A stretch of 64,000 nucleotides of DNA from the NCBI RefSeq assembly GCF_040250305.1, contig NZ_CP158190.1, forward strand, positions 3,256,001-3,320,000, in the 5' to 3' direction. The position numbers and the translations under genes were made by a program. This DNA is from Peribacillus frigoritolerans (GTDB taxonomy: Bacteria; Bacillota; Bacilli; Bacillales; DSM-1321). This document shows, one piece after another, positions 1-64,000 of the stretch. The notes beneath the pieces are model-generated. The model did no database searches. It was not told the DNA's origin and saw nothing but the letters and a program-made list of their open reading frames with translations. How positions within the stretch are numbered: position 1 is the first letter of the stretch; every line of letters starts with the position of its first letter.

Positions 1-713
1 TCAAGGCCATTCGCATGTACAAAACCAATGCCTCTAATCTTTTTGCCCTGAGTATCTTCTTTGAATTTCTTGATGATGAACTTCACGACCTGTGACTGGC
101 TCCTAGCTTTGGATACAGGATTCAGTACACCATCATCAAGAAGTGCAATCGGCTTTATGTGCAGCAATGAACCGATAAAAGCAGAAACTTTGCCAATCCT
201 TCCACCCTTAACGAGGTTATCAAGTGTTTCTATGACAATGATTAAACTTGACTGCTTTTTAATATGTTCCAGTCGATCAATTATTTCAGCTACGGATTTC
301 CCTTCCTTCGCCATCTTCGCTGCCTCGATCACCTGGAATGACATCGCTTTTGAAATGAATTTCGAATCAAGAACGGTAACCTTCGTTTCGGACATGGTTG
401 CTGCGCTTTCCGCTGAGCGAACTGTGCCGCTCATGCCACCTGTCATATGTATGGATATAATCTCGCTGCCGTCTTTTCCTAGTTCATCATATACCTCCAC
501 AAAGGTACCTACGGCTGGTTGTGAGCTTTTTGGCAGTTCTTTTGACTGGTTCATTCTTTTCAGGAATTCTTCTTGTTCGATTTCAACCTTATCCAAAAAA
601 GTCTCCCCATCTATAAAAATCGATAAAGGGACCATTGTAATATCATAAAATTCCAGTTCCTCAGGTGTCATATCTACTGTCGAGTCTGTTACTATCTTTA
701 CTTTATTCATCAT
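1..713 (-). CDS. DegV family fatty-acid-binding protein (3' end outside window)
   Basis: The minus-strand frame is open from the start codon to the window edge, so the C-terminus is missing. The N-terminus reads MMNKVKIVTDSTVDMTPEEL, with the DegV signature TDST; SSQPAVGTF and MTGGMSGTVRSA follow, typical of DegV proteins. In Gram-positive bacteria these bind a fatty acid and supply it to fatty acid kinase FakA as FakB-type subunits; that role is family knowledge. Tandem ATGs occur at 713 and 710; the AGGG about 7 nt upstream favours 713. A second DegV paralogue lies at 17871-18716. Confidence 0.9.
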   Translation of the reverse strand, partial: MMNKVKIVTDSTVDMTPEELEFYDITMVPLSIFIDGETFLDKVEIEQEEFLKRMNQSKELPKSSQPAVGTFVEVYDELGKDGSEIISIHMTGGMSGTVRSAESAATMSETKVTVLDSKFISKAMSFQVIEAAKMAKEGKSVAEIIDRLEHIKKQSSLIIVIETLDNLVKGGRIGKVSAFIGSLLHIKPIALLDDGVLNPVSKARSQSQVVKFIIKKFKEDTQGKKIRGIGFVHANGL

Positions 714-939
714 TACACATCCCTAAATTAACATATCTATTGTATTATACCTATTCAAGGTACGCATTCAAACCAAAGGTTTTCTTTTTTTTCAAGTGAA
801 GTGATACTAGTCTTTTGAAATGATCGCAAAAAAAAAGACCGTCCCATGAGCTAACTTGAACACATGCCGATTTATTCGATATTACATGGCATTCGTGTCA
901 TCTCTTTTAACGGAGAAGTTAGCTATGGAACAATCCGCA
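714..939. other. Intergenic region upstream of degV
   Basis: No gene is seen. A run of A at about 828-838 followed by a weak inverted repeat (AGCTAACTT near 850 and AAGTTAGCT near 918, about 60 nt apart) may be a remnant terminator. AT-rich. Confidence 0.4.
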
Positions 940-1203
940 TTAAGCATTATTTAGTAAACTTCCAAAAAAAAGCTTGTTATAAACGGGCCATTTGAGTACG
1001 GATGCTAAATAATGCTTAAATGAGTAATTTTCTTTATGATCTTTATTGGCAAAAACCTTCTTTACAAATACTTCCAAACGCACGGTCAACATAAAAAAAT
1101 TCGGATCACTAGGCAGTAAGACAGGTATTTCTGAAATTGTGACCTTATGTCCAAAACAATCTTTGAATTCCAAGCATTTGAACATCAAAATATCAATCCT
1201 CAT
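940..1203 (-). CDS. Small conserved-looking hypothetical protein (87 aa)
   Basis: An 87-residue frame beginning MRIDILMFKCLEFKDCFGHK, without a signal peptide or membrane segment. I do not recognise the family. The upstream RBS (CGGTGAAAA) is weak. It lies alone between the degV promoter region and the tatC terminator on the same strand as its neighbours. An overlapping plus-strand frame is shorter and has no better start. Function unknown; it could be a chance frame. Confidence 0.5.
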   Translation of the reverse strand: MRIDILMFKCLEFKDCFGHKVTISEIPVLLPSDPNFFMLTVRLEVFVKKVFANKDHKENYSFKHYLASVLKWPVYNKLFFGSLLNNA

Positions 1204-1295
1204 TTTTCACCGATTGCTTACATTATACACAATAAATCCAAAAGTATAAATATTCAAATGTGTAAAAAAACAGACAAATCAGATTGACTTTCACA

Positions 1296-1340
1296 AAAAA
1301 AAAGACCCATAAAGGGCAAAATGCCTTTATGGACCTCTTT
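1296..1340 (-). terminator. Intrinsic terminator of tatC
   Basis: A 10-bp stem (CCATAAAGGG against GCCTTTATGG, 1307-1332) is flanked on the left by nine A, which is the U-tract on the minus strand, and on the right by CTCTTTTT. It can act in both directions but sits directly after the tatC stop. Confidence 0.85.
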
Positions 1341-2087
1341 TTATAAACCTTCCTCGTAGGTGCCTTCCCGCAAGCTTTCACGTTTCACCCTTCGTTTATA
1401 GACGACTTTAGATAAAGAAATACTGATTTCATATAATAACAACAGCGGAACCATCACCATAAAGTCTGACATAAAGTCAGGCGGCGTAATCGATATCGCT
1501 ATGACAACCAGTACAAAGTATGCATACTTCCTTAACTTTTGAAGCACATAAGGATTAATTATGCCAAGGGAGGTCAAAAACATGGTAACGACGGGAAGCT
1601 CGAATAAAACAGCAAAAGGTATCGTCATATTAAATACGAATGAAAAGTACTTATCCGCTGTAAAACTGGTTATGAACATCCCATCGCCCAATTCAATCAA
1701 AAATTGAAGAATGGTCGGGAAGATGACAAAATAACCGAAAGCAAGCCCTCCGATAAAAAGCAGGAAAAGTGCCGGAATATAGGCAAGGGTCGCCCTTACT
1801 TCATTTGGCATCAAAGCGGGTTTAACGAATAACCAGATTTGCAGGGCAATTACCGGTATCGTTGCCGCAATGGCTACGACACCTGCAAGCATAAAGTAAA
1901 TCCAGATTATATCGCTCGGTCCCAATACCATCAGTTCAAAATCGAGATCCTTCACGAACCAATTATAAATCTCCTCAACATAAATAAAACTGGCGATAAA
2001 AAAGATGACAAAAGCAACAGCTGTAATGATGAGCCGTTTTCTCAATTCATCGAGATGATCGATGATATTTAATTCTTTATCTTCCAA
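1341..2087 (-). CDS. tatC: Twin-arginine translocase subunit TatC
   Basis: A 248-residue polytopic membrane protein of usual TatC length with about six hydrophobic segments. The N-terminal IIDHLDELRKRLI motif (the conserved HL-ELR-R of TatC) is present. TatC recognises the twin-arginine signal of folded exported proteins and recruits TatA. The start is TTG, supported by GAAGGCG upstream. It follows tatA on the same strand with an 84-nt gap, the usual two-component Bacillus tatA-tatC arrangement, and ends at a strong terminator. Confidence 0.95.
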   Translation of the reverse strand: MEDKELNIIDHLDELRKRLIITAVAFVIFFIASFIYVEEIYNWFVKDLDFELMVLGPSDIIWIYFMLAGVVAIAATIPVIALQIWLFVKPALMPNEVRATLAYIPALFLLFIGGLAFGYFVIFPTILQFLIELGDGMFITSFTADKYFSFVFNMTIPFAVLFELPVVTMFLTSLGIINPYVLQKLRKYAYFVLVVIAISITPPDFMSDFMVMVPLLLLYEISISLSKVVYKRRVKRESLREGTYEEGL

Positions 2088-2171
2088 AGTTGATCACGCC
2101 TTCATCTGAAAATCCGTATCTTGTTCCAGCATAAAGGCGCAAGACGATTCCATCTTACGCCCAGCATTCAA

Positions 2172-2363
2172 TCATTCATGATTTTTTTGTTGCAGCTTCT
2201 TATCTTCTTCATAATCACCTTTTGTTAAATCACTCGTGGATTTTTTAAACTCACGAAGCGTTTGTCCAAAAGCACGGCCAATTTCTGGAAGTTTCTTAGG
2301 ACCAAAGATAATTAATGCCAATATTAAGATGAGAATTAGACCAGGTACTCCAATGTTCGACAT
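2172..2363 (-). CDS. tatA: Twin-arginine translocase subunit TatA
   Basis: A 63-residue protein with an N-terminal membrane helix (residues 6-20), the [12 protein letters not shown] hinge typical of TatA, an amphipathic helix and a charged tail. TatA oligomers form the pore for folded proteins bound at TatC, whose gene is next. AAAGGGGATGTATCC precedes the ATG. In minimal Bacillus systems TatA also covers the TatB role. Confidence 0.95.
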
Positions 2364-2557
2364 GGATACATCCCCTTTGGTGTTGTAATTAGACCTACTC
2401 CGATTATAATACCATTTCCAACCAATTGAAAGGGAACTGGCAATTCGTCATAGAATGGTAACAATTATCGACAGTATGCCCATATACGACTGGGCCGGCA
2501 GAATAAAATGTAAAAACATAGGTATTATTCTATCCTAATTTAACATTTTGTCCATGA

Positions 2558-3826
2558 TTAAATCAATAAGTGAAATAAATTACTGTCTTTATTGACCTCT
2601 ACAAAAGAGAATCCTTTCTTGTTCATCCTTTGAATGAGCCCTTCATAATCATTTTTATCTTTTAGCTCAATACCAACCAGTGCCGGCCCGCTTTCTTTAT
2701 TATTTTTCTTCGTATATTCAAAACGGCTTATATCGTCATTCGGTCCTAACACCTCATCAAGGAATTCCCTTAAAGCTCCAGCACGTTGCGGAAAATTCAC
2801 GATGAAGTAATAAAGCAGCCCTTCATATAATAAGGATTTCTCCTTAATTTCCTGCATACGCCCAATGTCGTTATTTCCTCCGCTGACCATGCAAACAACC
2901 GTTTTGCCTTTGATTTGTTCTTTATATAAATCCAACGCGGCTACAGATATAGCTCCTGCCGGTTCAGCTACGATAGCATGCTGATTATATAAATCGAGAA
3001 TCGTCGTACAGATTTGGCCTGGAGGGACGACAATGATATCTTCCAGGTTTTCCTTACAAAGCTGATATGTCAACTGTCCCACACACTTGACAGCTGCTCC
3101 GTCAACGAATGTATCTATGTTTTCAAGTTCAGAAACTTTTCCTTCCTTGAAGGAGTATTCCATCGAAGCAGCACCTTGCGGCTCCACTCCAATGCATTTC
3201 GTTTTTGGGGAAACCGATTTGAAATAACTTGATACTCCGGCCATTAATCCGCCTCCGCCCATAGCGGCAAATACATAGTCGATTCCATCTTCACAATCAT
3301 TCAGGATTTCTACAGCCGTTGTACCCTGCCCGGCAATTACCTTTTCATCGTCAAATGGATGGATAAAGGAACGGCCTTCTTTTTCACAGCATTCCATCGC
3401 CATGGCAAATGCATCATCGAATGTATCCCCGACAAGGATGATTTCCACATTATCCCTGCCGAATAGCTGAACTTGATCGACTTTTTGCCTTGGAGTTGTA
3501 GCAGGCATATAAATTTTCCCGTGGATACCCAATTGGCTGCAGGAAAACGCCACTCCCTGTGCATGGTTTCCTGCACTGGCACAAACCACTCCATTCTTCG
3601 TCTCTTCAGCGGTCAGGCTTTTCATTTTATAGTAAGCCCCTCTTAATTTAAAGGAACGTACGTGTTGTAAGTCCTCACGTTTTAAATAAACATTACAATC
3701 ATATTTTTCAGAGAGTCTCTGATTTTTTTGTAAAGGAGTATGCAAAACGATTTCTTTCAGTTCTCTATAGGCAATTAGAATATCTTCCAATTGAATCCCC
3801 CTATTCTTAGATGCAGTCTGATTCAT
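2558..3826 (-). CDS. ilvA: Threonine deaminase (threonine ammonia-lyase)
   Basis: A 422-residue PLP enzyme turning threonine into 2-oxobutyrate, the first step of isoleucine synthesis. The PLP lysine is K60 in SFKLRGA, and the phosphate-binding glycine loop GGGGLMAG is present. The final ~90 residues form an ACT-like regulatory domain, as in the biosynthetic, feedback-regulated enzyme. No ilv operon surrounds it; ilvD is at 12.1-13.7 kb. I see no T-box in the leader. Confidence 0.95.
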   Translation of the reverse strand: MNQTASKNRGIQLEDILIAYRELKEIVLHTPLQKNQRLSEKYDCNVYLKREDLQHVRSFKLRGAYYKMKSLTAEETKNGVVCASAGNHAQGVAFSCSQLGIHGKIYMPATTPRQKVDQVQLFGRDNVEIILVGDTFDDAFAMAMECCEKEGRSFIHPFDDEKVIAGQGTTAVEILNDCEDGIDYVFAAMGGGGLMAGVSSYFKSVSPKTKCIGVEPQGAASMEYSFKEGKVSELENIDTFVDGAAVKCVGQLTYQLCKENLEDIIVVPPGQICTTILDLYNQHAIVAEPAGAISVAALDLYKEQIKGKTVVCMVSGGNNDIGRMQEIKEKSLLYEGLLYYFIVNFPQRAGALREFLDEVLGPNDDISRFEYTKKNNKESGPALVGIELKDKNDYEGLIQRMNKKGFSFVEVNKDSNLFHLLI

Positions 3827-3930
3827 AACAATCCCTCATTCCTTCCTAATGAATTCAATCATTATAGCACTTTACTGTTATTAATGTAATTGATTTTTCT
3901 AAAAATTCTTTCTTTTGTTTGTTTCATACC

Positions 3931-3975
3931 AAAAAAAACCCGATTATGGTCATTTCCCCATAATCGGATTAGCAC
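3931..3975 (-). terminator. Terminator of the thyA-dfrA operon
   Basis: CCGATTATGG (3940-3949) pairs with CCATAATCGG (3958-3967). The eight A on the left give the minus-strand U-tract directly after the dfrA stop. Confidence 0.85.
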
Positions 3976-3976
3976 T

Positions 3977-4462
3977 TTATTTTTTTTGCAGAATAATAAA
4001 ATCATGGGCATATCGATTTTTTTCATCGATGCTGCCTGGGTTTGAAGAGATTTTATCCCATTCATTTTCATCAATCACGGGAAAGAAAGTATCACCTTCA
4101 AAGGTTTCATGGATTTCCGTTATATACAAGCGGTCGGTAAAAGGAAGGATTTCCTTGAAGATTTCAGCTCCGCCAATCACGAAGACTTCCTCATCTCGGT
4201 TATCTGCAAACATTTTGATTTCTGCTATATCATGTAAAACTACGCAGCCTTCCGCTTTAAAATCCTGATTGCGGGTAACGATGACATTTTCGCGGCCAGG
4301 CAGGACCCTGCCAATTGATTCAAATGTTTTTCGGCCCATGACGATCGGATGGCCCATCGTCACTTTTTTAAAATACTGCAAATCTGCCGGTAAATGCCAC
4401 GGCAGTTTATTGTTATTACCTATCACACGATTTTGATCCATAGCCACTATCAATGATATCAT
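3977..4462 (-). CDS. dfrA: Dihydrofolate reductase
   Basis: A 161-residue type I DHFR reducing dihydrofolate to tetrahydrofolate with NADPH. The start [38 protein letters not shown] and VIGGAEIF are all diagnostic. Its ATG overlaps the thyA stop by 4 nt, which implies translational coupling: thymidylate synthase produces dihydrofolate and DHFR recycles it. Confidence 0.97.
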
Positions 4463-5253
4463 ATGCTAACCTCACCTTTTATATGGGGATGGGCTTCGTA
4501 ATTTTCCAAAACGAAGTCGTCGAAGCTAAAATCAAAGATATTTTTCACATCCGGATTGATTTTCATGATTGGCAATGGTTTGGGATCACGAGTCAACTGC
4601 AGTTCCACTTGTTCAAGGTGGTTAGAGTAGATGTGGACATCCCCGAAAGTATGTACAAATTCGCCAACTTCCAAATCACACACTTGGGCGATCATCATCG
4701 TTAAAAGCGCATATGAAGCTATATTAAAAGGAACACCTAAAAAGACGTCCGCTGAACGTTGGTATAGCTGGCATGAAAGCTTGCCATCAGCGACATAGAA
4801 TTGAAAGAAAGCATGGCAAGGCGGCAAGGCCATTTCGTCCAGTTCACCAACATTCCAAGCACTGACTATCAGCCTTCTTGAATTTGGATTCGTTTTGATT
4901 TGTTCAATCAATTCACTGATTTGATCGATTTGCCTTCCATCTGCCGTTCCCCAAGAACGCCATTGATGACCATAAATCGGACCTAATTCTCCCTTTTCAT
5001 CAGCCCATTCATTCCAGATGCGCACGCTATTTTCCTGAAGGTAGCCAACGTTCGTATCACCCTTCAAAAACCACAATAGTTCATGGATAATCGCTTTTAA
5101 ACTAACCTTTTTCGTTGTTAGTACAGGGAATCCATCTTTTAAATTGAATCTCATTTGATATCCAAAGGTACTGATCGTTCCTGTTCCCGTACGATCACCC
5201 TTTTGCGTTCCATTTTCGAGTACATGCTTACATAAATCTAAATATTGCTTCAT
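4459..5253 (-). CDS. thyA: Thymidylate synthase (264 aa; thyB-type of Bacillus)
   Basis: Methylates dUMP to dTMP using methylenetetrahydrofolate. At 264 residues it matches the E. coli ThyA / B. subtilis ThyB class rather than the longer phage-like form. Catalytic Cys146 lies in [27 protein letters not shown] is the folate/dUMP-binding block. First gene of the thyA-dfrA operon. Confidence 0.97.
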
Positions 5254-5310
5254 GATAAACCACCTTTTCTACTTTCATTCTCCTTATTTTAACGTATTAT
5301 TGCCCAATGT

Positions 5311-6042
5311 TTAATCTAATTGTTTAATAAAATTATAAGTCTTGGGTGCTTTTTGTCTAAGCAATTGATTTTGTTCATCGTTCACATAAAACATGGCAAA
5401 CGTTTCTGCAAAGTATTCCTCAGGGTAATTGGAAAAATACGTAATCCCTGGAAACAGCCCATCCACTTCCTTACCCCAAATCTTCAAATAATCCATGTCT
5501 TCACGGATTCCATCAAACACTATATTATCAATTGAATGCCCCAGCTCATGCAGTTCCAAATTAACGGAGCCATGCCCGTTGCCCTTGTCACTTGCCCCGA
5601 TTTTAACCAGTACCGTATGTGATCCGCCCATACCAGGCACATCATCCCAAGTTGTTTCTTTATTCAAATAACCACGCGGGCTTTTCCCCTTTAATTTTGC
5701 CGCGGATTGATTTTCTGTTAAATCACCATCGAATAGTTTGATCCTCACACCACTTTCAGCAGTTTTCACCAAAAGGGAATGAGGCAGTTTATTTATGGTA
5801 CCAGCAATTTTAAGTGCTTCCCTTTCATCGTACTCCTCTTCTGGAAATAAAAATATTCGTTGCAATTCTTTATTGCCTTTAAAAAGTTCAGCTTGTCTTA
5901 AAAGATTATCTTTGGGTAAATTCCGCCATTTCACCCCTTCATCCTTCGCTAATGAATAGGAGAGCATTGAGAATGAAAAGACAAATAATGCAAGTATGGA
6001 TAACCATTTCTTCCTTTTCACACGCCTCTCCCCCTTCTTCAT
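5311..6042 (-). CDS. Secreted zinc metalloprotease, anthrax lethal factor / Pro-Pro endopeptidase type
   Basis: A 243-residue protein with a basic N-terminus, a hydrophobic signal segment (about 13-32) and an ATLF-like domain. The zinc motif HELGH is at residues 165-169, and EEYFAE at 208-213 probably supplies the third ligand and the conserved Tyr/Glu. The size fits single-domain secreted enzymes such as clostridial Zmp1 and Paenibacillus PPEP, which cut Pro-Pro bonds in surface proteins, better than the large toxin. Substrate is inferred only. It stands alone with its own promoter region. Confidence 0.8.
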   Translation of the reverse strand: MKKGERRVKRKKWLSILALFVFSFSMLSYSLAKDEGVKWRNLPKDNLLRQAELFKGNKELQRIFLFPEEEYDEREALKIAGTINKLPHSLLVKTAESGVRIKLFDGDLTENQSAAKLKGKSPRGYLNKETTWDDVPGMGGSHTVLVKIGASDKGNGHGSVNLELHELGHSIDNIVFDGIREDMDYLKIWGKEVDGLFPGITYFSNYPEEYFAETFAMFYVNDEQNQLLRQKAPKTYNFIKQLD

Positions 6043-6248
6043 CCATTCCTCATTTATGTTAAGTAAATATATGTTATTTAAATTCTCTAATCCTTTGATA
6101 CTATTATATTAGTATAACATATTGCCCTAATGTAAAAACTCTATGTTTTTTTGGTAATTTGGGTTGCACATTCATCATTAGAAGAACCATTGATCCGCAC
6201 TTTTCATATATCAACAGTATATAATCGTAAAAGGTTTAAGGTGATTGC

Positions 6249-6491
6249 ATGGAAACCAATAATAAAAAAGCCATCTTGAATGAGCACCGTGAACTTGCTG
6301 AAGAAGTGCTTGATATTTACAGTTTAAGAGTGTTCATCATTCTCGACCTTTTTTTGTTCTCCATCTTATTTGGCATACTGCTGCATCCGCTACTGTCTTC
6401 ACTTTGGCTTAACTTTTTATTGCCATTTCTTTTTTTCACAACATTTACAGCCCTTCTTCAAATACTTGATATTTATCAAAATAAAAGCTGA
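6249..6491 (+). CDS. Small two-helix membrane protein (80 aa)
   Basis: A charged N-terminus (about 25 residues) followed by two hydrophobic segments (about 28-48 and 53-72). RBS AAGGTGATTGC precedes the ATG. I do not recognise the family. The stop lies inside a hairpin (GCTGACATC with GATGTCAGC, 6487-6510), which probably ends the transcript. It is plus-strand among minus-strand neighbours. Confidence 0.65.
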   Translation: METNNKKAILNEHRELAEEVLDIYSLRVFIILDLFLFSILFGILLHPLLSSLWLNFLLPFLFFTTFTALLQILDIYQNKS

Positions 6492-6512
6492 CATCGTATT
6501 TGATGTCAGCTT
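6485..6512 (+). terminator. Hairpin overlapping the stop of the 80-aa gene
   Basis: An 11-bp perfect stem (AAGCTGACATC / GATGTCAGCTT) with a 6-nt loop and only a short T stretch, so either a weak terminator or an mRNA 3'-end stabiliser. Confidence 0.55.
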
Positions 6513-6581
6513 CAAACGGGTAGGCAACCTCGATGAAAATCGAGTCTACCTACAGTTTTTTTATAGGTGTACAATTTAGAC

Positions 6582-6709
6582 GTTGATTTCCGCTCCAGGC
6601 ACTCGCTTTCCGCGGGCGGTCCGGGAGCCTCCTCGGCGCCTTTGCGCATGCGGGGTCTCCCCTGGACTCGCTTTCCCCACAGGATTCTCGCACACCCGCA
6701 CCAATCAAC
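6582..6709. repeat. GC-rich palindromic dispersed repeat (128 bp)
   Basis: The element starts GTTGATTTCCGCTCCAGGC and ends CACCAATCAAC, so the GTTGATT/AATCAAC ends are inverted. Its interior is far richer in GC than the flanks, with nested CGCTTTCC blocks. No gene or RBS is present. I recall similar GTTGATTTCCGC-type intergenic repeats in several Bacillus genomes; function is not known to me. A 79-aa minus frame across it is a product of the composition. Confidence 0.75.
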
Positions 6710-6835
6710 TTTGTTTTAAATATGAGCTTTTTTATGGAAAGATCAAGAAATGGTAATATTCGTAATTGGGGAAGTCTAATTAAGAACAAAAAATCTTAAA
6801 AGAGCTTCGGGATGATACCATCTGAAACTTTTGCG

Positions 6836-6874
6836 ACAAAAAGCTGCCATCATTTTAGATGACAGCTTTTTTAT
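6836..6874 (-). terminator. Terminator of the terC-family gene
   Basis: AAGCTGCCATC (6841-6851) pairs with GATGACAGCTT (6858-6868), flanked by A-rich sequence on the left and six T on the right, so it can act in both directions. Confidence 0.8.
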
Positions 6875-6881
6875 TTAGTGC

Positions 6882-7646
6882 TCAACCATGTTCCTTGAGC
6901 TTTTTCCCTTTCTTCAAATGGAATATGATCGTGGTGCCGAAAATCAGCAAAATAAAGGCAAAAAAGATCGCCGGCGGAATTTCTATCCTTGCAACGGCCA
7001 ATAACATTTTTATAGCAATGAATCCGATAAGGACATATGCGGCAGTTTCCAATTCAGGAACCTTATCTATCAATTTTAGAAATAATCCCGCCACTCCCCG
7101 CATCATCAAGACCCCGATCATTCCGCCTGTCAAAAGCACCCAGACTTTTTCACTCACCCCGAATGCGGCCAAGACACTATCGACGGAAAATGCTATATCC
7201 ATCAATTCCACTGCCGCAACCGTTCCCCATAAGGTACCAAACATACGGATCAGTATGCTGTTTTTACTCATTCCCTGAATATCTTCATCAGCTTGTTTTT
7301 TTCTTTTATCCCTAAAGTATTTAAATGAGAGCCAACCAAGATAGGCGGCTCCAATCACCTTCACCCACCAAAGCTTAATGAGGAAAACACCGATTCCAAT
7401 CGCTATAAATCTAAAAGCGTAAGCACCTAATAAACCGTAAAAAAGTGCTTTTTTCCGTTGTTTTTCCGGAAGGTGCCTGACCATTACAGCTAATACCAAA
7501 GCGTTGTCCGCTGATAGCAACCCTTCCATTAATACGAGCGTTCCAATCAACCCCCAGCTCACCGGGTCGGATAAAACCTCCACCCACATATGCCAGTCAA
7601 AAAACTGCGCATACGTTTGCATGATATTATTTAACAACTCTGACAT
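6882..7646 (-). CDS. TerC family integral membrane protein (YceF/YkoY-like)
   Basis: 254 residues and about seven membrane helices, with the TerC signature LLSADNALVLAVMVRHLP near the N-terminus and a second acidic motif ELMDIAFSVDSVLAAFG. In B. subtilis such proteins (YceF, YkoY) are linked to manganese efflux and metalation of secreted enzymes; that is family knowledge. I looked for a yybP-ykoY manganese riboswitch in 7647-7847 and did not see one. Confidence 0.9.
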   Translation of the reverse strand: MSELLNNIMQTYAQFFDWHMWVEVLSDPVSWGLIGTLVLMEGLLSADNALVLAVMVRHLPEKQRKKALFYGLLGAYAFRFIAIGIGVFLIKLWWVKVIGAAYLGWLSFKYFRDKRKKQADEDIQGMSKNSILIRMFGTLWGTVAAVELMDIAFSVDSVLAAFGVSEKVWVLLTGGMIGVLMMRGVAGLFLKLIDKVPELETAAYVLIGFIAIKMLLAVARIEIPPAIFFAFILLIFGTTIIFHLKKGKKLKEHG

Positions 7647-7847
7647 GATAAAGACTCCTCTGCTACTATAACAGCAAAATTAGAAAACCTTTTAAAATAA
7701 CATTGTTCCCCGTTATTATAAAAACTCTACTTATATTTCAACACAAAATAAATACGTTGCATGACAACGTATCATTTCGATGCTATTAGAAATTCATTTC
7801 ATTTTCATCATACTCTTACACTTACATAAAATCAACGAAACCAACCG

Positions 7848-8465
7848 CTATGAGATCCTTTGTTTACTCGTCCACTCTGGCGGCGTATTTTTATCCCAAT
7901 ATATTTTCCCTATATTATAATGGGTGGCAAATGAATCATGATGGGTATGATAATGAAAATCGAACCAATACCCTTCCAGTGGAGGGTTTTCCTGCCTGAC
8001 ATGGAATCTGATGATATCCTTGCCGCTGTTTGAATCATAAATATGAAAGATTTTTTCGGCCCTGCCCGCACTCGGCTGCTCAGTGATGGTTAATTGCTGT
8101 AATTTTCCATCTGGAAATTGGGCAGCCATTTCGGTAATGGCTTCTTCGATTTTTGGTAATATGGCAATTTTGAACTCATCACCAATTTTAGGATTGATCT
8201 TATCGCCAAATTTCACAAATGCGTTTTCCTCTGCCTTATTCATTATGCCCGATAAAAATTCTTCCCGGTTGAATTCCTCTTCCAGTTCAGTTGAATTTTG
8301 CGAAGGAAGATAGGATAATCCCTCTTCTTCCACTAACCCTTTTTTAGTATCCTTTAACGAATCGGCTTCCGCAAGCCACGCCAGATCTGAAGGAGTGACA
8401 AGACCAAACGTCAAAACGGATACTAAAATGACGAGACTTTTCCTGAACCAAACCGCCGCTTTCAA
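7848..8465 (-). CDS. ypjP: YpjP family protein
   Basis: A 205-residue protein with an N-terminal hydrophobic signal or anchor segment (about 7-30) and the conserved C-terminal block GYWFDFHYHTHHD plus GKIYWDKNTPPEW, which I recognise from B. subtilis YpjP. There ypjP lies next to thyB-dfrA; here it is a few genes away. Function unknown. The conserved His cluster could bind metal (inference). Confidence 0.85.
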   Translation of the reverse strand: MKAAVWFRKSLVILVSVLTFGLVTPSDLAWLAEADSLKDTKKGLVEEEGLSYLPSQNSTELEEEFNREEFLSGIMNKAEENAFVKFGDKINPKIGDEFKIAILPKIEEAITEMAAQFPDGKLQQLTITEQPSAGRAEKIFHIYDSNSGKDIIRFHVRQENPPLEGYWFDFHYHTHHDSFATHYNIGKIYWDKNTPPEWTSKQRIS

Positions 8466-8714
8466 ATCACACTCCCCCTCCTTTTTTGTATTGTCTTTAT
8501 ATTTAGTATACTTTTATTTTTTGGTAATTACGAATATATAGTTACCCATGTTTTAAAAATCAAAAAAAAGGATAAATACCTATATAAAGTTTATGAACTC
8601 GAAATGAACCCGTACTTTTTTATTAAATATCAATAAATTTACATTCAAATGAAGGGTTTTGACGATTTTTGGAGAACTTAATTAGATTCAAGTCTTTTTA
8701 AGGAGGGGTCTTAT
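8466..8714. other. Divergent regulatory region between ypjP and the 24-aa peptide gene
   Basis: About 250 bp, very AT-rich, holding the divergent promoters; no coding frame of note. AAGGAGGGG at 8700-8708 is the RBS of the small gene that follows. Confidence 0.5.
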
Positions 8715-8789
8715 ATGGCTTCGACTGCCATGGTGGCTTTATGTCTTGTAACATTAGCATTTTTCGTATATTTATCATTTGCTGATTAA
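8715..8789 (+). CDS. 24-residue single-helix membrane peptide
   Basis: The frame MASTAMVALCLVTLAFFVYL plus four residues (SFAD) encodes one membrane helix. A very strong RBS (AAGGAGGGG, 6 nt spacing) and a classical intrinsic terminator 25 nt after the stop mark it as a complete transcription unit. Too short for most gene callers. Family not recognised; small sporulation or stress membrane peptides have this look (inference). Confidence 0.75.
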   Translation: MASTAMVALCLVTLAFFVYLSFAD

Positions 8790-8816
8790 GAATAAATGAA
8801 TACCTACGAAAAATCT

Positions 8817-8852
8817 CCTTGTCATTCTTCTACAATGACAAGGTTTTCTTTT
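8817..8852 (+). terminator. Terminator of the 24-aa peptide gene
   Basis: CCTTGTCATT (8817-8826) pairs with AATGACAAGG (8834-8843), followed by TTTTCTTTT. It lies inside the upstream extension of the next frame, so an ATG start at 8796 for the transferase is untenable. Confidence 0.9.
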
Positions 8853-8912
8853 CATTCAAACATAAGCCTTACCTTTTGGCAGATAAAAGGACTGAATAAT
8901 GGAGGAATTATT

Positions 8913-10601
8913 TTGGAAAACAACAATGAGATCATTAAAGATAAGGATTACAAAAGGGAAACAGCTAAAGGGGACGCCGGAATGGTCGTTACAGCTCATC
9001 CGGTAGCCACCTCCATAGGGGAAAAAATATTACGTGAAGGTGGAAATGCTGTCGATGCGGCGGTCGCCATCCAATTTGCCCTGAATATTGTGGAGCCCAT
9101 GATGACCGGTATCGGCGGAAGTGGTTTCCTAATGGTATATAACGCTAAAGATAAAGAAACGAAAATATACGATGGCCATGTAAGAGCACCTAAAGCCGCA
9201 CATCGAGACATGTTTCTTGATGAAAAAGGGGAAGTCATCCCATTTAAAGAAAGATCAATCAAAGCCACAGCGGTAGGCATACCCGGAATACTGAAAGCTA
9301 TGGATGAAGCACTCGCTGAAAATGGCAGTAAGCCATTAGCGGACCTCATCGAACCATCCATTGAATTTGCAGAAAAAGGAGTTCCCGTCAATTGGGTTCT
9401 TTGCGACGCTCTTAAAAATTTTGAATATCGATTGGGCGATGAAGCTCGTAAGTTCTTCATGCCAAACGGAAAACCCTATCAGGATGGCGATTTGCTAATA
9501 AAAGAAAAACTGGCGAATACCTATCGGATCTTACAACGTGAAGGAATTTCCGCTTTTTATGAAGGTGAAATCGGAGAAGGCATCATTTCCTGTATTCAGG
9601 AGCTTGGAGGGTTCATGGAGCTTTCTGATTTAAAGGACTATAAAGCTACAATCGATGTACCAATGTATGGGACTTATAAGGATTATCTAATTGCGTCATC
9701 AAATGCCCCAAGTGCTGGCGGATTCACGGTCATCCAAATCCTGAAAATATTGGAGAGCTTCCATATAGAACAATATGACGTCCGTTCTTGGGAAAAATAT
9801 TATTTAATAGCAGAAGCGATGCGTCTGGCATTTACAGACAAAAAGGCATTTCTCGCTGATCCCGAATTTGCCGAATTGCCATTGACGGGTCTCATGCATG
9901 ATGAGTATATAGCTAAACGCCGTTCATTCATTAATTTCAAAACAAGAAATAATGCCATTGACTTCGGAAACCCTTGGATTTATGATTCAGTGAAGCAAAG
10001 GGAAGTCATTCCACAGCCTAATGAAGAGGATATCAGTGAAACCACACACTTCACCGTCCGTGACAGATGGGGGAATATCGCAGCATGCACGTCTACAGTG
10101 GAACATCCATTCGGTTCAGGCATCATGGTTTCCGACTATGGTTTCATGCTGAATAACGAACTGACTGATTTTGATTCCATTCCAGGCGGCATGAATGAAG
10201 TGCAGCCCAATAAACGCCCAGTCAGCTGTAAAAGCCCGACCATCATCTTTAAAGACGGCGAGCCGATCTTGACGCTGGGTTCACCTGGAGGACCAACCAT
10301 CATCAGTTCAGTCGTGCAAACGATCATCAATGTACTCGATATGAAAATGGATTTGAAAGCAGCCATCGAAGAACCTAGAATTTTCACTCCAATGGGCCCT
10401 CATATTGAATGGGAACCAGGAATTGATATGACCAGCAAAGGCCACTTGGAATCAATGGGCTTCGCCTTTAATGAAGTTCCCCACTCCATAGGGAATGTCC
10501 AAGCGATTCAAATCAACCCTGATGGCTCTAACTATGGTGCTGCCGATTCAAGCCGAGAAGGCTGTGCCATGGGCCTGGACGAAACAGATTATAAATCCTG
10601 A
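8913..10601 (+). CDS. Gamma-glutamyltransferase (cytoplasmic YwrD-like)
   Basis: A 562-residue Ntn-hydrolase that transfers or hydrolyses gamma-glutamyl groups (glutathione or related). The Gly-rich GGNAVDAAVA and GIGGSGFLMVY blocks lie near the N-terminus. The precursor self-cleaves before Thr377 in ETTHFTV; GSPGGPTIISSV lies near the C-terminus. I chose TTG at 8913 because GGAGG lies 7 nt upstream and the preceding gene's terminator occupies 8817-8852. No signal peptide is present, unlike secreted Ggt, so YwrD is the closer model. Confidence 0.9.
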   Translation: MENNNEIIKDKDYKRETAKGDAGMVVTAHPVATSIGEKILREGGNAVDAAVAIQFALNIVEPMMTGIGGSGFLMVYNAKDKETKIYDGHVRAPKAAHRDMFLDEKGEVIPFKERSIKATAVGIPGILKAMDEALAENGSKPLADLIEPSIEFAEKGVPVNWVLCDALKNFEYRLGDEARKFFMPNGKPYQDGDLLIKEKLANTYRILQREGISAFYEGEIGEGIISCIQELGGFMELSDLKDYKATIDVPMYGTYKDYLIASSNAPSAGGFTVIQILKILESFHIEQYDVRSWEKYYLIAEAMRLAFTDKKAFLADPEFAELPLTGLMHDEYIAKRRSFINFKTRNNAIDFGNPWIYDSVKQREVIPQPNEEDISETTHFTVRDRWGNIAACTSTVEHPFGSGIMVSDYGFMLNNELTDFDSIPGGMNEVQPNKRPVSCKSPTIIFKDGEPILTLGSPGGPTIISSVVQTIINVLDMKMDLKAAIEEPRIFTPMGPHIEWEPGIDMTSKGHLESMGFAFNEVPHSIGNVQAIQINPDGSNYGAADSSREGCAMGLDETDYKS

Positions 10602-11381
10602 TCACTGAATGGAAATGAAGCCAAAATGAAATTTGGATGTTTTTCTCTTTATTACGTCAAATCCAAATTCCTCAAAGCGGGAGCTGCGAAAATGGTCTTT
10701 CAACACGACTCTCTTTCGCGCAACCCGCTTGGCTTCTTTCATTATTTCCACAGATAAATCCTTACCTTCCGCAAAATGAGTCAGTCCCCTGATCCCATTC
10801 GATTCTTGAATCGTTTCTTCAAACATGGGATCGAAATATACGACATCAAAATGATTATCAGGCAATGTTTTCAAAATTTCGTAATGATCACCTTGCATGA
10901 CCTCTATTCTTCTCATCGCAGAAATCATCGTTTCTTCTGCATCCTCCCATGTCTTCATCCCATGTTCCACGAGCAAGGCCAAATATTGATTTCCTTCCAG
11001 TGCGACAACCTGTCCATGTTCACCCACTTTGAAACTTGCGACAATCGCATCAGAGCCCAAACCCAAGGTACAATCAAGCACAGAGTTCCCTTCATTTATA
11101 TCTCCGGCAATGAGAAATGGATCACTCTCTCCGCGCATTATTCTTTTTATACGGATCATCGCTAGGTTCGGGTGGAAAAAGAATGGTTCTTTTTCCTGGT
11201 ATCGATATAACTCCATCCGCTTTTTACCAAAAACAAGACAATCATCTTCACCCTGTTCCGCTTGGATATCTCTCACCGATCGTTTTCTTCGGGCTATAAA
11301 GGGGATATGTAATTCTTCAGCTAACCCTTTTGCTAATATCATCGTTTCTTTATCGGCTCTTCCTACTGTTGTGACAAACAT
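10602..11381 (-). CDS. ypiP: YpiP, class I SAM-dependent methyltransferase (RsmJ-like fold)
   Basis: 259 residues. VLDCTLGLGSDAIVASF is the SAM-binding motif I and DVVYFDPMFE resembles the catalytic DPMF/DPPY-type motif of base methyltransferases such as RsmJ (16S rRNA m2G1516). The nucleic-acid target is inferred. The stop codon directly abuts that of the convergent transferase gene. The order ypiP-yphP-ilvD matches B. subtilis. Confidence 0.82.
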   Translation of the reverse strand: MFVTTVGRADKETMILAKGLAEELHIPFIARRKRSVRDIQAEQGEDDCLVFGKKRMELYRYQEKEPFFFHPNLAMIRIKRIMRGESDPFLIAGDINEGNSVLDCTLGLGSDAIVASFKVGEHGQVVALEGNQYLALLVEHGMKTWEDAEETMISAMRRIEVMQGDHYEILKTLPDNHFDVVYFDPMFEETIQESNGIRGLTHFAEGKDLSVEIMKEAKRVARKRVVLKDHFRSSRFEEFGFDVIKRKTSKFHFGFISIQ

Positions 11382-11452
11382 GAATCCTACCCCTTCATAC
11401 TCTCTTAAATTTGAAAAGAATGCCCTGTTTCCAGGACATTCCGCTTTATCAC

Positions 11453-11887
11453 TTATTTTACTTGATTGAACGCTGCCAATAAATTTTCCATGATAGCTTC
11501 CATTGGCTGTCCTTCTATATCATGGCGTGGAATGAAATGTACGACCTCGTTGCCCTTTAAAAGAGCCATTGATGGTGAAGAAGGTTCTATTCCATCGAAG
11601 TATTCCCGCATTTTAGCAGTCGCTTCCTTATCTTGGCCGGCAAATACAGTTACTAAATGATCTGGCTTATTGTCTGCTTGCAGTACGGCTTGAGTAGCAG
11701 CTGGACGGGCTAACCCGGCAGCACAGCCGCAAACGGAATTCACGACCACTAGTGTCGTACCTTCTACCGATTCCATAAAACTTTCAACCGCTTCAGCGGA
11801 TTCCAACTCATCAAAACCTGCTTGCACCAGTTCCGCACGCATTGGTTTCACCATTTGTTTCATATATTCATCATATGCCATCGACAT
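11453..11887 (-). CDS. brxA: Bacilliredoxin BrxA (YphP)
   Basis: A 144-residue thioredoxin-fold protein of the DUF1094/YphP family. The CGC motif is at residues 53-55 in VNSVCGCAAGLARPA, as in B. subtilis YphP. Bacilliredoxins remove bacillithiol from S-bacillithiolated proteins after oxidative stress, MetE being a known client. It lies between ypiP and ilvD as in B. subtilis. Confidence 0.95.
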   Translation of the reverse strand: MSMAYDEYMKQMVKPMRAELVQAGFDELESAEAVESFMESVEGTTLVVVNSVCGCAAGLARPAATQAVLQADNKPDHLVTVFAGQDKEATAKMREYFDGIEPSSPSMALLKGNEVVHFIPRHDIEGQPMEAIMENLLAAFNQVK

Positions 11888-12058
11888 AAAAAAAACCCCC
11901 TTGGTTACATTTCTTCAATTAGAGTAATCATACTATATTGTTAAGTGCATATGCAAAAATGACGCTTAAAGAGTTGTGAAATTCATTGTTCCTCACAAAG
12001 AGACATGGTGACAGAATCCACTTTCATTCTGCCACCATGTTTTAGTCTTCCTTTTAAC

Positions 12059-13744
12059 TTAAACTTTCATCACTCCGCCTGAGCTGGCATTCGTTACAAG
12101 TTTGGAATAACGTGCTAAATAGCCTGTCCTGACTTTTGACTCGAAGCCCTTCCAATTCGCTTTGCGTTTTTCGAATTCTTCATCGGAAATTTCCAATTGG
12201 ATTTTGCGATTATTCAAATCCAATTCGATGATATCACCATCTTCAACAAAGGCAATCGGGCCTCCCTCAGCTGCTTCAGGGGATATATGACCAATGCTGA
12301 TGCCTCGAGATGCGCCTGAAAAGCGGCCATCAGTGATCAAACCGACTTTCGCTCCAAGTCCCCTCCCGACGATTTGGGAAGTTGGTGCCAACATTTCCGG
12401 CATACCCGGCCCACCTTTAGGCCCTTCGTAACGAATAACCACTACATCCCCTTCCTTAACCTTTCCGGTAATGATCCCGGAAAGTGCATCTTCCTGGGAA
12501 TCGAAACAAATGGCAGGACCCCTGTGGTAGCCACCAACTGATGCGTCAACGGCGCCCACTTTTACGATGGAGCCTTGAGGAGCAAGGTTACCGAACAATA
12601 CCGCAAGCCCGCCACGCTCAGAATGCGGATTATCCAATGGATGGATTACATCCTTGTCCAATATTTCACAACCTGCAACATTTTCGCGGAGCGTTTTACC
12701 TGATACAGAAAGGCAATCTCCATTAAAGGCACCTGGTTTTTTGAGTAACTCATTAATGACGGCACTTACACCACCGGCATTATGTACATCTTCAATATGA
12801 TAATCGGATGCTGGTGCGATTTTCGCTAGATGCGGTACGCGGTTAGCTATTTCATTTATACGTTCCATCGGATATTCAAAACCTGCTTCATGTGCCAATG
12901 CAAGTGTATGAAGAACGGTGTTGGTCGAACCGCCCATCGCCATATCCAATGCAAATGCGTTATCAATTGCATCAATCGTTACGATATCACGAGGCTTGAT
13001 ATCCTGTTTGATTATCTCCATCAACTGTTTAGCGGATTTCTTAACGAATTCCTTACGTTCTTCGGCTACCGCCAGAATCGTTCCATTTCCCGGAAGCGCA
13101 AGTCCCAATCCTTCAGCCAGGCAGTTCATGGAGTTTGCAGTGAACATTCCTGAACAAGAACCGCAAGTAGGGCATGCAACCTGCTCGATTTCCTGCAAAT
13201 CCTCTTCATTGATATTACCTGCTTGATAAGCACCCACCCCTTCAAAAACGGATGTTAATGAAAGAGATTTACCATTTTTATCTTTACCTGCTTTCATGGG
13301 TCCGCCGCTTACGAATATTGTAGGAATATTGACACGAAGTGCTCCCATCATCATTCCCGGCGTTATCTTGTCACAGTTTGGAATGCACACCATACCGTCA
13401 AACCAATGTGCCGATACAACAGTTTCCACGGAATCTGCGATGATTTCACGGCTTGGTAAGGAATAGCGCATACCAATATGACCCATTGCAATTCCATCGT
13501 CTACCCCGATCGTATTAAATTCGAAAGGAACACCGCCCGCTTCGCGAATCGCTTCCTTCACTATTTTTCCGAATTCCTGAAGGTGGACATGACCTGGAAC
13601 GATATCGATGTATGAATTACAAACCGCTATGAACGGTTTACCGAAATCTTCTTCTTTAACCCCTGCTGCCCGCAGCAGACTTCTATGTGGAGCTCGATCG
13701 ACCCCTTTTGTAATCATGTCACTTCTCATATTTGATGTAGACAT
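12059..13744 (-). CDS. ilvD: Dihydroxy-acid dehydratase
   Basis: A 561-residue Fe-S enzyme dehydrating 2,3-dihydroxy acids to 2-oxo acids in branched-chain amino-acid synthesis. Cluster cysteines are in [23 protein letters not shown] and [16 protein letters not shown] chose the ATG at 13744 ([10 protein letters not shown]), preceded by GGGGG at 9 nt; an in-frame TTG at 13759 is possible. The promoter region carries a weak CodY-like site. It is separate from any ilvBHC operon. Confidence 0.95.
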
Positions 13745-13802
13745 TTGTTGTACCCCCAATTCCCACTAAATGTTTAATGATTCAGAATAATATAATTTTT
13801 AG

Positions 13803-13851
13803 TATACTCTAAAAATTCTAACATATTTATATACAAATGCAACCATTCAAC
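13803..13851 (-). promoter_or_regulatory. ilvD promoter with weak CodY-like box
   Basis: Reading the minus strand, TTGCAT and TAGAAT are separated by 16 nt, a plausible sigma-A promoter about 70 nt upstream of ilvD. Immediately downstream, AATTTTTAGAGTATA (13803-13817) matches the CodY consensus AATTTTCWGAAAATT with about four mismatches. CodY control of ilvD is known in B. subtilis; here it is tentative. Confidence 0.4.
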
Positions 13852-13975
13852 ACTAAATATCTACAAAAATCATTTTACTAAAATAATAGAGATCAATTTT
13901 ATATCTTAGAAACTAATATTTTGGGATTCGCCCTGAGGGGAACTTATGTCAAACGACTGGAAATGTCCCGCAAAA

Positions 13976-14022
13976 ATAAAAAGGCATGCGGATTAAATCA
14001 TCCGCATGCCTTTTGCCTGGGT
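13976..14022 (-). terminator. Terminator of ypgR
   Basis: GGCATGCGGAT (13983-13993) pairs with ATCCGCATGCC (14000-14010), with A-rich sequence on the left giving the minus-strand U-tract. Confidence 0.9.
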
Positions 14023-14031
14023 TATTCCAAA

Positions 14032-15168
14032 TCACTTGTCATTCGCTTGCCTTGATTCTGTCATTTGCTTCCAAACCGAACCTTTAGCTTCTTCCCCATT
14101 TTCTATACGGTCAATGGCCATCTTGACCTGAAGGGCCACTTCGAATTCAGGATCCTGTTCCGCTTGTTTAAGATAAGGGAGGGTCGTTTCATTTCCCACT
14201 TCGTATAAAAACATCGCCGCCCTCCATCTAACCAATTTATTTTTATCCGAAAGTGATTGAGCCATTTCTCCCATCGCTTCTTCAAAGCCAAGATCTGATA
14301 AACAATCACCAGCCGTTCGTCTTACGGCCGCACTTTTATCTTTCATTGCTTTATACAAGCTCGGGAGCACTTTTCTATCCTCGATCATACCCAAGTATAC
14401 GACCGCGAGCCTTCGAATGGAGACCTTACTGTCGGAGAGTGCCATGTCCAATACGGGTATATCATCAACCGTTGGATCTTCCATTTGTTCTAAAGCCTGA
14501 TAACGCTTTTCCCAGCTTTCGTCATTCAGCATTTCTGCAGTAAGTTTAATTTTTGGCCGTTTCAGAAATGCTTCCTTCGTATCCACCATTTCATTTGCAG
14601 CGGCTACTAGCCGATTAATTCGTTCTTCCGGATAAGCTGCAATCAGCTCGTCCGATACTTCCTTCACGATATCTTCCATATCACCATATCTTACGCCATA
14701 ATCCTTCCATTTTCGAAGCAGGACTACATTGTCATCTTCTTTTTGGGCAGCTGCAATGCCCTTTATGAAATATTCCGGTAAGGCAAAACGTTTTTCGTGT
14801 AAGCTATCACTAGCTTTAATTTGCATCGGAATGCCCTTGAATTGTTGAATGGCAACAGTTACTTCTCCGTAATGTTCATTTAATGTTGTTTGTTGATTTT
14901 GTTCTTCGGTTTTTTCCCCGAAAACCTGACGGATTTGGACCAAGATATCTTTCCAATCATATTTCGCATTCCGCTCAACGGCTAAGAAATCCGCAACATG
15001 ATATACCCCTTTCACTCCCTCGATCGTAAATAAATCTTTGATCAGCTGGGGTGCCTGATCAGCTTGATCTTTCTTATAATTATTGCTTTTACCAGCTAAT
15101 AGCTCTTCAGTTAAATTGATTTTCATTGTATTCGGACTTGGTGTAGGTTCTATCGACTTAATTTTCAA
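14032..15168 (-). CDS. ypgR: YpgR / conserved virulence factor C (CvfC) family protein
   Basis: 378 residues. The first ~90 (KIKSIEPTPSPNTMKINL onward, VKGVYHVADFLAVERNAKYDW) match the Nfu/NifU N-terminal domain; residues ~215-350 are HEAT-type helical repeats (DIPVLDMALSDSKVSIRRLA and similar). The S. aureus orthologue CvfC affects virulence-gene expression; molecular role unclear. Neighbourhood matches B. subtilis (ilvD, ypgR, ypgQ), with an ABC-F gene inserted between ypgR and ypgQ. Confidence 0.85.
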   Translation of the reverse strand: MKIKSIEPTPSPNTMKINLTEELLAGKSNNYKKDQADQAPQLIKDLFTIEGVKGVYHVADFLAVERNAKYDWKDILVQIRQVFGEKTEEQNQQTTLNEHYGEVTVAIQQFKGIPMQIKASDSLHEKRFALPEYFIKGIAAAQKEDDNVVLLRKWKDYGVRYGDMEDIVKEVSDELIAAYPEERINRLVAAANEMVDTKEAFLKRPKIKLTAEMLNDESWEKRYQALEQMEDPTVDDIPVLDMALSDSKVSIRRLAVVYLGMIEDRKVLPSLYKAMKDKSAAVRRTAGDCLSDLGFEEAMGEMAQSLSDKNKLVRWRAAMFLYEVGNETTLPYLKQAEQDPEFEVALQVKMAIDRIENGEEAKGSVWKQMTESRQANDK

Positions 15169-15251
15169 TGCATTTCTCTCCTTTTACAAGACGTTTCCAT
15201 GTACTAGATATTATCACATCGGCAACAGATTCTCATGCAATTGAGATTGGC

Positions 15252-15292
15252 AAAAAAAAGACCGATCCAAGTTTGCTCCCTTGGACCAGTCT
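15252..15292 (-). terminator. Terminator of the ABC-F gene
   Basis: An imperfect stem (GACCGATCCAAG with CTTGGACCAGTC) with eight A on the left, the minus-strand U-tract, just after the ABC-F stop. Confidence 0.75.
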
Positions 15293-15298
15293 CCACAC

Positions 15299-17176
15299 TC
15301 ATTCCTCTTCCAATTTTTCCGCTAAATACGTCCATCTTTCCATCAAATGCTCTAATTTATCCGTTAGTTCCTTTTCTTCTTCGAGCAGCAGGCGGACTTT
15401 TTCAAAATCGCTTCCCGCCGCTGACATTTCTGATGTTATGTCTTTCAGGCGCAGCTCGGCCCTTTCCATGTTCCCTTCGATTCCTTCCCATTCCTTACTT
15501 TCCGCATAGGTCAGTTTTTTCTTTTTCTTTTCGGTCCGGTTCATCTGAGGTTCCGGTGCTTTTACCGGCACGGCCTCTTCCGTCTTTTCTTCCAAGAACT
15601 CTGAATAATTGCCGTAATAGAAATCAATTTCACCTTTATTCTTGAAAACAAGAAGCTGATGGCACGTCTTATCCAGGAAATACCTATCATGTGATACGGT
15701 AATGACCACACCTGAAAACGTTTCTAAATAATCCTCCAGAACGGTCAAGGTTTGCGTGTCCAAATCATTCGTCGGTTCATCCAAAAGCAGGACATTAGGT
15801 GCCGACATCAATATGTTAAGGAGATATAATCGCCTTTTCTCCCCACCGGACAGCTTGCGGATTGGCGTTCCATGCGATCCCATAGGAAACAAGAACCTTT
15901 CAAGCATCTGCGCAGCCGATATGAAACTGCCATCTTTAAGGGCGATGGAATCCGCCGTTTCACGAATATACTCTATCATGCGCAAATTCTCATCCATATC
16001 GACGCTTTCTTGCGTATAGTAGCCTATTTTCACGGTTTGACCTTTTTCCAGGTTACCTTCATCTATGGATTCCCGTCCGGCCAGGATATTTAACAAGGTT
16101 GACTTTCCACTGCCATTATTACCGACGATCCCAATCCGATCACCAGGTTTGAAGAGGAAGGAGAAATGGTTGATGATGGTTCGATCACCGAAGGATTTAG
16201 AAACATCCTGCATCTCAAGCACCTTTTTCCCAAGACGGGCACCGCTTAATTCCATTTCCAGGTTCTCGGTTTTCTGCTTATCCTTTACACCTGATTCCAA
16301 TGTTTCGAAGCGTTGGATCCTGGCCTTTTGTTTCGTTGTACGGGCCTTGGCTCCTTTACGGATCCAAGCCAGTTCTTTTTTGAATAGACTTTCCTTTTTC
16401 GTTCTTTCAGCTGACTCGTTCTCTTCACGAATGGCCTTTGATTCTAAATAATCCGCATAGTTTCCTTTGTATTCGAAAAGCTGAGTTTGGGCAATTTCCC
16501 AAATCTTATTGGACACACGATCAAGGAAATATCGATCATGGGTTACAAATAAAACGGACTTTTGATATTTCCCCAAATATTCTTCAAGCCAAGTGATGCT
16601 TTCGAAATCGAGATGGTTTGTAGGCTCATCCAAAATCAGTAAATCAGGGGTCTCAATCAAGGTTTTTGCCAGGGCCGCACGTTTTTTTTGGCCGCCTGAC
16701 AGTTCCCCCAATTTCCTTGAGTGATCAGGAAGACCAAGCTTGGTCAAAATCGTTCTGGCATTGGCACTTGTATCCCAGGCGCCAAGCGTGTCCATATCCT
16801 GCTGTTGTTTTAACAAACGGTCCTGTACTGCGCCATTCTGCGGATCTACCTGGAGTTGAACGAGCGTCTTTTCATATTCTTTAATCAACGAAAATACAGG
16901 AGTTGAACTTTCATACATATATTCCATGATGGTCAATTTCTCATCAAAATGCGGGTCTTGGGATAGATAGGAAATCGTGTAATCATTCGGGTGATCCTTC
17001 GTTCCTAAATCACTGTCTTCCAACCCTGCGATAATATTCAATAATGTCGATTTACCGGTGCCGTTTATTCCAACGATCCCGATTTTCTCCCCTTCGGTAA
17101 TGGAAAAAGAGACATCTTTAAAAAGCAGCTTTTCCCCTTGGGTTTTCATTACATGTTCCATGCTAAAAACTTTCAT
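15299..17176 (-). CDS. ABC-F ATPase (Uup/YfmR-like ribosome-associated factor)
   Basis: 625 residues with two ABC domains and no membrane segments. Walker A motifs GINGTGKST and GNNGSGKST, signatures LSGGQKKR and LSGGEKRR, and a linker between them are visible. A C-terminal charged coiled coil (KKKKKLTYAESKEWEG onward) is typical of Uup/YfmR proteins, which act on the ribosome to relieve stalled translation (family knowledge). The ATG at 17176 overlaps the ypgQ stop (ATGA), so the two are translationally coupled; an ATG at 17189-17191 lacks RBS spacing. Confidence 0.9.
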   Translation of the reverse strand: MKVFSMEHVMKTQGEKLLFKDVSFSITEGEKIGIVGINGTGKSTLLNIIAGLEDSDLGTKDHPNDYTISYLSQDPHFDEKLTIMEYMYESSTPVFSLIKEYEKTLVQLQVDPQNGAVQDRLLKQQQDMDTLGAWDTSANARTILTKLGLPDHSRKLGELSGGQKKRAALAKTLIETPDLLILDEPTNHLDFESITWLEEYLGKYQKSVLFVTHDRYFLDRVSNKIWEIAQTQLFEYKGNYADYLESKAIREENESAERTKKESLFKKELAWIRKGAKARTTKQKARIQRFETLESGVKDKQKTENLEMELSGARLGKKVLEMQDVSKSFGDRTIINHFSFLFKPGDRIGIVGNNGSGKSTLLNILAGRESIDEGNLEKGQTVKIGYYTQESVDMDENLRMIEYIRETADSIALKDGSFISAAQMLERFLFPMGSHGTPIRKLSGGEKRRLYLLNILMSAPNVLLLDEPTNDLDTQTLTVLEDYLETFSGVVITVSHDRYFLDKTCHQLLVFKNKGEIDFYYGNYSEFLEEKTEEAVPVKAPEPQMNRTEKKKKKLTYAESKEWEGIEGNMERAELRLKDITSEMSAAGSDFEKVRLLLEEEKELTDKLEHLMERWTYLAEKLEEE

Positions 17177-17817
17177 AATCGTACATCCCATTCCTTATTA
17201 AATTCCTCTAAAAATCCAATCATATATTCATGCCTTTCACTTGCAATCTTCTTGGCTGTACAAGTATTGAGCATATCTTGCAAACGCAATAACTTTTCAT
17301 GAAAGTGATGAATGGAAGAGCTTTTGCCATCCCTGTATTCCTTCTTGGTCATGTTTTCCCTTATCGGCAATGAAGGATCATACATAAGTTGTCCCTTTTT
17401 TCCGCCAAATGCAAATGTCCTGGCTATACCAATGGCACCAATTGCATCCAAGCGGTCCGCATCCTGAACAATTTCAGCCTCGATCGAGGGAAGCTTCAAC
17501 TGCCCTGCACTATATGAAATTGTATTGATGATCTGTTTGATGGCATCCACACTATCAATATCCAACTTTATTTCATCAAACCAAGCATCAAGCTTTTTCC
17601 AGCCTCCATCGGCTTCCTGGTTTAGTTTATCATCCGGGATATCATGAAGCAGAGCTGCCATTTCAATGATGAACACATTTCCTTTTCTTTCTTCTTTTGC
17701 AATATGTAAAGCCAGCTTACGAACCCGATCGATATGAAACCAATCATGGCCGCTGGCATCAGAATTCAATTGGTCATATACATACTTCTCCGTTAATTCA
17801 ATCATCGTTTGTTTCAT
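17173..17817 (-). CDS. ypgQ: YpgQ, HD-domain phosphohydrolase
   Basis: 214 residues. HDWFHIDRVRKLA and the HD pair in LLHDIPDDKL define an HD superfamily hydrolase; IVQDADRLDAIGAIGIARTF carries the distal metal-binding Asp. B. subtilis YpgQ has (d)NTP pyrophosphohydrolase activity with manganese (family knowledge). It is the upstream partner of the ABC-F gene through a 4-nt overlap. Confidence 0.9.
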   Translation of the reverse strand: MKQTMIELTEKYVYDQLNSDASGHDWFHIDRVRKLALHIAKEERKGNVFIIEMAALLHDIPDDKLNQEADGGWKKLDAWFDEIKLDIDSVDAIKQIINTISYSAGQLKLPSIEAEIVQDADRLDAIGAIGIARTFAFGGKKGQLMYDPSLPIRENMTKKEYRDGKSSSIHHFHEKLLRLQDMLNTCTAKKIASERHEYMIGFLEEFNKEWDVRL

Positions 17818-17870
17818 TTCACCACTCCATGTCCTTTCTATTTTACCATGGTTCTCAATAATGGTGTGCT

Positions 17871-18716
17871 TTAATCTTCATTGAACCAACTGAGTCCAAT
17901 CGTCTGTTCGCCGGTATGCACCCCGATGGCACTGCCCAGTGGGGATACATGGGTCAACACATGAGGAAATTCTTCGGAAATCATCTTTTTCCATCTATGT
18001 GTCTGCTCCGACACTGCACCATATAATATGGTGCATTCTTTTACTTTGCCCGCTTCGACTGATCTGCGAAAATCAGTGAAGATCTGTTTTTCCGCTTTTT
18101 TAAGGTTCCGGGGTTTGGATTTAGTATGAAGCAAACCGTTTTCGATTGAAATGATAGGTTTAAAGCTCAATAGGCTACCTAGAATATACTGGGCGTTTGT
18201 TAATCTGCCGCTGCGGTGCAGCTGATCTAAAGAACCTATTAATACATAGGTTTCATGGTTATCCGCATACATTCTCGTTTTGACGAAAGCCTCATTGACG
18301 GAATCGCCATTATCCATATGATGCATGAGCCGTTTCAAGATTAATAGCATCGGAAAGGAAATAAGTAAAGTATCAAAAACGTCAACGGGAATCGTAACCA
18401 TTTGTGCCGCTTGCCTGCTCGCGGAAACGGTGCCGCTCAATTCGCTTGAAAGGTGTACGGCTATGATTCGATCATAGCGTTTTTCAAGCTCCTTATATAA
18501 CTCTTGGAATTTGCCGACCGACGGCTGTGACGTAGTGGCGGTGATTTTTTCCTCACTCATCCGCCGGTATAATTCCTCAGGTAATAGGTCGATGCCATCT
18601 TCGTATTCCTTCCCATCGATGATGACGACCATCGGAACGACGTATACATGTTCATTCAATGATAATTCTTCGTCTAAAGTTCCCGTACTGTCTGTTACCC
18701 ATGCAATTCGTTCCAT
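17871..18716 (-). CDS. DegV family fatty-acid-binding protein
   Basis: 281 residues starting MERIAWVTDSTGTLDEEL. The TDST signature, TSQPSVGKF and SSELSGTVSASRQAA are DegV hallmarks; SLDQLHRSGRLTNAQ is the second conserved block. It probably presents acyl chains to the fatty acid kinase (FakB role, inferred from family). The ATG at 18716 has GAGGGGGG 6 nt upstream; a start at 18731 would bury that RBS. Confidence 0.9.
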   Translation of the reverse strand: MERIAWVTDSTGTLDEELSLNEHVYVVPMVVIIDGKEYEDGIDLLPEELYRRMSEEKITATTSQPSVGKFQELYKELEKRYDRIIAVHLSSELSGTVSASRQAAQMVTIPVDVFDTLLISFPMLLILKRLMHHMDNGDSVNEAFVKTRMYADNHETYVLIGSLDQLHRSGRLTNAQYILGSLLSFKPIISIENGLLHTKSKPRNLKKAEKQIFTDFRRSVEAGKVKECTILYGAVSEQTHRWKKMISEEFPHVLTHVSPLGSAIGVHTGEQTIGLSWFNED

Positions 18717-18812
18717 GTTTTCCCCCCTCATTTGTGTCTTTTATTATATTCAACATCCCAACCTTCTGTCCCATCAAAAAAACGGATGCATGCAATAAAT
18801 TTCTTACCTTAA

Positions 18813-18846
18813 AAAAGAGCCCAACAGAAGCTTCCGTTGGACTCGA
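18813..18846 (-). terminator. Terminator of the glutathione peroxidase gene
   Basis: GAGCCCAACAGAAG pairs with CTTCCGTTGGACTC with single mismatches; six A on the left form the minus-strand U-tract. Confidence 0.8.
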
Positions 18847-18855
18847 TATCATTGC

Positions 18856-19332
18856 TCATAATAATTTTTTTATATCCTCTTCCATTTCCAGAGGTTTTGT
18901 TTTAGGCGCATACCGGCTGACGATATTTCCATCTCGGTCAATCAAGAACTTTGTAAAATTCCATTTTATTGATTTGGACCCCATCACTCCAGGAGCATTT
19001 TCAGTCAAATAGCTGAATAAGGGATGGGCTTCCTTTCCATTAACATTCACTTTGGCAAACATCGGGAATGTTACTCCATGATTCAATTTGCAGTATGAAT
19101 CGATTTCCAGATCATCACCAGGCTCCTGATTCAAAAACTGATTACACGGAAAACCAAGTACGACAACCCCATCCTCTTTATATTGCACATACAGGCTTTG
19201 CAAATCATCATACTGTGGCGAAAAACCGCATTTGCTTGCGGTATTCACTATGATCATCACTTTCCCTCTATATTCCTCAAGCGAGATGGTTTCGCCATTA
19301 ATTTTATTGACTTCAAATTCGTAAATGGACAT
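18856..19332 (-). CDS. bsaA: Glutathione-peroxidase-like thiol peroxidase (BsaA)
   Basis: 158 residues. The peroxidatic residue is Cys35 ([11 protein letters not shown]) instead of selenocysteine, with [13 protein letters not shown] and [11 protein letters not shown] providing the Gln and Trp/Asn of the active site. Such bacterial enzymes usually take electrons from thioredoxin. Its place between ypgQ/degV and metA matches B. subtilis bsaA. Confidence 0.93.
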
Positions 19333-19410
19333 ATATGATCTCTCCCTTTAGTATGATGATTCATTTTACCGTATTTAAAGGTACGTTTACCAACTTTTAT
19401 CCTTTGCCTA

Positions 19411-19944
19411 TCATCCAGGAATCTTCACTGCTTGGATGGATTGAATCAAATACTCTACCATGTCTTCCAAATCATCCATTTGCTCTTCTTTTACAAGCCT
19501 TCCAAATGATACTTTACATATAGATGAAGTAACTGGCTGCATTTTTTTACTGACCGTATCGTTGGTCGTCACGGTAATGATTCTTTGATCTCCCCAAATT
19601 TTTTCCAGGTCGTTCAACAATTGTTCTGCATTCACTCCATCAAGCTTTTTTGGAAAAGAAATGTAAATATTGACCGTGCAGCCCGTATGCGCATCATCAA
19701 TATCGGCATCCAGTAATTCCGAACTTAGGTTCTTGAGTGAAGCGTGTAACTCGATGGCACCGCTAATCGAAATAGGCGCGATTGTTTTTTTCAATTCCAT
19801 CTCAATCTTATATGATCTGGACATGGTTGAGAGATTCACTATATCATCACGGTTTATGACCAATATATCTCCAATGAAGTCACGATCGTAAACCGCTCCT
19901 TCCAATACCACCTTCATGTTCTCAAATGCTGTAGGATCAAACAA
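19411..19944 (-). CDS. Uncharacterised protein (177 aa)
   Basis: No signal peptide or membrane helix. The sequence alternates short strands and helices (MKVVLEGAVYDRDFIGDILV; GCTVNIYISFPKKL), ending in an acidic helical tail. I do not recognise the family. It lies upstream of bsaA on the same strand and divergent from metA. Coding potential and codon use match the core neighbours. Confidence 0.7.
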   Translation of the reverse strand: MFDPTAFENMKVVLEGAVYDRDFIGDILVINRDDIVNLSTMSRSYKIEMELKKTIAPISISGAIELHASLKNLSSELLDADIDDAHTGCTVNIYISFPKKLDGVNAEQLLNDLEKIWGDQRIITVTTNDTVSKKMQPVTSSICKVSFGRLVKEEQMDDLEDMVEYLIQSIQAVKIPG

Positions 19945-20112
19945 TCTCCAAACACCTCTCCAACTTATAAGTTTATGTATTCATGATCTTCCCATTTTAC
20001 CATTCCCGGGCCATTTCCTTCGGGATTTACAAGAAATTATTAAAATAGCTTTTCTATTCAATAATTTTCTATATAATTAAAATATTATGATTTTTGAAGA
20101 AGGAGGCTAATC

Positions 20113-21021
20113 ATGCCAATCAGAATTCCGGAACAACTGCCAGCAAGGGAAATTTTAGAACAGGAAAATATCTTCGTTATGGATGAGGAAAGAGCTACCA
20201 ATCAGGAAATCCGTCCATTGAATATATTAATTTTAAACCTAATGCCAGAGAAAGAAAAAACGGAGGCCCAGTTACTGCGCTTTCTTGGCAATACTCCCAT
20301 TCAAGTAAATATATCATTCCTGCGCTTGAGCACACATGAATCAAAAAACACAAGTAAATTTCATTTAGATCAATTTTACAAATCATTTAATGAAATTCGC
20401 ACGAAGAAATATGACGGCTTGATCATTACAGGCGCTCCAGTAGAAAAGCTGGAATTTTCAGACGTCAATTATTGGGAAGAGCTGCAGAATATCATGAACT
20501 GGTCAAGCGAAAATGTCACATCCACCCTACATATCTGTTGGGGGGCACAAGCTGCCCTGTACCATCATTATGGAATAGGCAAATATGAACTTCCAGAGAA
20601 ATGCTTCGGGATATACACCCATGAGGTCCTTGAACCGAATGAAAATCTAGTCCGCGGATTCGATGATTATTTTATGGCCCCTCATTCTCGCCATACGGAT
20701 ATTGACTATCAAAAGCTAGTTAACCATCCCGAACTGAAGGTTCTCGCACAGTCCGATCAAGCTGGTGTATTGATCGCTGCTTCAGTAGATGGAAAAAGAA
20801 TTATGGTAACCGGCCATTTTGAGTATGATGCCGATACCCTCGGTGAAGAATACAAGCGCGATAGGGAGCGTGGAATCAATACGCAGCTCCCTGAAAATTA
20901 CTTTCCTGATAACGATCCGACCAAGGTGCCTCTTCACCGCTGGAAGAGCCATTGCAGCTTGATGTTCTCGAATTGGCTGAACTATTATGTCTACCAATCA
21001 ACCCCTTATGAGTGGGATTGA
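20113..21021 (+). CDS. metA: Homoserine O-acetyltransferase (MetA family)
   Basis: 302 residues, activating homoserine for methionine synthesis. The nucleophile is Cys142 in [25 protein letters not shown] carries the His/Glu pair. Residue 111 is Glu (GAPVEKLEF), which in this family goes with acetyl-CoA use, whereas Gly111 goes with succinyl-CoA. RBS GAAGGAGG. I see no S-box riboswitch in the 170-bp leader. Confidence 0.93.
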
Positions 21022-21033
21022 AAGGGTAAGAAA

Positions 21034-21068
21034 AAAGAAGCGTTCACTCTTAAGTGAATCGTTTTCTT
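21034..21068 (+). terminator. Terminator of metA
   Basis: A short stem (CGTTCACT with AAGTGAATCG) followed by TTTTCTT just after the metA stop. Confidence 0.65.
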
Positions 21069-21094
21069 GAGAAGCCACTTCGGATTATCATGGG

Positions 21095-21130
21095 AAACAA
21101 CCTGAGTTACTGACTCAGGTTGTTTGTTTC
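21095..21130. terminator. Bidirectional terminator between metA and the AIM24 gene
   Basis: ACAACCTGAGT (21097-21107) pairs with ACTCAGGTTGT (21113-21123), followed by TTGTTT on the plus strand. It separates the convergent genes. Confidence 0.75.
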
Positions 21131-21824
21131 ATGATTCTTTATTACCGAAGTACACCTCTTCAAAAGGTTGGACGACCACAAATCCTTGACCTTCGAATTT
21201 CATTTGAACGGATTCGCCGCTTCCCCTTCCAAAGAACGACTTCAATGAGACATCCGTTACGAATTCAGGCTGCAATTCCCCTGACCAAGCTACTGTGGCA
21301 TTCGGGTCCGTATAGACCGGATTCCCAGGTTCCACCATTAAAGTAAGCGGCTCATAATGAGAAGTGAATGCGACCATGCCTCTCCCCTCGAGCCTTACGT
21401 TGAACAATCCCCCTGCCAATAACCCGGCAATGCGCCGCATCATTTTTATATCCCATGAAATCCCCGGCTCAAATGCAAGTAAGTCATTTCCGTTAACACA
21501 GATCGATTCACCATTTAACTGTAAAATAGAAATCTTCTTCCCTTGATCCGCGACGTATAGCTTGCCGCTTCCGGTCGCTTTCATCAATGATGCACCCTCA
21601 CCAGTTAAGGCTTTTTTAAAGAGTTTACCAAGACCATGCTCCAAGATGCCTTCCCGCTCGAATTTAATATGGCCGCGATAAGAAACCATCGTCCCCATTT
21701 TTGCCCAGATCTGCTTTTCCAAATTAATCTCCAGGATTCGTTCCGTTTCAAGTTCGAATAATCCTTGCCCTTTATCCTGCTGCTTCGTCTTTTCAACGAA
21801 TTGATCGATTTGATACTTCTCCAT
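21129..21824 (-). CDS. AIM24 family protein
   Basis: 231 residues of beta-rich AIM24 fold: WAKMGTMVSYRGHIKFER, GSGKLYVADQGKKI and LEGRGMVAFTSHYEPLTL are typical. The yeast relative is a mitochondrial inner-membrane protein; bacterial role unknown. The ATG at 21824 shares its A with the TGA of the upstream methyltransferase, and GAGGTGGGG lies about 6 nt before it, so this start is preferred over one 12 codons earlier. Confidence 0.85.
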   Translation of the reverse strand: MEKYQIDQFVEKTKQQDKGQGLFELETERILEINLEKQIWAKMGTMVSYRGHIKFEREGILEHGLGKLFKKALTGEGASLMKATGSGKLYVADQGKKISILQLNGESICVNGNDLLAFEPGISWDIKMMRRIAGLLAGGLFNVRLEGRGMVAFTSHYEPLTLMVEPGNPVYTDPNATVAWSGELQPEFVTDVSLKSFFGRGSGESVQMKFEGQGFVVVQPFEEVYFGNKES

Positions 21825-22531
21825 CACTGCCCCACCTCTTTTTGCAGGAGGAACAGCCACATGAACGATACAGCTTGCTTTAATTCCTTTGAAAAATGTC
21901 CCAGCTTTGTAAAGTCCACCCCTCTCTTTGCAACCCCGGTATCAGCTACTGCCTTCCACCCCGTTTCTAAAGCCATTTTTTCAAATTCCCAAGGCTGCAT
22001 TGTATTCATGATGACTTGGTCTCCTAATAACCGTTGAAAACTGAATTTTTTTCGTGGTTCAGCTGTTGGACCAAGTATTCCAAAACAGACATAACCTCCA
22101 GGCTTTAATACCCGTTGGATTTCCTTCATCACCGTTAATGGTTCACCCGTATATTCCAAAGAATTAATGACCATTGCCGCATCCATTTCTACATCTTTGA
22201 ATGGAAGGTTATAAAAATCTCCTTGCAGGAAAGAAAGTCCTGTTTGTTGAGCGGTTTTTCCCTTTGCATATTCAATCATCACATTGGATAAATCAACTCC
22301 GGTTACTTCATATCCCGCTTCGGCCAATTTTAAGGAACCAACTCCATCTCCACAGCCTATGTCAGCCACCTTCACTCCCGAAGGTACAAATTCAGAAAAG
22401 AAAGGAATAATGTTTTTCCGGCTCCCCGATTCCCACATTTCTTGCGAATTCTTCACCCACATAGGTGCAAAAACATCCCATTCCTTTTTCGACTCTTCAT
22501 GCCATGTATGTAAATTCATCTCAACATTCAT
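21824..22531 (-). CDS. Class I SAM-dependent methyltransferase (UbiE-like)
   Basis: 235 residues. Motif I is VADIGCGDGVGSLKLAEAGY, followed by VTGVDLSNVMIEYAKGK; the later VMKEIQRVLKPGGYVCFG is the post-I/III block of small-molecule methyltransferases. Substrate unknown. It is translationally coupled to the AIM24 gene. RBS GGGAGG lies 4 nt from the ATG. Confidence 0.85.
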   Translation of the reverse strand: MNVEMNLHTWHEESKKEWDVFAPMWVKNSQEMWESGSRKNIIPFFSEFVPSGVKVADIGCGDGVGSLKLAEAGYEVTGVDLSNVMIEYAKGKTAQQTGLSFLQGDFYNLPFKDVEMDAAMVINSLEYTGEPLTVMKEIQRVLKPGGYVCFGILGPTAEPRKKFSFQRLLGDQVIMNTMQPWEFEKMALETGWKAVADTGVAKRGVDFTKLGHFSKELKQAVSFMWLFLLQKEVGQ

Positions 22532-22696
22532 CCTCCCATTTAACCTCTAACTAAATAAGTTCCTGAAAAAAATTTTCCCGAATCAAAATACCGGGGCTTC
22601 CCTATAGCTATTCTGCTCTTAATTCAAAAATCCTCTTTTAAAACGTCACCCCCTAGTGATTTTCAAATACATAAAAAAAAAACTGCCAGCGGCAGC

Positions 22697-23125
22697 TTAT
22701 TTTGAATTTTCTTCATTTCTTTTTTGTATCTTTCGTAAATCCTCGACACGGTCAGGAGATTCTTCAAAGAATTCAACCAGGTCTCCAATCCTATCGATGG
22801 CATTCCAACTAAGGTGGTGTTCAATCCCCTCTACATCATGATAAATATTTTCTTCCTTGACCCCAATCAACCTTAGCATCTGTTCTAAAAGTTCATGACG
22901 GTAAACGAGCCTTTTACCAACTTTTTTCCCATTTGCGGTTAAAACGAGACCCCGGTACTTTTCATATATCAAATATTTTTCCTGATCCAGTTTTTGTACC
23001 ATTTTTGTAACAGAAGATGGGTGGACGGAAAGATTTTCGGCAATATCGGAAACTCTTGCATATCCTTTTTCTTCAATAAGTAAATAAATTTGTTCTATGT
23101 AATCCTCCATGCTCGGTGTAGGCAT
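22697..23125 (-). CDS. mntR: Manganese transport regulator MntR
   Basis: A 142-residue DtxR/MntR repressor starting [20 protein letters not shown], almost the B. subtilis N-terminus. The HTH spans about 22-45; metal-ligand residues sit in [19 protein letters not shown] and VEGIEHHLS. It represses Mn(II) uptake genes when manganese is plentiful. ATG at 23125 has GGGAGG 6 nt upstream. No transporter gene is adjacent. Confidence 0.96.
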
Positions 23126-23225
23126 TCGGAATCCTCCCATTCAAACGCATATCTAAAAATTTTACTATATAAACCGCCCCGAAACAAGAAGATATAAGTC
23201 TCAGGGCGCCTTTAATGATGTTTCT

Positions 23226-25397
23226 TCAAGATTGCTTGACGTTTTGTTCTGTTGGGAATGTAAAACTGATCTTCTTTTCAGAATCGGACCACGATAAAAT
23301 GGCATCAAAGGTTTTTTCCCCTTTTTTAAAACCGCTTATCAAATCCGTTTCACCGCTCGCCAACAGCTTTTTTATATTAGCTTGACTGATTTTCTTATTA
23401 AGGATTTTTTTGGAGATAGTGAAGTTACACTTTGTTTTTTGATAACTTACACATCCATAGAATTCCCCTTTATCGACAATCTTAGAACCGCATAGTTTAC
23501 AGCTGCCCACAGATGCCGAGCTTCTTTTTTTAGGGCCGCTCCGTTGAATCGACTCGGTGTCCAGCCCTTGAAAATCCCAGTTTTCCGATGATTCCACGGC
23601 ATCACTGATGATTTTTGCTGACATCTTTTTAACAGCTTCCATAAAGCCGCCAGCTGAAGCCTTTCCTTCACCGATCTCCCTCAAACGCTGTTCCCATTTG
23701 GCTGTCATTTCAGGTGAAGCCAGGATTTTCTCCCCGATGGCAGTAATCAGCACTTTCCCTTTATCTGTCGCAAAAACCTGATTTTTTTTGACATTGATGT
23801 ATTTACGGTCTTTGAGCATGGTAATGATGCCAGCTCGAGTTGCTTCGGTTCCGAGACCCTCGGTTTTCATCAGCACTTTTTCTAACTCTTCATTATCCAG
23901 ATGCTTTCCGGCTGTTTTCATCAAAGTGATCAGCTGACCTTCTGTATAGCGCTTAGGAGGTTGGGTTTTTCCTTCTTTCACCTTTATATTGGCGACCTTT
24001 CCAGTATCCCCTTTGGAAACGGACGGCAAAATGATATCATCATCCTTGTCATCTTGGAATATCACTTTGCGCCATCCCTCTTGGATCTGCTGCTTGCCTT
24101 TAGAAATGAATTCGGCACGCTTATCGACAAGCGTTTTAATGGTGGTGTAATCGAAAATGGCTTTCTCATAATGGGCCGCAATCAACCGGCGCACCACCAA
24201 GTCATAAATATTCCGTTCTTCGGCGGAAAGCCGCTTCGGGTCGGTTACCTGCTCCGTCGGGATAATTGCATAGTGATCAGTCACTTTTTTTTCATTTACA
24301 AACCGTTTATTATTCATGATGTTCGGTTGTGGCAAAGGAAACAGGGATTCATATTCTGAAAATCCGCTTAGTTTTTGCAAAATATCAGGAAATGTTTCGG
24401 CTTCCCCCTCCGTCACATAATTGGAGTCTGAACGTGGATAAGAAACGATCCCTTTTTGATATAAACTTTGTACTATATCAAGCGTCTGTTTCGGTGAATA
24501 TTTATAAATCTTGTTTACTGTCGCTTGCAATGACGATAGATTAAATAACAAAGGCGGCTGAAATTCTTTCCTTTCAGTATCCATTTCAACTATTTCAGCT
24601 TCCTTACCCTTGCAAAAGGCGGCAATTTTATCAGCCATTTCTTTTGTCTTTATTCTCGGATCATTGTTCTGCTGCCATTTCCCCTGATATTTCTTTCCAT
24701 CCATCTTGAAGTCAGCGAACACTTCCCAGAACGGTTCAGACTTGAATTGCTCAATTTCTATTTCCCGCTTCACTATCAAAGCAAGAGTCGGTGTCTGAAC
24801 CCTACCAGCTGAAAACACATCCGAAACGCCCCTTTGTTTCAATAAAATGCTATACGCTCTCGACGCATTCATTCCCACAACCCAGTCCGCACAAGCTCTC
24901 GTATACGCTTCATAATAGAGCGGCCTGGTTTTTTCCTCGCTCTTCAAATTTTGGAATCCCTCATAAATCGCTTTTGGGGTCAAAGAGGAAATCCATAAAC
25001 GTTTCATCGGTTTATTGACATTGCATAGTTTGACGATATTGCGTACAATCAATTCTCCTTCACGCCCGGCATCACCTGCATGAATGATTTCATCGACTTC
25101 CGGTTTCCTAAGCAAGGTCTTCACAACATTGAATTGCTTTGCCTTTTGTCGGGTCACTTCATATTGAAATTTCTCAGGAATCATCGGCAACGTTTCCATC
25201 GACCATTTTTTCCATTTTGAATGATAGGTTTCCGGTGAAACAAGTTGACATAAATGCCCGACAGCCCATGTTACATAAGCTCCATCAGGAAAAAGTTCAT
25301 TCGGCATGATTTCTATATAGCCTTGCTGTTTCTTCGTTTTAAATTGAGCCGCTAGCGTTGAACCTTGATCTGGTTTCTCCGCAATGATTAGCTTCAT
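23226..25397 (-). CDS. topB: DNA topoisomerase III
   Basis: A 723-residue type IA topoisomerase. The TOPRIM domain starts MKLIIAEKPDQG and contains HAGDAGREGELIVRN; the catalytic Tyr is in GIVSYPRSDSNYV. The C-terminus has one degenerate zinc module (CKLCGSKIVDKGEFYGC). It decatenates replication intermediates with RecQ-type helicases. The ATG at 25397 has AGGTGA upstream; an in-frame GTG at 25409 is the alternative. Confidence 0.95.
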   Translation of the reverse strand: MKLIIAEKPDQGSTLAAQFKTKKQQGYIEIMPNELFPDGAYVTWAVGHLCQLVSPETYHSKWKKWSMETLPMIPEKFQYEVTRQKAKQFNVVKTLLRKPEVDEIIHAGDAGREGELIVRNIVKLCNVNKPMKRLWISSLTPKAIYEGFQNLKSEEKTRPLYYEAYTRACADWVVGMNASRAYSILLKQRGVSDVFSAGRVQTPTLALIVKREIEIEQFKSEPFWEVFADFKMDGKKYQGKWQQNNDPRIKTKEMADKIAAFCKGKEAEIVEMDTERKEFQPPLLFNLSSLQATVNKIYKYSPKQTLDIVQSLYQKGIVSYPRSDSNYVTEGEAETFPDILQKLSGFSEYESLFPLPQPNIMNNKRFVNEKKVTDHYAIIPTEQVTDPKRLSAEERNIYDLVVRRLIAAHYEKAIFDYTTIKTLVDKRAEFISKGKQQIQEGWRKVIFQDDKDDDIILPSVSKGDTGKVANIKVKEGKTQPPKRYTEGQLITLMKTAGKHLDNEELEKVLMKTEGLGTEATRAGIITMLKDRKYINVKKNQVFATDKGKVLITAIGEKILASPEMTAKWEQRLREIGEGKASAGGFMEAVKKMSAKIISDAVESSENWDFQGLDTESIQRSGPKKRSSASVGSCKLCGSKIVDKGEFYGCVSYQKTKCNFTISKKILNKKISQANIKKLLASGETDLISGFKKGEKTFDAILSWSDSEKKISFTFPTEQNVKQS

Positions 25398-25409
25398 GAT
25401 CATCTTCAC

Positions 25410-25647
25410 CTAATCCGTTACAAAATATCTTTCCCCTATCATTATACCTTAATTATCACAATCGGCTAGATATGACTTCGTTTTTACTGAACTGATAGTA
25501 GAAAGCATGAAATGATTGATTATCTTCGGTGAACTAGTAGAGATTTCAGGGAGATGAAAAAATCCGCCCAAAAATTAGGAGGTTAATAGGCAAAAACTTC
25601 GGATTTGGGTGAATCGGAGTATATACAAATAGTGCAATATTAAATGT
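25410..25647. other. Junction between core genome and accessory region
   Basis: No gene is seen. After the topB promoter the sequence becomes more AT-rich and the conserved gene order ends; from here most genes are fragments, mobile elements or single accessory genes. Confidence 0.45.
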
Positions 25648-25887
25648 GTGTACATTACTTTTCACTGTTTAGATGAAGAAATTAGTTCGATTGCAACACA
25701 GCTAATTATTGCCCCAAACAGCCCCTTGTATAATAAAGGAACGTTAATTGGCAAAAGAACTAAAGAAAAGCATATTACTTTACAAAATGTATATAACTTT
25801 CTTTTGTTATTAATTAAAAATACAAAGATTGCCGAATTACCTAAGGAAAAAATACTTAATAAATTCTTACTTATTTTAATTGTATAA
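25648..25887 (+). CDS. Hypothetical short gene, possibly a fragment (79 aa)
   Basis: A GTG-started frame beginning MYITFHCLDEEISSIATQLI. Not recognised. It is followed at once by an AAAGGAG RBS and another frame, which looks like a small operon remnant next to a decayed IS110 copy. It may be the 3' part of a longer lost gene. Confidence 0.35.
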   Translation: MYITFHCLDEEISSIATQLIIAPNSPLYNKGTLIGKRTKEKHITLQNVYNFLLLLIKNTKIAELPKEKILNKFLLILIV

Positions 25888-25902
25888 AGGAGTTGTTACC
25901 TG

Positions 25903-26184
25903 TTGAATGGAGTGATTATAAGCAATATAGACCAACCATATAGTTTGTTTAAATGCTTTGCTATAGCCGGCAATAAAATTATTCCTTCAAATTATAATTT
26001 TGTTTCTAACCAGTTAAACATTAAAGAAGTAAATAAAGGAATGAGCAGTATAAAGATATTTGATTGGTCTAGTGAAGGAACATTGAAATATCTAAAAGGT
26101 GCTAGTGGTTCTAAACTGTTAGCTAAAAGATATCATTGCATCTGTAGAAAAATAATTCTTGAATTCCCCATTTTCAAATATTAA
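25903..26184 (+). CDS. Hypothetical short gene, possibly a fragment (93 aa)
   Basis: A TTG-started frame with AAAGGAG about 9 nt upstream, starting MNGVIISNIDQPYSLFKCF. Not recognised; no membrane segment. It may be truncated by the events that left the IS110 remnant downstream. Confidence 0.4.
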   Translation: MNGVIISNIDQPYSLFKCFAIAGNKIIPSNYNFVSNQLNIKEVNKGMSSIKIFDWSSEGTLKYLKGASGSKLLAKRYHCICRKIILEFPIFKY

Positions 26185-26299
26185 AATGGCCGAATAATCT
26201 CTTTGGAGGGAACTTTCCAGCTCAGTTTATGTATGTATTGTGCTAAAACATCTGTTAAAAAAAGAATCAACTGTAGCTTTGAAAAAAAGACTGATCAAA

Positions 26300-27033
26300 G
26301 TTTATTCATACAGGCAACGATCGCCACTTTGGCTGGCTTTCCTTCCGATTTTTTCTTATCCAAAGAAAGCTTTAAGCTTTTTGCTCCTTGAACTTCTTAT
26401 GCCACATAGTACGGCAAGATACAGAGAATGACGTAGTCTGCTCGAACCTCTTTTAGTCATACGATTAATGGTTGCCGTAAACTTACCCGATGAGTGAACA
26501 CTTGGATCAACTCCAACGAAGGCAACCAGTTTTTTCGGGTAATTAAACCGATCGATTTCACCAATTTCAGAGATAATCGTGGCTGCGATTTTTTCTCCGA
26601 TACCGGGAATCGATTGGATGATCTTATATTCTTCCAGTTCATTTGCCAGGGCCACTATACGATCTTCCAAATCAGAAAGGTGTCCCTGGTATTGAAAAAG
26701 CAACTCAATATACATACGAAGATTGATTACGTGACTTTCATACACGCTTTTTTGAAATGGATTTCGAGATGCGGAATCCATTATTTTTTTTGCTTTTTAC
26801 CTTGCCCATTCACCCGATCGGCTTGAACAGAACTCTATAACACTCTCTGCTAGTCTACTTTCTCCGGCTGTTAATACCGCCTCTGAAGTGGGATATTCCT
26901 TTAACATCAATAAAGAAACCTTCAAAGAAACCTTCGAATATAGATCCCCAAAAACCTTCCGGTATTCAGGACGATTTCCTGTTGTCTGGACAAATTCCGA
27001 AGGTCTAATAGCTGAATTCCTCTAATTTTATGG
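26300..27033 (-). pseudogene. Decayed IS110-family transposase fragment
   Basis: Nearly identical to the C-terminal two thirds of the intact transposase at 29016-30218. Damage visible by comparison: an extra C near 26360 (frameshift), a stop at 26797-26799 where the intact copy has a Glu codon, a 12-bp duplication (AAACCTTC block near 26912-26935), and deletion of about 60 bp after CAGGA near 26970. The N-terminal DEDD part is absent. The high identity elsewhere points to recent decay or recombination between copies. Confidence 0.9.
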
Positions 27034-27301
27034 CTAACATGTCTTGCAATGATAAAAAGATAACAAAAAAATTAAAAAACGTTACAACCATAATATCACC
27101 TTGCTTCATTTTTCTTTTATTGTAACATTCATCTTCAACTCCCTCAGTGGGGTCTCCTTTGCTTTATTTTAATAATTTTATTTGTGCCCCAGCTACAAAA
27201 GTTGAATTTATCTTTACTTTATTTATCCGTAAATAGAAGGAACACATATTCATCTTTACAAGTGAATAAGATGTAAAAATCTATTCAATGGGGGAGAAGG
27301 T

Positions 27302-28774
27302 TTGCCTAATAACATAAATTATCAATTAACGACTCAACAAATGATTAGCATTATTAGAAATGGTCTTAAAAAGTCGCAAGTTCCCAAACATATTACTATT
27401 GTTGGCGCAGGACTAGCAGGACTGGTTGCGGCTTCTCTTTTGCAGGAGGCCGGGCACAACGTCACAATCCTTGAAGCAAACAACAGGGTAGGCGGACGTG
27501 CCTATACCATACGCTCCCCCTTTAGTAATGGGCTTTATTTTAACCTAGGCCCAATGCGTATTCCTGATGTTCATTTTTTGACCTTAGAGTATATTAAAAA
27601 ATTCGGGCTAACCCTAAACCTGTTTATTAACCGAACTCCAATGGATATTCTTTATCTCAATGGAATCAAAACACGTCTTAACATTTTTGAACGTTCTCCT
27701 GGTATTCTAAACTATCCCGTTGCCCCAAATGAAAGAGGTAAAAGCGCAGAGAAGCTGGTGAAATTAGCTACACAGCCAATTCTCGATTTTATTAAACAAG
27801 ACCCAACGAGAAATTGGCATCTCGTAGAAAAAGAATTTAAAAACTACTCACTAGGTACTTTCTTAAACTCTTACCATTATCAATATGGAACGACTTTTTC
27901 AGATGGCGCGGTTGATATGATCGGTGTACTCCTTGACTTAGAAGCATATATGGGGATGTCATTTATTGAAGTTTTGCGAGAAGAAGCGTCCTTCAGAGCA
28001 AATCGTTTTTATGAGATAACCGGTGGTATGGATCTGCTGCCAAAGGCATTTCTCCCGCAAATAAAAGATGTTATTATGTTCAATCAAAGGATGACGAAAA
28101 TTGTCCAACATAACAACAGAGTAACCATCCATTCCACCCATCAGCACACCTTAGAGGATTCAACCATAACTGGTGATCTTGCCATCATAACCATCCCCTT
28201 TTCAGTGTTACGATTTGTGAAAGTTGTACCATACCATTCTTTTTCCTATTATAAACGGAGAGCGATTCGTGAACTGAACTATATGAGCGCAACAAAAATC
28301 GGAATCGAGTTTAAAAGCAGGTTTTGGGAAAGACACCATCAATATGGTGGTAAATCCATAACTGACCTTCCGATTCGATTCACTTATTATCCAAGTCAGG
28401 GGATTGGTACAAAAGGACCTGCTGTGGTTTTGGCAAGCTATACATGGGCGGATGAGGCTTTAACATGGAACGGTCTATCCAACGAAAATCGCATTCAATA
28501 TGCTTTAAAGAACTTAGCTGAAATTTACGGAGACCAAGTCTATTCTGAGTTTGTGTCAGGAACTTCCTTTAGTTGGGTCGATAATGAATATTCTTCTGGT
28601 GCTTTCACTGCTTTTGAACCAGGTCAGGAAACAGATTTGCATCCTTATATCCCTATACCTGAAGGAAGAGTGCACTTTGCCGGTGAACATACTTCGCTTA
28701 CCCACGCTTGGATGCAAGGGGCGATTGAATCTGGAATACGGGTTGCATATGAAGTGAATGACTTGCCAAAATAA
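27302..28774 (+). CDS. Flavin monoamine oxidase / L-amino-acid oxidase family protein
   Basis: A 490-residue FAD enzyme. Residues ~30-60 contain the dinucleotide motif [19 protein letters not shown], then [13 protein letters not shown]. The C-terminal FAD-binding block [20 protein letters not shown] is intact. It probably deaminates an amino acid or amine with release of H2O2 and ammonia; the substrate cannot be read from sequence. The TTG start has GGGGGAGAAGG upstream. No signal peptide. It lies between a decayed and an intact copy of the same IS110 element. Confidence 0.85.
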
Positions 28775-28821
28775 ACAGGAAAAATAGATAATTTAGGACT
28801 TATAGAAATTTTTTATACAAA

Positions 28822-28885
28822 TAAACTGCCTCTTTAGGTGCATAAAGAAAAAGCTGCCTTAAAGACAGCTCCGATCTTCAGCTAA
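28822..28885 (-). repeat. Modular terminator repeat, copy 1 (right arm interrupted)
   Basis: Left arm (AACTGCCTCTTTAGGTGCATAA, degenerate), central hairpin AGCTGCCTTAAAGACAGCT, then CTTCAGCTAA. The right arm breaks here; CGCACCCGT reappears at 30371, suggesting the IS110 element split it. Confidence 0.7.
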
Positions 28886-28965
28886 ACCAGCTAATAGGAT
28901 GTCAATATCTTTCTCTAAAATTTTCATTTCCATTATGATATACTATTTTTGGCCATGCCAAATAA

Positions 28966-28996
28966 CCCTCCAAAACCCTTTTGGAGGATTTTTCTC
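28966..28996 (+). terminator. Hairpin with T-tract at IS110 3' side
   Basis: CCTCCAAAA pairs with TTTTGGAGG, followed by ATTTTT. It may shield the element or end a plus-strand transcript. Confidence 0.6.
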
Positions 28997-29015
28997 TGTT
29001 TCATAAAACCGTTAA

Positions 29016-30218
29016 TCAGGATAAATCTAGGAATGCTTCTTTTCTCTTTAATAAAGCGTAAACCCAATGAAGAAGTTTATTCATACAGGCAACGATCGCC
29101 ACTTTGGCTGGCTTTCCTTCCGATTTTTTCTTATCAAAGAAAGCTTTAAGCTTTTTGTTCCTTGAACTCCTTATGCCGCATAGTACAGCAAGATACAGAG
29201 AATGACGTAGTCTGCTCGAACCTCTTTTTGTCATACGATTAATGGTTGCCGTAAACTTACCCGATGAGTGAACACTTGGATCTACTCCAGCGAAGGCAAC
29301 CAGTTTTTTCGGGTAATTAAACCGATCGATTTCACCAATTTCAGAGATAATCGTGGCTGCGATTTTTTCTCCGATACCGGGAATCGATTGGATGATCTTA
29401 TATTCTTCCAGTTCATTTGCCAGGGCCACTATACGATCTTCCAAATCAGAAAGGTGTCCCTGGTATTGAAAAAGCAACTCAATATACATACGAAGATTGA
29501 TTACGTGACTTTCATACACGCTTTTTTGAAATGGATTTCGAGATGCGGAATCCATTATTTTTTTTGCTTTTTCCCTTGCCCATTCACCCGATCGGCTTGA
29601 ACAGAACTCTATAACACTCTCTGCTAGTCTACTTTCTCCGGCTGTTAATACCGCCTCTGAAGTGGGATATTCCTTTAACATCAATAAAGAAACCTTCGAA
29701 TATAGATCCCCAAAAACCTTCCGGTATTCAGGAAACACTTGATCTAAAATGGTGTGAAACTGAAGTTTAGCTTCCACATACATATTCGTTACGATTTCCT
29801 GTTGTCTGGAAAAATTCCGAAGGTCTAATAGCTGAATTCCTCTAATTTTATGAGGTTCTAAATCCTCTTTGTAATACAGCACACACAACTGGTACGCATC
29901 GATAGCGTCTGTTTTTACCTTCCGTAAACTGGACTTCTTTGCCTGATAAGAAATAATCGGATTTAGTAAGATATATAGAATCCCTTGATCCTCCAGGTAT
30001 TGAATAACGGGAGAATGGTAATGCCCTGTAGATTCTAAAATGACCATAGGCATCTGCCCTGTCACCTCTTCAATTTCTTTTAGAAATTCTAAAAAATGAT
30101 CTAACTCCTCTTTGATATGCTTCATTGAAAAGCTCTTCCCATACGGTTTAGATTGATCTAAGAATGCCTGAACTTGGCTCTCTCCTTTTGCCACATCCAG
30201 ACCAACAACTGGATTCAT
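29016..30218 (-). CDS. IS110-family transposase/recombinase
   Basis: 400 residues. The N-terminal RuvC-like DEDD domain starts MNPVVGLDVAKGESQVQAFL (Asp8 catalytic) with ILESTGHYH and TDAIDAYQL. The C-terminal Tnp_20 domain has IPGIGEKIAATIISEIG and the conserved serine region GVDPSVHSSGKF. IS110 enzymes act with a bridge RNA from the element's non-coding end. A coiled middle region links the domains. Full length, so probably active. Confidence 0.93.
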   Translation of the reverse strand: MNPVVGLDVAKGESQVQAFLDQSKPYGKSFSMKHIKEELDHFLEFLKEIEEVTGQMPMVILESTGHYHSPVIQYLEDQGILYILLNPIISYQAKKSSLRKVKTDAIDAYQLCVLYYKEDLEPHKIRGIQLLDLRNFSRQQEIVTNMYVEAKLQFHTILDQVFPEYRKVFGDLYSKVSLLMLKEYPTSEAVLTAGESRLAESVIEFCSSRSGEWAREKAKKIMDSASRNPFQKSVYESHVINLRMYIELLFQYQGHLSDLEDRIVALANELEEYKIIQSIPGIGEKIAATIISEIGEIDRFNYPKKLVAFAGVDPSVHSSGKFTATINRMTKRGSSRLRHSLYLAVLCGIRSSRNKKLKAFFDKKKSEGKPAKVAIVACMNKLLHWVYALLKRKEAFLDLS

Positions 30219-30370
30219 TATCTTTACCTCCTCTACTTATTAACCAGTACCCCTAGTCCTCCATGTAGTGTCATAGCTTCGCTTGTTATTCGAGATCTGC
30301 GTCCCAACCAGCCTCAAACATGTTTCTACAAGTAGGGGGCGGACAGTTTAGTTCACGGGATCAAGTCCCA
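30219..30370 (-). ncRNA. Candidate IS110 bridge-RNA region
   Basis: Non-coding sequence upstream of the transposase. In IS110-group elements this end encodes the bridge RNA whose loops base-pair with donor and target DNA. The region contains no frame and several short complementary blocks. Assignment rests on family knowledge and position; loops were not folded. Confidence 0.45.
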
Positions 30371-30417
30371 CGCACCCGTACGTCCTACCCTGGCTACTGA
30401 TATAATAGATTCTATTA

Positions 30418-30478
30418 AAAAAAGGTCAACCAGTAATTTTTACTGGTCGACCTTTTAATACGAACGCACCCGTTAGTT
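30418..30478 (-). repeat. Terminator plus right arm of the modular repeat (variant hairpin)
   Basis: A different strong terminator (AAAGGTCAACCAGTAA with TTACTGGTCGACCTTTT, A-run on the left) is followed by the standard right arm AACGCACCCGTTAGTT (30463-30478). The left arm is absent. Confidence 0.7.
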
Positions 30479-30504
30479 CATTAAGAACCTTGATACTATG
30501 TTAA

Positions 30505-30771
30505 TTAGTAAATACTTCCGTATTTGGAACGTTCATCGAGTATTGCATAAGCTATAAACAGTACGTAATAACTTATATTAAACAATGCAAGCATAAAACG
30601 TTGCTTATTGTTACTTGCACCAAACGCAATTATAAACCCTGCAAAAGGCCCGATTTGCCCAATCATCCAAATAGGATTAGCCGAGCCGCCTATTTCTAAC
30701 GTAGCTTCATTCAATGCGGTTAAAAAGGCAAAAGGCACCCACGCTAATGATAATTTAGCCCATTTATTCAA
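30505..30771 (-). CDS. Small multi-helix membrane protein (88 aa)
   Basis: Starts MNKWAKLSLAWVPFAFLTAL with three hydrophobic segments. I chose TTG at 30771 with GGGGTGA 5 nt upstream; a start at 30819 would overlap a TATAAT-like -10 box. Family not recognised. The stop lies 27 nt from a repeat right arm. Confidence 0.6.
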   Translation of the reverse strand: MNKWAKLSLAWVPFAFLTALNEATLEIGGSANPIWMIGQIGPFAGFIIAFGASNNKQRFMLALFNISYYVLFIAYAILDERSKYGSIY

Positions 30772-30840
30772 AATGTCACCCCTATTCCATCTCCAAAAGT
30801 CCCCAATAAAATTGACCATAATTATAACGTATCTCTCTTG

Positions 30841-30921
30841 AAGTATCCTGCCCCGATAGTTTCATAAAGAAAAAGCTACCATAAAGACAGCTCTAATCTT
30901 CAGCTAACGCATCTGTTGCTT
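30841..30921 (-). repeat. Modular terminator repeat, copy 2
   Basis: Left arm ATCCTGCCCCGATAGTT, central hairpin (AGCTACCATAAAGACAGCT, one arm mutated) and right arm AGCTAACGCATCTGTTG, ending 8 nt from the DUF402 stop. Confidence 0.85.
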
Positions 30922-30928
30922 AATAAAG

Positions 30929-31471
30929 TTATTTTAATTCATTGACTAAGAATTCCTTATGAAAATGGGATAAATCAAGCAATTCAAAGCTTCGATTATT
31001 TATTAACTTAGTAAGGATGTTTACTTCATCCCAAGCTGAATCATAAAGAGATTTATCAATAATTCCATTAAGAAAAGCCTCTTCAAGCTCATCAGCATCT
31101 TTTTGAATTACTTCTCCAGAAGGTAACAAAATAATATCTAAATACAAATCATCCAAATAGGGAATATCATTATCTACTCCATTGCCTAGGCAAACATCAA
31201 TATACCATTGCACTATATTCCCATTATTATCAAACATTGTTGTTACTGAATGCTTTTTTTTTACGGGAAATTGTTGAAGCCACATGTAACCATTATCAAC
31301 AATACATATATTCTTATCCTCATACCAAACGGATAATGGTTTAGCAACTTTAATTGTATGTAATAAAGTTATATAACCCTTAAATTCTTTAGTATCAAGA
31401 AACGCTTGTGCATATTTTCTATCCAAGACACGTTTCCATTCTGAACGGTTTCCATATTTTCTCTTTAGCAT
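30929..31471 (-). CDS. DUF402 family protein
   Basis: About 180 residues. WYEDKNICIVDNGYMWLQQF, VTTMFDNNGNIVQWYIDV and PYLDDLYLDIILLPSGEV are the DUF402 core, whose Asp/Glu residues bind divalent metal in nucleoside-di/triphosphate phosphatases of this fold. Whether this one is such an enzyme is inference. The second ATG (31471) is better spaced from GGGGG than the one at 31477. Confidence 0.8.
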   Translation of the reverse strand: MLKRKYGNRSEWKRVLDRKYAQAFLDTKEFKGYITLLHTIKVAKPLSVWYEDKNICIVDNGYMWLQQFPVKKKHSVTTMFDNNGNIVQWYIDVCLGNGVDNDIPYLDDLYLDIILLPSGEVIQKDADELEEAFLNGIIDKSLYDSAWDEVNILTKLINNRSFELLDLSHFHKEFLVNELK

Positions 31472-31556
31472 CTTCATCCCCCAAACCGAAAATTATTTAC
31501 CTAATTATAACATTCGAATTTAAGTGAATTGCTAAAAAATGGGTGATTTCTTCTTC

Positions 31557-31631
31557 AACTAAACTGCCCCTTTAGTTCAAAAGCCACCGAATGGTAGCCC
31601 CTGATCTCAACTACCGAACCTTGTAGTTGTA
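31557..31631 (-). repeat. Modular repeat, copy 3 (variant centre and right arm)
   Basis: Left arm AACTAAACTGCCCCTTTAG is kept. The centre is a different hairpin (GCCACC with GGTAGC) and the right arm is CAACTACCGAACCTTGTAG, still an inverted pair, ending 7 nt from the next stop. Confidence 0.7.
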
Positions 31632-31638
31632 GAATTTT

Positions 31639-32193
31639 CTATTTGGAATTTATGTAATAAACCAGATTATCAGTCCATTCACCAAATTCAAAAATAAATC
31701 CTTTTCTTATGCATTCAAACTCCATTCCTACATTCTCTGCTAACTTATAAGAAGGTGTGTTATCAACGTTTATATGAGCCTCAATTCGGTGGAAATTCAA
31801 GTCTTTAAAGGCGATATTAAGGGCTTCTTTTACTGCCTCTTTACAATAACCATTTCTCCAATATTGATTATGGATATTGTAACCTATCCTACCCCATTGA
31901 AAGTCACTTCTCTCTAAGGTGGAAAAATCTATCGTTCCAAGATGTGTACCGTCTTCTTTCCTAAAGACACCAAAAACATATGCTATATCATCCACTGCTA
32001 ATTCTTGATGTTTTCCCACTAAGTTGGTAAACCATTCCTCTGAACATTCACTCATATCAATCTTCCCTTGATCATACCTGTGTTGAGATGGAAGTCTATT
32101 TTTAAATTCGCTAAGCCAATTTTTAAAATCATTTTCCTTTAATGGTCTTATTACTAATCTTTCTGTTTCTGAAACGCTGTCAAATTTGTTCAA
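31639..32193 (-). CDS. GNAT acetyltransferase (RimJ/RimL type)
   Basis: 184 residues. ERLVIRPLKENDF, YNIHNQYWRNGYCKEAVKEA and FHRIEAHINVDNTPSYKLAE with VGMEFECIRKGF are the acetyl-CoA fold motifs of RimL-like enzymes that acetylate protein N-termini or small amines. The TTG at 32193 has better RBS spacing (AAAGG) than the TTG at 32202. Confidence 0.82.
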   Translation of the reverse strand: MNKFDSVSETERLVIRPLKENDFKNWLSEFKNRLPSQHRYDQGKIDMSECSEEWFTNLVGKHQELAVDDIAYVFGVFRKEDGTHLGTIDFSTLERSDFQWGRIGYNIHNQYWRNGYCKEAVKEALNIAFKDLNFHRIEAHINVDNTPSYKLAENVGMEFECIRKGFIFEFGEWTDNLVYYINSK

Positions 32194-32317
32194 ATAAAAC
32201 AACCTTTCTATTTAGGTCTTTTCTTAACTCTTAAAATCTCTCCATTTCAAAATAAATCCAATTATTAACTATTCGCCTTAACAGTATTAATCCCTTTTTG
32301 TAACGTATTCAATCTTC

Positions 32318-32344
32318 AACTAACCTGCCCCGATAGTTCCATAA
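32318..32344 (-). repeat. Modular repeat, copy 4: left arm only
   Basis: AACTAACCTGCCCCGATAG plus TTCCATAA, then interrupted by GGGGTACCGCC. The usual central hairpin does not follow. Confidence 0.8.
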
Positions 32345-32384
32345 GGGGTACCGCCAACATTTCGGAAATTTTGTACGCTAACTG

Positions 32385-32465
32385 AGCAAAAAAAAGTCGT
32401 ATTCCTCTAATGCTAAGGAATCGACTTTTTAATTTAGCTTGTACAGCTAACGTCCCCTTTTAGTT
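32385..32465 (-). terminator. Terminator and right-arm-like hairpin behind the MDR gene
   Basis: AAAAGTCGTATTCCT pairs with AAGGAATCGACTTTTT (to 32430) with A-tract on the left; AGCTAACGTCCCCTTTTAG (32445-32463), a right-arm relative, touches the stop codon of the next gene. Confidence 0.8.
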
Positions 32466-33457
32466 TACTTTAGCTTGAGAATTATTTTCCCTTTAGCTTT
32501 TCCATTCTCTGAATATACCAATGCTTCGTTCGCTTTGTCAAAAGCGAAAACACGATCTATAATCGGTTTAATTTTCTCGGTTTCAAGTAGTTCAGATAGA
32601 ATCTTTAATTGCTTTCCACTATGTTGCATAAAAAGAAATGTGTATTCTATATCATGTTTCTTTTCTAATTTCGTTATTTTTGAACTGACTAATGAGAGAA
32701 TTGTTTTCTTAATTAGACCAAGTCCCATTTCTTTTGCGAAACGACCATTCGGAGTTCCAGCGATAGAAACAATTTTACCCCCTTTTTTTACTGTCAAAAA
32801 TGACTTCTCTAATGTTTCACCTCCAACACTATCAATTACTGCGTCATAATCTTTTATGACGTCTTCGAAATTCACAGATTTATAGTTAATAATTTTATCT
32901 GCTCCAAGTGATTTGGTTAATTCAATTCCTTCGCTAGAAGTTGTTGCAACATACGCTCCCATTTCTTTTGCTAATTGGATCGCAAATGTTCCTACTCCAC
33001 CAGAACCAGCGTGAATGAGGATTTTTTGCCCTTTTTTTATACTCAATATGTCATGAAGAGCTTGGTAGGATGTTAGTCCAACTAGTGGAATTGAAGCAGC
33101 TTCTTCAAATGTAAGATTTTTAGGTTTCAAGGCAATATCTTCTTCATGAACAGAAAAGTACTCCGTAAATGTCCCCATGTTCTCCGCACGAGGACGACCG
33201 TACACTTCATCCCCTACCTTAAACTTATTTACATCTTTTCCTACTTTGGTTATTATCCCACTGAAATCATTTCCCAACGTCAAAGGCATATTGTATTTTA
33301 ACAATAATTTTAGTTCTCCCTTCCGCACCTTTGTATCAAGTGGATTAATGCTTGCTGCATGAACTTCAACTAGAACTTCGCTGTTTCCAACTTGTGGTAT
33401 AGGTCGTTCAATAAAGGTAGGGGATTCATTATATCCTTTTATTGCAAATGCTCTCAT
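32465..33457 (-). CDS. NADP-dependent zinc-free alcohol dehydrogenase/quinone reductase (MDR family)
   Basis: 330 residues. GroES-like domain first (VHAASINPLDTKVRKGELK, LGNDFSGIITKVG), then Rossmann domain with IHAGSGGVGTFAIQLAKEMG. No zinc ligands, so quinone oxidoreductase-like. Likely reduces quinones or enals with NADPH. The ATG at 33457 has GAGGTG 7 nt upstream. Possibly detoxification together with the SDR and TetR genes upstream. Confidence 0.87.
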   Translation of the reverse strand: MRAFAIKGYNESPTFIERPIPQVGNSEVLVEVHAASINPLDTKVRKGELKLLLKYNMPLTLGNDFSGIITKVGKDVNKFKVGDEVYGRPRAENMGTFTEYFSVHEEDIALKPKNLTFEEAASIPLVGLTSYQALHDILSIKKGQKILIHAGSGGVGTFAIQLAKEMGAYVATTSSEGIELTKSLGADKIINYKSVNFEDVIKDYDAVIDSVGGETLEKSFLTVKKGGKIVSIAGTPNGRFAKEMGLGLIKKTILSLVSSKITKLEKKHDIEYTFLFMQHSGKQLKILSELLETEKIKPIIDRVFAFDKANEALVYSENGKAKGKIILKLK

Positions 33458-33658
33458 TATAAAACACCTCATTATTAAATTTCGATAATCAAAATTGTTT
33501 ATCTAATTTCTCTTTATTCGTTAATTGTAGCTTTGGAATAAAGTTTGATCAAAATGGATGGGGTTGGTTTTGAGATAGATTTAGTTTTTATAAAAAAGAT
33601 TGATCAAAAGTTTCCATAAGCCTTGCTACAACAATATTTTTTTAGAATTACCTTACTA

Positions 33659-33739
33659 AAACGGTGCAACTTTTTTGCAACCGGTATAACTTTATTGTAA
33701 ACGGTACATCTTTTTTGTAACCGATACAACTTTATTTGT
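33659..33739. repeat. Four tandem 20-bp repeats
   Basis: Units with consensus AACCGGTACAACTTTTTTGT follow one another head to tail (33659, 33679, 33699, 33719), each with 2-4 substitutions. They lie between the isomerase-like gene and the MDR promoter. They could be iterated binding sites or a microsatellite-like expansion. Confidence 0.85.
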
Positions 33740-33779
33740 AATTAACACTTTAAAAGACCTGTTTCGGTACTACTTTTGT

Positions 33780-34049
33780 TTATGCCTGGTTCGCATCGTC
33801 GACTAGTTGGGTGTATTCTATTTTCATGTATTTATATAACGGCAATGATTCCAAAGCCGTTTTTAATTCGTCATCGCTGTCAGCAATACAAAGAGACCAA
33901 TGCTCATCTCTAGTGTGGGAAAGGTAAAAAGTGTTGATCAAACCCTGTTCCACTAATTCAGCAAATCGTGTTTGTTCCGCAGGTAACAATTCAGCAATTT
34001 CTTCCTCAGTTGCTGATGGATCAATTTTAATATGACCGAGAAAACGCAG
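33780..34049 (-). CDS. Muconolactone-isomerase-like small protein with CTG start
   Basis: 89 residues of ferredoxin-like fold: LRFLGHIKIDPSATEEEIAE at the start, HTRDEHWSLCIADSDDELKT and LPLYKYMKIEYTQL later, as in muconolactone delta-isomerase and YciI-like proteins. No ATG/GTG/TTG precedes the conserved beta strand; AGGAGGG is followed after 6 nt by CTG (34047-34049), the likely start. It follows the SDR gene by 34 nt, so they are co-transcribed. Confidence 0.72.
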   Translation of the reverse strand: MRFLGHIKIDPSATEEEIAELLPAEQTRFAELVEQGLINTFYLSHTRDEHWSLCIADSDDELKTALESLPLYKYMKIEYTQLVDDANQA

Positions 34050-34083
34050 TTTAATCCCTCCTAAACATAATTAATCGAAAATT

Positions 34084-34785
34084 TTATTGAAACAATTGTG
34101 GGTACAGGGAAGGGACTCCCCCTGCAAGGCCTTGTTGTAGATTCCGGCTTGTATCATCAGCAATAATTTCGTAGAGGCCAGTTTCGATTCCATCAATCGC
34201 GATCTTGGCGATTTCCTTTGGACTAGCCTTAGGTGCTTCGATACCAGCTGTCAAATCCGTGTCCATGAACGCTACATGCAATCCGGCAACCTTAATGTTT
34301 TTAGGGGCCAACTCCAATCGTAATGCATTTGTTACTCCCCACTGAGCAGATTTTGCTGCTGAATACGCGCCTGAATCACCGGTATTGAACCAAGATAATG
34401 CAGATAGAATATTTAGGATCGAGCCTCCTCCATTTTTTTCAATAACTGGTGCAAAAGCACGAACCATTGAAATTGTACCGAAAACATTGGTGTTGAATTC
34501 AACATGAATATCTTCCAGTTCTCCTGCGAAAAGGGATGCACCTGTTGCGGTACCAGCATTGTTAATCAGGAGGGTTGCATCCCCAGCTACCTCAGCCGCT
34601 GCCATGATGGATTTCGAATCAGTAATATCGAGCTGCAGCGGTATAGCACCTGGTAGGTCGATTGATGCTGGGTTTCTTGCTCCAGCGTATACTTTGGCTC
34701 CTCTTGCTAGAAGCTCAAGAGCCAATTGTTTACCTAAACCACGATTTGAACCACTGACAATAGCAACTTGTTTTGAAATATTCAT
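34084..34785 (-). CDS. Short-chain dehydrogenase/reductase (SDR)
   Basis: 233 residues. NAD(P) motif VSGSNRGLGKQLALELLARG; NNAG; catalytic Ser in LNILSALSWF and the YSAAKSA Tyr/Lys pair. RBS GGGAG. Substrate unknown. Forms an operon with the small isomerase-like gene and is probably controlled by the TetR gene just upstream, since similar AGAAYGTTC sites precede both. Confidence 0.87.
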   Translation of the reverse strand: MNISKQVAIVSGSNRGLGKQLALELLARGAKVYAGARNPASIDLPGAIPLQLDITDSKSIMAAAEVAGDATLLINNAGTATGASLFAGELEDIHVEFNTNVFGTISMVRAFAPVIEKNGGGSILNILSALSWFNTGDSGAYSAAKSAQWGVTNALRLELAPKNIKVAGLHVAFMDTDLTAGIEAPKASPKEIAKIAIDGIETGLYEIIADDTSRNLQQGLAGGVPSLYPQLFQ

Positions 34786-35076
34786 TTTTATTTCTCCCTT
34801 ATTTTAGAATTATCGTTCTTGAATTTTTGCGCACGCAGTCATTTTTTACATCTGAGTGCTTTACCACACAAGTAAATTACTTACCAGACATCATATCGTT
34901 AACTTGATTTACAAGAATGTTCTCGTTCGGACCCGGATTGTTACGATCTAATATATAATTTGAGTTTCACAACTGAAATAACGTTGAAGTAGGAGTGCAA
35001 AGAATGAGAGCATTATCAAGAACGCTCATTCTAAAATTAATAAAAAAATGCAATTTGATACTAATTTGTTAAAAAA
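34786..35076. promoter_or_regulatory. SDR promoter region with palindromes
   Basis: Contains AGAATGTTCT (34914-34923), a near-match of the AGAACGTTCA in the tetR promoter, and a larger inverted repeat (AGAATGAG near 35002 with CTCATTCT near 35033). These are candidate TetR operators. Confidence 0.45.
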
Positions 35077-35655
35077 TTAGTATCCTTTCAGCAGTCTTAT
35101 TGAAGTATTCACCAAGTTATTTAACTTTTCTTTTGAAATCGATGTTCTTGCCATGACTCTTACACCAATTGAAAGAGCGTTCAGATATTCAGCCATTTCT
35201 TTTGCATCTAAATCACTAGAAAACTCTTCATTTTGCTGTCCCCAAATAATAATCTTCTGAAAAAGTTCCTCAGTCGTGATAAAAGATTCTACAGATTTAG
35301 TATCTACGTCTAAATCATGAGCAGCTAATTCTGTCGATGAATTAACTATTAAACAGCCCGAAGGCTTTCCTTCCTCATCGACAATCATAAAATGGAGAAT
35401 AATCTCAATAGCTTCCCTTGCAGTATTTGTAATAATTTTTTTTGAAAGGGCTGTTTCAACTTTGTTACAATAACGATCCATAGCCTGTATAAAAAGTGAA
35501 CGTTTATCACCAAATGTATCATATATACTTCTACGGTGAATGCCCATCTTCTCAACAAGGTCACTCATTGATGTCTTCTCATAGCCTAGTTCCCAGAAAA
35601 GATTCATTGCTTTATCTAGTACTTCGCTCACTTCAAACTCTTTACTTCTAGCCAT
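35077..35655 (-). CDS. TetR/AcrR family repressor
   Basis: 192 residues. N-terminal HTH: EVLDKAMNLFWELGYEKTSM, then VEKMGIHRRSIYDTFGDKR. The C-terminal ligand domain resembles TetR_C_33/YxaF-like regulators. Likely represses itself and the SDR operon. Start ATG with GGAGGTAAAC upstream. Confidence 0.87.
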   Translation of the reverse strand: MARSKEFEVSEVLDKAMNLFWELGYEKTSMSDLVEKMGIHRRSIYDTFGDKRSLFIQAMDRYCNKVETALSKKIITNTAREAIEIILHFMIVDEEGKPSGCLIVNSSTELAAHDLDVDTKSVESFITTEELFQKIIIWGQQNEEFSSDLDAKEMAEYLNALSIGVRVMARTSISKEKLNNLVNTSIRLLKGY

Positions 35656-35689
35656 CTAGTTTACCTCCTAACTTCAATTTAACATAACT

Positions 35690-35699
35690 AGAACGTTCA
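35690..35699. promoter_or_regulatory. Candidate TetR operator in own promoter
   Basis: AGAACGTTCA sits about 35 nt upstream of the tetR ATG; its core GAACGTTC is a perfect palindrome, matching the site before the SDR gene. Confidence 0.4.
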
Positions 35700-35929
35700 G
35701 TAAAGTATTACTAAAAAAAGGAAAATGTTTAAAATTAGTTTCAATCGATAGTTTGGGCTTATTTCGTTAAAAGTATGTTCAACTTAGTTTAAGATAAGTA
35801 GGAATAGGCTACTTTAATTGGTTTTAGTGAGATTTAAAGACAAGGGAATGATTTAGACAATCTAATTGATTCTCTTCTTTTAATAGTAGACGAACAGTAA
35901 GAATAATCATTAAAAAGGTGGTAATAATT

Positions 35930-36055
35930 TTGAATGGAAACGTAGTATTGATGGAGAAGTTTAACAATCCAGAATTAGATAAGGATTTAAAATGGTTCTC
36001 TCCACCTGATAAGTGGGAAGTCAATTCCGAAATGTTGGCGGTACCCCTTTATTAG
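35930..36055 (+). pseudogene. DUF1349-like gene, 5' fragment only
   Basis: TTG start with AAAGGTGG RBS. The 41 codons begin MNGNVVLMEKFNNPELDKDL and continue KWFSPPDKWEV, which I read as the N-terminus of a DUF1349 (concanavalin-like) protein of about 190 residues. It then runs into the 25-bp end sequence at 36025-36049 and stops. Confidence 0.65.
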
Positions 36056-36347
36056 AAGATTCCTTACTTTGCTCAATACCAATTAGCAAATATTTATCGT
36101 CGCTATCCATATAGTGCAATCTAAAATTAGTTATTTTGTCCTTTTCATCCCAGGGGTATGTTTTTATTTCCAACGTCCAATCATTAGGAATATTTTGAGG
36201 AACAACTACTTTAAAATCAACTTTCCTTTTGATTTCAGAAAGAGTTATACTGTCGTGATTATATTTGATTTCTTTAGCTTGAACTATTAGTGGAATGTTT
36301 TGAATTAAAATAAATACAACTAATAAACGTATAAAAAGTAATTTCAA
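36021..36347 (-). pseudogene. Secreted DUF4367-like protein truncated by element end
   Basis: TTG start with GAGGTAG. Signal peptide MKLLFIRLLVVFILIQNIPL, then DFKVVVPQNIPNDWTLEIKT as in DUF4367 domains. The last residues (KGVPPTFRN) are encoded by the 25-bp inverted end, so the native C-terminus is lost and the frame is chimeric. Confidence 0.65.
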
Positions 36348-36410
36348 TTTACTACCTCTTCCTAATTGGTTTTTACATAGGTAGTTTTACCAATTTGATG
36401 TTTCTTATTA

Positions 36411-36493
36411 AACTAATCTGCCCCGTTAGTGCCATAAGAAAAAGAGCTGCCTTAAAGACAGCTCTGATCTAAAGCTAACGCACCCGTTAGTTT
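36411..36493 (-). repeat. Modular terminator repeat, copy 5
   Basis: Left arm AACTAATCTGCCCCGTTAG, hairpin AGAGCTGCCTTAAAGACAGC, right arm CTAACGCACCCGTTAG, whose stem is extended by flanking CTAAA/TTTAAG. It ends 13 nt from the stop of the next gene. Confidence 0.9.
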
Positions 36494-36505
36494 AAGTACA
36501 TCTCT

Positions 36506-37117
36506 TCACATTCCAAAAGATTCACTTCTATCATTTCTCTTCACAATCACTAAATAAATAAGAATGCATACAATCATTAGACAAAAGGTAACATTTTGTG
36601 CAATACCAATAATGTCACCCCAGCTACTTGTACCGTTTACAAACAACTGCAAGATTAATCCTACAAGTAAACTCAGTAATGCAAATGGTGTTTTTTTTAC
36701 TAAGTATCCAACAACCCCACCCAGGATACCACCAATGGTTGACGCCCCATACCAGTTCACATATGTCATCGCCAGTTCTTTAAATGATATCGTTACTGTT
36801 ACTGGTATATCCGTATAAAAATGTCCAATCACGAAATAAAACGTAATTGCAGTGATTGTATAAATGGCCCCAAGTAACGCAGCCTTCTTAATGTTCCTCG
36901 CAAATATATAGCCAACAAGCATTGCTACAATAAACCACATTGGTAAAGAATTAATCATTACCGCTAAATACGCAATGACGAATTCAAGAACTGTTACACC
37001 GTCAACTAAAAATGATAAATTATCAGAAATAACTGAAAAAATTGCAACAATTAAACCAATGATAAATGTAAAGGTAACAAACTTCCAATGCACTATATAT
37101 TCTTGGTTCTCCTTCAA
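36506..37117 (-). CDS. Multi-pass membrane protein (203 aa)
   Basis: Six or so hydrophobic helices; starts MKENQEYIVHWKFVTFTFII and ends with a basic tail. TTG start with GGGAGGTG upstream. Family not securely recognised (DUF6518-like is possible). It has the best promoter seen in the accessory region plus a palindromic operator, so it is regulated. Confidence 0.7.
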   Translation of the reverse strand: MKENQEYIVHWKFVTFTFIIGLIVAIFSVISDNLSFLVDGVTVLEFVIAYLAVMINSLPMWFIVAMLVGYIFARNIKKAALLGAIYTITAITFYFVIGHFYTDIPVTVTISFKELAMTYVNWYGASTIGGILGGVVGYLVKKTPFALLSLLVGLILQLFVNGTSSWGDIIGIAQNVTFCLMIVCILIYLVIVKRNDRSESFGM

Positions 37118-37171
37118 AAAAGCACCTCCCTATTCATCCAAACAACTCCTATTGTTCCTCTGACATCCGAT

Positions 37172-37236
37172 GTATGTACTAAGTAGTTCATACACCTTAT
37201 AGATGTACTATACCCATAATACACATAACGTGTCAA
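37172..37236 (-). promoter_or_regulatory. Sigma-A promoter with 22-bp palindromic operator
   Basis: On the minus strand TTGACA (37231-37236), 18 nt, TATAGT (37207-37212). Fourteen nt further is GTATGAACTACTTAGTACAT plus AC (37172-37193), a near-perfect palindrome at the expected start of the transcript. The shape resembles GntR/YtrA-type operators; no such regulator gene is adjacent. Confidence 0.7.
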
Positions 37237-37288
37237 TATGGTTTAGAACAAATTCTTGTTTAAATAGTTACACTATTAGTATGCAAAT

Positions 37289-37370
37289 CCACTAACCTGC
37301 CCCTTTAGTTCCATAAGAAAAAGCTGCCTTAAAGACAGCTCCGATCTTCAGCTAAAGCACTCGTTAGTTG
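37289..37370 (-). repeat. Modular terminator repeat, copy 6
   Basis: Left arm ACTAACCTGCCCCTTTAG, hairpin AGCTGCCTTAAAGACAGCT, right arm AGCTAAAGCACTCGTTAGTT. Confidence 0.9.
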
Positions 37371-37400
37371 AAAATTTCTAACTGGAAGAGATGTTATATA

Positions 37401-37872
37401 TCATGTCCAAGATGTTCCTGATGAATCACATTGTTCAAATCCAAGTTTCTTATAAAGTTGTACAGCCTGAGTGTTTTTAGGGTCAACGCTAAAAGATAGT
37501 GATGTGTAACCATCTCTAGAAGCTGTTTCAAATAACTTTTCCATAAGCAGGTTACCTATTCCCTTACCTCTTACTTTATTAATTACAGCTATACCCAGTT
37601 CAGGGAGTCTTATCATCAACATATCCATAACCTTTTTGATTTTCTGCAAATAGGCGATACCATGCAGCACCAACAGGAAAATTATCCTCAAAAGCAATTA
37701 TTGCTCTATCACCTTTTCGTCCCCACCCCTCACTATATTTTTTTATATGTGGTAAATTTAACAGTTCTTCTTTAGATGGCTTATTTTCAGGAATATGAAT
37801 AGCTTCATACATCATATCCGTTAAAAAATCTAAATCATGCTCACTTTGTTCCAAACTTTTTACTTGTATCAA
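37401..37872 (-). pseudogene. GNAT acetyltransferase with frameshift
   Basis: The N-terminal frame (MIQVKSLEQSEHDLDFLTDM, ending DDKTP) and the C-terminal frame (PELGIAVINKVRGKGIGNLL) join into one GNAT domain if a C is removed from the CCC run near 37605. The acetyl-CoA loop (RGKGIGNLL) and final KLGFEQCDS are intact. A sequencing error in the short C run is possible. Confidence 0.8.
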
Positions 37873-37928
37873 AATTAATCACCCCATTTGTTACTAATTC
37901 GACATAGAAATTTTATTACCTGTTCTTC

Positions 37929-38010
37929 AACTAACCTGCCCCCCTTTAGTTCCATAAGAAAAAGAGCCTTATAGACAGCTCTGATCTTCAGCTGACGCAC
38001 CCGTTAGTTT
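37929..38010 (-). repeat. Modular terminator repeat, copy 7
   Basis: Left arm AACTAACCTGCCCCCCTTTA, central hairpin partly lost (AGCCTTATAGACAGCT), right arm CTGACGCACCCGTTAG. Confidence 0.85.
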
Positions 38011-38053
38011 AAGTACAATCCTTCACAATCTATTAGTAGGACTCCCCAAAAAA

Positions 38054-38242
38054 CTATCTAAAGAAATTTTTGATTGCTTCAATGCGTATTTTATGACCAC
38101 AATCATCGCAACAAAAAGTCCTACTCTTTCTTTCCTTAAATTGTTTATATTTTAGTGAACCTTCGTATACTCTGAATATTTTTTTACAACTATAACAAAG
38201 TACCTCGTAGTAAATTATTGTTATCACTCCTATGTGACACAT
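38054..38242 (-). CDS. Small zinc-ribbon protein (DUF2197/YlaI-like)
   Basis: 62 residues with VLCYSCKKIF and TFCCDDCGHKI, two CxxC knuckles spaced as in YlaI-type DUF2197 proteins. The ATG overlaps the tetR stop (TAATG), so translation may be coupled, though homologues would start nearer EVLCYSC after the GGAGTG at 38225-38235. Role unknown. Confidence 0.65.
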   Translation of the reverse strand: MCHIGVITIIYYEVLCYSCKKIFRVYEGSLKYKQFKERKSRTFCCDDCGHKIRIEAIKNFFR

Positions 38243-38871
38243 TACTTTTTAGTTGATTTACCGAAGATTGTAACCAGTTCTCTAGTATACTCCTGAACAT
38301 CTAAATGTGGCTTTCTCATTAATTCAATGGTGAACCCGTCAATGGCATTTCTTATTGTTAACGCCATCACCCTTGCCGATGATCTTGTAAATTCTCGGAA
38401 AATTCCTTCTTGCATCCCTAGGGTGAGAATATTTTCAATTGGAAGTAAAATAGTTTCATCATGGTCTGCTGCAAACCGAAGTTTACCATCAGCAGTTCTC
38501 TGATTAGAAACCGTTTCTATAACAGCGAAAACATGCTTCCGATTTTCATCTACGAATGTAAGATTGGATTCAATATACACCCGAAGCATTTCTTTAGGAG
38601 ATTTTTGAGCTTCTATTCGTGGAGCAATATATGATTGCCAAGCCATATAGTATTCAATAGGTATTTGCTCCAATAATTCCTCTTTATTTGCAAAGTGATA
38701 AGAAATAACCCCCTTACTGATTTTTGCACGTTTTGCAATTTGTCCTAAAGAGGCTTGAGCGTAACCTACTTCTGCGATTGTTTCAATCGCACATTCCACA
38801 ATTTGAGCTCTACGAGCTTTTTCGATGAATGACATTTGTTTTTGGTTAGTTGGATTATTTTTTTTACTCAT
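38242..38871 (-). CDS. TetR/AcrR family regulator (BetI-like)
   Basis: 209 residues. HTH: CAIETIAEVGYAQASLGQIA, then AKISKGVISYHFANKEEL. The long C-terminal domain (MLRVYIESNLTFVDENRK) resembles TetR_C_6/BetI-type. GTAC-N4-GTAC at 38884-38895, just before the start, is a candidate own operator. The target gene is not evident. Confidence 0.82.
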   Translation of the reverse strand: MSKKNNPTNQKQMSFIEKARRAQIVECAIETIAEVGYAQASLGQIAKRAKISKGVISYHFANKEELLEQIPIEYYMAWQSYIAPRIEAQKSPKEMLRVYIESNLTFVDENRKHVFAVIETVSNQRTADGKLRFAADHDETILLPIENILTLGMQEGIFREFTRSSARVMALTIRNAIDGFTIELMRKPHLDVQEYTRELVTIFGKSTKK

Positions 38872-39292
38872 GTTCTTATTTTAGTACAGTCGTACAAAAA
38901 AACAAACAAAAAAACATTTAGGTGAAGATTATCTAAATGGGGTAACACCAGCCAAACGCGAAAAAACCACGCTAAGGATTAAGTTCAATCAGAAAAGTTA
39001 TTTCAAAAAGTCCTTTTAAAGAAATGACATATGTCAAAATGAGTTAATTCACCTTTTGACATACAGATTAGAGCTATCTTTCTACGTGTCATAAAGTATG
39101 CTTTTTGACAGTAGCTACAACATGAAAAAAACCTTACATTTGTTTAAAAACGTTAGTCATGTTATTCCATTAAAGGGCCATTATATTGAATAACTTATTG
39201 TGGAAATTATGAAAAATTGAGATGATTATTATTAAGTTAAAGGGCAGTTTAGCGTGGCCACCGACCAACTAAGTGGTTACTTACACTCAATT
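38872..39292. other. Non-coding stretch
   Basis: About 420 bp, AT-rich, no convincing gene. Holds the tetR promoter/operator, a TGACATATGTCA palindrome near 39025, and several TTTTGACA-like motifs; probably decayed sequence. Confidence 0.4.
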
Positions 39293-39466
39293 ATTGGAAG
39301 GAAAGTTTTATCCTTTCGCGAATTCATTATACATGCCGAAATTACGAAATTCGCAAAAAAATCGCGGTAGAGCATTGGAAGGAAAGTTTTATCCTTTCGC
39401 GAATTCATTATACATGCCGAAATTACGAAATTCGCAAAAAAATCGCGGTAGAGCATTGGAAAGAGC
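39293..39466. repeat. 81-bp tandem duplication
   Basis: An 81-bp unit beginning ATTGGAAGGAAAGTTTTATC starts at 39293, repeats exactly from 39374 and begins a third time at 39455. 81 = 27 codons, so frames stay open through it on both strands (66 and 63 aa), but no RBS supports either. The unit holds an inverted pair (GCGAATT/AATTCGC). Confidence 0.9.
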
Positions 39467-39505
39467 ATTTTAATTTTCTATAACTCCATAGAGAGGTGAT
39501 TACGC

Positions 39506-40015
39506 ATGAATCAAAGACCGTCAGAAGAAGAATATGCTGGGGACTTCGGAGAGTATATCCGGTTGGTGCCGGATGGCAACATCATCGACATTCTGCTCGC
39601 CCAGGAAAAGCAAATGACTGAGCTGTTGGCATCGTTGACCGAAAGCCATGGCGCGTATCGGTATGCGGAAGGAAAATGGACGCTGAAAGAAGTCGTGGGC
39701 CACATCGCAGACGGAGAACGCGTCATGACCTACCGCCTGCTCCGGTTCGCAAGAGGGGACCAGACGCCTCTGTCCGGTTTCGACCAGGAATTGTTCATGC
39801 CTCCTTTCGGAAGCTGGACAACCGCGCAATTGGCCGAAGACTACCGGGCCGTACGGCAATCGACGATCACACTGCTGCGCGGGTTACCGGCGGAGGCGTG
39901 GTCCCGCAAAGGCACAGCCAACAACGCAAGCATTACGGCGCGTGCCCTCGCGTACGGCATCGCAGGACACGAGATTCATCACATGGGGGTCATCCGAAAT
40001 CGGTATTTGAGTTAG
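39506..40015 (+). CDS. DinB family protein (GC-rich, transferred)
   Basis: A 169-residue four-helix DinB_2 protein: YRYAEGKWTLKEVVGHIADG and GHEIHHMGVI carry the His residues that bind metal in this fold, used by bacillithiol-dependent transferases and others. GC content is visibly near 60%, against about 35% around it, so acquired from a GC-richer relative such as Paenibacillus (inference). RBS GAGAGGTG; own terminator at 40032-40072. Confidence 0.87.
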   Translation: MNQRPSEEEYAGDFGEYIRLVPDGNIIDILLAQEKQMTELLASLTESHGAYRYAEGKWTLKEVVGHIADGERVMTYRLLRFARGDQTPLSGFDQELFMPPFGSWTTAQLAEDYRAVRQSTITLLRGLPAEAWSRKGTANNASITARALAYGIAGHEIHHMGVIRNRYLS

Positions 40016-40031
40016 TTGTCCGGAAGATCGG

Positions 40032-40072
40032 GACGGAAGCTGCGCGGAAAACGCGGCTTCCGTTCTTTCTTT
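40032..40072 (+). terminator. Terminator of the DinB gene
   Basis: GACGGAAGCTGCGC pairs with CGCGGCTTCCGTTC, followed by TTTCTTT. GC-rich like the gene, so it moved with it. Confidence 0.8.
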
Positions 40073-40110
40073 ATGGCAGCCTTCCCGCCCCGTTCATAGA
40101 CTGATATGAA

Positions 40111-40437
40111 GAGAGGACAAGACGGGTTGAAAAAAGCAGCAGCGATTGGTTACAGACTGGATTTTGTCTAAAAATGAAAAGCAAATAATAATCTCAAACA
40201 AGAAAAAATCAAGGCCTCTTCGTTAAGCTAACGAAGAACGAGAGCTCAATACATCATACGAATGACAAATAAGGATTGGTGTTTATTCCGCAAAAGGGCG
40301 CAATTGTTGAATAATTGAATCCCAATTTCTCATTTATATCACTGAGAGATTGGGATTTTTAATGCTGGAATATCCTTAACGTTGTAAATCCGCGTTTTGC
40401 TGGTGGTAACCCTAAATGTTTTTGAACCCCTTTATAC
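40111..40437. other. Non-coding stretch with a terminator
   Basis: No gene. AATCCCAATTTCTC pairs with GAGAGATTGGGATT plus TTT (40317-40362), an intrinsic terminator without an obvious gene in front, so probably the end of a lost gene. Confidence 0.5.
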
Positions 40438-40517
40438 AACTATCCTGCCCCTTTAGTTCCATAAGAAAAAGCTGCCTTAAAGACAGCTCCGATCTTCAGC
40501 TAACGTACCCGTTCGTT
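40438..40517 (-). repeat. Modular terminator repeat, copy 8
   Basis: AACTATCCTGCCCCTTTAG, hairpin AGCTGCCTTAAAGACAGCT, right arm AGCTAACGTACCCGTTCGTT. Confidence 0.9.
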
Positions 40518-40581
40518 CAACAAGGGACCAACCAACATATGTTTTCGCACCTGCATTTATTTTCGAAATTGGAACAAAAAA

Positions 40582-42033
40582 TTAATCATCATCCTCAGTA
40601 TAAGTATGTTTGCTATTAATTAGTGTCTGTAAATCTCCCCTATATATTGTATCTTTCAATTCCTGTATCCTAAACGGAATCAAAGGCGAAAGATAGGGAA
40701 CACCTAAAGATTTAAGGCTTACCATATAAATTATTTGAATTGTTGCAGCGATGATTAATCCGTTAAATCCAAAAAAATAAGCAATAATCAAAAAAAGAGG
40801 TCTTAATGTATTTTCAGCAGCAAGCAGTCCTCTGTTAGCGAGTAGAAAACTAGAAATAGTTGTTATACCTACTATTATGAGACTAAGTGGATGAATTAGT
40901 TTTGCAGTAACAGCTGTTTCGCCTATTACGATTGTTCCGATTAAGGAAAGCAAAATCACTGAAGTTTTCGGAATACGATATGAAGCATCTAATAATATTC
41001 TTATGATAAATAAAAGAATAGCAATTTCCCAAAAGGTTGGTAATAACTCACTTTTAGATATAAGTGTCTTTGAAATTTTGTTAGTTAAATCTTCTTTATG
41101 AAAATTTGCTATCGCAATATAAATACCAGGTAAGTATACAGCTAAGAAAAAGCAAATCATTCTTATTATTCGATTTGAAAACCGACCCATTTTTACGTGA
41201 TATTCATCTGGTGCCTGTAATAAATCCATAAAAAGTGTGGGTGCAATGATAGCACTAGGGAAACCATCTACTATTATTGCTACTCTTCCTTCATATAATG
41301 AGGATACAACTCCATCAATTCGTCCTGAAGGTCTTGCTAAATTGAAAATTGTTCTTGGTTTTCCTTCCAATACATCTTCCACCACTTTTGAATTTAGTAC
41401 ATACTTTATTTTTAGACTTTTTAGCCTCTTTCGTACTTCTTTTAAAATTCCTTTATCAACAATGCCTTCTATAAATAATATTGAAACTGCTGTTTTTGAG
41501 ATTGTCCCAAATTCCATTGCTTCTACACAGAGATCGGGAGTTTTTATTGTACTTCTTAACAAATTAATATTTGTTTTCATTTGTTCTGTTAGCCCAATAA
41601 CTGGACCCTTTTGTGACCGTTCTCCTAAAGATTCTTCAAGGCTTCTTTCCTTCCAATTGGCTGATGGTATGATAATTCCTTTTCTATACCCATTAATCAA
41701 TATAATGGTATTTCCTTGTACGATAGCTTCTATTAAGTCTTTGTACTGAGTCGTGATTTTCACATCTGCTGCTTCAATCATTCTTTCGATAATTTGATCA
41801 ATAAATGATTCATTAAACTTTACAGTCTTGAACGGCTCTAATAATGGTTTGACAACATATTCTTGTATGCGGTCTGTATCAATAATTCCATCCAAATAGA
41901 CAATGTTGACTTCGAAAGAACTTTTAAAGCCCGTTTTTATTTTTCTAACGATAAGGTCAGATGTATGATGAAATGTATTCTTTATATTGTTAATATTTTC
42001 TTCAGAGCATTCCTGCAATTCTTTTTTAATCAT
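40582..42033 (-). CDS. GerA family spore germination protein, orphan
   Basis: A 483-residue GerA/SpoVAF-type A subunit: soluble N-terminal domain (VYLDGIIDTDRIQEYVVKPL), EGRVAIIVDGFPSAIIAPTL, then about five membrane helices. Such subunits join GerB and GerC proteins in germinant receptors of the spore inner membrane. No B or C gene is next to it, so it may work with partners elsewhere. RBS AAGGGTG. Flanked by repeats on both sides. Confidence 0.9.
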   Translation of the reverse strand: MIKKELQECSEENINNIKNTFHHTSDLIVRKIKTGFKSSFEVNIVYLDGIIDTDRIQEYVVKPLLEPFKTVKFNESFIDQIIERMIEAADVKITTQYKDLIEAIVQGNTIILINGYRKGIIIPSANWKERSLEESLGERSQKGPVIGLTEQMKTNINLLRSTIKTPDLCVEAMEFGTISKTAVSILFIEGIVDKGILKEVRKRLKSLKIKYVLNSKVVEDVLEGKPRTIFNLARPSGRIDGVVSSLYEGRVAIIVDGFPSAIIAPTLFMDLLQAPDEYHVKMGRFSNRIIRMICFFLAVYLPGIYIAIANFHKEDLTNKISKTLISKSELLPTFWEIAILLFIIRILLDASYRIPKTSVILLSLIGTIVIGETAVTAKLIHPLSLIIVGITTISSFLLANRGLLAAENTLRPLFLIIAYFFGFNGLIIAATIQIIYMVSLKSLGVPYLSPLIPFRIQELKDTIYRGDLQTLINSKHTYTEDDD

Positions 42034-42099
42034 TCTATTTCACCCTTAAAGTATTATTCACTTTAGTTTGAGGAAATATCGAAAATTTTATCCGTATTC

Positions 42100-42180
42100 A
42101 ACTATCATGACCCGTTAGTCCCATAAAAAAAAGCTGCCTTAAAGACAACCCCGTTCTACAGCTAACGCACCCGTTCGTTC
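42100..42180 (-). repeat. Modular terminator repeat, copy 9
   Basis: AACTATCATGACCCGTTAG, hairpin AGCTGCCTTAAAGAC with second arm mutated, right arm AGCTAACGCACCCGTTCGTT. Confidence 0.88.
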
Positions 42181-42212
42181 CTTAAAAAATGTTCCGAACC
42201 ACCATATAAATG

Positions 42213-42491
42213 CTATATCAAAAATACTATGAACCACATAAACGCAATACCAAAATTTAATAACATCTGCCTCTTATTTTCCTTTTTTAAAAATCTTTCA
42301 AATCCATCTATTATTGAACCAATTCCTAATAAAAGATATATATTTTTTATGAAATTAAAATCATTAATTATACATAATATTAAAATTAAGCCCATTGCTA
42401 TTATCATTAAATATCTAATCAGTATAAATGGTTTAGTACTTTCTCTTTTTTCAAAAAACAATCCCATTACATATTTCAACTTATTTGACAC
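42213..42491 (-). CDS. Small membrane protein (92 aa)
   Basis: Starts (GTG) MSNKLKYVMGLFFEKRESTK with GGGGGAAA upstream, then three hydrophobic segments (about 26-42, 46-60, 78-92). Not recognised. It is the only gene between two repeat copies. Confidence 0.65.
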   Translation of the reverse strand: MSNKLKYVMGLFFEKRESTKPFILIRYLMIIAMGLILILCIINDFNFIKNIYLLLGIGSIIDGFERFLKKENKRQMLLNFGIAFMWFIVFLI

Positions 42492-42558
42492 TAAATTTCC
42501 CCCATAAATTACAAACTGAATTTAATAAACTATACCATTAAGCAAACGGGTCGTCTTC

Positions 42559-42636
42559 AATTAAACGGCCCCGTTCGTTCCATAAGAAAAAGCTGCCTTA
42601 AAGACAGCTCCGATCTTCAGCTAACGCACCCGTTAG
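42559..42636 (-). repeat. Modular terminator repeat, copy 10 (IS inserted at its end)
   Basis: ATTAAACGGCCCCGTTCG, hairpin AGCTGCCTTAAAGACAGCT, right arm AGCTAACGCACCCGTTAG, cut by the IS110 element after TAG. The expected continuation TTGAAGAT appears at 44246. Confidence 0.88.
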
Positions 42637-42895
42637 CCATCCATGAAGCGCAAAAATCAGCGCTTCACCACAGAGAATGAAAATGGTTCAGAACGGTCAA
42701 TACTGATTCTACGGCTGGGAGAGGAAGGTCGATGAACTATGGTGCGTTAGAGCCCATCCGTTAGTCTGACTCCAACGACCAAGGTGCACCACTGACTGTC
42801 GCTCCCTTACGGGAAGCACACATGGTAGATTAATCCTATTCTGGTTTTTGCACCAGCCTCCAATTATATTGAGAGCCGTAGAAAGGATGTTTTCA
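42637..42895 (+). ncRNA. Candidate bridge-RNA region of second IS110 element
   Basis: Non-coding, more GC-rich than the surroundings, with several stems (GAAGCGCAAAAATCAGCGCTTC at its start; GGTGCACCACTG; CTCCCTTACGGGAAG). It also carries GCGTTAGAGCCCATCCGTTAG, resembling the right-arm target, as expected if an RNA loop or the donor end matches the insertion site. Not folded. Confidence 0.45.
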
Positions 42896-44119
42896 ATGGA
42901 AGTAGTCATTGAAAGAGCATGTGGTATGGATGTCCATAAGGACAATATTACTGCATGTATTATGACACCAGAAGGAAAGGAGATTCAAACGTTTTCAACA
43001 AAAACTGTTTTTCTAATTCAGTTAGTGGATTGGATTAAACAGAATAACTGTACTCATGTTGCCATGGAGAGTACCAGTGTATATTGGAAACCTATTGTTA
43101 ATTTATTAGAAGCTGAAGAGATTGAGTTTTTAGTTGTGAATGCTCAACATATGAAAGCAGTGCCAGGGCGTAAAACAGATGTTAAAGATGCAGAATGGAT
43201 TGCCAAACTTCTTCGTCATGGACTTCTAAAAGCTAGTTACATTCCAGATCGAAATCAACGGGAACTACGTGAACTAGTTCGGTACCGTAGAAGTATCATT
43301 GAAGAACGTGCTAGACAACATAATCGCATCCAAAAAGTGTTAGAGGGCGCAAATATTAAGCTAGGCTCAGTGGTTTCAGACGTTATGGGTGTTTCGGCTC
43401 GTGACATGCTTAACGCAATTGCCGAAGGTGAAGAAGACCCTGAAAAACTAGCAAACTTTGCTCGACGCACAATGAAAAAGAAGAAAGATGAACTAGAACT
43501 CGCCCTTAAAGGTTATATCAATTCGCATCAACGCCTCATGTTAAAAACCATTTTAAAGCATATTGATTTTTTAACAGAGCAAATCGAGATGCTCGACCAA
43601 GAGGTCGAGGAAAGAGTAAGCTCCTATCAAGAAGATGTGGAACGATTAGACTCTATTCCTGGCATAGCTACAAGAATGGCTGAGCAAATTTTATCTGAAA
43701 TTGGGACTGATATTAAGAAACAGTTTCCAAGTGCAGCTCATATGTGTTCTTGGGCAGGACTAGTTCCTGGGCATAACGAAAGTGCGGGAAAAAGAAAATC
43801 GGCTAAAACAAAAAAAGGAAACAAGTATTTGAGATCAGCATTAACAGAAGCAGCTCATTCTGTAAGAGGATCTAAAAACTATCTCGGAGCACTGTATAGG
43901 CGTACAGCATCACGAAAAGGTAAGAAACGAGCAGGAATAGTAGTCGCTCATGCCATGTTACGTATCTCCTATTATCTCTTAACTCGAAAAGAAATGTATG
44001 TAGACTTAGGCGAAGACTACTTTGATAAGCAGAGACAACAATCAATTTTTCGGCACTCACTAAGAAGACTTGAAAGTTTAGGATACACAGTTACGTTACA
44101 AGAACCTGAAGCATCTTAA
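42896..44119 (+). CDS. IS110-family transposase
   Basis: 407 residues. MEVVIERACGMDVHKDNITA holds the first catalytic Asp; MESTSVYWKPIVN and TDVKDAEWIAKLL the Glu and Asp. Tnp_20 domain: DSIPGIATRMAEQILSEIGT, then WAGLVPGHNESAGKRKS with the conserved Ser. I chose ATG at 42896 (AAAGGATG 6 nt upstream) over an ATG 16 codons earlier. Confidence 0.93.
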   Translation: MEVVIERACGMDVHKDNITACIMTPEGKEIQTFSTKTVFLIQLVDWIKQNNCTHVAMESTSVYWKPIVNLLEAEEIEFLVVNAQHMKAVPGRKTDVKDAEWIAKLLRHGLLKASYIPDRNQRELRELVRYRRSIIEERARQHNRIQKVLEGANIKLGSVVSDVMGVSARDMLNAIAEGEEDPEKLANFARRTMKKKKDELELALKGYINSHQRLMLKTILKHIDFLTEQIEMLDQEVEERVSSYQEDVERLDSIPGIATRMAEQILSEIGTDIKKQFPSAAHMCSWAGLVPGHNESAGKRKSAKTKKGNKYLRSALTEAAHSVRGSKNYLGALYRRTASRKGKKRAGIVVAHAMLRISYYLLTRKEMYVDLGEDYFDKQRQQSIFRHSLRRLESLGYTVTLQEPEAS

Positions 44120-44268
44120 ATTCAGTCCACTTACCTACAATAAATCAGTAAATTAGGCGCTCTCCCCTTTTTAAAAAAACAATGAGCTGCGTCTTCTTAA
44201 GTATTGCCTTTTCCCCTAAATTCCAGAAGTCTATTTTCATGGTAGTTGAAGATGAAAAAAGCAATTTA

Positions 44269-44721
44269 TCACAGATTATTAAATTCAGGAGACTTCATTA
44301 ATCTTTGGAAAAATTCGTTTTTGGCTTCCCTGTATTCATCCATCTTTTTGCCTTCATACTTCCTCTTTAGCTCATCATATTCCATCCTGTAAGCATCACT
44401 TCGTAATAAAACATCTCTGAACTTCCAAATATAATCATATTCAGAATCAATGACACTTAATTGTACTCCTAAAGGAGGAATTTTTGTATCGTCTTTAAAT
44501 GAACTGAAGAATGAAGTTTTTACACTGCCATCATTAAGTTCATATAATTGTGAAAGTGCTTGTACGGCTTTAGAGAAGTGTTCAGGAATTACACGCACTT
44601 GTATATCTAAATCACCCTTTGTAAGGCAATTAGGTATAGCTGTACTTCTTATGTGCTGGATATCAGCTTCTGCCAGAAGTTCTTTAATTATTTTTTTATG
44701 CACTAAGAAAGCTTTCTCCAC
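44269..44721 (-). CDS. GrpB/UPF0157 nucleotidyltransferase-fold protein
   Basis: 150 residues. HIRSTAIPNCLTKGDLDIQV corresponds to the GS-x-x-(D)-D strand of the GrpB nucleotidyltransferase fold, where HIGST is usual; here Gly is replaced by Arg. EYREAKNEFFQRLM ends the domain. GTG start, weak RBS. Function unknown. It lies just behind the IS110 element. Confidence 0.7.
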   Translation of the reverse strand: MEKAFLVHKKIIKELLAEADIQHIRSTAIPNCLTKGDLDIQVRVIPEHFSKAVQALSQLYELNDGSVKTSFFSSFKDDTKIPPLGVQLSVIDSEYDYIWKFRDVLLRSDAYRMEYDELKRKYEGKKMDEYREAKNEFFQRLMKSPEFNNL

Positions 44722-45113
44722 TTCTCTATTACTTGCGACTTAGAAAGCGATATGAATTTAGTTTGTAACCTAAAATTTCAAAAAACAGCTCATCCTTTAA
44801 AGTTTGAGCTGTTTTTGGATTTCTATCTATTGATTGTTGAAATTATTTCTGTGAAGTAGTATTGGAGAGGTACACTGATAATATTGAGTATTTATAGTGG
44901 GAATGGGAATGGTATTGGAGTTGGATAAGCATGTATGTTTTATTACATATTTCATATAGGATTTTCACTAGACTTAGAGCTTAGAAATAGTGAAAAAATT
45001 AAGCACGAGGCGCTGGCCGATAAAAAGAAGAGAGCATCTGTAAACTACACAGCTGCCCTCCTGATTTTCTCCAAGATCCATTATTAATCTCGTAATTCTG
45101 TACAATGAAATAT
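44722..45113. other. Non-coding stretch with terminator
   Basis: No gene. AAAACAGCTCA pairs with TGAGCTGTTTTT (44783-44818), an intrinsic terminator. The rest is AT-rich without frames. Confidence 0.5.
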
Positions 45114-46502
45114 TTAATCTACCGGACGGTCATCAAAATCATAGTCTACCGGGCCAGGAGCTACACGTGCATTTGTTAATGCCGGAGTTTCCGGACGGGC
45201 AATTTGATACACACTGGCACCGACAATTTCAGCTGCTTGCTGCAATTTTTCTTTCGATATCTTATCCAGTGTATCTGTAGGCTGGTGATACCAAGGCTCT
45301 ACAGGGGAATGGATAAACAAGGCGGATGGAATGCCAAGCTCATGGAATGGTTGGTGGTCACTCCTGCCCAGCTGTCCATAAGGAATCGCAACATCCATCG
45401 TTCTGGCCCCTGCTGAGGAACCCAGGTCCGTCACAAGGTTTTTCATTCCATCAATGGTATACATAATCAAACCACCTGCAGGATTATCCTCGCCAGCATC
45501 ACGTCCGCCTATCATATCCATTTGGAAGTGAGCCACCATGCGGTCTACATCCTCTTTGGGAAGGGAATCTGCATAGAAGGATGATCCAACGAGCCCTCTT
45601 TCCTCAGATCCGAACGTGAGGAAGCGAATTTCAGTGTCAATTGGCGTTTTGGCCAGGATCCTTGCCAGTTCCAGGACAGCTGATACACCCGAAGCATCAT
45701 CGTTTGCACCAGGGCCGCCCGGGACAGAGTCATGATGGGCTCCAACAGTCACGATTTGACCATTATCCTTATTGGCTTTTGGTTTTAGGGAAGCGATGAC
45801 ATTGTAGGATGTCTTTTCGATTCTTTCAGCTTTTCCCACTTCCAGAGTGGACGTGATTTGTTTAGTTTTAAGCTGTTCGACCAACTCTAACCCTTGGGCT
45901 TGGGTAATGGCTACAGCAGGTATATTTTGCCCCGCTGATACTTGTCCGAAATTATTTCCTGATGGTGAGTTGTTGTACATTAAAACGCCAACCGCTCCTT
46001 TATTTAGGACATTCTGAACCTTTTCAACAAAGGTAATGTCCCCACGTTCAACTAGTGCAATTTTCCCAGATACATTTTCTCCAACTTCCTCTGGCTTTGC
46101 TTTTCCAACATTAACAAGTTCGGCCGTTACCTTCCCGCTGATACTGCCGCTAATGGCACGCGGTGTTCCCCCTAAATCACTGTCACCAATTTTCACTTTT
46201 ACATTTTGCACCGTATCATAGATGGGAAAAGGCTGAATCTTTGTTTCAAAACCAAGACTCTTAAACTGACTTTCTATGTATTTGACTGCACGGAGCTCCC
46301 CTTCTGTACCAGCAGCCCTCGGTTGCTCTGATAGATAGGCAATCGTATTATACATTTTGTCCGCACTAATTTTTTTGATAACTTTGTTATCAAAAGCTGT
46401 GTCAGACTGGGCATTTGTTGCCCCGTTTGTTTGTGCAAATACTGTACCAGTTGATAGAACCATACCCGCAGCTAATAGTACTGTTAGTGATTTTCTATAC
46501 AT
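45114..46502 (-). CDS. Secreted M28 aminopeptidase (YwaD-like) with PA domain
   Basis: 462 residues. Signal peptide MYRKSLTVLLAAGMVLSTGT to VFA. A protease-associated insert (VGENVSGKIALVERGDITFV) is followed by the M28 metal site: GAHHDSVPGGPGANDDASG, then GSEERGLVGS, and DHQPFHELGIPSALF. B. subtilis YwaD is the closest model: double-zinc leucine/arginine aminopeptidase. RBS GGAGGGAA. No repeat arm follows it directly. Confidence 0.9.
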   Translation of the reverse strand: MYRKSLTVLLAAGMVLSTGTVFAQTNGATNAQSDTAFDNKVIKKISADKMYNTIAYLSEQPRAAGTEGELRAVKYIESQFKSLGFETKIQPFPIYDTVQNVKVKIGDSDLGGTPRAISGSISGKVTAELVNVGKAKPEEVGENVSGKIALVERGDITFVEKVQNVLNKGAVGVLMYNNSPSGNNFGQVSAGQNIPAVAITQAQGLELVEQLKTKQITSTLEVGKAERIEKTSYNVIASLKPKANKDNGQIVTVGAHHDSVPGGPGANDDASGVSAVLELARILAKTPIDTEIRFLTFGSEERGLVGSSFYADSLPKEDVDRMVAHFQMDMIGGRDAGEDNPAGGLIMYTIDGMKNLVTDLGSSAGARTMDVAIPYGQLGRSDHQPFHELGIPSALFIHSPVEPWYHQPTDTLDKISKEKLQQAAEIVGASVYQIARPETPALTNARVAPGPVDYDFDDRPVD

Positions 46503-46594
46503 ATATTCCCTCCTTATTCATAATATTCCTAATTATGTATTTAACTGAATAGTTTGTAAATGAGTCATTAGTCTTTAAATTCCAACTATCAATC

Positions 46595-46607
46595 GGTGTC
46601 TGACACC
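46595..46607. repeat. GGTGTCTGACACC palindrome
   Basis: A 13-bp palindrome of a type common between genes in Firmicutes; no function can be assigned. Confidence 0.4.
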
Positions 46608-46721
46608 CGCTCTCTTTGAATCGAACGATTTTTCTCTTTCCCATTAAAATTCTATATTAATTCATATTTAATCATATCATTTAAAACTTTTCGTTGTCTG
46701 AAGAGATTGAAGTTCATCTTA

Positions 46722-46748
46722 AACTAAACCGCCCCGTTAGTTCCATAA
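46722..46748 (-). repeat. Modular repeat, copy 11, left arm (split)
   Basis: AACTAAACCGCCCCGTTAG plus TTCCATAA; the remaining part of the same copy resumes at about 47779 after an insertion of about 1 kb. Confidence 0.85.
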
Positions 46749-46897
46749 GGGGTCTTACCACATGCCCATCAAGTTAAAATTTCTTTATAACCCAAAACGA
46801 AAAAAGCTATCTTCAGCAGCATTTACAGAAAGAATAGCTTATTTTTTCGTTTTGGGTATAATCCTTTTTCTTAGCTTGATGGCGATAGGCGGTACCC
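46749..46897. mobile_element. MITE-like inverted element (149 bp)
   Basis: Ends GGGGTCTTACC (left) and GGCGGTACCC (right) are related inverted; CATCAAG/CTTGATG follow inside, and the core is a long stem (ACCCAAAACGAAAAAAGC 46790-46807 with GCTTATTTTTTCGTTTTGGG). The only frame, 62 aa, is a by-product of the hairpin. Confidence 0.65.
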
Positions 46898-47005
46898 AAA
46901 TAAACAGACAAATTTATCTGAAAACTTCTTCGATTTTTGGTTTAAAATAGGAATAATGTAAGATAAATCTATTTTTCTTGTATGATAAAGTAGAATAGTA
47001 GGAAA

Positions 47006-47650
47006 ATGAATCGAAGGATGTGGTATTATTTTATGTTAAATGTAAAAAAAATGTCGTTTGTTGTTTTTATTTGTTTCATGTTTTTTATACCCAATTCAAT
47101 CTTTGCTCAAGAAATTTTACACAATGGAAGTCAAGGACAAGCAGTTTATGACTTACAAGAAAATTTAAAGAAAATGGGTTACTTTAACAGTCAACCAACA
47201 GGGTATTATGGTTCAATTACTGATCATGCAGTGAAACAACTTCAACTAGATTCTGGACTATTACCAGATGGAGTTTTTGGATTCCAAACACAACAAAAAT
47301 TAAATAGTATTGAAATGATGGCCAGGGTTGTTCATGGAGAAGCTCGAGGAGAAACTTATAAAGGAAAAGTAGCTGTCGCTGCAGTAATTTTGAACCGAAT
47401 GTCAACGCCAGGTTTTCCTAAAAATACTTACGATGTTATTTTCCAGACAAATGCTTTTACAGCTGTACATGATGGGCAATATTATTTGACCCCAAATAGC
47501 TATTCTTATCGAGCTGTTATTGATGCATTACAAGGTTGGGATCCTACTCATGGTTCTGTTTATTATTATAATCCGTTCTCGGCAACAGATGAATGGATTT
47601 TCACTAGGGAAACAGTCATTAGAATAGGCAACCACTTATTTGCAAAGTAA
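47006..47650 (+). CDS. Spore cortex-lytic enzyme SleB-like (PG-binding + Hydrolase_2)
   Basis: 214 residues. Signal segment to about residue 34 (SIFA), a peptidoglycan-binding repeat (LHNGSQGQAVYDLQENLKKM), then the SleB catalytic domain with Glu112 in ARVVHGEARGE and VYYYNPFSATDEWI. It cleaves cortex peptidoglycan containing muramic-lactam during germination, as a lytic transglycosylase. No ypeB partner follows. It lies inside the insertion in repeat copy 11. Confidence 0.9.
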   Translation: MNRRMWYYFMLNVKKMSFVVFICFMFFIPNSIFAQEILHNGSQGQAVYDLQENLKKMGYFNSQPTGYYGSITDHAVKQLQLDSGLLPDGVFGFQTQQKLNSIEMMARVVHGEARGETYKGKVAVAAVILNRMSTPGFPKNTYDVIFQTNAFTAVHDGQYYLTPNSYSYRAVIDALQGWDPTHGSVYYYNPFSATDEWIFTRETVIRIGNHLFAK

Positions 47651-47735
47651 AACTAATATCATACATATTGAGGAATGATATTTTTATAGTTTCGAATTAT
47701 AAATATCCCATTAACTATGTAGTGGGGTATAGTCG

Positions 47736-47766
47736 AAAGGTCGGGCAGTAGTTGCCCGACCTTTTT
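47736..47766 (+). terminator. Terminator of the SleB-like gene
   Basis: AAAGGTCGGGCA pairs with TGCCCGACCTTTTT around a 5-nt loop; a strong terminator. Confidence 0.9.
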
Positions 47767-47767
47767 G

Positions 47768-47849
47768 GCGGTACCCCCATTAAAAAAAGCTGCCTTAAAG
47801 ACAGCTCCTATCTTCAGCTAACGCACCCGTTAGTTGAAGATAGGAGCTG
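47768..47849 (-). repeat. Modular repeat, copy 11, right part with extended hairpin
   Basis: GGCGGTACCCC precedes the standard hairpin AGCTGCCTTAAAGACAGCT and right arm. Here the right-arm stem is extended: CAGCTCCTATCTTCA before it pairs with TGAAGATAGGAGCTG after it (47802-47849), about 21 bp with one mismatch. Confidence 0.9.
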
Positions 47850-47869
47850 ACAAAACAAACCGTGAAACA

Positions 47870-47902
47870 AAAAAAGCCTCTATTAATTAGAGGTTTTTTT
47901 AG
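47870..47902 (-). terminator. Terminator overlapping the 79-aa gene end
   Basis: AAAGCCTCT pairs with AGAGGTTTTTTT; A-tract on the left gives the minus-strand U-tract. The gene's stop is within the loop region. Confidence 0.75.
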
Positions 47903-48122
47903 AACTATCTTGCATAACTTTATCAATAGCTGAGATAGCAGATTCTATATCGTCACAGGTTTCGATAATTTTTGTATCCAAATGTGTTAATTCATAACAA
48001 TTATTGTCATAGCATACAGACATTAACGGTATACCATTTTTGTTTTTGAAAGTTAATGTTATTTCACAGTTATTATACTGGTTTAAGGTTTCTAACATTG
48101 TTTTAATGTGGTCTAAGGACAT
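47883..48122 (-). CDS. Hypothetical protein (79 aa)
   Basis: MSLDHIKTMLETLNQYNNCE, then ITLTFKNKNGIPLMSVCYDN: a short alpha/beta protein without signal peptide. Not recognised. Good RBS (GGGAG). Sits between repeat copy 11 and a lone left arm. Confidence 0.6.
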   Translation of the reverse strand: MSLDHIKTMLETLNQYNNCEITLTFKNKNGIPLMSVCYDNNCYELTHLDTKIIETCDDIESAISAIDKVMQDSSKKTSN

Positions 48123-48127
48123 ATCGT

Positions 48128-48167
48128 CTTAGTCTCCCTTCTATTACAGAGGGAAGATGACTAAGAG
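48128..48167. repeat. Inverted repeat upstream of the 79-aa gene
   Basis: CTTAGTCTCCCTTCT pairs with AGAGGGAAGATGACTAAG with a small bulge; it overlaps the RBS region (GGGAG), so it could hide the ribosome-binding site in the mRNA. Confidence 0.5.
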
Positions 48168-48282
48168 AAGTCTGGAGGTGCCCCATATAATTCTAATTTT
48201 AACTCTAATTAACTATAACATACTAATGATTAAAAGTATTGTTATTCGATGTAGCTATACAGTACGAATACATCACAATTGT

Positions 48283-48310
48283 AACAAACCTGCCCTTTAA
48301 GTGCATTAAG
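48283..48310 (-). repeat. Modular repeat, left arm only (copy 12)
   Basis: AACAAACCTGCCCTTTAAG plus TGCATTAAG; neither hairpin nor right arm follows. It abuts the 3' end of the DUF3953 pseudogene. Confidence 0.65.
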
Positions 48311-48527
48311 AAATCCTGTATGGAAACAAATAAAACAATTAAAGAGCTAACAATGCTCATATATCCACAAAGCCTTTTCTGTCTTTTTGAAGTTCTGCTA
48401 AACCTATTACCAATATAAGTGTCCCTAAGAAAAACATACAATACGGCATTAAATCGGTTTTAGATTCAGTTATTAGTCTATAACTTGATAGAACAATAAC
48501 AACTATTGCTAAGATAATTCTAACCAT
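48303..48527 (-). pseudogene. DUF3953-like small membrane protein with frameshift
   Basis: The N-terminal frame (MVRIILAIVVIVLSSYRLIT, then MPYCMFFLGTLILVIGLAEL) and a second frame carrying GYMSIVSSLIVLFVSI would together give a three-helix DUF3953 protein. They separate near 48360 in GGCTTTGTGG. ATG at 48527 has GGGGGATTAT before it. A programmed or sequencing shift is not excluded. Confidence 0.65.
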
Positions 48528-48627
48528 ATAATCCCCCAATTATTTTTTTCATTAAAACACCCTTTATTTAATTGTAACATAATGGATAATTCAATTTGCC
48601 TCATAATTCGAATAAACTACGCTACTT

Positions 48628-48709
48628 AAACTACCCTTTCCCCTTTAGTTGCATAGCAAAAAGGTTGCTTCAGCAACCTCCCTTATTGAAGTAAAGCACC
48701 CGTTAGTTT
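48628..48709 (-). repeat. Modular repeat, copy 13 (exchanged central terminator)
   Basis: Left arm (ACTACCCTTTCCCCTTTAG) and right arm (AAAGCACCCGTTAGTT) are kept, but the centre is AAGGTTGCTTCAGCAACCT (48661-48679), unrelated to the usual hairpin and still with the A-run on its left. Confidence 0.85.
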
Positions 48710-48801
48710 AAGTACAAAACTTCGCATACTTTTTGCAGTTAAATTACCCTTTGCTTATAAACAATATTAAGTACTTTTCCCTTGGTTCAAAAGAAAAAGC
48801 T

Positions 48802-49539
48802 CTAGGAACCGCCTTCAACTATCTTTGCAAAGTCATCAAGAGTAGTTGAATACTTGATATAAATTCGTGGTAAAAGATAAAGTTCGTCTTTAATGCCCTT
48901 CTCAGAAAATAGTTCAGGAGTTGTCGTAAGTCCAAACAAATAATATTTCTTCGTTTCTTCTACGACCTTGCCATTGAAATTTCCGTATGGATACGCAAGA
49001 GCATTTACTGGTTTGCCTGTTATTTTTTGAATTTTATCTTTGGACCCTTTCAGTTCATATTCATAATTTTTTATTTCCGTCAAATCAGGATGTGTAGCAG
49101 TATGAGACTGGATTGAGATTATACCCGAATCAGCCATCATTTTTAAATCCGATTTCGATAATCGGTTTGAACGACCGATAAAGTCAGAAATAACAAAAAT
49201 GGTACCACTTGGTTTAAAACGTTCGTTTTCAAGTTTTTGAAAGATAGCAAATGCATTCAGATTGTTTTTGTATCCGTCATCAAAAGTAATGAAAATGGGT
49301 TTATTTTCTTTATCAATATCTTGCCAACGATCAAAAGTTAATAATGTGTAGCCATGGTCTTTTAAATAAATCATTTGTTTCTGGAAATTATCAGGAGTTA
49401 CATATAGCTCCTTAGAACCCTGCCCAGTAAACTCGTCAATCGAATGATAAATTAAAATAGGTACTTTTCGTTGAGCAAAAACTTGTGATGGAAGAATTAA
49501 GATAAGAAGACATAGGAAAAACATTACAACCTTTTTCAT
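48802..49539 (-). CDS. Secreted polysaccharide deacetylase
   Basis: 245 residues with signal peptide (MKKVVMFFLCLLILILPSQV to FAQ). NodB motifs: FITFDDGYKNN (catalytic Asp and metal Asp), QSHTATHPDL (metal His pair), ALAYPYGNFN and the late LPRIYI. Probably removes N-acetyl groups from cell-wall or exported polysaccharide. RBS GAGGAA. Confidence 0.92.
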   Translation of the reverse strand: MKKVVMFFLCLLILILPSQVFAQRKVPILIYHSIDEFTGQGSKELYVTPDNFQKQMIYLKDHGYTLLTFDRWQDIDKENKPIFITFDDGYKNNLNAFAIFQKLENERFKPSGTIFVISDFIGRSNRLSKSDLKMMADSGIISIQSHTATHPDLTEIKNYEYELKGSKDKIQKITGKPVNALAYPYGNFNGKVVEETKKYYLFGLTTTPELFSEKGIKDELYLLPRIYIKYSTTLDDFAKIVEGGS

Positions 49540-49685
49540 AAAATTCCTCGCTTTGCATCCTTTTTATATCTTTACAATTTATTGTGCCTCAAAAGCATAA
49601 TTCTATTATGATTTCTCCCATATTTGATTCTATCTCCCATTGATCATCAATGGTGACTTTCCTTGAAATAAGCTACTTTAATTGT

Positions 49686-50438
49686 TTATTCATTCCCCAC
49701 TGGAAGTACAACAGTAAATGGTTTTAATTCCTTAGCTGGGACCAAGCTTGAAAAATCAAATAGCAACATTGTATTTTCCAGCTTAAAATTCTCATTCCTT
49801 TCTTCTCCGTTTAAGTCAAAAGTAGATTGGTAGTGTACTGTTGCCTTATCAATCATTTTTACTTTATTAAAGGGAATACCGTGGTTTTTAGGAGGCCATG
49901 GATTTTCCGGGTCGATCTTAGTTAAATATTCCTTATCAACCAACCAGAAAAGGTATTTCAAATTTTGGTTAATTATTTCAAGTTTACCTTTACTCAAATT
50001 TTTCGGAAGCCCTGTAAGTTGATAATCTATTACCAATTTCCCACCTTTTTGAGTAACATCATTTGCCTGCAGGCCTAAATTGAACCGTGTGCTTTTTAAG
50101 GTGAAAGATTTAATATTTTTTCTTGTTGAATTGGAATATCAAAATTCCATTCACCTTTTATCCCGTTGATATTATGAATCGTTATGGGAAGAGTAGAATT
50201 CTCCTTAAATGATTTATAAGGATATACCATTTTCCATTGAAAGTTATATCCATTTTCCACTTTCTTAATGTCATTTGACTTTCCATTTAGCCAAGGGGTC
50301 ATGATCTCCTTTATTGTGTTCAAAGTTTACATCAAAGCTTACTTCTCCTTTTTCGTTATACACCTCTTCAACATCTTCATCTACAAATCCTGTAATTGAT
50401 ATTACATTGCCATCAAAGTAAGCGCTGGTCAGTTTTAC
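49686..50438 (-). pseudogene. DUF4179 anti-sigma factor, truncated and frameshifted
   Basis: Three frames together read as the extracytoplasmic part of a DUF4179 anti-sigma protein: [20 protein letters not shown] up to [29 protein letters not shown]; then [20 protein letters not shown] to the end. Shifts occur in a CCCC run near 50300 and near 50110. The N-terminal cytoplasmic and membrane parts are missing: the reading begins at the deletion joint with the sigma gene. Confidence 0.8.
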
Positions 50439-50440
50439 AG

Positions 50441-50833
50441 TTACCCCATTTTTAAATTCTCTCTCAGCTGTTGAATTGCATCAATCAGCAATAATGATTC
50501 TTCAATGTTTGGATTTACCTGACCCGGCAGGTTTGACAATATCTCATCACTCAAAGGAACAACATTGCTTTTTCTCTTTAGGACATGCCCCGAACATCGT
50601 ATGACAATCCTGGTGAGCCAGGTCATAAAATACTCCGGATTTTTTAACGAATGGATAGATGTAAAGGCCTGATAAGTTGCTTCTTGGACAACATCCAACG
50701 CATCTTCTTCGTTATGTACATAAAGATAGGCAGTACGGTAGATTCTTTCATAATGTTGTTGAACTAACTTTTCAAAGGCGCTTTTATTACCTTTGATTGC
50801 TTTTTTAACTAGCCGGTGGCTTTCTATTTCCAT
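50441..50833 (-). pseudogene. ECF sigma factor, C-terminal region 4 deleted
   Basis: 130 residues. Region 2 is clear (HYERIYRTAYLYVHNEEDAL, DVVQEATYQAFTSIHSL, then FMTWLTRI). The frame ends just after IDAIQQLRE, where region 4 would begin. The following base frame is the middle of the DUF4179 gene, so one deletion removed sigma-4 and the N-terminus of the anti-sigma. RBS AAAGGGGGTC. Without region 4 it cannot read a -35 element. Confidence 0.8.
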
Positions 50834-51178
50834 CTTATTTGACCCCCTTTACTAATAATTAGTGGAATCTATACTCAAAAAAGTTTCAAAAAGTTAAAGT
50901 ATTTTAAGAAAAAGCATAACATGCAAATAAAAACCTAAGTTAAAAAAAATAAACAGAAACCGCTTTGCGATTTCTGCTTTTTTAAACTGTTGCTTTTTTT
51001 TGATAGCTTTTGAATTTGTTGAGTGTATTCTGCGACTCAAAGGTGTTGTGAGTTTACACTTTATTCTACAAAATCGCTTATTGTAGATATGACACAAACT
51101 ACATAAAAAAAACGGATTTACCGTCTAATGAATTGTATAAGATTTTTTTGGTTTAATTACCTGTAGCTATTTTAGGAT
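50834..51178. other. Non-coding stretch with terminator
   Basis: Holds the promoter of the sigma gene and a hairpin (CAGAAACCGC with GCGATTTCTG, 50952-50976) flanked by A and T runs, an intrinsic terminator for the YesK-like gene. No gene. Confidence 0.55.
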
Positions 51179-51457
51179 TTAGGAATTATTTTTTGTCCTG
51201 TAAATAATTAGACTGTTTATAAGTTGTGTAATGGCTCCTAACCCTAAATAAACAAAACCTGATATGGAAACAGCCATTCCTTCAAAACCTCCTACAACTA
51301 AAGGGCCAGATACGATACTAATAATGCCTAAAAAGATGAAAATAAGTGGACAAACAATTGCTATTCCTTTTTTGTTCTTTCTAAGAGCTATTACAAAAGT
51401 AACTAGAAGTATAAAGGTAATCCCGTAGCTTGCATAAGGAGAGAATAAAATATCCAT
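51179..51457 (-). CDS. YesK-like family membrane protein
   Basis: 92 residues, three hydrophobic segments (MDILFSPYASYGITFILLVT; VCPLIFIFLGIISIVSG; GFVYLGLGAITQLINSLII) as in YesK-like proteins. RBS GAGGTG. Function unknown. Confidence 0.75.
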   Translation of the reverse strand: MDILFSPYASYGITFILLVTFVIALRKNKKGIAIVCPLIFIFLGIISIVSGPLVVGGFEGMAVSISGFVYLGLGAITQLINSLIIYRTKNNS

Positions 51458-51590
51458 TAAATCACCTCGTTCATAACAACAGTTTAAAAACCTATTTTAC
51501 CATAAAAATCCAATAATTAGATTTAAATATCATTTTTCTATTCTCATTGTTCAGTATTTATTGCACAGTTCGAATACAATTTGCGTGTTG

Positions 51591-51669
51591 AACTATCCTG
51601 CCGCTTAAGTTCCATAAGAAAAAGCTGCCTTAAAGACAGCTCCATCTTCAGCTAACGCACCCGTTAGTT
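51591..51669 (-). repeat. Modular terminator repeat, copy 14
   Basis: AACTATCCTGCCGCTTAAG, hairpin AGCTGCCTTAAAGACAGCT, right arm AGCTAACGCACCCGTTAGTT. Confidence 0.92.
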
Positions 51670-51806
51670 CATTAAGATTTATTGTAGAGTTGAAATAAAT
51701 AGTGCAGTAAGGATTAATGCCAAAAGAGAAAAAAATTAATTTTTCTTATCATTTTCAAGTAAATCAATAATTCTATTGTAAATTCGTTTTATCAATAATC
51801 TTATGG

Positions 51807-51875
51807 AACTATCCTGACCCGATAATTCCATATGCAAAAGCAACTCCCTTATTCAAGTAAAGCACCTATTAGTTC
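51807..51875 (-). repeat. Modular repeat, copy 15 (centre eroded)
   Basis: AACTATCCTGACCCGATAA, centre reduced to AAAAGCAACTCCCTT, right arm AAAGCACCTATTAGTT. The 137 bp between copies 14 and 15 hold no complete gene: an emptied unit. Confidence 0.75.
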
Positions 51876-51894
51876 AACAAGATTAGCTTATTAT

Positions 51895-52329
51895 TTATTC
51901 ACCCTCATCAATCTCATCTTCAAATTCAGAATTCGATACAATAAATTCTTTTAAGCTAGAAGCTAATTCTTCTAATTCTTCGGTTTCGTGATACCAAATA
52001 TAAATTTTACCATCCATTACCGTATCAACAATCCGAAAACATAATATGTCCCCTGTACCATCTTCACCAATAGATATTAGGTCATCAGCCATTCTTTCAT
52101 CTCTCACATCTTGATTTTGTCTTACAATATCATCCCAGGTTCTCTTTAAGTTTTTGGAGTCTTTAATAGGAAACAGAGTCCATACATCAATCTGAGCATT
52201 GTTAGATAGTTTAAAAAGTTCTTTGAATTGTTTGGGAAATACAACTCTTAATTGTTCTTCTGCTGATTTTATATCTACATCCGTAACACCAGGTTTTCTT
52301 GTGTCAATCAAATCGATTACATCATTCAT
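51895..52329 (-). CDS. SMI1/KNR4 (SUKH) family protein
   Basis: 144 residues. VDIKSAEEQLRVVFPKQFKE, LSNNAQIDVWTLFPIKD, ISIGEDGTGDILCFRI and VYIWYHE-like YIWYHETEELEELASS follow the SUKH order. SUKH proteins are often immunity proteins for contact-dependent or polymorphic toxins; no toxin gene is adjacent, so an orphan immunity gene is likely. Confidence 0.85.
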   Translation of the reverse strand: MNDVIDLIDTRKPGVTDVDIKSAEEQLRVVFPKQFKELFKLSNNAQIDVWTLFPIKDSKNLKRTWDDIVRQNQDVRDERMADDLISIGEDGTGDILCFRIVDTVMDGKIYIWYHETEELEELASSLKEFIVSNSEFEDEIDEGE

Positions 52330-52396
52330 TTAATACGTACCATCCCTTCAAATTCTTTTACATAAAACTTCTTGATTTTTCTTCAAAAACCTTATT

Positions 52397-52440
52397 CAGC
52401 TATCCTGACCCGATATTTCATAAGAAAAAGAGCAGCCAAT
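52397..52440 (-). repeat. Modular repeat, copy 16 (truncated in the hairpin)
   Basis: AGCTATCCTGACCCGATAT, CATAAGAAAAAGAGCAGCC, then unrelated sequence leading to the protease gene. The second hairpin arm and right arm are lost. Confidence 0.75.
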
Positions 52441-52537
52441 TTCAAGAATATGAGATTAATTAGGAAAACTTGGAATTTAAGTTGTTGTATATTAAGATAG
52501 TATATGATGAATAATTTCCATAAATAGGAGGAGACAT

Positions 52538-53995
52538 ATGAAAAAGAAAATTCTACATACGGTACTTTCGATTGCAGTAGGAGCAGGGATACTATCCGTT
52601 GGTGGTGTTCCCGCCCAAGCTAAGAGTCAAAATCAGGAGATGAATGACACATACGCAATAGCTTTTAAAAGTGGATTACCAGAGAATTATCAAGAGGTAA
52701 TACGGAAAGCTGGTGGTAAAGTAACCAAAGTTCTTCCCGAAGTTGGAGGAATAGAAGCTCAATCTGACGAGCCTTCTTTTCTTAAAAACCTAAAAAGTAA
52801 TTCTTCAATTGAGGCTGCTAACAGAGAAATTCCCCTAACGTTAAACAAAACAGCAGTCAGCCCTTATAACTATGAGTCTAGTATCATCAGCCAGCAAAAA
52901 TCAGAGAGTTATTGGGACTCCCAATGGGATATTCAAAGGGTGACCAACGACGGGAAATCATATGATTTAGAAACAGGCGGATATAAAAATAAAGATGGCA
53001 GTATTACTCATAAAGCAGTGGTGGGAGTGATTGATACTGGAATTGATGAGTCTCATCCTGACTTAAAGAATAATATAATAGGTGGACGTAATCTTGTTCC
53101 TGCTGGAATGGATGAATCTGAAACAGGTGATCCCACTGATATAAAAGATCGCAATGGGCACGGTACCCACGTTGCCGGGATCATTGGAGCAAATGGTAAA
53201 GTAAGCGGTGTAGGACCAGATTTAGGAATCCGATCCTATCGCGTATTATACTCAGAGCAAGCCCTTGGATTACCCACTTGGATTATAGATGGAATTATTG
53301 CAGCAACAAATGACAAGGTAGATGTTATTAATATGTCTCTTCGTTTCTATAATAATACCAAAATGACAATTGAGGGAGAAAGTTATAAATCAGTCGCTGA
53401 AACGTTACTTTGGAAGAGAGCAATTCAATATGCAGTAAAGAATGGAGTAACTGTAGTAGCCGGTAGTGGTAATGAAAGTTTAAATTTAGATGACAAGAAG
53501 GAAGTAAACGAATTTTTAAATAAAATGTATGAACCATATGGAATGAGCGTGAAAGGGCCTGCAACTGTGGTACCAGCACAAATGCCAGGAGTTATTAATG
53601 TGTCTGCCTCCACAAAATGGTCCACTCAACAGCTTGCTTTCTACTCTAATTATGGAAACAGTGCTATTGACGTGGCAGCTCCTGGAGGAGATTACGGGCC
53701 TAAATATGCAGAAACCAATGATCCTGCGACGGCTGATCCTAGTAACTTAATCCTAAGTACTTGGCCTACCTATTTAGGTACTCCATATGAGTTTAATGCT
53801 GGCACTTCTATGGCCACTCCTCAAGTAGCTGGAATTGCAGGAGTTATTAAGGCAGCTCATCCGGAGTATAAACCTGCCCAAGTAACAGCACGTATTAAGC
53901 AAACAGCTATTGATTATGGAAAGAATGGACAAGATGCTTTATTTGGTTCAGGAGAAGCAAATGCTTATAGAGCATTAGAAAATATAAAGAAGTAG
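52538..53995 (+). CDS. Secreted subtilisin-like serine protease (S8)
   Basis: 485 residues. Signal peptide to about residue 30 (PAQAKS), an inhibitor-I9-like propeptide (YAIAFKSGLPENYQEVIRKA), then the S8 domain with Asp166 (VIDTGID), His211 (GHGTHVAG) and Ser424 (GTSMATPQVAG). Secreted endoprotease. RBS AGGAGGAG. Its strand is opposite to the neighbouring cassette-like genes and it has its own terminator, so it was probably inserted into repeat copy 16. Confidence 0.93.
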   Translation: MKKKILHTVLSIAVGAGILSVGGVPAQAKSQNQEMNDTYAIAFKSGLPENYQEVIRKAGGKVTKVLPEVGGIEAQSDEPSFLKNLKSNSSIEAANREIPLTLNKTAVSPYNYESSIISQQKSESYWDSQWDIQRVTNDGKSYDLETGGYKNKDGSITHKAVVGVIDTGIDESHPDLKNNIIGGRNLVPAGMDESETGDPTDIKDRNGHGTHVAGIIGANGKVSGVGPDLGIRSYRVLYSEQALGLPTWIIDGIIAATNDKVDVINMSLRFYNNTKMTIEGESYKSVAETLLWKRAIQYAVKNGVTVVAGSGNESLNLDDKKEVNEFLNKMYEPYGMSVKGPATVVPAQMPGVINVSASTKWSTQQLAFYSNYGNSAIDVAAPGGDYGPKYAETNDPATADPSNLILSTWPTYLGTPYEFNAGTSMATPQVAGIAGVIKAAHPEYKPAQVTARIKQTAIDYGKNGQDALFGSGEANAYRALENIKK

Positions 53996-54207
53996 CTTAT
54001 GCTTCTAAATAAGATGTAATATTAAAAGTACAAGGAAAGATTCTTGATCAGAAACTGCAACACGAACAGTAATTGGAAAAAATATATCCATAAAAAAACG
54101 CTTCTTTGCTCAACAAAGAAACTATATGCCCGAAATATAAAAAACAGAAACACATAAAATGCGTGAAGCCATATTCTAATTAACACAACTCACCAGTTAA
54201 AATTCAT

Positions 54208-54236
54208 TCCCAACTTAATTGTTGGGATTTTTTTGT
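54208..54236 (+). terminator. Terminator of the S8 protease gene
   Basis: TCCCAACTTAATTGTTGGGA plus seven T; strong intrinsic terminator. Confidence 0.85.
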
Positions 54237-54295
54237 TTTATCTTAATTACAATTTCTAGTCCAAGTAAAAAAACATTTTCCAATTTGTGTTATGG

Positions 54296-54375
54296 AACTA
54301 TCCTGCCCCGTTAGTTGCATAAGAAAAAGCTGCCTTAAAGACAGCTCCGATCTTCAGCTAACGCACCCGTTAGCT
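54296..54375 (-). repeat. Modular terminator repeat, copy 17
   Basis: AACTATCCTGCCCCGTTAG, hairpin AGCTGCCTTAAAGACAGCT, right arm AGCTAACGCACCCGTTAGCT; closest to the consensus. Confidence 0.95.
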
Positions 54376-54387
54376 AAAAAACTTTCT

Positions 54388-54654
54388 CTAAATAAACGGA
54401 TTCCAATCAGGGTCTATTATATCTTTCCCATTTGGCTTTCTTACAAACCCAATACAGCCTTCTTCGCATGCCCCAAACTTAACGAAGTTTTTTTGTGCTT
54501 GCCTTAATGAAACTTCATTAGCCCCGCCTTCGTAATCAGGGTCTCGAAATTGAACACCATCATCTTCCCAAAAGCATATTTTGCAAATTGCATATGTATC
54601 GGTAGGTTCTTCATCTAATGTTTTATATCCACAGCAAGGACAAGTATATTTCAT
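54388..54654 (-). CDS. CPCC family cysteine-rich protein
   Basis: 88 residues: MKYTCPCCGYKTLDEEPTDT and AICKICFWEDDGVQFRDPDY with GANEVSLRQAQKNF define the CPCC domain, a small zinc-ribbon-like protein often in toxin-immunity and accessory loci. RBS GAGGTG. The textbook single-gene unit: right arm 12 nt behind the stop, left arm about 48 nt before the start. Confidence 0.9.
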   Translation of the reverse strand: MKYTCPCCGYKTLDEEPTDTYAICKICFWEDDGVQFRDPDYEGGANEVSLRQAQKNFVKFGACEEGCIGFVRKPNGKDIIDPDWNPFI

Positions 54655-54701
54655 ACAATCACCTCGATCTTTTTATGAATTTTTACCATGCTTTCTTTTT
54701 C

Positions 54702-54780
54702 CACTATCCTGCCCCGATAGTTCCATAAGAAAAAGGCTGCCTTAAAGACAGCTCCGTTCTTCAGCTAACGAACCCGTTAC
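54702..54780 (-). repeat. Modular terminator repeat, copy 18
   Basis: ACTATCCTGCCCCGATAGTT, hairpin GGCTGCCTTAAAGACAGCT, right arm AGCTAACGAACCCGTTAC. Confidence 0.92.
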
Positions 54781-54803
54781 CTGAAGAAATACATTGTATA
54801 AAA

Positions 54804-55301
54804 CTACCTCATTGCACTTCCCAACATAACCATGCCAATAAATCCATATACAACTGTAACTCCCAAACCATACAAAACTAAGTTATCTTTTTTAACTAGT
54901 CTGATCAGTTCAAAGAAAGAAATTACAATCCGTATAACCAACAACAGTCCAAATATACATAAAAATGACATCCCGATAGTCATTGGAATCTCTGTCACTA
55001 ACCTCATACCATCTGACTCATCATTTGAGATTACCCCGATCCCCATTCCAATATAAATCCACAAAAATGATCTCAATATCAATGTAAAGAATAAAATGTA
55101 GTAACGCTGAACATTAGGTGCTAAAGAAGAATCCACAGACGTTATCCATTTTATAAAATACTTGATACATAACCTACACGAAATAATAGGATGTAACCAG
55201 GCAAATATAAAATCTGTTTCATCGTCCTTAACATAAGAATTCTTTCCAAATGTCATTTTAATTATATTTGATTCGTTTTTCTTCTTTTTCTTCTTTTTCA
55301 T
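54804..55301 (-). CDS. Multi-pass membrane protein with Lys-rich N-terminus (165 aa)
   Basis: Begins MKKKKKKKNESNIIKMTFGK, followed by a soluble stretch and three or four hydrophobic segments. Not recognised. No strong RBS; the ATG at 55301 is chosen over a TTG at 55310. Confidence 0.6.
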   Translation of the reverse strand: MKKKKKKKNESNIIKMTFGKNSYVKDDETDFIFAWLHPIISCRLCIKYFIKWITSVDSSLAPNVQRYYILFFTLILRSFLWIYIGMGIGVISNDESDGMRLVTEIPMTIGMSFLCIFGLLLVIRIVISFFELIRLVKKDNLVLYGLGVTVVYGFIGMVMLGSAMR

Positions 55302-55439
55302 CTTCAACAACCAATCTAATAGTCATAGTATAATTCGATATTCTTCAATCGAAATTATATCATAAACGAGAATAAAACTTTTCTGTGTTAAAGGATCATA
55401 TATGTATAAACCAACATTAAATCACTTTTTTCCTTATTC

Positions 55440-55511
55440 AACTAACCTGCCCGTTAGTTAATTAAGGATAGTTTTTCACATTCAAAAGGCCACCAAATGA
55501 TGGCCTTTTTT
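55440..55511 (-). repeat. Modular repeat, copy 19 (left arm plus another terminator)
   Basis: AACTAACCTGCCCGTTAGTT, then after 24 nt a different terminator (AAAAGGCCACC with TGGCCTTTTTT). No right arm. Confidence 0.75.
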
Positions 55512-55971
55512 AAACACAGGTGGTGAAATAAAAAATGTTAACCTATTTAAAACTTTTGTGACATTACTTCTAATTTACTATGAAAATGAGGTTGACCGTG
55601 GGTAATGACCAAAGAGTAAAATGAAGACAAGCTTATGGTATTATAATCCGCCAAAAAGTCCTCTAATTCACTTCTAATACTATGGACAAATTCTTCGTTT
55701 TGTTCTGCCTGGATTTACGCCAATGTGTACAGAAGGAAGATAAGGACAAGTATCTTACCATTGAAATATCAGTTTACTGCTCCTTACGTTTATGAGGTAT
55801 CAAGTCATTGGGGAATTGAGATTTCAGAATATTAGCTTCGCTTATTTTCGACATAAGCACGCGACTATAGACTTAAGTGAATTTTTTAAGTTAACAGAAA
55901 CACCTTTGTACTCAAGGAATATGTTACATTTCGAGTTCTTACTGAAAGGAATTTCTTAATCAACACTAATG
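55512..55971. other. Non-coding, probably decayed sequence
   Basis: About 460 bp without a usable frame or RBS. Base composition looks like worn coding sequence; I could not assign it. Confidence 0.4.
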
Positions 55972-56679
55972 TTACCAAGGAATTTGTTTTCCATCTCTAA
56001 AGAACCCTCCGGAAGGTCCTTCAGGTCCGATCGTCGCTAGCCAAAGGATAGACTCCGCCGCTTGCTTTGGCGTTCTTGGAGCCGATGGTCCACCCATATC
56101 TGAGCTTACCCATCCCGGATCGACCGCGTTTATTTTGATATCATCTTTGATTTCTGCCGCTACCAATCGCGTCAATCCATTTATGGCAAGTTTAGACAAC
56201 TTATATGCGCCTACTCCTTGATATGACATTTCACTCATCGATCCATATTCTGAAGAAACATTAATAATTCTCCCATAACCTTGCTTTTCCATGAGTGGAA
56301 TAAAGGAATGAATCACATGGTAAACCCCAAAGAAATTAGTTGCCATCGTCCCCTCTAGAATTGAAGGTTCCATATTCAATAACTTTTCATTTTCACCCAA
56401 ATAAACGCCACCATTATTTATCAATACGTCTAATCTTCCATACTTCTCATTTATTGCAACCGAAGCTTGATGGATGCTTTCTTGATTGGTGACATCCATC
56501 TCTACACACGAAACATCCAGATCTAACTCCTTAAGTTTTTGCGTAGCTTCATAACCTTTCATTGGATCCCGACTTGCCAAAATGACCTTAAAACCCTTCA
56601 ACGCCAATTGCTTGACCAGCTCATATCCAATTCCCCGATTCCCGCCGGTGACAAGTGCAACTTGTTTATCGTGTGACAT
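55972..56679 (-). CDS. SDR family carbonyl-reductase-like oxidoreductase
   Basis: 235 residues. TGGNRGIGYELVKQLALKG (NADP site), NNGGVYLG in place of NNAG, catalytic Ser in NVSSEYGSMSEM and YKLSK. The C-terminal WVSSDMGGPSAPRTPKQAAE matches carbonyl reductases acting on aldehydes and ketones. RBS CGGAGGAG. One residue of the NNAG motif is Gly, seen in other relatives. Confidence 0.87.
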   Translation of the reverse strand: MSHDKQVALVTGGNRGIGYELVKQLALKGFKVILASRDPMKGYEATQKLKELDLDVSCVEMDVTNQESIHQASVAINEKYGRLDVLINNGGVYLGENEKLLNMEPSILEGTMATNFFGVYHVIHSFIPLMEKQGYGRIINVSSEYGSMSEMSYQGVGAYKLSKLAINGLTRLVAAEIKDDIKINAVDPGWVSSDMGGPSAPRTPKQAAESILWLATIGPEGPSGGFFRDGKQIPW

Positions 56680-56837
56680 TTAACTCCTCCGTTTCTCGCC
56701 TAATAATAACCTTGGCTATAGGCTAGGTTAAGTTTTAGATTTGCTTTTTAATTAAAGTAACACCTGGAAATCCAATTGGACAGGCATGATAATTCAATAA
56801 TGATCGAAAAATTGTTATACATTGTTGAATGAATACC

Positions 56838-58007
56838 TTATCTAGAAAGTTGTTTTATAGGACTGTACATGTAGTTTCTTAGTAAAATAAATACTACACT
56901 CAATAATAACGATAATAACCCCACTAGTATGACGTATTGTGTACCCATTTCTGATATAAATAATCCACCTACAGCTGTACCGATTGTTGTTCCTAAGTTA
57001 ACGGATGATAAAAATAATCCATTAGCGAAATCGGGAGCTTCTGGGGCTGCAGACGTAATCCAATATTGATTAATATTAGTTCCTATACCAGCCAAAATTC
57101 CCCAAACTAAAGTAATGATACCCATAGGTAAAGTAAACTGTCCTAATAAGAATAATATGATGTAAACGGCTCCCAATGCAAAAGGAAAAGATACTACAGA
57201 TTTGATGGCATCTTTTGTAAGTAAATTCCCCGCCATAATGTTCCCAATAATATTTGCCCCTCCGAATATGACCAACATTAAACTAATTGATTTCCCAGAA
57301 ATATTCGTAACAGTTTTAAGATACTCAGCAAGATAACTATACACCCCAAATACTGCTGAATTCAGTAAAATGACAGCAACAATGGAAAGCCATATAATTG
57401 GGTTTTTTAATACCGATAATTGAGCTCCGTAAGAAAGTCTTTCTTTAACAGGCATAGAAGGGAATAATACTAATGTAGCAATAAATACTATAGCGTTCAC
57501 GATGGCGAAAAATGCCATTGATATTTGAAACGAAACTGTACTAGCAAGAAAACTTGCGATTGGTACACCGAGTACCATTCCCGCAGATACTCCAATAAAA
57601 ACTTTTGAAACAGCTTTTGGAGCTTCTTCCTTGCTAACTGAGTTAGCAGCCATTGTAAAAGCTGCTGAAAAATAGATTGGATGAAATATGGCTGGAATCA
57701 CACGCGCAATTATTGCAATGGCAAAGTTAGATGTAAATATAGAAACAATGTTACCTGTAACGAAAATACCAAGTACTAGTAACATTGCCTTCTTTCGATT
57801 TATCCCCGAAAATAATAGCGGCATAGTTGGACCAGATACAGCAACAACAAGGGCAAAAAGACTCACCAGCAACCCTGCTTTTGATACACTGACATGAAAG
57901 TGATCAGCAATATAGGGTAATATCCCTATAACCCCCATTTCAGTATTTATGATGCCGAAGGCCCCTATGGTCAATGTGAATATAAGTAAATTATTTCGTT
58001 TAGACAT
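56838..58007 (-). CDS. MFS efflux transporter (AraJ/YdhP-like)
   Basis: 389 residues, 12 membrane helices. Starts MSKRNNLLIFTLTIGAFGII with NTEMGVIGILP as in the DHA1/AraJ group; ARVIPAIFHPIYFSAAF lies in helix 4. Likely exports drugs or sugars. RBS AAGGAAATC. A deleted relative lies at 63273-63474. Confidence 0.87.
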   Translation of the reverse strand: MSKRNNLLIFTLTIGAFGIINTEMGVIGILPYIADHFHVSVSKAGLLVSLFALVVAVSGPTMPLLFSGINRKKAMLLVLGIFVTGNIVSIFTSNFAIAIIARVIPAIFHPIYFSAAFTMAANSVSKEEAPKAVSKVFIGVSAGMVLGVPIASFLASTVSFQISMAFFAIVNAIVFIATLVLFPSMPVKERLSYGAQLSVLKNPIIWLSIVAVILLNSAVFGVYSYLAEYLKTVTNISGKSISLMLVIFGGANIIGNIMAGNLLTKDAIKSVVSFPFALGAVYIILFLLGQFTLPMGIITLVWGILAGIGTNINQYWITSAAPEAPDFANGLFLSSVNLGTTIGTAVGGLFISEMGTQYVILVGLLSLLLSVVFILLRNYMYSPIKQLSR

Positions 58008-58095
58008 AAAATAGATTTCCTTCTTTCTTTCTTGAAGTGTTATCTTCTAGTTGCGTAAAGGTGAGTTATTTAGGGAGCTATCTTGCCTTAATCAG

Positions 58096-58665
58096 TTAGT
58101 CAACTTTTTCAATTGTAACTGTAAAATCACTGTTGATATCTTGAAATTTCTCTACTCCAGATTCGATCTTCCCTAGTTTAATAAGCCCATCTGAATATCT
58201 AAAATCATTATAATATATAGCTAAATTTCCCCATGGAGCATAATAAGTGAAGTCTCCAGCTGTAGGGTCAATTCCTGATGGTGCCCCTTCAGTTGATAAT
58301 TTATTTGATGGATAACTAATTTTTTCCGTACCTGCATAATCTTCAAATGTTAATGTAAGTGGGAGTAATGATAAAAAATCCTTACTTGTTTGATTATCAT
58401 CCATGTTGACAATGACTTCTTCGTTGTTAAATGTTAATTTTATTCGTATATCTCCCATAGCATCTGCCCCTTCATTATCAAGTGTAGAATCCTGGCTATC
58501 CCCGCTGTTTGATTCATCAGCTGTCACTCCTTGTTTACTGCTTTGATGGATAGCCAAACTTTCTTCGCTACTTGTATTTCCTTCATTGGTCCTGCTATTG
58601 CAAGCTGTTAAAAACATTGAAGATACTGTGAGTGATAACAGTATCTGTTGGACGGTTTTATTCAT
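58096..58665 (-). CDS. Lipoprotein with cyclophilin-like domain
   Basis: 189 residues. Lipobox LTAC with Cys22, a Ser/Asp/Glu-rich linker (about 25-68), then a cyclophilin-like fold (IRIKLTFNNEEVIVNMDDNQ, LPLTLTFEDYAGTEKISYP, YYAPWGNLAIYYNDFRYS). Such domains are often fused to or neighbours of reductases. Surface-anchored; function unknown. RBS GGGGGAATT. Confidence 0.85.
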   Translation of the reverse strand: MNKTVQQILLSLTVSSMFLTACNSRTNEGNTSSEESLAIHQSSKQGVTADESNSGDSQDSTLDNEGADAMGDIRIKLTFNNEEVIVNMDDNQTSKDFLSLLPLTLTFEDYAGTEKISYPSNKLSTEGAPSGIDPTAGDFTYYAPWGNLAIYYNDFRYSDGLIKLGKIESGVEKFQDINSDFTVTIEKVD

Positions 58666-58699
58666 TAAATTCCCCCAGTTTACTTATAAAAAAGTTCCG

Positions 58700-58826
58700 T
58701 ATACAAATTAGTTCCTTTGTTAAAAAACGGCTCTTTGATTTGAGGCATTTTAAAATTTCATCAAAGCGTTTTTCTGAAAGTGGAGCAGTTGGCATGACTC
58801 CAGCATTTCTCAAAACGGTTAAATGA
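58700..58826 (-). pseudogene. SDR gene remnant
   Basis: The minus strand reads VLRNAGVMPTAPLSEKRFDE, the NAG-V-MP-PL block of SDR enzymes (compare NAGIMPNSPLSEL at 62.5 kb), with no beginning or end. The rest of 58666-59072 has no gene. Confidence 0.65.
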
Positions 58827-58978
58827 ATGCAATTTTTTGATTATTGAGCAAACCAATTAAAAATGTTGATTATCTTTAGGGAAGTTAGGTGACCTAAATA
58901 TGTAGAAAAAAGATAGAAGAATACCCAAAAGCCAAGAAGCCACACTAAAAAGGCTTTTATTGAACTGAAAATCCAAGT

Positions 58979-59008
58979 GTGAATCCCGACAAGAGTAGCG
59001 GGATTCAC
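58979..59008. terminator. Strong hairpin downstream of the hydrolase gene
   Basis: GTGAATCCCG pairs with CGGGATTCAC across a 10-nt loop; no U-tract on either strand, so it may be a 3'-end stem rather than a true terminator. Confidence 0.45.
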
Positions 59009-59072
59009 GCAGTGGATTTCACTCAAAGTACCATTAGCATGCAAAGCTACCTACGATCTTCCAACACAAGCC

Positions 59073-60158
59073 TTATTTTTTTTTCAGATTTTCTTTGAAG
59101 AAGGACCCGAGCTTGTCAAAGGGGATCAAATTCACACGGTCGTACAGATCCACATGACCTGCGCCCGGAACAATGTAGAGTTCCTTCGGTTCACCCGCCA
59201 GCTTGAAGGCGTCTTGGCTAAACTCTCTGGAATGAGCGTTTTCACCCGTGATGAAAAGCATAGGACGAGGAGAAATCGTCTCTATGTCTTCGAACGGGTA
59301 AAAATTCATGAACTTGACGTTACTGGTCAGCGTTGGGTGTGTCGTGAGTTCAGGTGACGAGTCCTTTGGAGTGAATTCACCTCTTGGAGTGCGGTAGAAG
59401 TCATAAAACTCACGTTCAATGGCAGTAGAGTTTTCATTTAGTTCATGTACTGTCCCACTTGTGTATTTGGTTTTACCGCCTGTGAACTCCACATAGCGTT
59501 GCTCCGCTGCCTCTTCGAGAATCTTCTTTCTCTGCTCGAGAGTCTGCGAGTGTTTAAGCCCGTTACGGTTGGCGGCACCCATATCGTACATACTGACAGT
59601 CGCAATGGCTTTCATGCGCGGGTCGATCTTGGCTGCGCTGATGGCAAAGCTCCCGCTTCCACAAATCCCGAGAACACCAATCCGATCCCTGTCAACAAAC
59701 GACCGGGTGCCTAGGAAATCCATCGCAGCACTGAAATCCTCCGCATAGATATCCGGGGAAACCACGTTGCGAGGCTGACCCTCACTCTCTCCCCAGAAAG
59801 ACAAATCCAAGGACAAAGTAACGAATCCCCGTTCAGCCATTTTGGTGGCATACAGATTCGCACTTTGTTCTTTTACTGCGCCCATAGGATGCCCGACAAT
59901 GATCGCGGGATTTTTGGTGTTCTTCTTCAAACCTTTGGGAATAAAAAGATTCCCTACAACATTCATGTTGTATTGATTTTTAAACTCAACCTTCTTTATG
60001 GTTACCTTGTTGCTCTTGTAAAAGTTGTCTGCTCCATTGGACATGTCCGGCGTGTATGCAGCGCCAACGCCTGTCGTGGATGCAACGATGGTCGCGGATA
60101 AAAGCAAGCCCAGTGTTATCACTGTGAGTACACGCGTGCTAATAGATTTTTTTTTCAT
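59073..60158 (-). CDS. Secreted alpha/beta hydrolase with Cys nucleophile
   Basis: 361 residues. Signal peptide to about residue 34 (VGAAYT). Oxyanion region GHPMGAVKEQ; nucleophile elbow GICGSG with Cys166 where most esterases have Ser; acid in FITGENAHSREF; His in GAGHVDLYDR. A Cys nucleophile is usual in dienelactone hydrolases. Divergent from a LysR gene that probably controls it. RBS GGGAGG. Confidence 0.87.
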   Translation of the reverse strand: MKKKSISTRVLTVITLGLLLSATIVASTTGVGAAYTPDMSNGADNFYKSNKVTIKKVEFKNQYNMNVVGNLFIPKGLKKNTKNPAIIVGHPMGAVKEQSANLYATKMAERGFVTLSLDLSFWGESEGQPRNVVSPDIYAEDFSAAMDFLGTRSFVDRDRIGVLGICGSGSFAISAAKIDPRMKAIATVSMYDMGAANRNGLKHSQTLEQRKKILEEAAEQRYVEFTGGKTKYTSGTVHELNENSTAIEREFYDFYRTPRGEFTPKDSSPELTTHPTLTSNVKFMNFYPFEDIETISPRPMLFITGENAHSREFSQDAFKLAGEPKELYIVPGAGHVDLYDRVNLIPFDKLGSFFKENLKKK

Positions 60159-60292
60159 TTTAAATTACCTCCCTTGTTATTTATTCTAGCGTCCTTTTTT
60201 CATATATCAAATACTCATATCTCATATCAAGATATGCTTTATAAGCATTTCTCAAACGGTTATACTATAACATTATAAAGGAGGAGTGCTAT
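60159..60292. promoter_or_regulatory. Divergent hydrolase/LysR promoter with palindrome
   Basis: CATATCAAGATATG (60223-60236) is a perfect interrupted palindrome centrally placed between the divergent starts, a candidate LysR-type binding site (T-N11-A pattern nearby). Confidence 0.55.
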
Positions 60293-61201
60293 ATGGAATT
60301 TAGAGTTTTGCGATATTTTCTTACGGTTGCAAGAGAAGGAAGCATTACGGGTGCTGCTGATTTTTTGCATGTTACACAGCCAACCTTGTCAAGACAATTA
60401 AAAGACCTTGAACGAGAGTTGGGGAAAAAATTATTTAATCGCAGCAGTCACAGTATCATCCTCACAGATGAAGGAATGCTCCTGCGGAAGAGAGCAGAAG
60501 AAATCATTGATATGGTCGATAAATTAGAGGCAGAATTTAGTTCAATGGAAGAAACAATAACTGGTGATGTTTATATAGGTGGTGGGGAAACAGACGCTAT
60601 GAGAGAGATTGCACGAGTAGTAAAGGATTTACAGATAAGTTATCCAAATATTCGGTATCACCTCCACAGCGGAAACGAAGACGATGTGACTGAACGGCTT
60701 GACAAAGGATTTCTTGACTTTGGTATTTTAATTCAACCAGCTGATTTATCAAAATACAATTATATCGATATCCCAGTCAAGGATGTTTGGGGCGTTGTTA
60801 TGAGGAAAGACAGTCCTCTTGCTTTCAAAGATACAGTTCAAGCAGTGGATTTATTAAATGTTCCGGTAATTTGTTCGCGACAGGTTATGAAACAGACATT
60901 TTCTAAAAATGAATTTGCGGATTGGTTTGGTGAAGATTTTGATAAATTAAATGTTGTGACTACATACAATCTTGCATATAATGCTGCCATTATGGTTGAT
61001 GAGGGCATTGGTTATGCAGTAGTCCTAGATAAAATAGTGAATACGTCTATTCATAGTAACCTTTGTTTTAGACCGCTAGCGCCAAGACTTGAATCTGGCT
61101 TAAATATTGTTTGGAAAAAGCATCATGTTTTTTCCGCTGCTTCTGATATCTTTTTAAAAGAAATTCAGGAGAAATTTTCGAATTCTTTATCAGATATATA
61201 G
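60293..61201 (+). CDS. LysR family transcriptional regulator
   Basis: 302 residues. MEFRVLRYFLTVAREGSITG, then HVTQPTLSRQLKDLERELG is the winged HTH; C-terminal co-inducer domain follows. Likely activates the divergent hydrolase. RBS AAAGGAGGAG. Ends at a terminator at 61258-61300. Confidence 0.92.
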   Translation: MEFRVLRYFLTVAREGSITGAADFLHVTQPTLSRQLKDLERELGKKLFNRSSHSIILTDEGMLLRKRAEEIIDMVDKLEAEFSSMEETITGDVYIGGGETDAMREIARVVKDLQISYPNIRYHLHSGNEDDVTERLDKGFLDFGILIQPADLSKYNYIDIPVKDVWGVVMRKDSPLAFKDTVQAVDLLNVPVICSRQVMKQTFSKNEFADWFGEDFDKLNVVTTYNLAYNAAIMVDEGIGYAVVLDKIVNTSIHSNLCFRPLAPRLESGLNIVWKKHHVFSAASDIFLKEIQEKFSNSLSDI

Positions 61202-61257
61202 TGTTTTCAGAACTAATGGTCCCTTCTTTGCAGCTGGTTTGAAAAAATAAATCACAC

Positions 61258-61300
61258 AAAAAAGGGACAATACCATGAAAAATAGGTACTGTCCCTTTAT
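61258..61300 (+). terminator. Terminator of the LysR gene
   Basis: AAAGGGACAATACC (61261-61274) pairs with GGTACTGTCCCTTT (61286-61299) with one mismatch. Confidence 0.85.
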
Positions 61301-61317
61301 TATTAATAGGCTTATAA

Positions 61318-61397
61318 AACTAAACTGCCCCTTTAGTTCCATAAGAAAAAGCTGCCTTAAAGACAGCTCCAATCTTCAGCTAACGCACCCGTTATTT
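61318..61397 (-). repeat. Modular terminator repeat, copy 20
   Basis: AACTAAACTGCCCCTTTAG, hairpin AGCTGCCTTAAAGACAGCT, right arm AGCTAACGCACCCGTTATTT. Last copy in the window. Confidence 0.92.
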
Positions 61398-61497
61398 TAA
61401 GTGAAACCCTCACATACAACATTCTTATTGAAGAGAGAAGGACACATCACCCTCCTCCCTCCTTAATAAATAAGATAGATTTTTCATGCGATAAAAT

Positions 61498-62043
61498 CTA
61501 TAAAATCCTCTCTAATAAATCCCCCACTTTTTTTGCCATTTCCTCTGGTGGATAAGGCATACCATTTTTCAGCCACCATTCCACTACACCTACGTAAGCA
61601 TTTGCAACAAATTCGACAACTACATCTTCGTTTTGACCAAAATTTTTGCCTTTTGTTATATCCACGTCTTTTTTGAACTCTTCGATATTATGCTGAACAA
61701 ACCGGCTGCGAAAGTACGGAGCTCCTTCACTCACCAACATCGTCGAAAAAAATAAATAATTGCTTTCAAGATATTCCATGCAGTGTACAGTCGATTCAAT
61801 CCAATCCATTTCAGCTTCCGACTCACAAAGGTTAACCATGTTATTGATATGTTCTTCTATGATCTTATCCAACAGATCAAATTTATCCAAGTAATGAAGA
61901 TAAACAGTTGCACGGTTAATATTTGCCCTGTCAGATATATCCTGAATGGTAATGCTATCGAAATTTTTTTCTGACATCAATTCAAGAAATGCATTTTTAA
62001 TTGCATTTTGAGTTCTAACAATTCTTCTATCCACTTTTGCCAT
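61498..62043 (-). CDS. TetR/AcrR family regulator
   Basis: 181 residues from MAKVDRRIVRTQNAIKNAFL. HTH ITIQDISDRANINRATVYLH is classical. C-terminal part like TetR_C_7. It is divergent from the SDR gene at 62.2 kb and probably represses it. An ATG 22 codons upstream is possible but less likely. Confidence 0.85.
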   Translation of the reverse strand: MAKVDRRIVRTQNAIKNAFLELMSEKNFDSITIQDISDRANINRATVYLHYLDKFDLLDKIIEEHINNMVNLCESEAEMDWIESTVHCMEYLESNYLFFSTMLVSEGAPYFRSRFVQHNIEEFKKDVDITKGKNFGQNEDVVVEFVANAYVGVVEWWLKNGMPYPPEEMAKKVGDLLERIL

Positions 62044-62231
62044 GTTATTAACACCATACTTTCCCTGAGATAGTCGACAATTTTTATTGATTTGTTGTTT
62101 AAACATCAAAACTGATTAAATTAACGATTTATATGCCTTGTTTTGTTTATATTTATATTTTAAATTATAGACAGATGTCGAGAAAACATCAATTGTAGTT
62201 TTATTTTAATTTGAAAGGATGAAAACTCGAA

Positions 62232-62978
62232 ATGACAATTGAAAACAAAGTAATTATAATCACTGGAGCCTCATCTGGAATTGGTGAAGCAACTGCAAAA
62301 TTATTGGCCAGTAAAGGTGCTAAAGTTGTTTTGGGCGCTCGTCGCGAAGACAAATTAAAAGCATTGACTGAGGAAATTCAAAAAGCTGGTGGACAAGCTG
62401 CCTATCGCGTCACAGATGTTGTTAATCCTGATGATAGTCAGCAGCCTGTTCAACAAGCTAAAGAGACTTTTGGTGGTGCCGATGTAATCTTCTTGAACGC
62501 TGGAATAATGCCTAATTCACCACTTTCCGAATTAAAAACCAACGAATGGAACAGTATGGTTGACGTTAATATTAAAGGTGTATTGAATGGTATCGCCGCA
62601 GTATTGCCAACATTTACATCGCAAAAGTCTGGACATATCATCACTACTTCATCAGTAGCTGGGCTTAAAGCTTACCCAGGCGGTGCGGTTTATGGCGCAA
62701 CAAAGTGGGCTGTTCGTGATTTAATGGAAGTTTTGCGTATGGAATCTGCCCAAGAAGGTACTAACATCCGCACAGCTACTATTTATCCAGCAGCGATCAA
62801 CACGGAATTGTTGGATACGATTACTGATAAGAATATTTCAGAAGGTATGACTGATTTGTACGAAAAATATGGTATCGCACCTGATCGAGTTGCAAATATT
62901 GTGGCATTCGCGATTGATCAGCCAGAAGATACTAACATTAATGAGTTTACAATTGGACCAACAAGTCAACCTTGGTAA
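62232..62978 (+). CDS. SDR family NAD(P)-dependent oxidoreductase
   Basis: 248 residues. ITGASSGIGEATAKLLASKG, LNAGIMPNSPL, Ser in ITTSSVAGL and YGATKWAV. Typical TetR-controlled SDR of Firmicutes with DNINEFTIGPTSQPW end. RBS AAAGGATG. Confidence 0.9.
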   Translation: MTIENKVIIITGASSGIGEATAKLLASKGAKVVLGARREDKLKALTEEIQKAGGQAAYRVTDVVNPDDSQQPVQQAKETFGGADVIFLNAGIMPNSPLSELKTNEWNSMVDVNIKGVLNGIAAVLPTFTSQKSGHIITTSSVAGLKAYPGGAVYGATKWAVRDLMEVLRMESAQEGTNIRTATIYPAAINTELLDTITDKNISEGMTDLYEKYGIAPDRVANIVAFAIDQPEDTNINEFTIGPTSQPW

Positions 62979-63019
62979 AAATTACAAGATGAGATAAAAC
63001 TAAGAGCTATTCATTTTCT

Positions 63020-63060
63020 AAAGCTTAGGCTGTCGAGTAGACCTCGACAGCCTAAGCTTT
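63020..63060 (+). terminator. Terminator of the SDR gene
   Basis: AAAGCTTAGGCTGTCGAG pairs perfectly with CTCGACAGCCTAAGCTTT around a short loop. Confidence 0.85.
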
Positions 63061-63272
63061 ATACTTTGAAATTTATTCAGAGGCAGGAACAAAGAGGAGT
63101 TCAAAAAAACTGATATCGTTTAAAAGGTCTGGATATTAATGGAGAAAACAGCCAAATGAAAACTGTAATCACTTATTGAAAAAGTTATCTAAATGATAGG
63201 TAAAGGCCTTAAATAACTCCCCTTTTACGAAACTACAAAATGACACTGTACTGAAAGAAGGAGATCCATTTT

Positions 63273-63474
63273 ATGACTAAATGAAATAACTTGCTGATTT
63301 TCATATTGACCATAGGAGTTTTCGGCATCATAAATACCGAAATGGGGGTTATTTATATCAGGACTGGGTACACAATACGTCGTATTAGTGGGAATCCTAT
63401 CATTGATTCTAAGTTTGGCAACTATCTTACTTAGAAACTACATGTTTACTCCTACACAACAACTATCTAGATAA
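63273..63474 (+). pseudogene. MFS transporter remnant with internal deletion
   Basis: RBS AAGGAGATCC and ATG, then MTK, a stop (TGA for Arg), and NNLLIFILTIGVFGIINTEM as in the transporter at 56.8 kb. After GVI the sequence jumps, in another frame, to the last 37 residues (GLGTQYVVLVGILSLILSLA to PTQQLSR). About 1 kb of the middle is gone. Confidence 0.87.
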
Positions 63475-63601
63475 GCGATAAAGTAATTACTAGGAGCCAT
63501 TAAGATATTCTTTGTTTTGTTTTTGCAATCATTTTTTCCCACTTCATTATCTTTTATTAATATAAACAAGGCTAAATTTTTCTTCGATTAAGAAAATGAC
63601 A

Positions 63602-63640
63602 AAAAAAAAGATCTAGTACAAATGACTAGATTCTCTTTTT
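63602..63640 (-). terminator. Terminator of the 75-aa gene
   Basis: ATCTAGT pairs with ACTAGAT, with nine A on the left as minus-strand U-tract; the gene's stop lies in the right arm region. Confidence 0.7.
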
Positions 63641-63853
63641 AATTTCTTCCCTTATTGATTCAATGATAGTACCTGATAAATTTGCTGGAAGAGATGAATT
63701 ATCCTCAAAAACCCATGTATTAATTACTTCAAGATCTTCTTTTTTAAAAGTAATGCTATAATCTTTATATTTGTGAGTAAAATCAGCTGTAACCGATTCT
63801 TCACCATCAAACTCGTCATCAATAATCATATTTTTTATTTCATATGGCTTCAC
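63626..63853 (-). CDS. Hypothetical protein (75 aa)
   Basis: GTG start with AAAGGAGAG upstream; MKPYEIKNMIIDDEFDGEES and an alpha/beta pattern, acidic N-terminal half, basic C-terminal helix. Not recognised. Possibly a small immunity-like or phage-like protein; no evidence. Confidence 0.6.
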   Translation of the reverse strand: MKPYEIKNMIIDDEFDGEESVTADFTHKYKDYSITFKKEDLEVINTWVFEDNSSLPANLSGTIIESIREEIKKRI

Positions 63854-64000
63854 GATGTACTCTCCTTTTTATCATTCTTGTATATAGAATTGGCTTTATA
63901 TGATTGTTTATTCATTTTTTTCACGCTAAACCAATTCATAAATCAAAAAGTCGATACCATCATTAACTTTGTGGTTATCTATAAGGGAGTTAAGTAGGTA

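Follow-up and report, generated by a model that had tools for sequence, protein, structure and literature searches.

A one-way array of gene cassettes in Peribacillus frigoritolerans, probably integron-like and served by a dedicated Xer-like recombinase

The window analyzed here, a 64,000-nucleotide stretch of the Peribacillus frigoritolerans chromosome (contig NZ_CP158190.1, positions 3,256,001 to 3,320,000), carries a series of ~84-nt repeats, each consisting of two inverted-repeat core sites that flank an intrinsic terminator (Table 1). The left core reads AACTAAC-GGGTGC-GTTAG and the right core AACTAAC-GGGGCAG-GTTAG, and the interval between two repeats usually holds one gene, forming a cassette. 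About 20 copies of a modular repeat had been described in a first-pass annotation; an iterated nucleotide HMM (E ≤ 1e-3) bears this out with 19 copies in the window, all in the same orientation, and a rebuilt model finds 18. Of the 22 positions listed earlier, 19 are HMM matches within a few bases, and three fall below threshold: a left core with a different hairpin at 30418, a single degenerate core at 48283, and a core site standing alone at 55440. The repeat parts at 28822 and 30418 flank an IS110-family gene. The HMM finds no copies in window positions 1–28817, in keeping with the absence noted for the first 25 kb, nor in the 20 kb on either side of the window. Allowing up to three mismatches, the left arm, right arm, and central hairpin match the + strand of the window 13, 13, and 12 times, compared with means of 0.00–0.01 in dinucleotide shuffles, and the density and polarity are indeed beyond chance; the hairpin's nine minus-strand matches are its own palindrome. 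An Rfam search of the window returned no family above its gathering score.

Table 1. Repeats, core sites, and associated genes in the window
Feature	Coordinates	Strand	Match
Repeat keeping its terminator and right core, with left arm replaced; adjoins IS110-family gene	28818..28897	-	model match 55.7 bits
IS110-family transposase of 400 aa, flanked by the repeat parts at 28818 and 30421	29016..30218	-	PF01548, PF02371
Partial repeat: left core site, then different terminator hairpin	30421..30485	-	
Full repeat, closes cassette 30929-31477 (DUF402)	30838..30918	-	
Repeat with diverged centre, closes cassette 31639-32202 (GNAT acetyltransferase)	31554..31628	-	
Right core site alone; adjoins GGGGTACCGCC sequence on terminator side	32315..32346	-	
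Full repeat, closes cassette 36506-37117	36408..36492	-	
Full repeat, closes cassette 37401-37697 (GNAT)	37290..37369	-	
Full repeat	37926..38009	-	
Full repeat, closes cassette 40582-42033 (GerA spore germination)	40436..40517	-	
Full repeat, closes cassette 42213-42491	42097..42179	-	
Full repeat; IS110-family element inserted at CTAAC of left core	42556..42636	-	
IS110-family transposase, 423 aa, of element in repeat 42556..42636	42848..44119	+	PF01548, PF02371
Right core site alone	46719..46750	-	
Left core and terminator; GGCGGTACCCC sequence adjoins at expected right-core place	47777..47835	-	
Degenerate core site	48280..48310	-	
Full repeat, other terminator type, closes cassette 48802-49539 (polysaccharide deacetylase)	48627..48708	-	
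Full repeat	51588..51669	-	
Repeat with short centre, closes cassette 51895-52329 (SUKH)	51804..51875	-	
Right core and part of centre	52395..52438	-	
Full repeat, closes cassette 54388-54654	54294..54375	-	
Cassette gene, Cys-rich CPCC, 88 aa; 92% relative is first cassette at attI-like site in G004	54388..54654	-	
Full repeat, closes cassette 54804-55310; its GGGGCAG is 5′ boundary of CPCC cassette	54700..54779	-	
Lone core site, 14-bp arms around GGGCAG, without terminator half	55432..55467	-	
Full repeat ~100 nt past 61498-62109 (TetR); furthest upstream in gene direction	61317..61397	-	

On the 5.6-Mb chromosome, the hairpin (≤2 mismatches) is limited to about eight clusters, mainly at 807–940 kb and in the window, the largest cluster holding ~100 copies in 150 kb; this agrees with the proposed confinement to accessory DNA, and the genome scan shows clustered copies rather than an equal density behind core genes. 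The fixed polarity also stands: in a set of 12 genomes, 32 of the 33 stretches with repeats run one way (the exception lies at 3.136–3.166 Mb; an earlier model gave one weak contrary match at 1.439 Mb). Relative to genes, the longest ORF is in the sense direction in 508 of the 617 ORF-bearing intervals and antisense in 109, a further 41 of all 658 intervals having no ORF of 60 aa, and for 292 of the 508 sense ORFs the stop is no more than 100 nt from the repeat. In the window, 14 intervals are sense and 3 antisense, with 9 of the 14 sense stops at most 100 nt from the repeat, so that the placement of the right arm 0–100 nt behind minus-strand stops was roughly right.

Among 458 distinct repeat centres, 378 are terminator-like in the gene sense, compared with 10 in antisense and 16 after shuffling. 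Promoter-like sequence in the cassette leaders is enriched over mid-cassette DNA only, with no enrichment over the leaders' own shuffles. The typed consensus of the repeat folds well (z −6.3 sense, −5.7 antisense), yet no consensus pairs were obtained, and model R1 is therefore sequence-only; furthermore, arm covariation as in attC, either within a copy or with the previous copy, is nowhere clear (largest z 2.5). The R′ box of integrons is GTTRRRY; here the consensus is GTTAGTT with variable first two positions, which departs from that motif.

Cassettes recur in other contexts and in other genomes, and the shared homology begins at the GGGGCAG core. Among 639 cassettes there are 142 homologous pairs (≥80% identity), 64 of which have different neighbours on both sides. 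At one block end between genomes G018 and G019, the two genomes have the same sequence over the common cassette and its 3′ repeat as far as the end of GGGGCAG and then diverge; the remaining G018/G019 block ends lack a clean break, several of them lying away from any repeat. Linkage between alignment columns has its minimum at GGGTGC^G in the left core, and a broad, shallow dip at the right spacer. For cassettes at least 97% identical, the median identity of the repeat centre is 0.87 on the downstream side (n = 27) against 0.73 on the upstream side (n = 19), with random pairs giving 0.71 (n = 1500); for cassettes 93–97% identical there is no difference (0.85 downstream, n = 25; 0.83 upstream, n = 27). 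By these figures, the centre downstream of a common cassette frequently fails to stay with it; a simple integron model predicts full downstream conservation. That cassettes are shared, with 5′ breaks at the right core, can be read directly from the sequences, as can the anatomy, polarity, terminator, and plasmid copies of the repeat.

An Xer-like tyrosine recombinase of ~280 aa lies beside a lone GGGGCAG core, which we term attI-like, at 16 of 49 loci examined with a matrix trained on Peribacillus. As attI lies beside an integrase gene, so the lone core is found just downstream of the recombinase at eight loci, all in Peribacillus, and at most 600 nt upstream and antisense at eight others, with G318 as an additional case; the remaining 33 loci gave no match. 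The eight Peribacillus loci, at which three of the recombinase genes are interrupted or partial, share the recombinase 3′ end, a terminator between the gene and the attI-like site, and the lone core ending in GGGGCAG, after which come eight different first cassettes. The analyzed genome itself holds a relic, with an attI-like site at chromosome positions 916200–916222 and the ends of a recombinase around a Spo0M-family gene that replaces its middle. Over these nine rows, pairwise identity falls from 0.86 in the last 60 nt ahead of the junction to 0.35 beyond it (offsets 8–60). Two of the eight first cassettes have an informative relative in an array: that of G004 (L328) is 92% identical to DNA carrying the window gene 54388–54654, here behind an ordinary repeat, and the G007 one (L321) shares 91% identity with a main-array cassette. 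Lone right cores also occur inside arrays, away from any recombinase (at 55432 in the window and several in G318). In these alignments, then, recombinase and lone core keep a fixed place in Peribacillus, and the conserved-then-divergent junction falls at GGGGCAG, the relic included. The same exchange point appears common to attI-like and compound sites, as indicated by the one G018/G019 junction, the two first cassettes, and the Peribacillus alignment.

The repeat is present in 136 of 397 genomes in the order-level sample and in 21 plasmid records. Recombinase and repeat occur together in 44 of these genomes, recombinase only in 38, repeat only in 92, and neither in 223 (P = 7e-5), which leaves 38 of 82 recombinase-bearing genomes without a repeat match and 92 of 136 repeat-bearing genomes without a recombinase match. 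In a partly overlapping sample of 398 genomes, the corresponding counts are 13, 14, 23, and 348 (P = 2.5e-8).

We consider it very probable that the region belongs to an integron-like array of cassettes with a dedicated Xer-like recombinase. The unit would be a gene cassette closed by a compound site, made of a left core (arm-GGGTGC-arm), an intrinsic terminator, and a right core (arm-GGGGCAG-arm). The recombinase, encoded beside a lone right core, would exchange DNA at right cores directly after GGGGCAG, a process that we infer from comparing genomes rather than observe, and cassettes would be excised, presumably as circles, inserted behind attI or another cassette, always in one direction, and passed between genomes. 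The strand and topology of the exchange are inferred as well, and cassettes may carry their own promoters. The left core is probably exchanged too, swapping terminators between cassettes. Since the main-array recombinase gene has lost its middle and the attI-like site is kept, the arrays of the analyzed genome may now be immobile or moved in trans. The first-pass annotation was thus right that the repeat can serve as a gene's 3′ end, through its terminator, but this would be only one part of a recombination joint; likewise, its arms are better described as recombinase-type core sites, the shared unit is the interval between repeats, and the recombinase and attI-like site belong to the system.

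RecA-type homologous recombination between similar repeats could also shuffle genes with no dedicated recombinase: the repeats are similar over ~84 nt, their centres are only partly inherited with the cassettes, and most repeat-bearing genomes of the order, including the analyzed one, have no recombinase at the threshold used. We regard this as improbable, since across eight genomes the attI-like junction switches at a single point even though the left half and centre of the repeat are missing there, one G018/G019 junction keeps the 3′ repeat intact up to GGGGCAG, and recombinase and repeat co-occur. Slightly less likely still is a dispersed, terminator-bearing element of the MITE or REP type that inserts behind genes, those between copies being incidental. 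The strong one-way terminator and the palindromic, intergenic copies, some of them right or left halves, would suit such an element; however, what is shared is a gene with its flanks, homologous from the right core onward in new contexts, one recombinase family in Peribacillus has a lone core at a fixed place, and copies form long one-way arrays rather than being scattered over the chromosome.

The integron-like array favored here appears to work as an integron does, but its recombinase fails membership in IntI. The integron integrase model TIGR02249, with a cut-off of 265 bits, gives 95.9 and 103.5, which does not exceed the best match among the genome's own Xer-like proteins, and PRK15417 gives 68 and 73 bits against 435. 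With NF040815, P0001 scores 224.2 (over the cut-off of 220) and P0002 209.3 (under it), and the XerC and XerD models stay below cut-off. The spacing from box I Arg to box II His is 90–91 in 38 of 40 recombinases (taken from 45; the motif pattern failed in the other two), shorter than the 96 of the genome's own XerC, and by this measure the IntI-specific insertion in the catalytic domain is absent; in IntI4 the box I Arg is residue 135 and the box II His residue 267. The recombinases are ~30% identical to the XerC/XerD-like pair of the analyzed genome, and the 40 form one clade against five other recombinases of that genome, with support of only 0.74. A search for IntI in the analyzed genome gave nothing above cut-off. 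A divergent 545-aa recombinase near 3.17 Mb was considered as the driver and provisionally set aside, one linked case having been seen. A canonical integron (IntI, attI, attC) missed by surveys is hardly credible: the overall anatomy matches, with a lone site next to a recombinase gene, arrays that run one way, and compound sites in which four inverted boxes surround a variable centre, and integrase-less arrays resemble CALIN as portrayed in PMC9024848 and PMC8618304, but the TIGR02249 scores (96–104 bits against 265), the Arg–His spacing that leaves no room for the inserted segment, the lack of consensus base pairing and of clear arm covariation, and terminators in most sites and between the Peribacillus recombinase and attI all speak against it.

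Integrons are the classic example of a system that stores and reshuffles genes. There is about an even chance that the arrays represent a second kind of integron, built independently from an Xer-type recombinase and widespread in Bacilli, with double-stranded cores in place of folded attC strands, two-spacer compound sites through which cassettes trade terminators as well as genes, and each cassette an insulated transcription unit. Should a parallel system with a recombinase of its own be common in soil Bacilli (the analyzed genome alone has a 150-kb array, and copies occur on plasmids), it would be an overlooked cause of a good part of their accessory genome, cassette borders would become predictable, and one might ask whether the integron lifestyle evolved more than once. 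The repeat also offers a natural joint for cassettes, terminator included. Judging by titles and the opening parts of abstracts, searches of the open-access PMC literature listed no description of such a system.

Compared with known systems, the arrays are closest to sedentary chromosomal integrons and CALIN, with which they share a one-way array of mostly single-gene cassettes, a four-box compound site, a lone site by a tyrosine recombinase, a fixed exchange point, integrase-less arrays, and plasmid copies. They differ in that the recombinase is not IntI, the compound site shows no clear consensus pairing of its boxes, an intrinsic terminator is present in most sites, both spacers seem open to exchange, and the hosts are Bacilli. 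XerC, XerD, and XerA with their dif sites appear alike in protein architecture and motifs (P0001 reaches 224 bits with NF040815) and have a core of two inverted arms around a 6–7-nt spacer, whereas the recombinase here is linked to arrays and a lone core; the arm sequence of the core sites is unlike dif. In contrast to the IS1111-attC insertion sequences, another IS is involved here, with another target motif (AACTA/CTAAC). A survey covering 22,301 chromosomes and 21,520 plasmids records one complete integron and a few CALIN in Firmicutes, where it calls integrons extremely rare (PMC9024848). GInts are likewise islands driven by tyrosine recombinases in diverse bacteria, but the opening of the abstract that describes them mentions neither cassette arrays nor compound sites (PMC5385486).

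The modular repeat described in the first-pass annotation is real, its left arm, right arm and hairpin occurring at 13, 13 and 12 plus-strand places in the window (up to 3 mismatches) against means of 0.00-0.01 in dinucleotide shuffles. In aligned copies read in gene sense, it comprises a left half (arm TTNNTNAACTAAC, spacer GGGTGC, arm GTTAGCTNAANAT), a terminator hairpin with a T-run, and a right half (arm TTATGNAACTAAM, spacer GGGGCAG, arm KWTAGTTNAANAAG). One motif makes all four arms, as two inverted pairs, and the repeat therefore consists of a terminator flanked by a recombinase-type core site on each side. In gene sense and antisense, respectively, 378 of 458 distinct copies (13/15 in the window) and 10 have a terminator-like centre, compared with 16 after dinucleotide shuffling. 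In copies that the repeat model finds in other genera, arms and spacers are kept with some change (e.g., GGGGGC, GCGGCAG) and the terminator sequence diverges widely.

An iterated nucleotide HMM gave 169 repeat matches across the fetched stretches of the P. frigoritolerans genome. The 19 within the window all have their gene sense on the minus strand, bearing out the single orientation read from the sequence; no match lies in the first 28.8 kb, in agreement with the claim that the core-gene start is repeat-free, nor in the 20 kb flanking the window on each side. The reported restriction to the accessory region extends to the whole 5.6-Mb chromosome (one contig), where a scan places the hairpin at about eight clusters (see table).

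Coordinates of the repeat clusters and associated features in P. frigoritolerans
Feature	Replicon or window	Position
Hairpin cluster, main array	Chromosome	807-940 kb
Other hairpin clusters	Chromosome	1.43, 1.89, 2.71, 3.14-3.16, 4.59, 5.26 Mb, and the window
Site identical to the Peribacillus attI-like site	Chromosome	916200-916222
Both repeat orientations near a 545-aa recombinase (L022, L126)	Chromosome	3.158-3.172 Mb
IS110-family gene, copy with only a 141-aa ORF	Window	26298-27032
IS110-family gene, second copy	Window	29073-29852
GGGGTACCGCC-type sequences	Window	32346; 47765
Perfect 81-bp tandem duplication	Window	39293-39454
IS110-family element in a repeat arm	Window	42848-44119
Gene related to the G004 first cassette	Window	54388-54654
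Ordinary repeat before that gene	Window	54700-54779
Lone right core	Window	55432

Several of these features are side observations. An IS110-family element splits a repeat arm at the AACTA/CTAAC junction in 5/5 copies found in the fetched stretches (the window copy and four elsewhere in the genome, in the main array and at 2.71 Mb). Three of the five sit in left cores and two in right ones, which parallels the insertion sequences that target attC. The GGGGTACCGCC-type sequences adjoin truncated repeats on the terminator side and are perhaps the ends of another insertion favouring repeats. The 545-aa tyrosine recombinase is divergent and possibly forms a recombinase trio with two adjoining ORFs.

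Among 729 repeats from 12 congeneric genomes, polarity is uniform in 32 of 33 repeat-bearing stretches. The cassette intervals have a median length of 982 bp (n = 658), and their longest ORF is sense in 508 and antisense in 109, the other 41 having no ORF of 60 aa. Comparison of 639 cassettes gave 142 homologous pairs in 84 families (at least 80% identity and coverage); both neighbours differ in 64 of these pairs, and on the upstream side similarity climbs over background at the right core. The window cassettes encode mutually unrelated accessory functions (acetyltransferases, TetR, GerA, SUKH, CPCC, a deacetylase and others), some of their proteins being without a Pfam match. At one end of a block common to genomes G018 and G019, the common cassette and its entire 3' repeat show no difference up to and including GGGGCAG, and divergence sets in with the base that follows; the remaining block ends are unclean, several lying away from any repeat. 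The sequences provide strong evidence for cassettes and junctions.

In cassettes at least 97% identical, median identity of the repeat centre is 0.87 downstream (n = 27) and 0.73 upstream (n = 19), and at 93-97% there is no difference (0.85, n = 25, and 0.83, n = 27, respectively). Partial conservation of the downstream centre complicates the reading of the interval as the mobile unit. Furthermore, column linkage across the repeat (455 distinct copies of 464) breaks most sharply at the left spacer, GGGTGC^G, the dip at the right spacer being broad and shallow. Given this linkage pattern and the partial centre conservation, we read exchange as taking place at both spacers, the left one presumably parting the gene from its terminator. 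Part of the pattern could also stem from gene conversion between repeats.

Two arrays, one in G712, a genome of the same order, and one in G318, from a different order of the class, encode tyrosine recombinases 279-289 aa long. The two are 79% identical, compared with about 30% to the XerC/XerD-like pair of P. frigoritolerans; each gene runs antisense to its array and has a lone right core on its upstream side. Relatives occur in 22/43 family genomes (E<=1e-45), 82/397 order genomes and 27/398 class genomes (both E<=1e-60). A lone core lies within 600 nt upstream, antisense, at 8 of 49 recombinase loci and just 3' of the gene at 8, all Peribacillus; a matrix trained on Peribacillus sites found neither arrangement at 33. 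Lone right cores also lie inside arrays away from a recombinase, in the window and several times in G318. At the eight Peribacillus loci, three with an interrupted or partial gene, the gene end, terminator and core through GGGGCAG are nearly alike, and eight different sequences follow. When the P. frigoritolerans relic is added as a ninth row, pairwise identity averages 0.86 in the 60 nt leading up to the GGGGCAG end. It is 0.53 for the two bases that follow, 0.91 for the five arm bases that are conserved and 0.35 for offsets 8-60.

The first cassette at the attI-like site of G004 is 92% identical (424 nt) to window DNA whose gene, unlike this relative, stands behind an ordinary repeat, and a cassette of the main array is a 91% relative of the G007 first cassette. 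Among the six remaining first cassettes, one gave a self-match, one a match starting 11 nt in, and four none. These relatives in P. frigoritolerans arrays indicate that attI-like sites and repeats are interchangeable acceptors. The Xer-like recombinase most likely runs the cassette arrays, presumably as the catalyst.

In P. frigoritolerans, the attI-like site lies within the main array, preceded by the last 37 recombinase codons; its first ~17 codons (94% at the DNA level) are located ~0.9 kb further upstream, with a Spo0M-family gene on the opposite strand between the remnants. Neither the 14 PF00589 matches of this genome nor a search at E<=1e-45 yielded an intact relative. The site and remnants, with no intact relative, show a platform that is present but broken, and that could have built the main array; the cluster in the window may owe its cassettes to this platform or to action in trans.

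The cassette-array system is real and widespread, and we found no account of it in the open-access literature searched. Repeat model R1, built from 19 natural copies plus a typed consensus-like row, has matches in 35/36 genus genomes (Peribacillus), 42/43 family genomes, 136/397 order genomes (60/135 genera) and 36/398 class genomes (28/146 genera). Genomes with both repeat and recombinase, recombinase only, repeat only and neither number 44, 38, 92 and 223 in the order sample (odds ratio 2.8, P=7e-5) and 13, 14, 23 and 348 in the class sample (odds ratio 14, P=2.5e-8; here the overlap was tallied by hand, using match lists), P values that overstate independence because species are related and some genomes are common to both samples. 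Among 72,556 plasmid records, 21 have the repeat at E<=1e-3, with as many as 32 places in a single record, and 7 have the recombinase (E<=1e-50). The small plasmids NZ_CP128117.1 (11.4 kb) and NZ_CP146249.1 (6.0 kb), with one repeat each, are possible cassette carriers. One exact repeat pattern on a contig labelled Veillonella sp. R32 (L170) is perhaps contamination.

This Bacilli system appears to work like an integron. The recombinase fails both of the defining integrase features that were tested: it falls short of the IntI profile and is without the IntI insertion, which is described as essential for integron function, though incompletely conserved in its subgroup (PMC8138268). For attC-like folding, aligned repeat copies yielded neither consensus pairs nor any clear covariation. 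In Firmicutes, the authors of IntegronFinder 2.0 list a single complete integron together with a few CALIN (PMC9024848), and Firmicutes are named among phyla with integrons (PMC8618304); either record may or may not include the present arrays. Some small repeat clusters of P. frigoritolerans run the opposite way relative to the contig start, and both large arrays have their gene sense directed away from it. The attC arrays of sedentary integrons are reported to prefer one replication strand (PMC8946536), and the large arrays would resemble them in being one-way relative to replication, assuming that the origin is the contig start.
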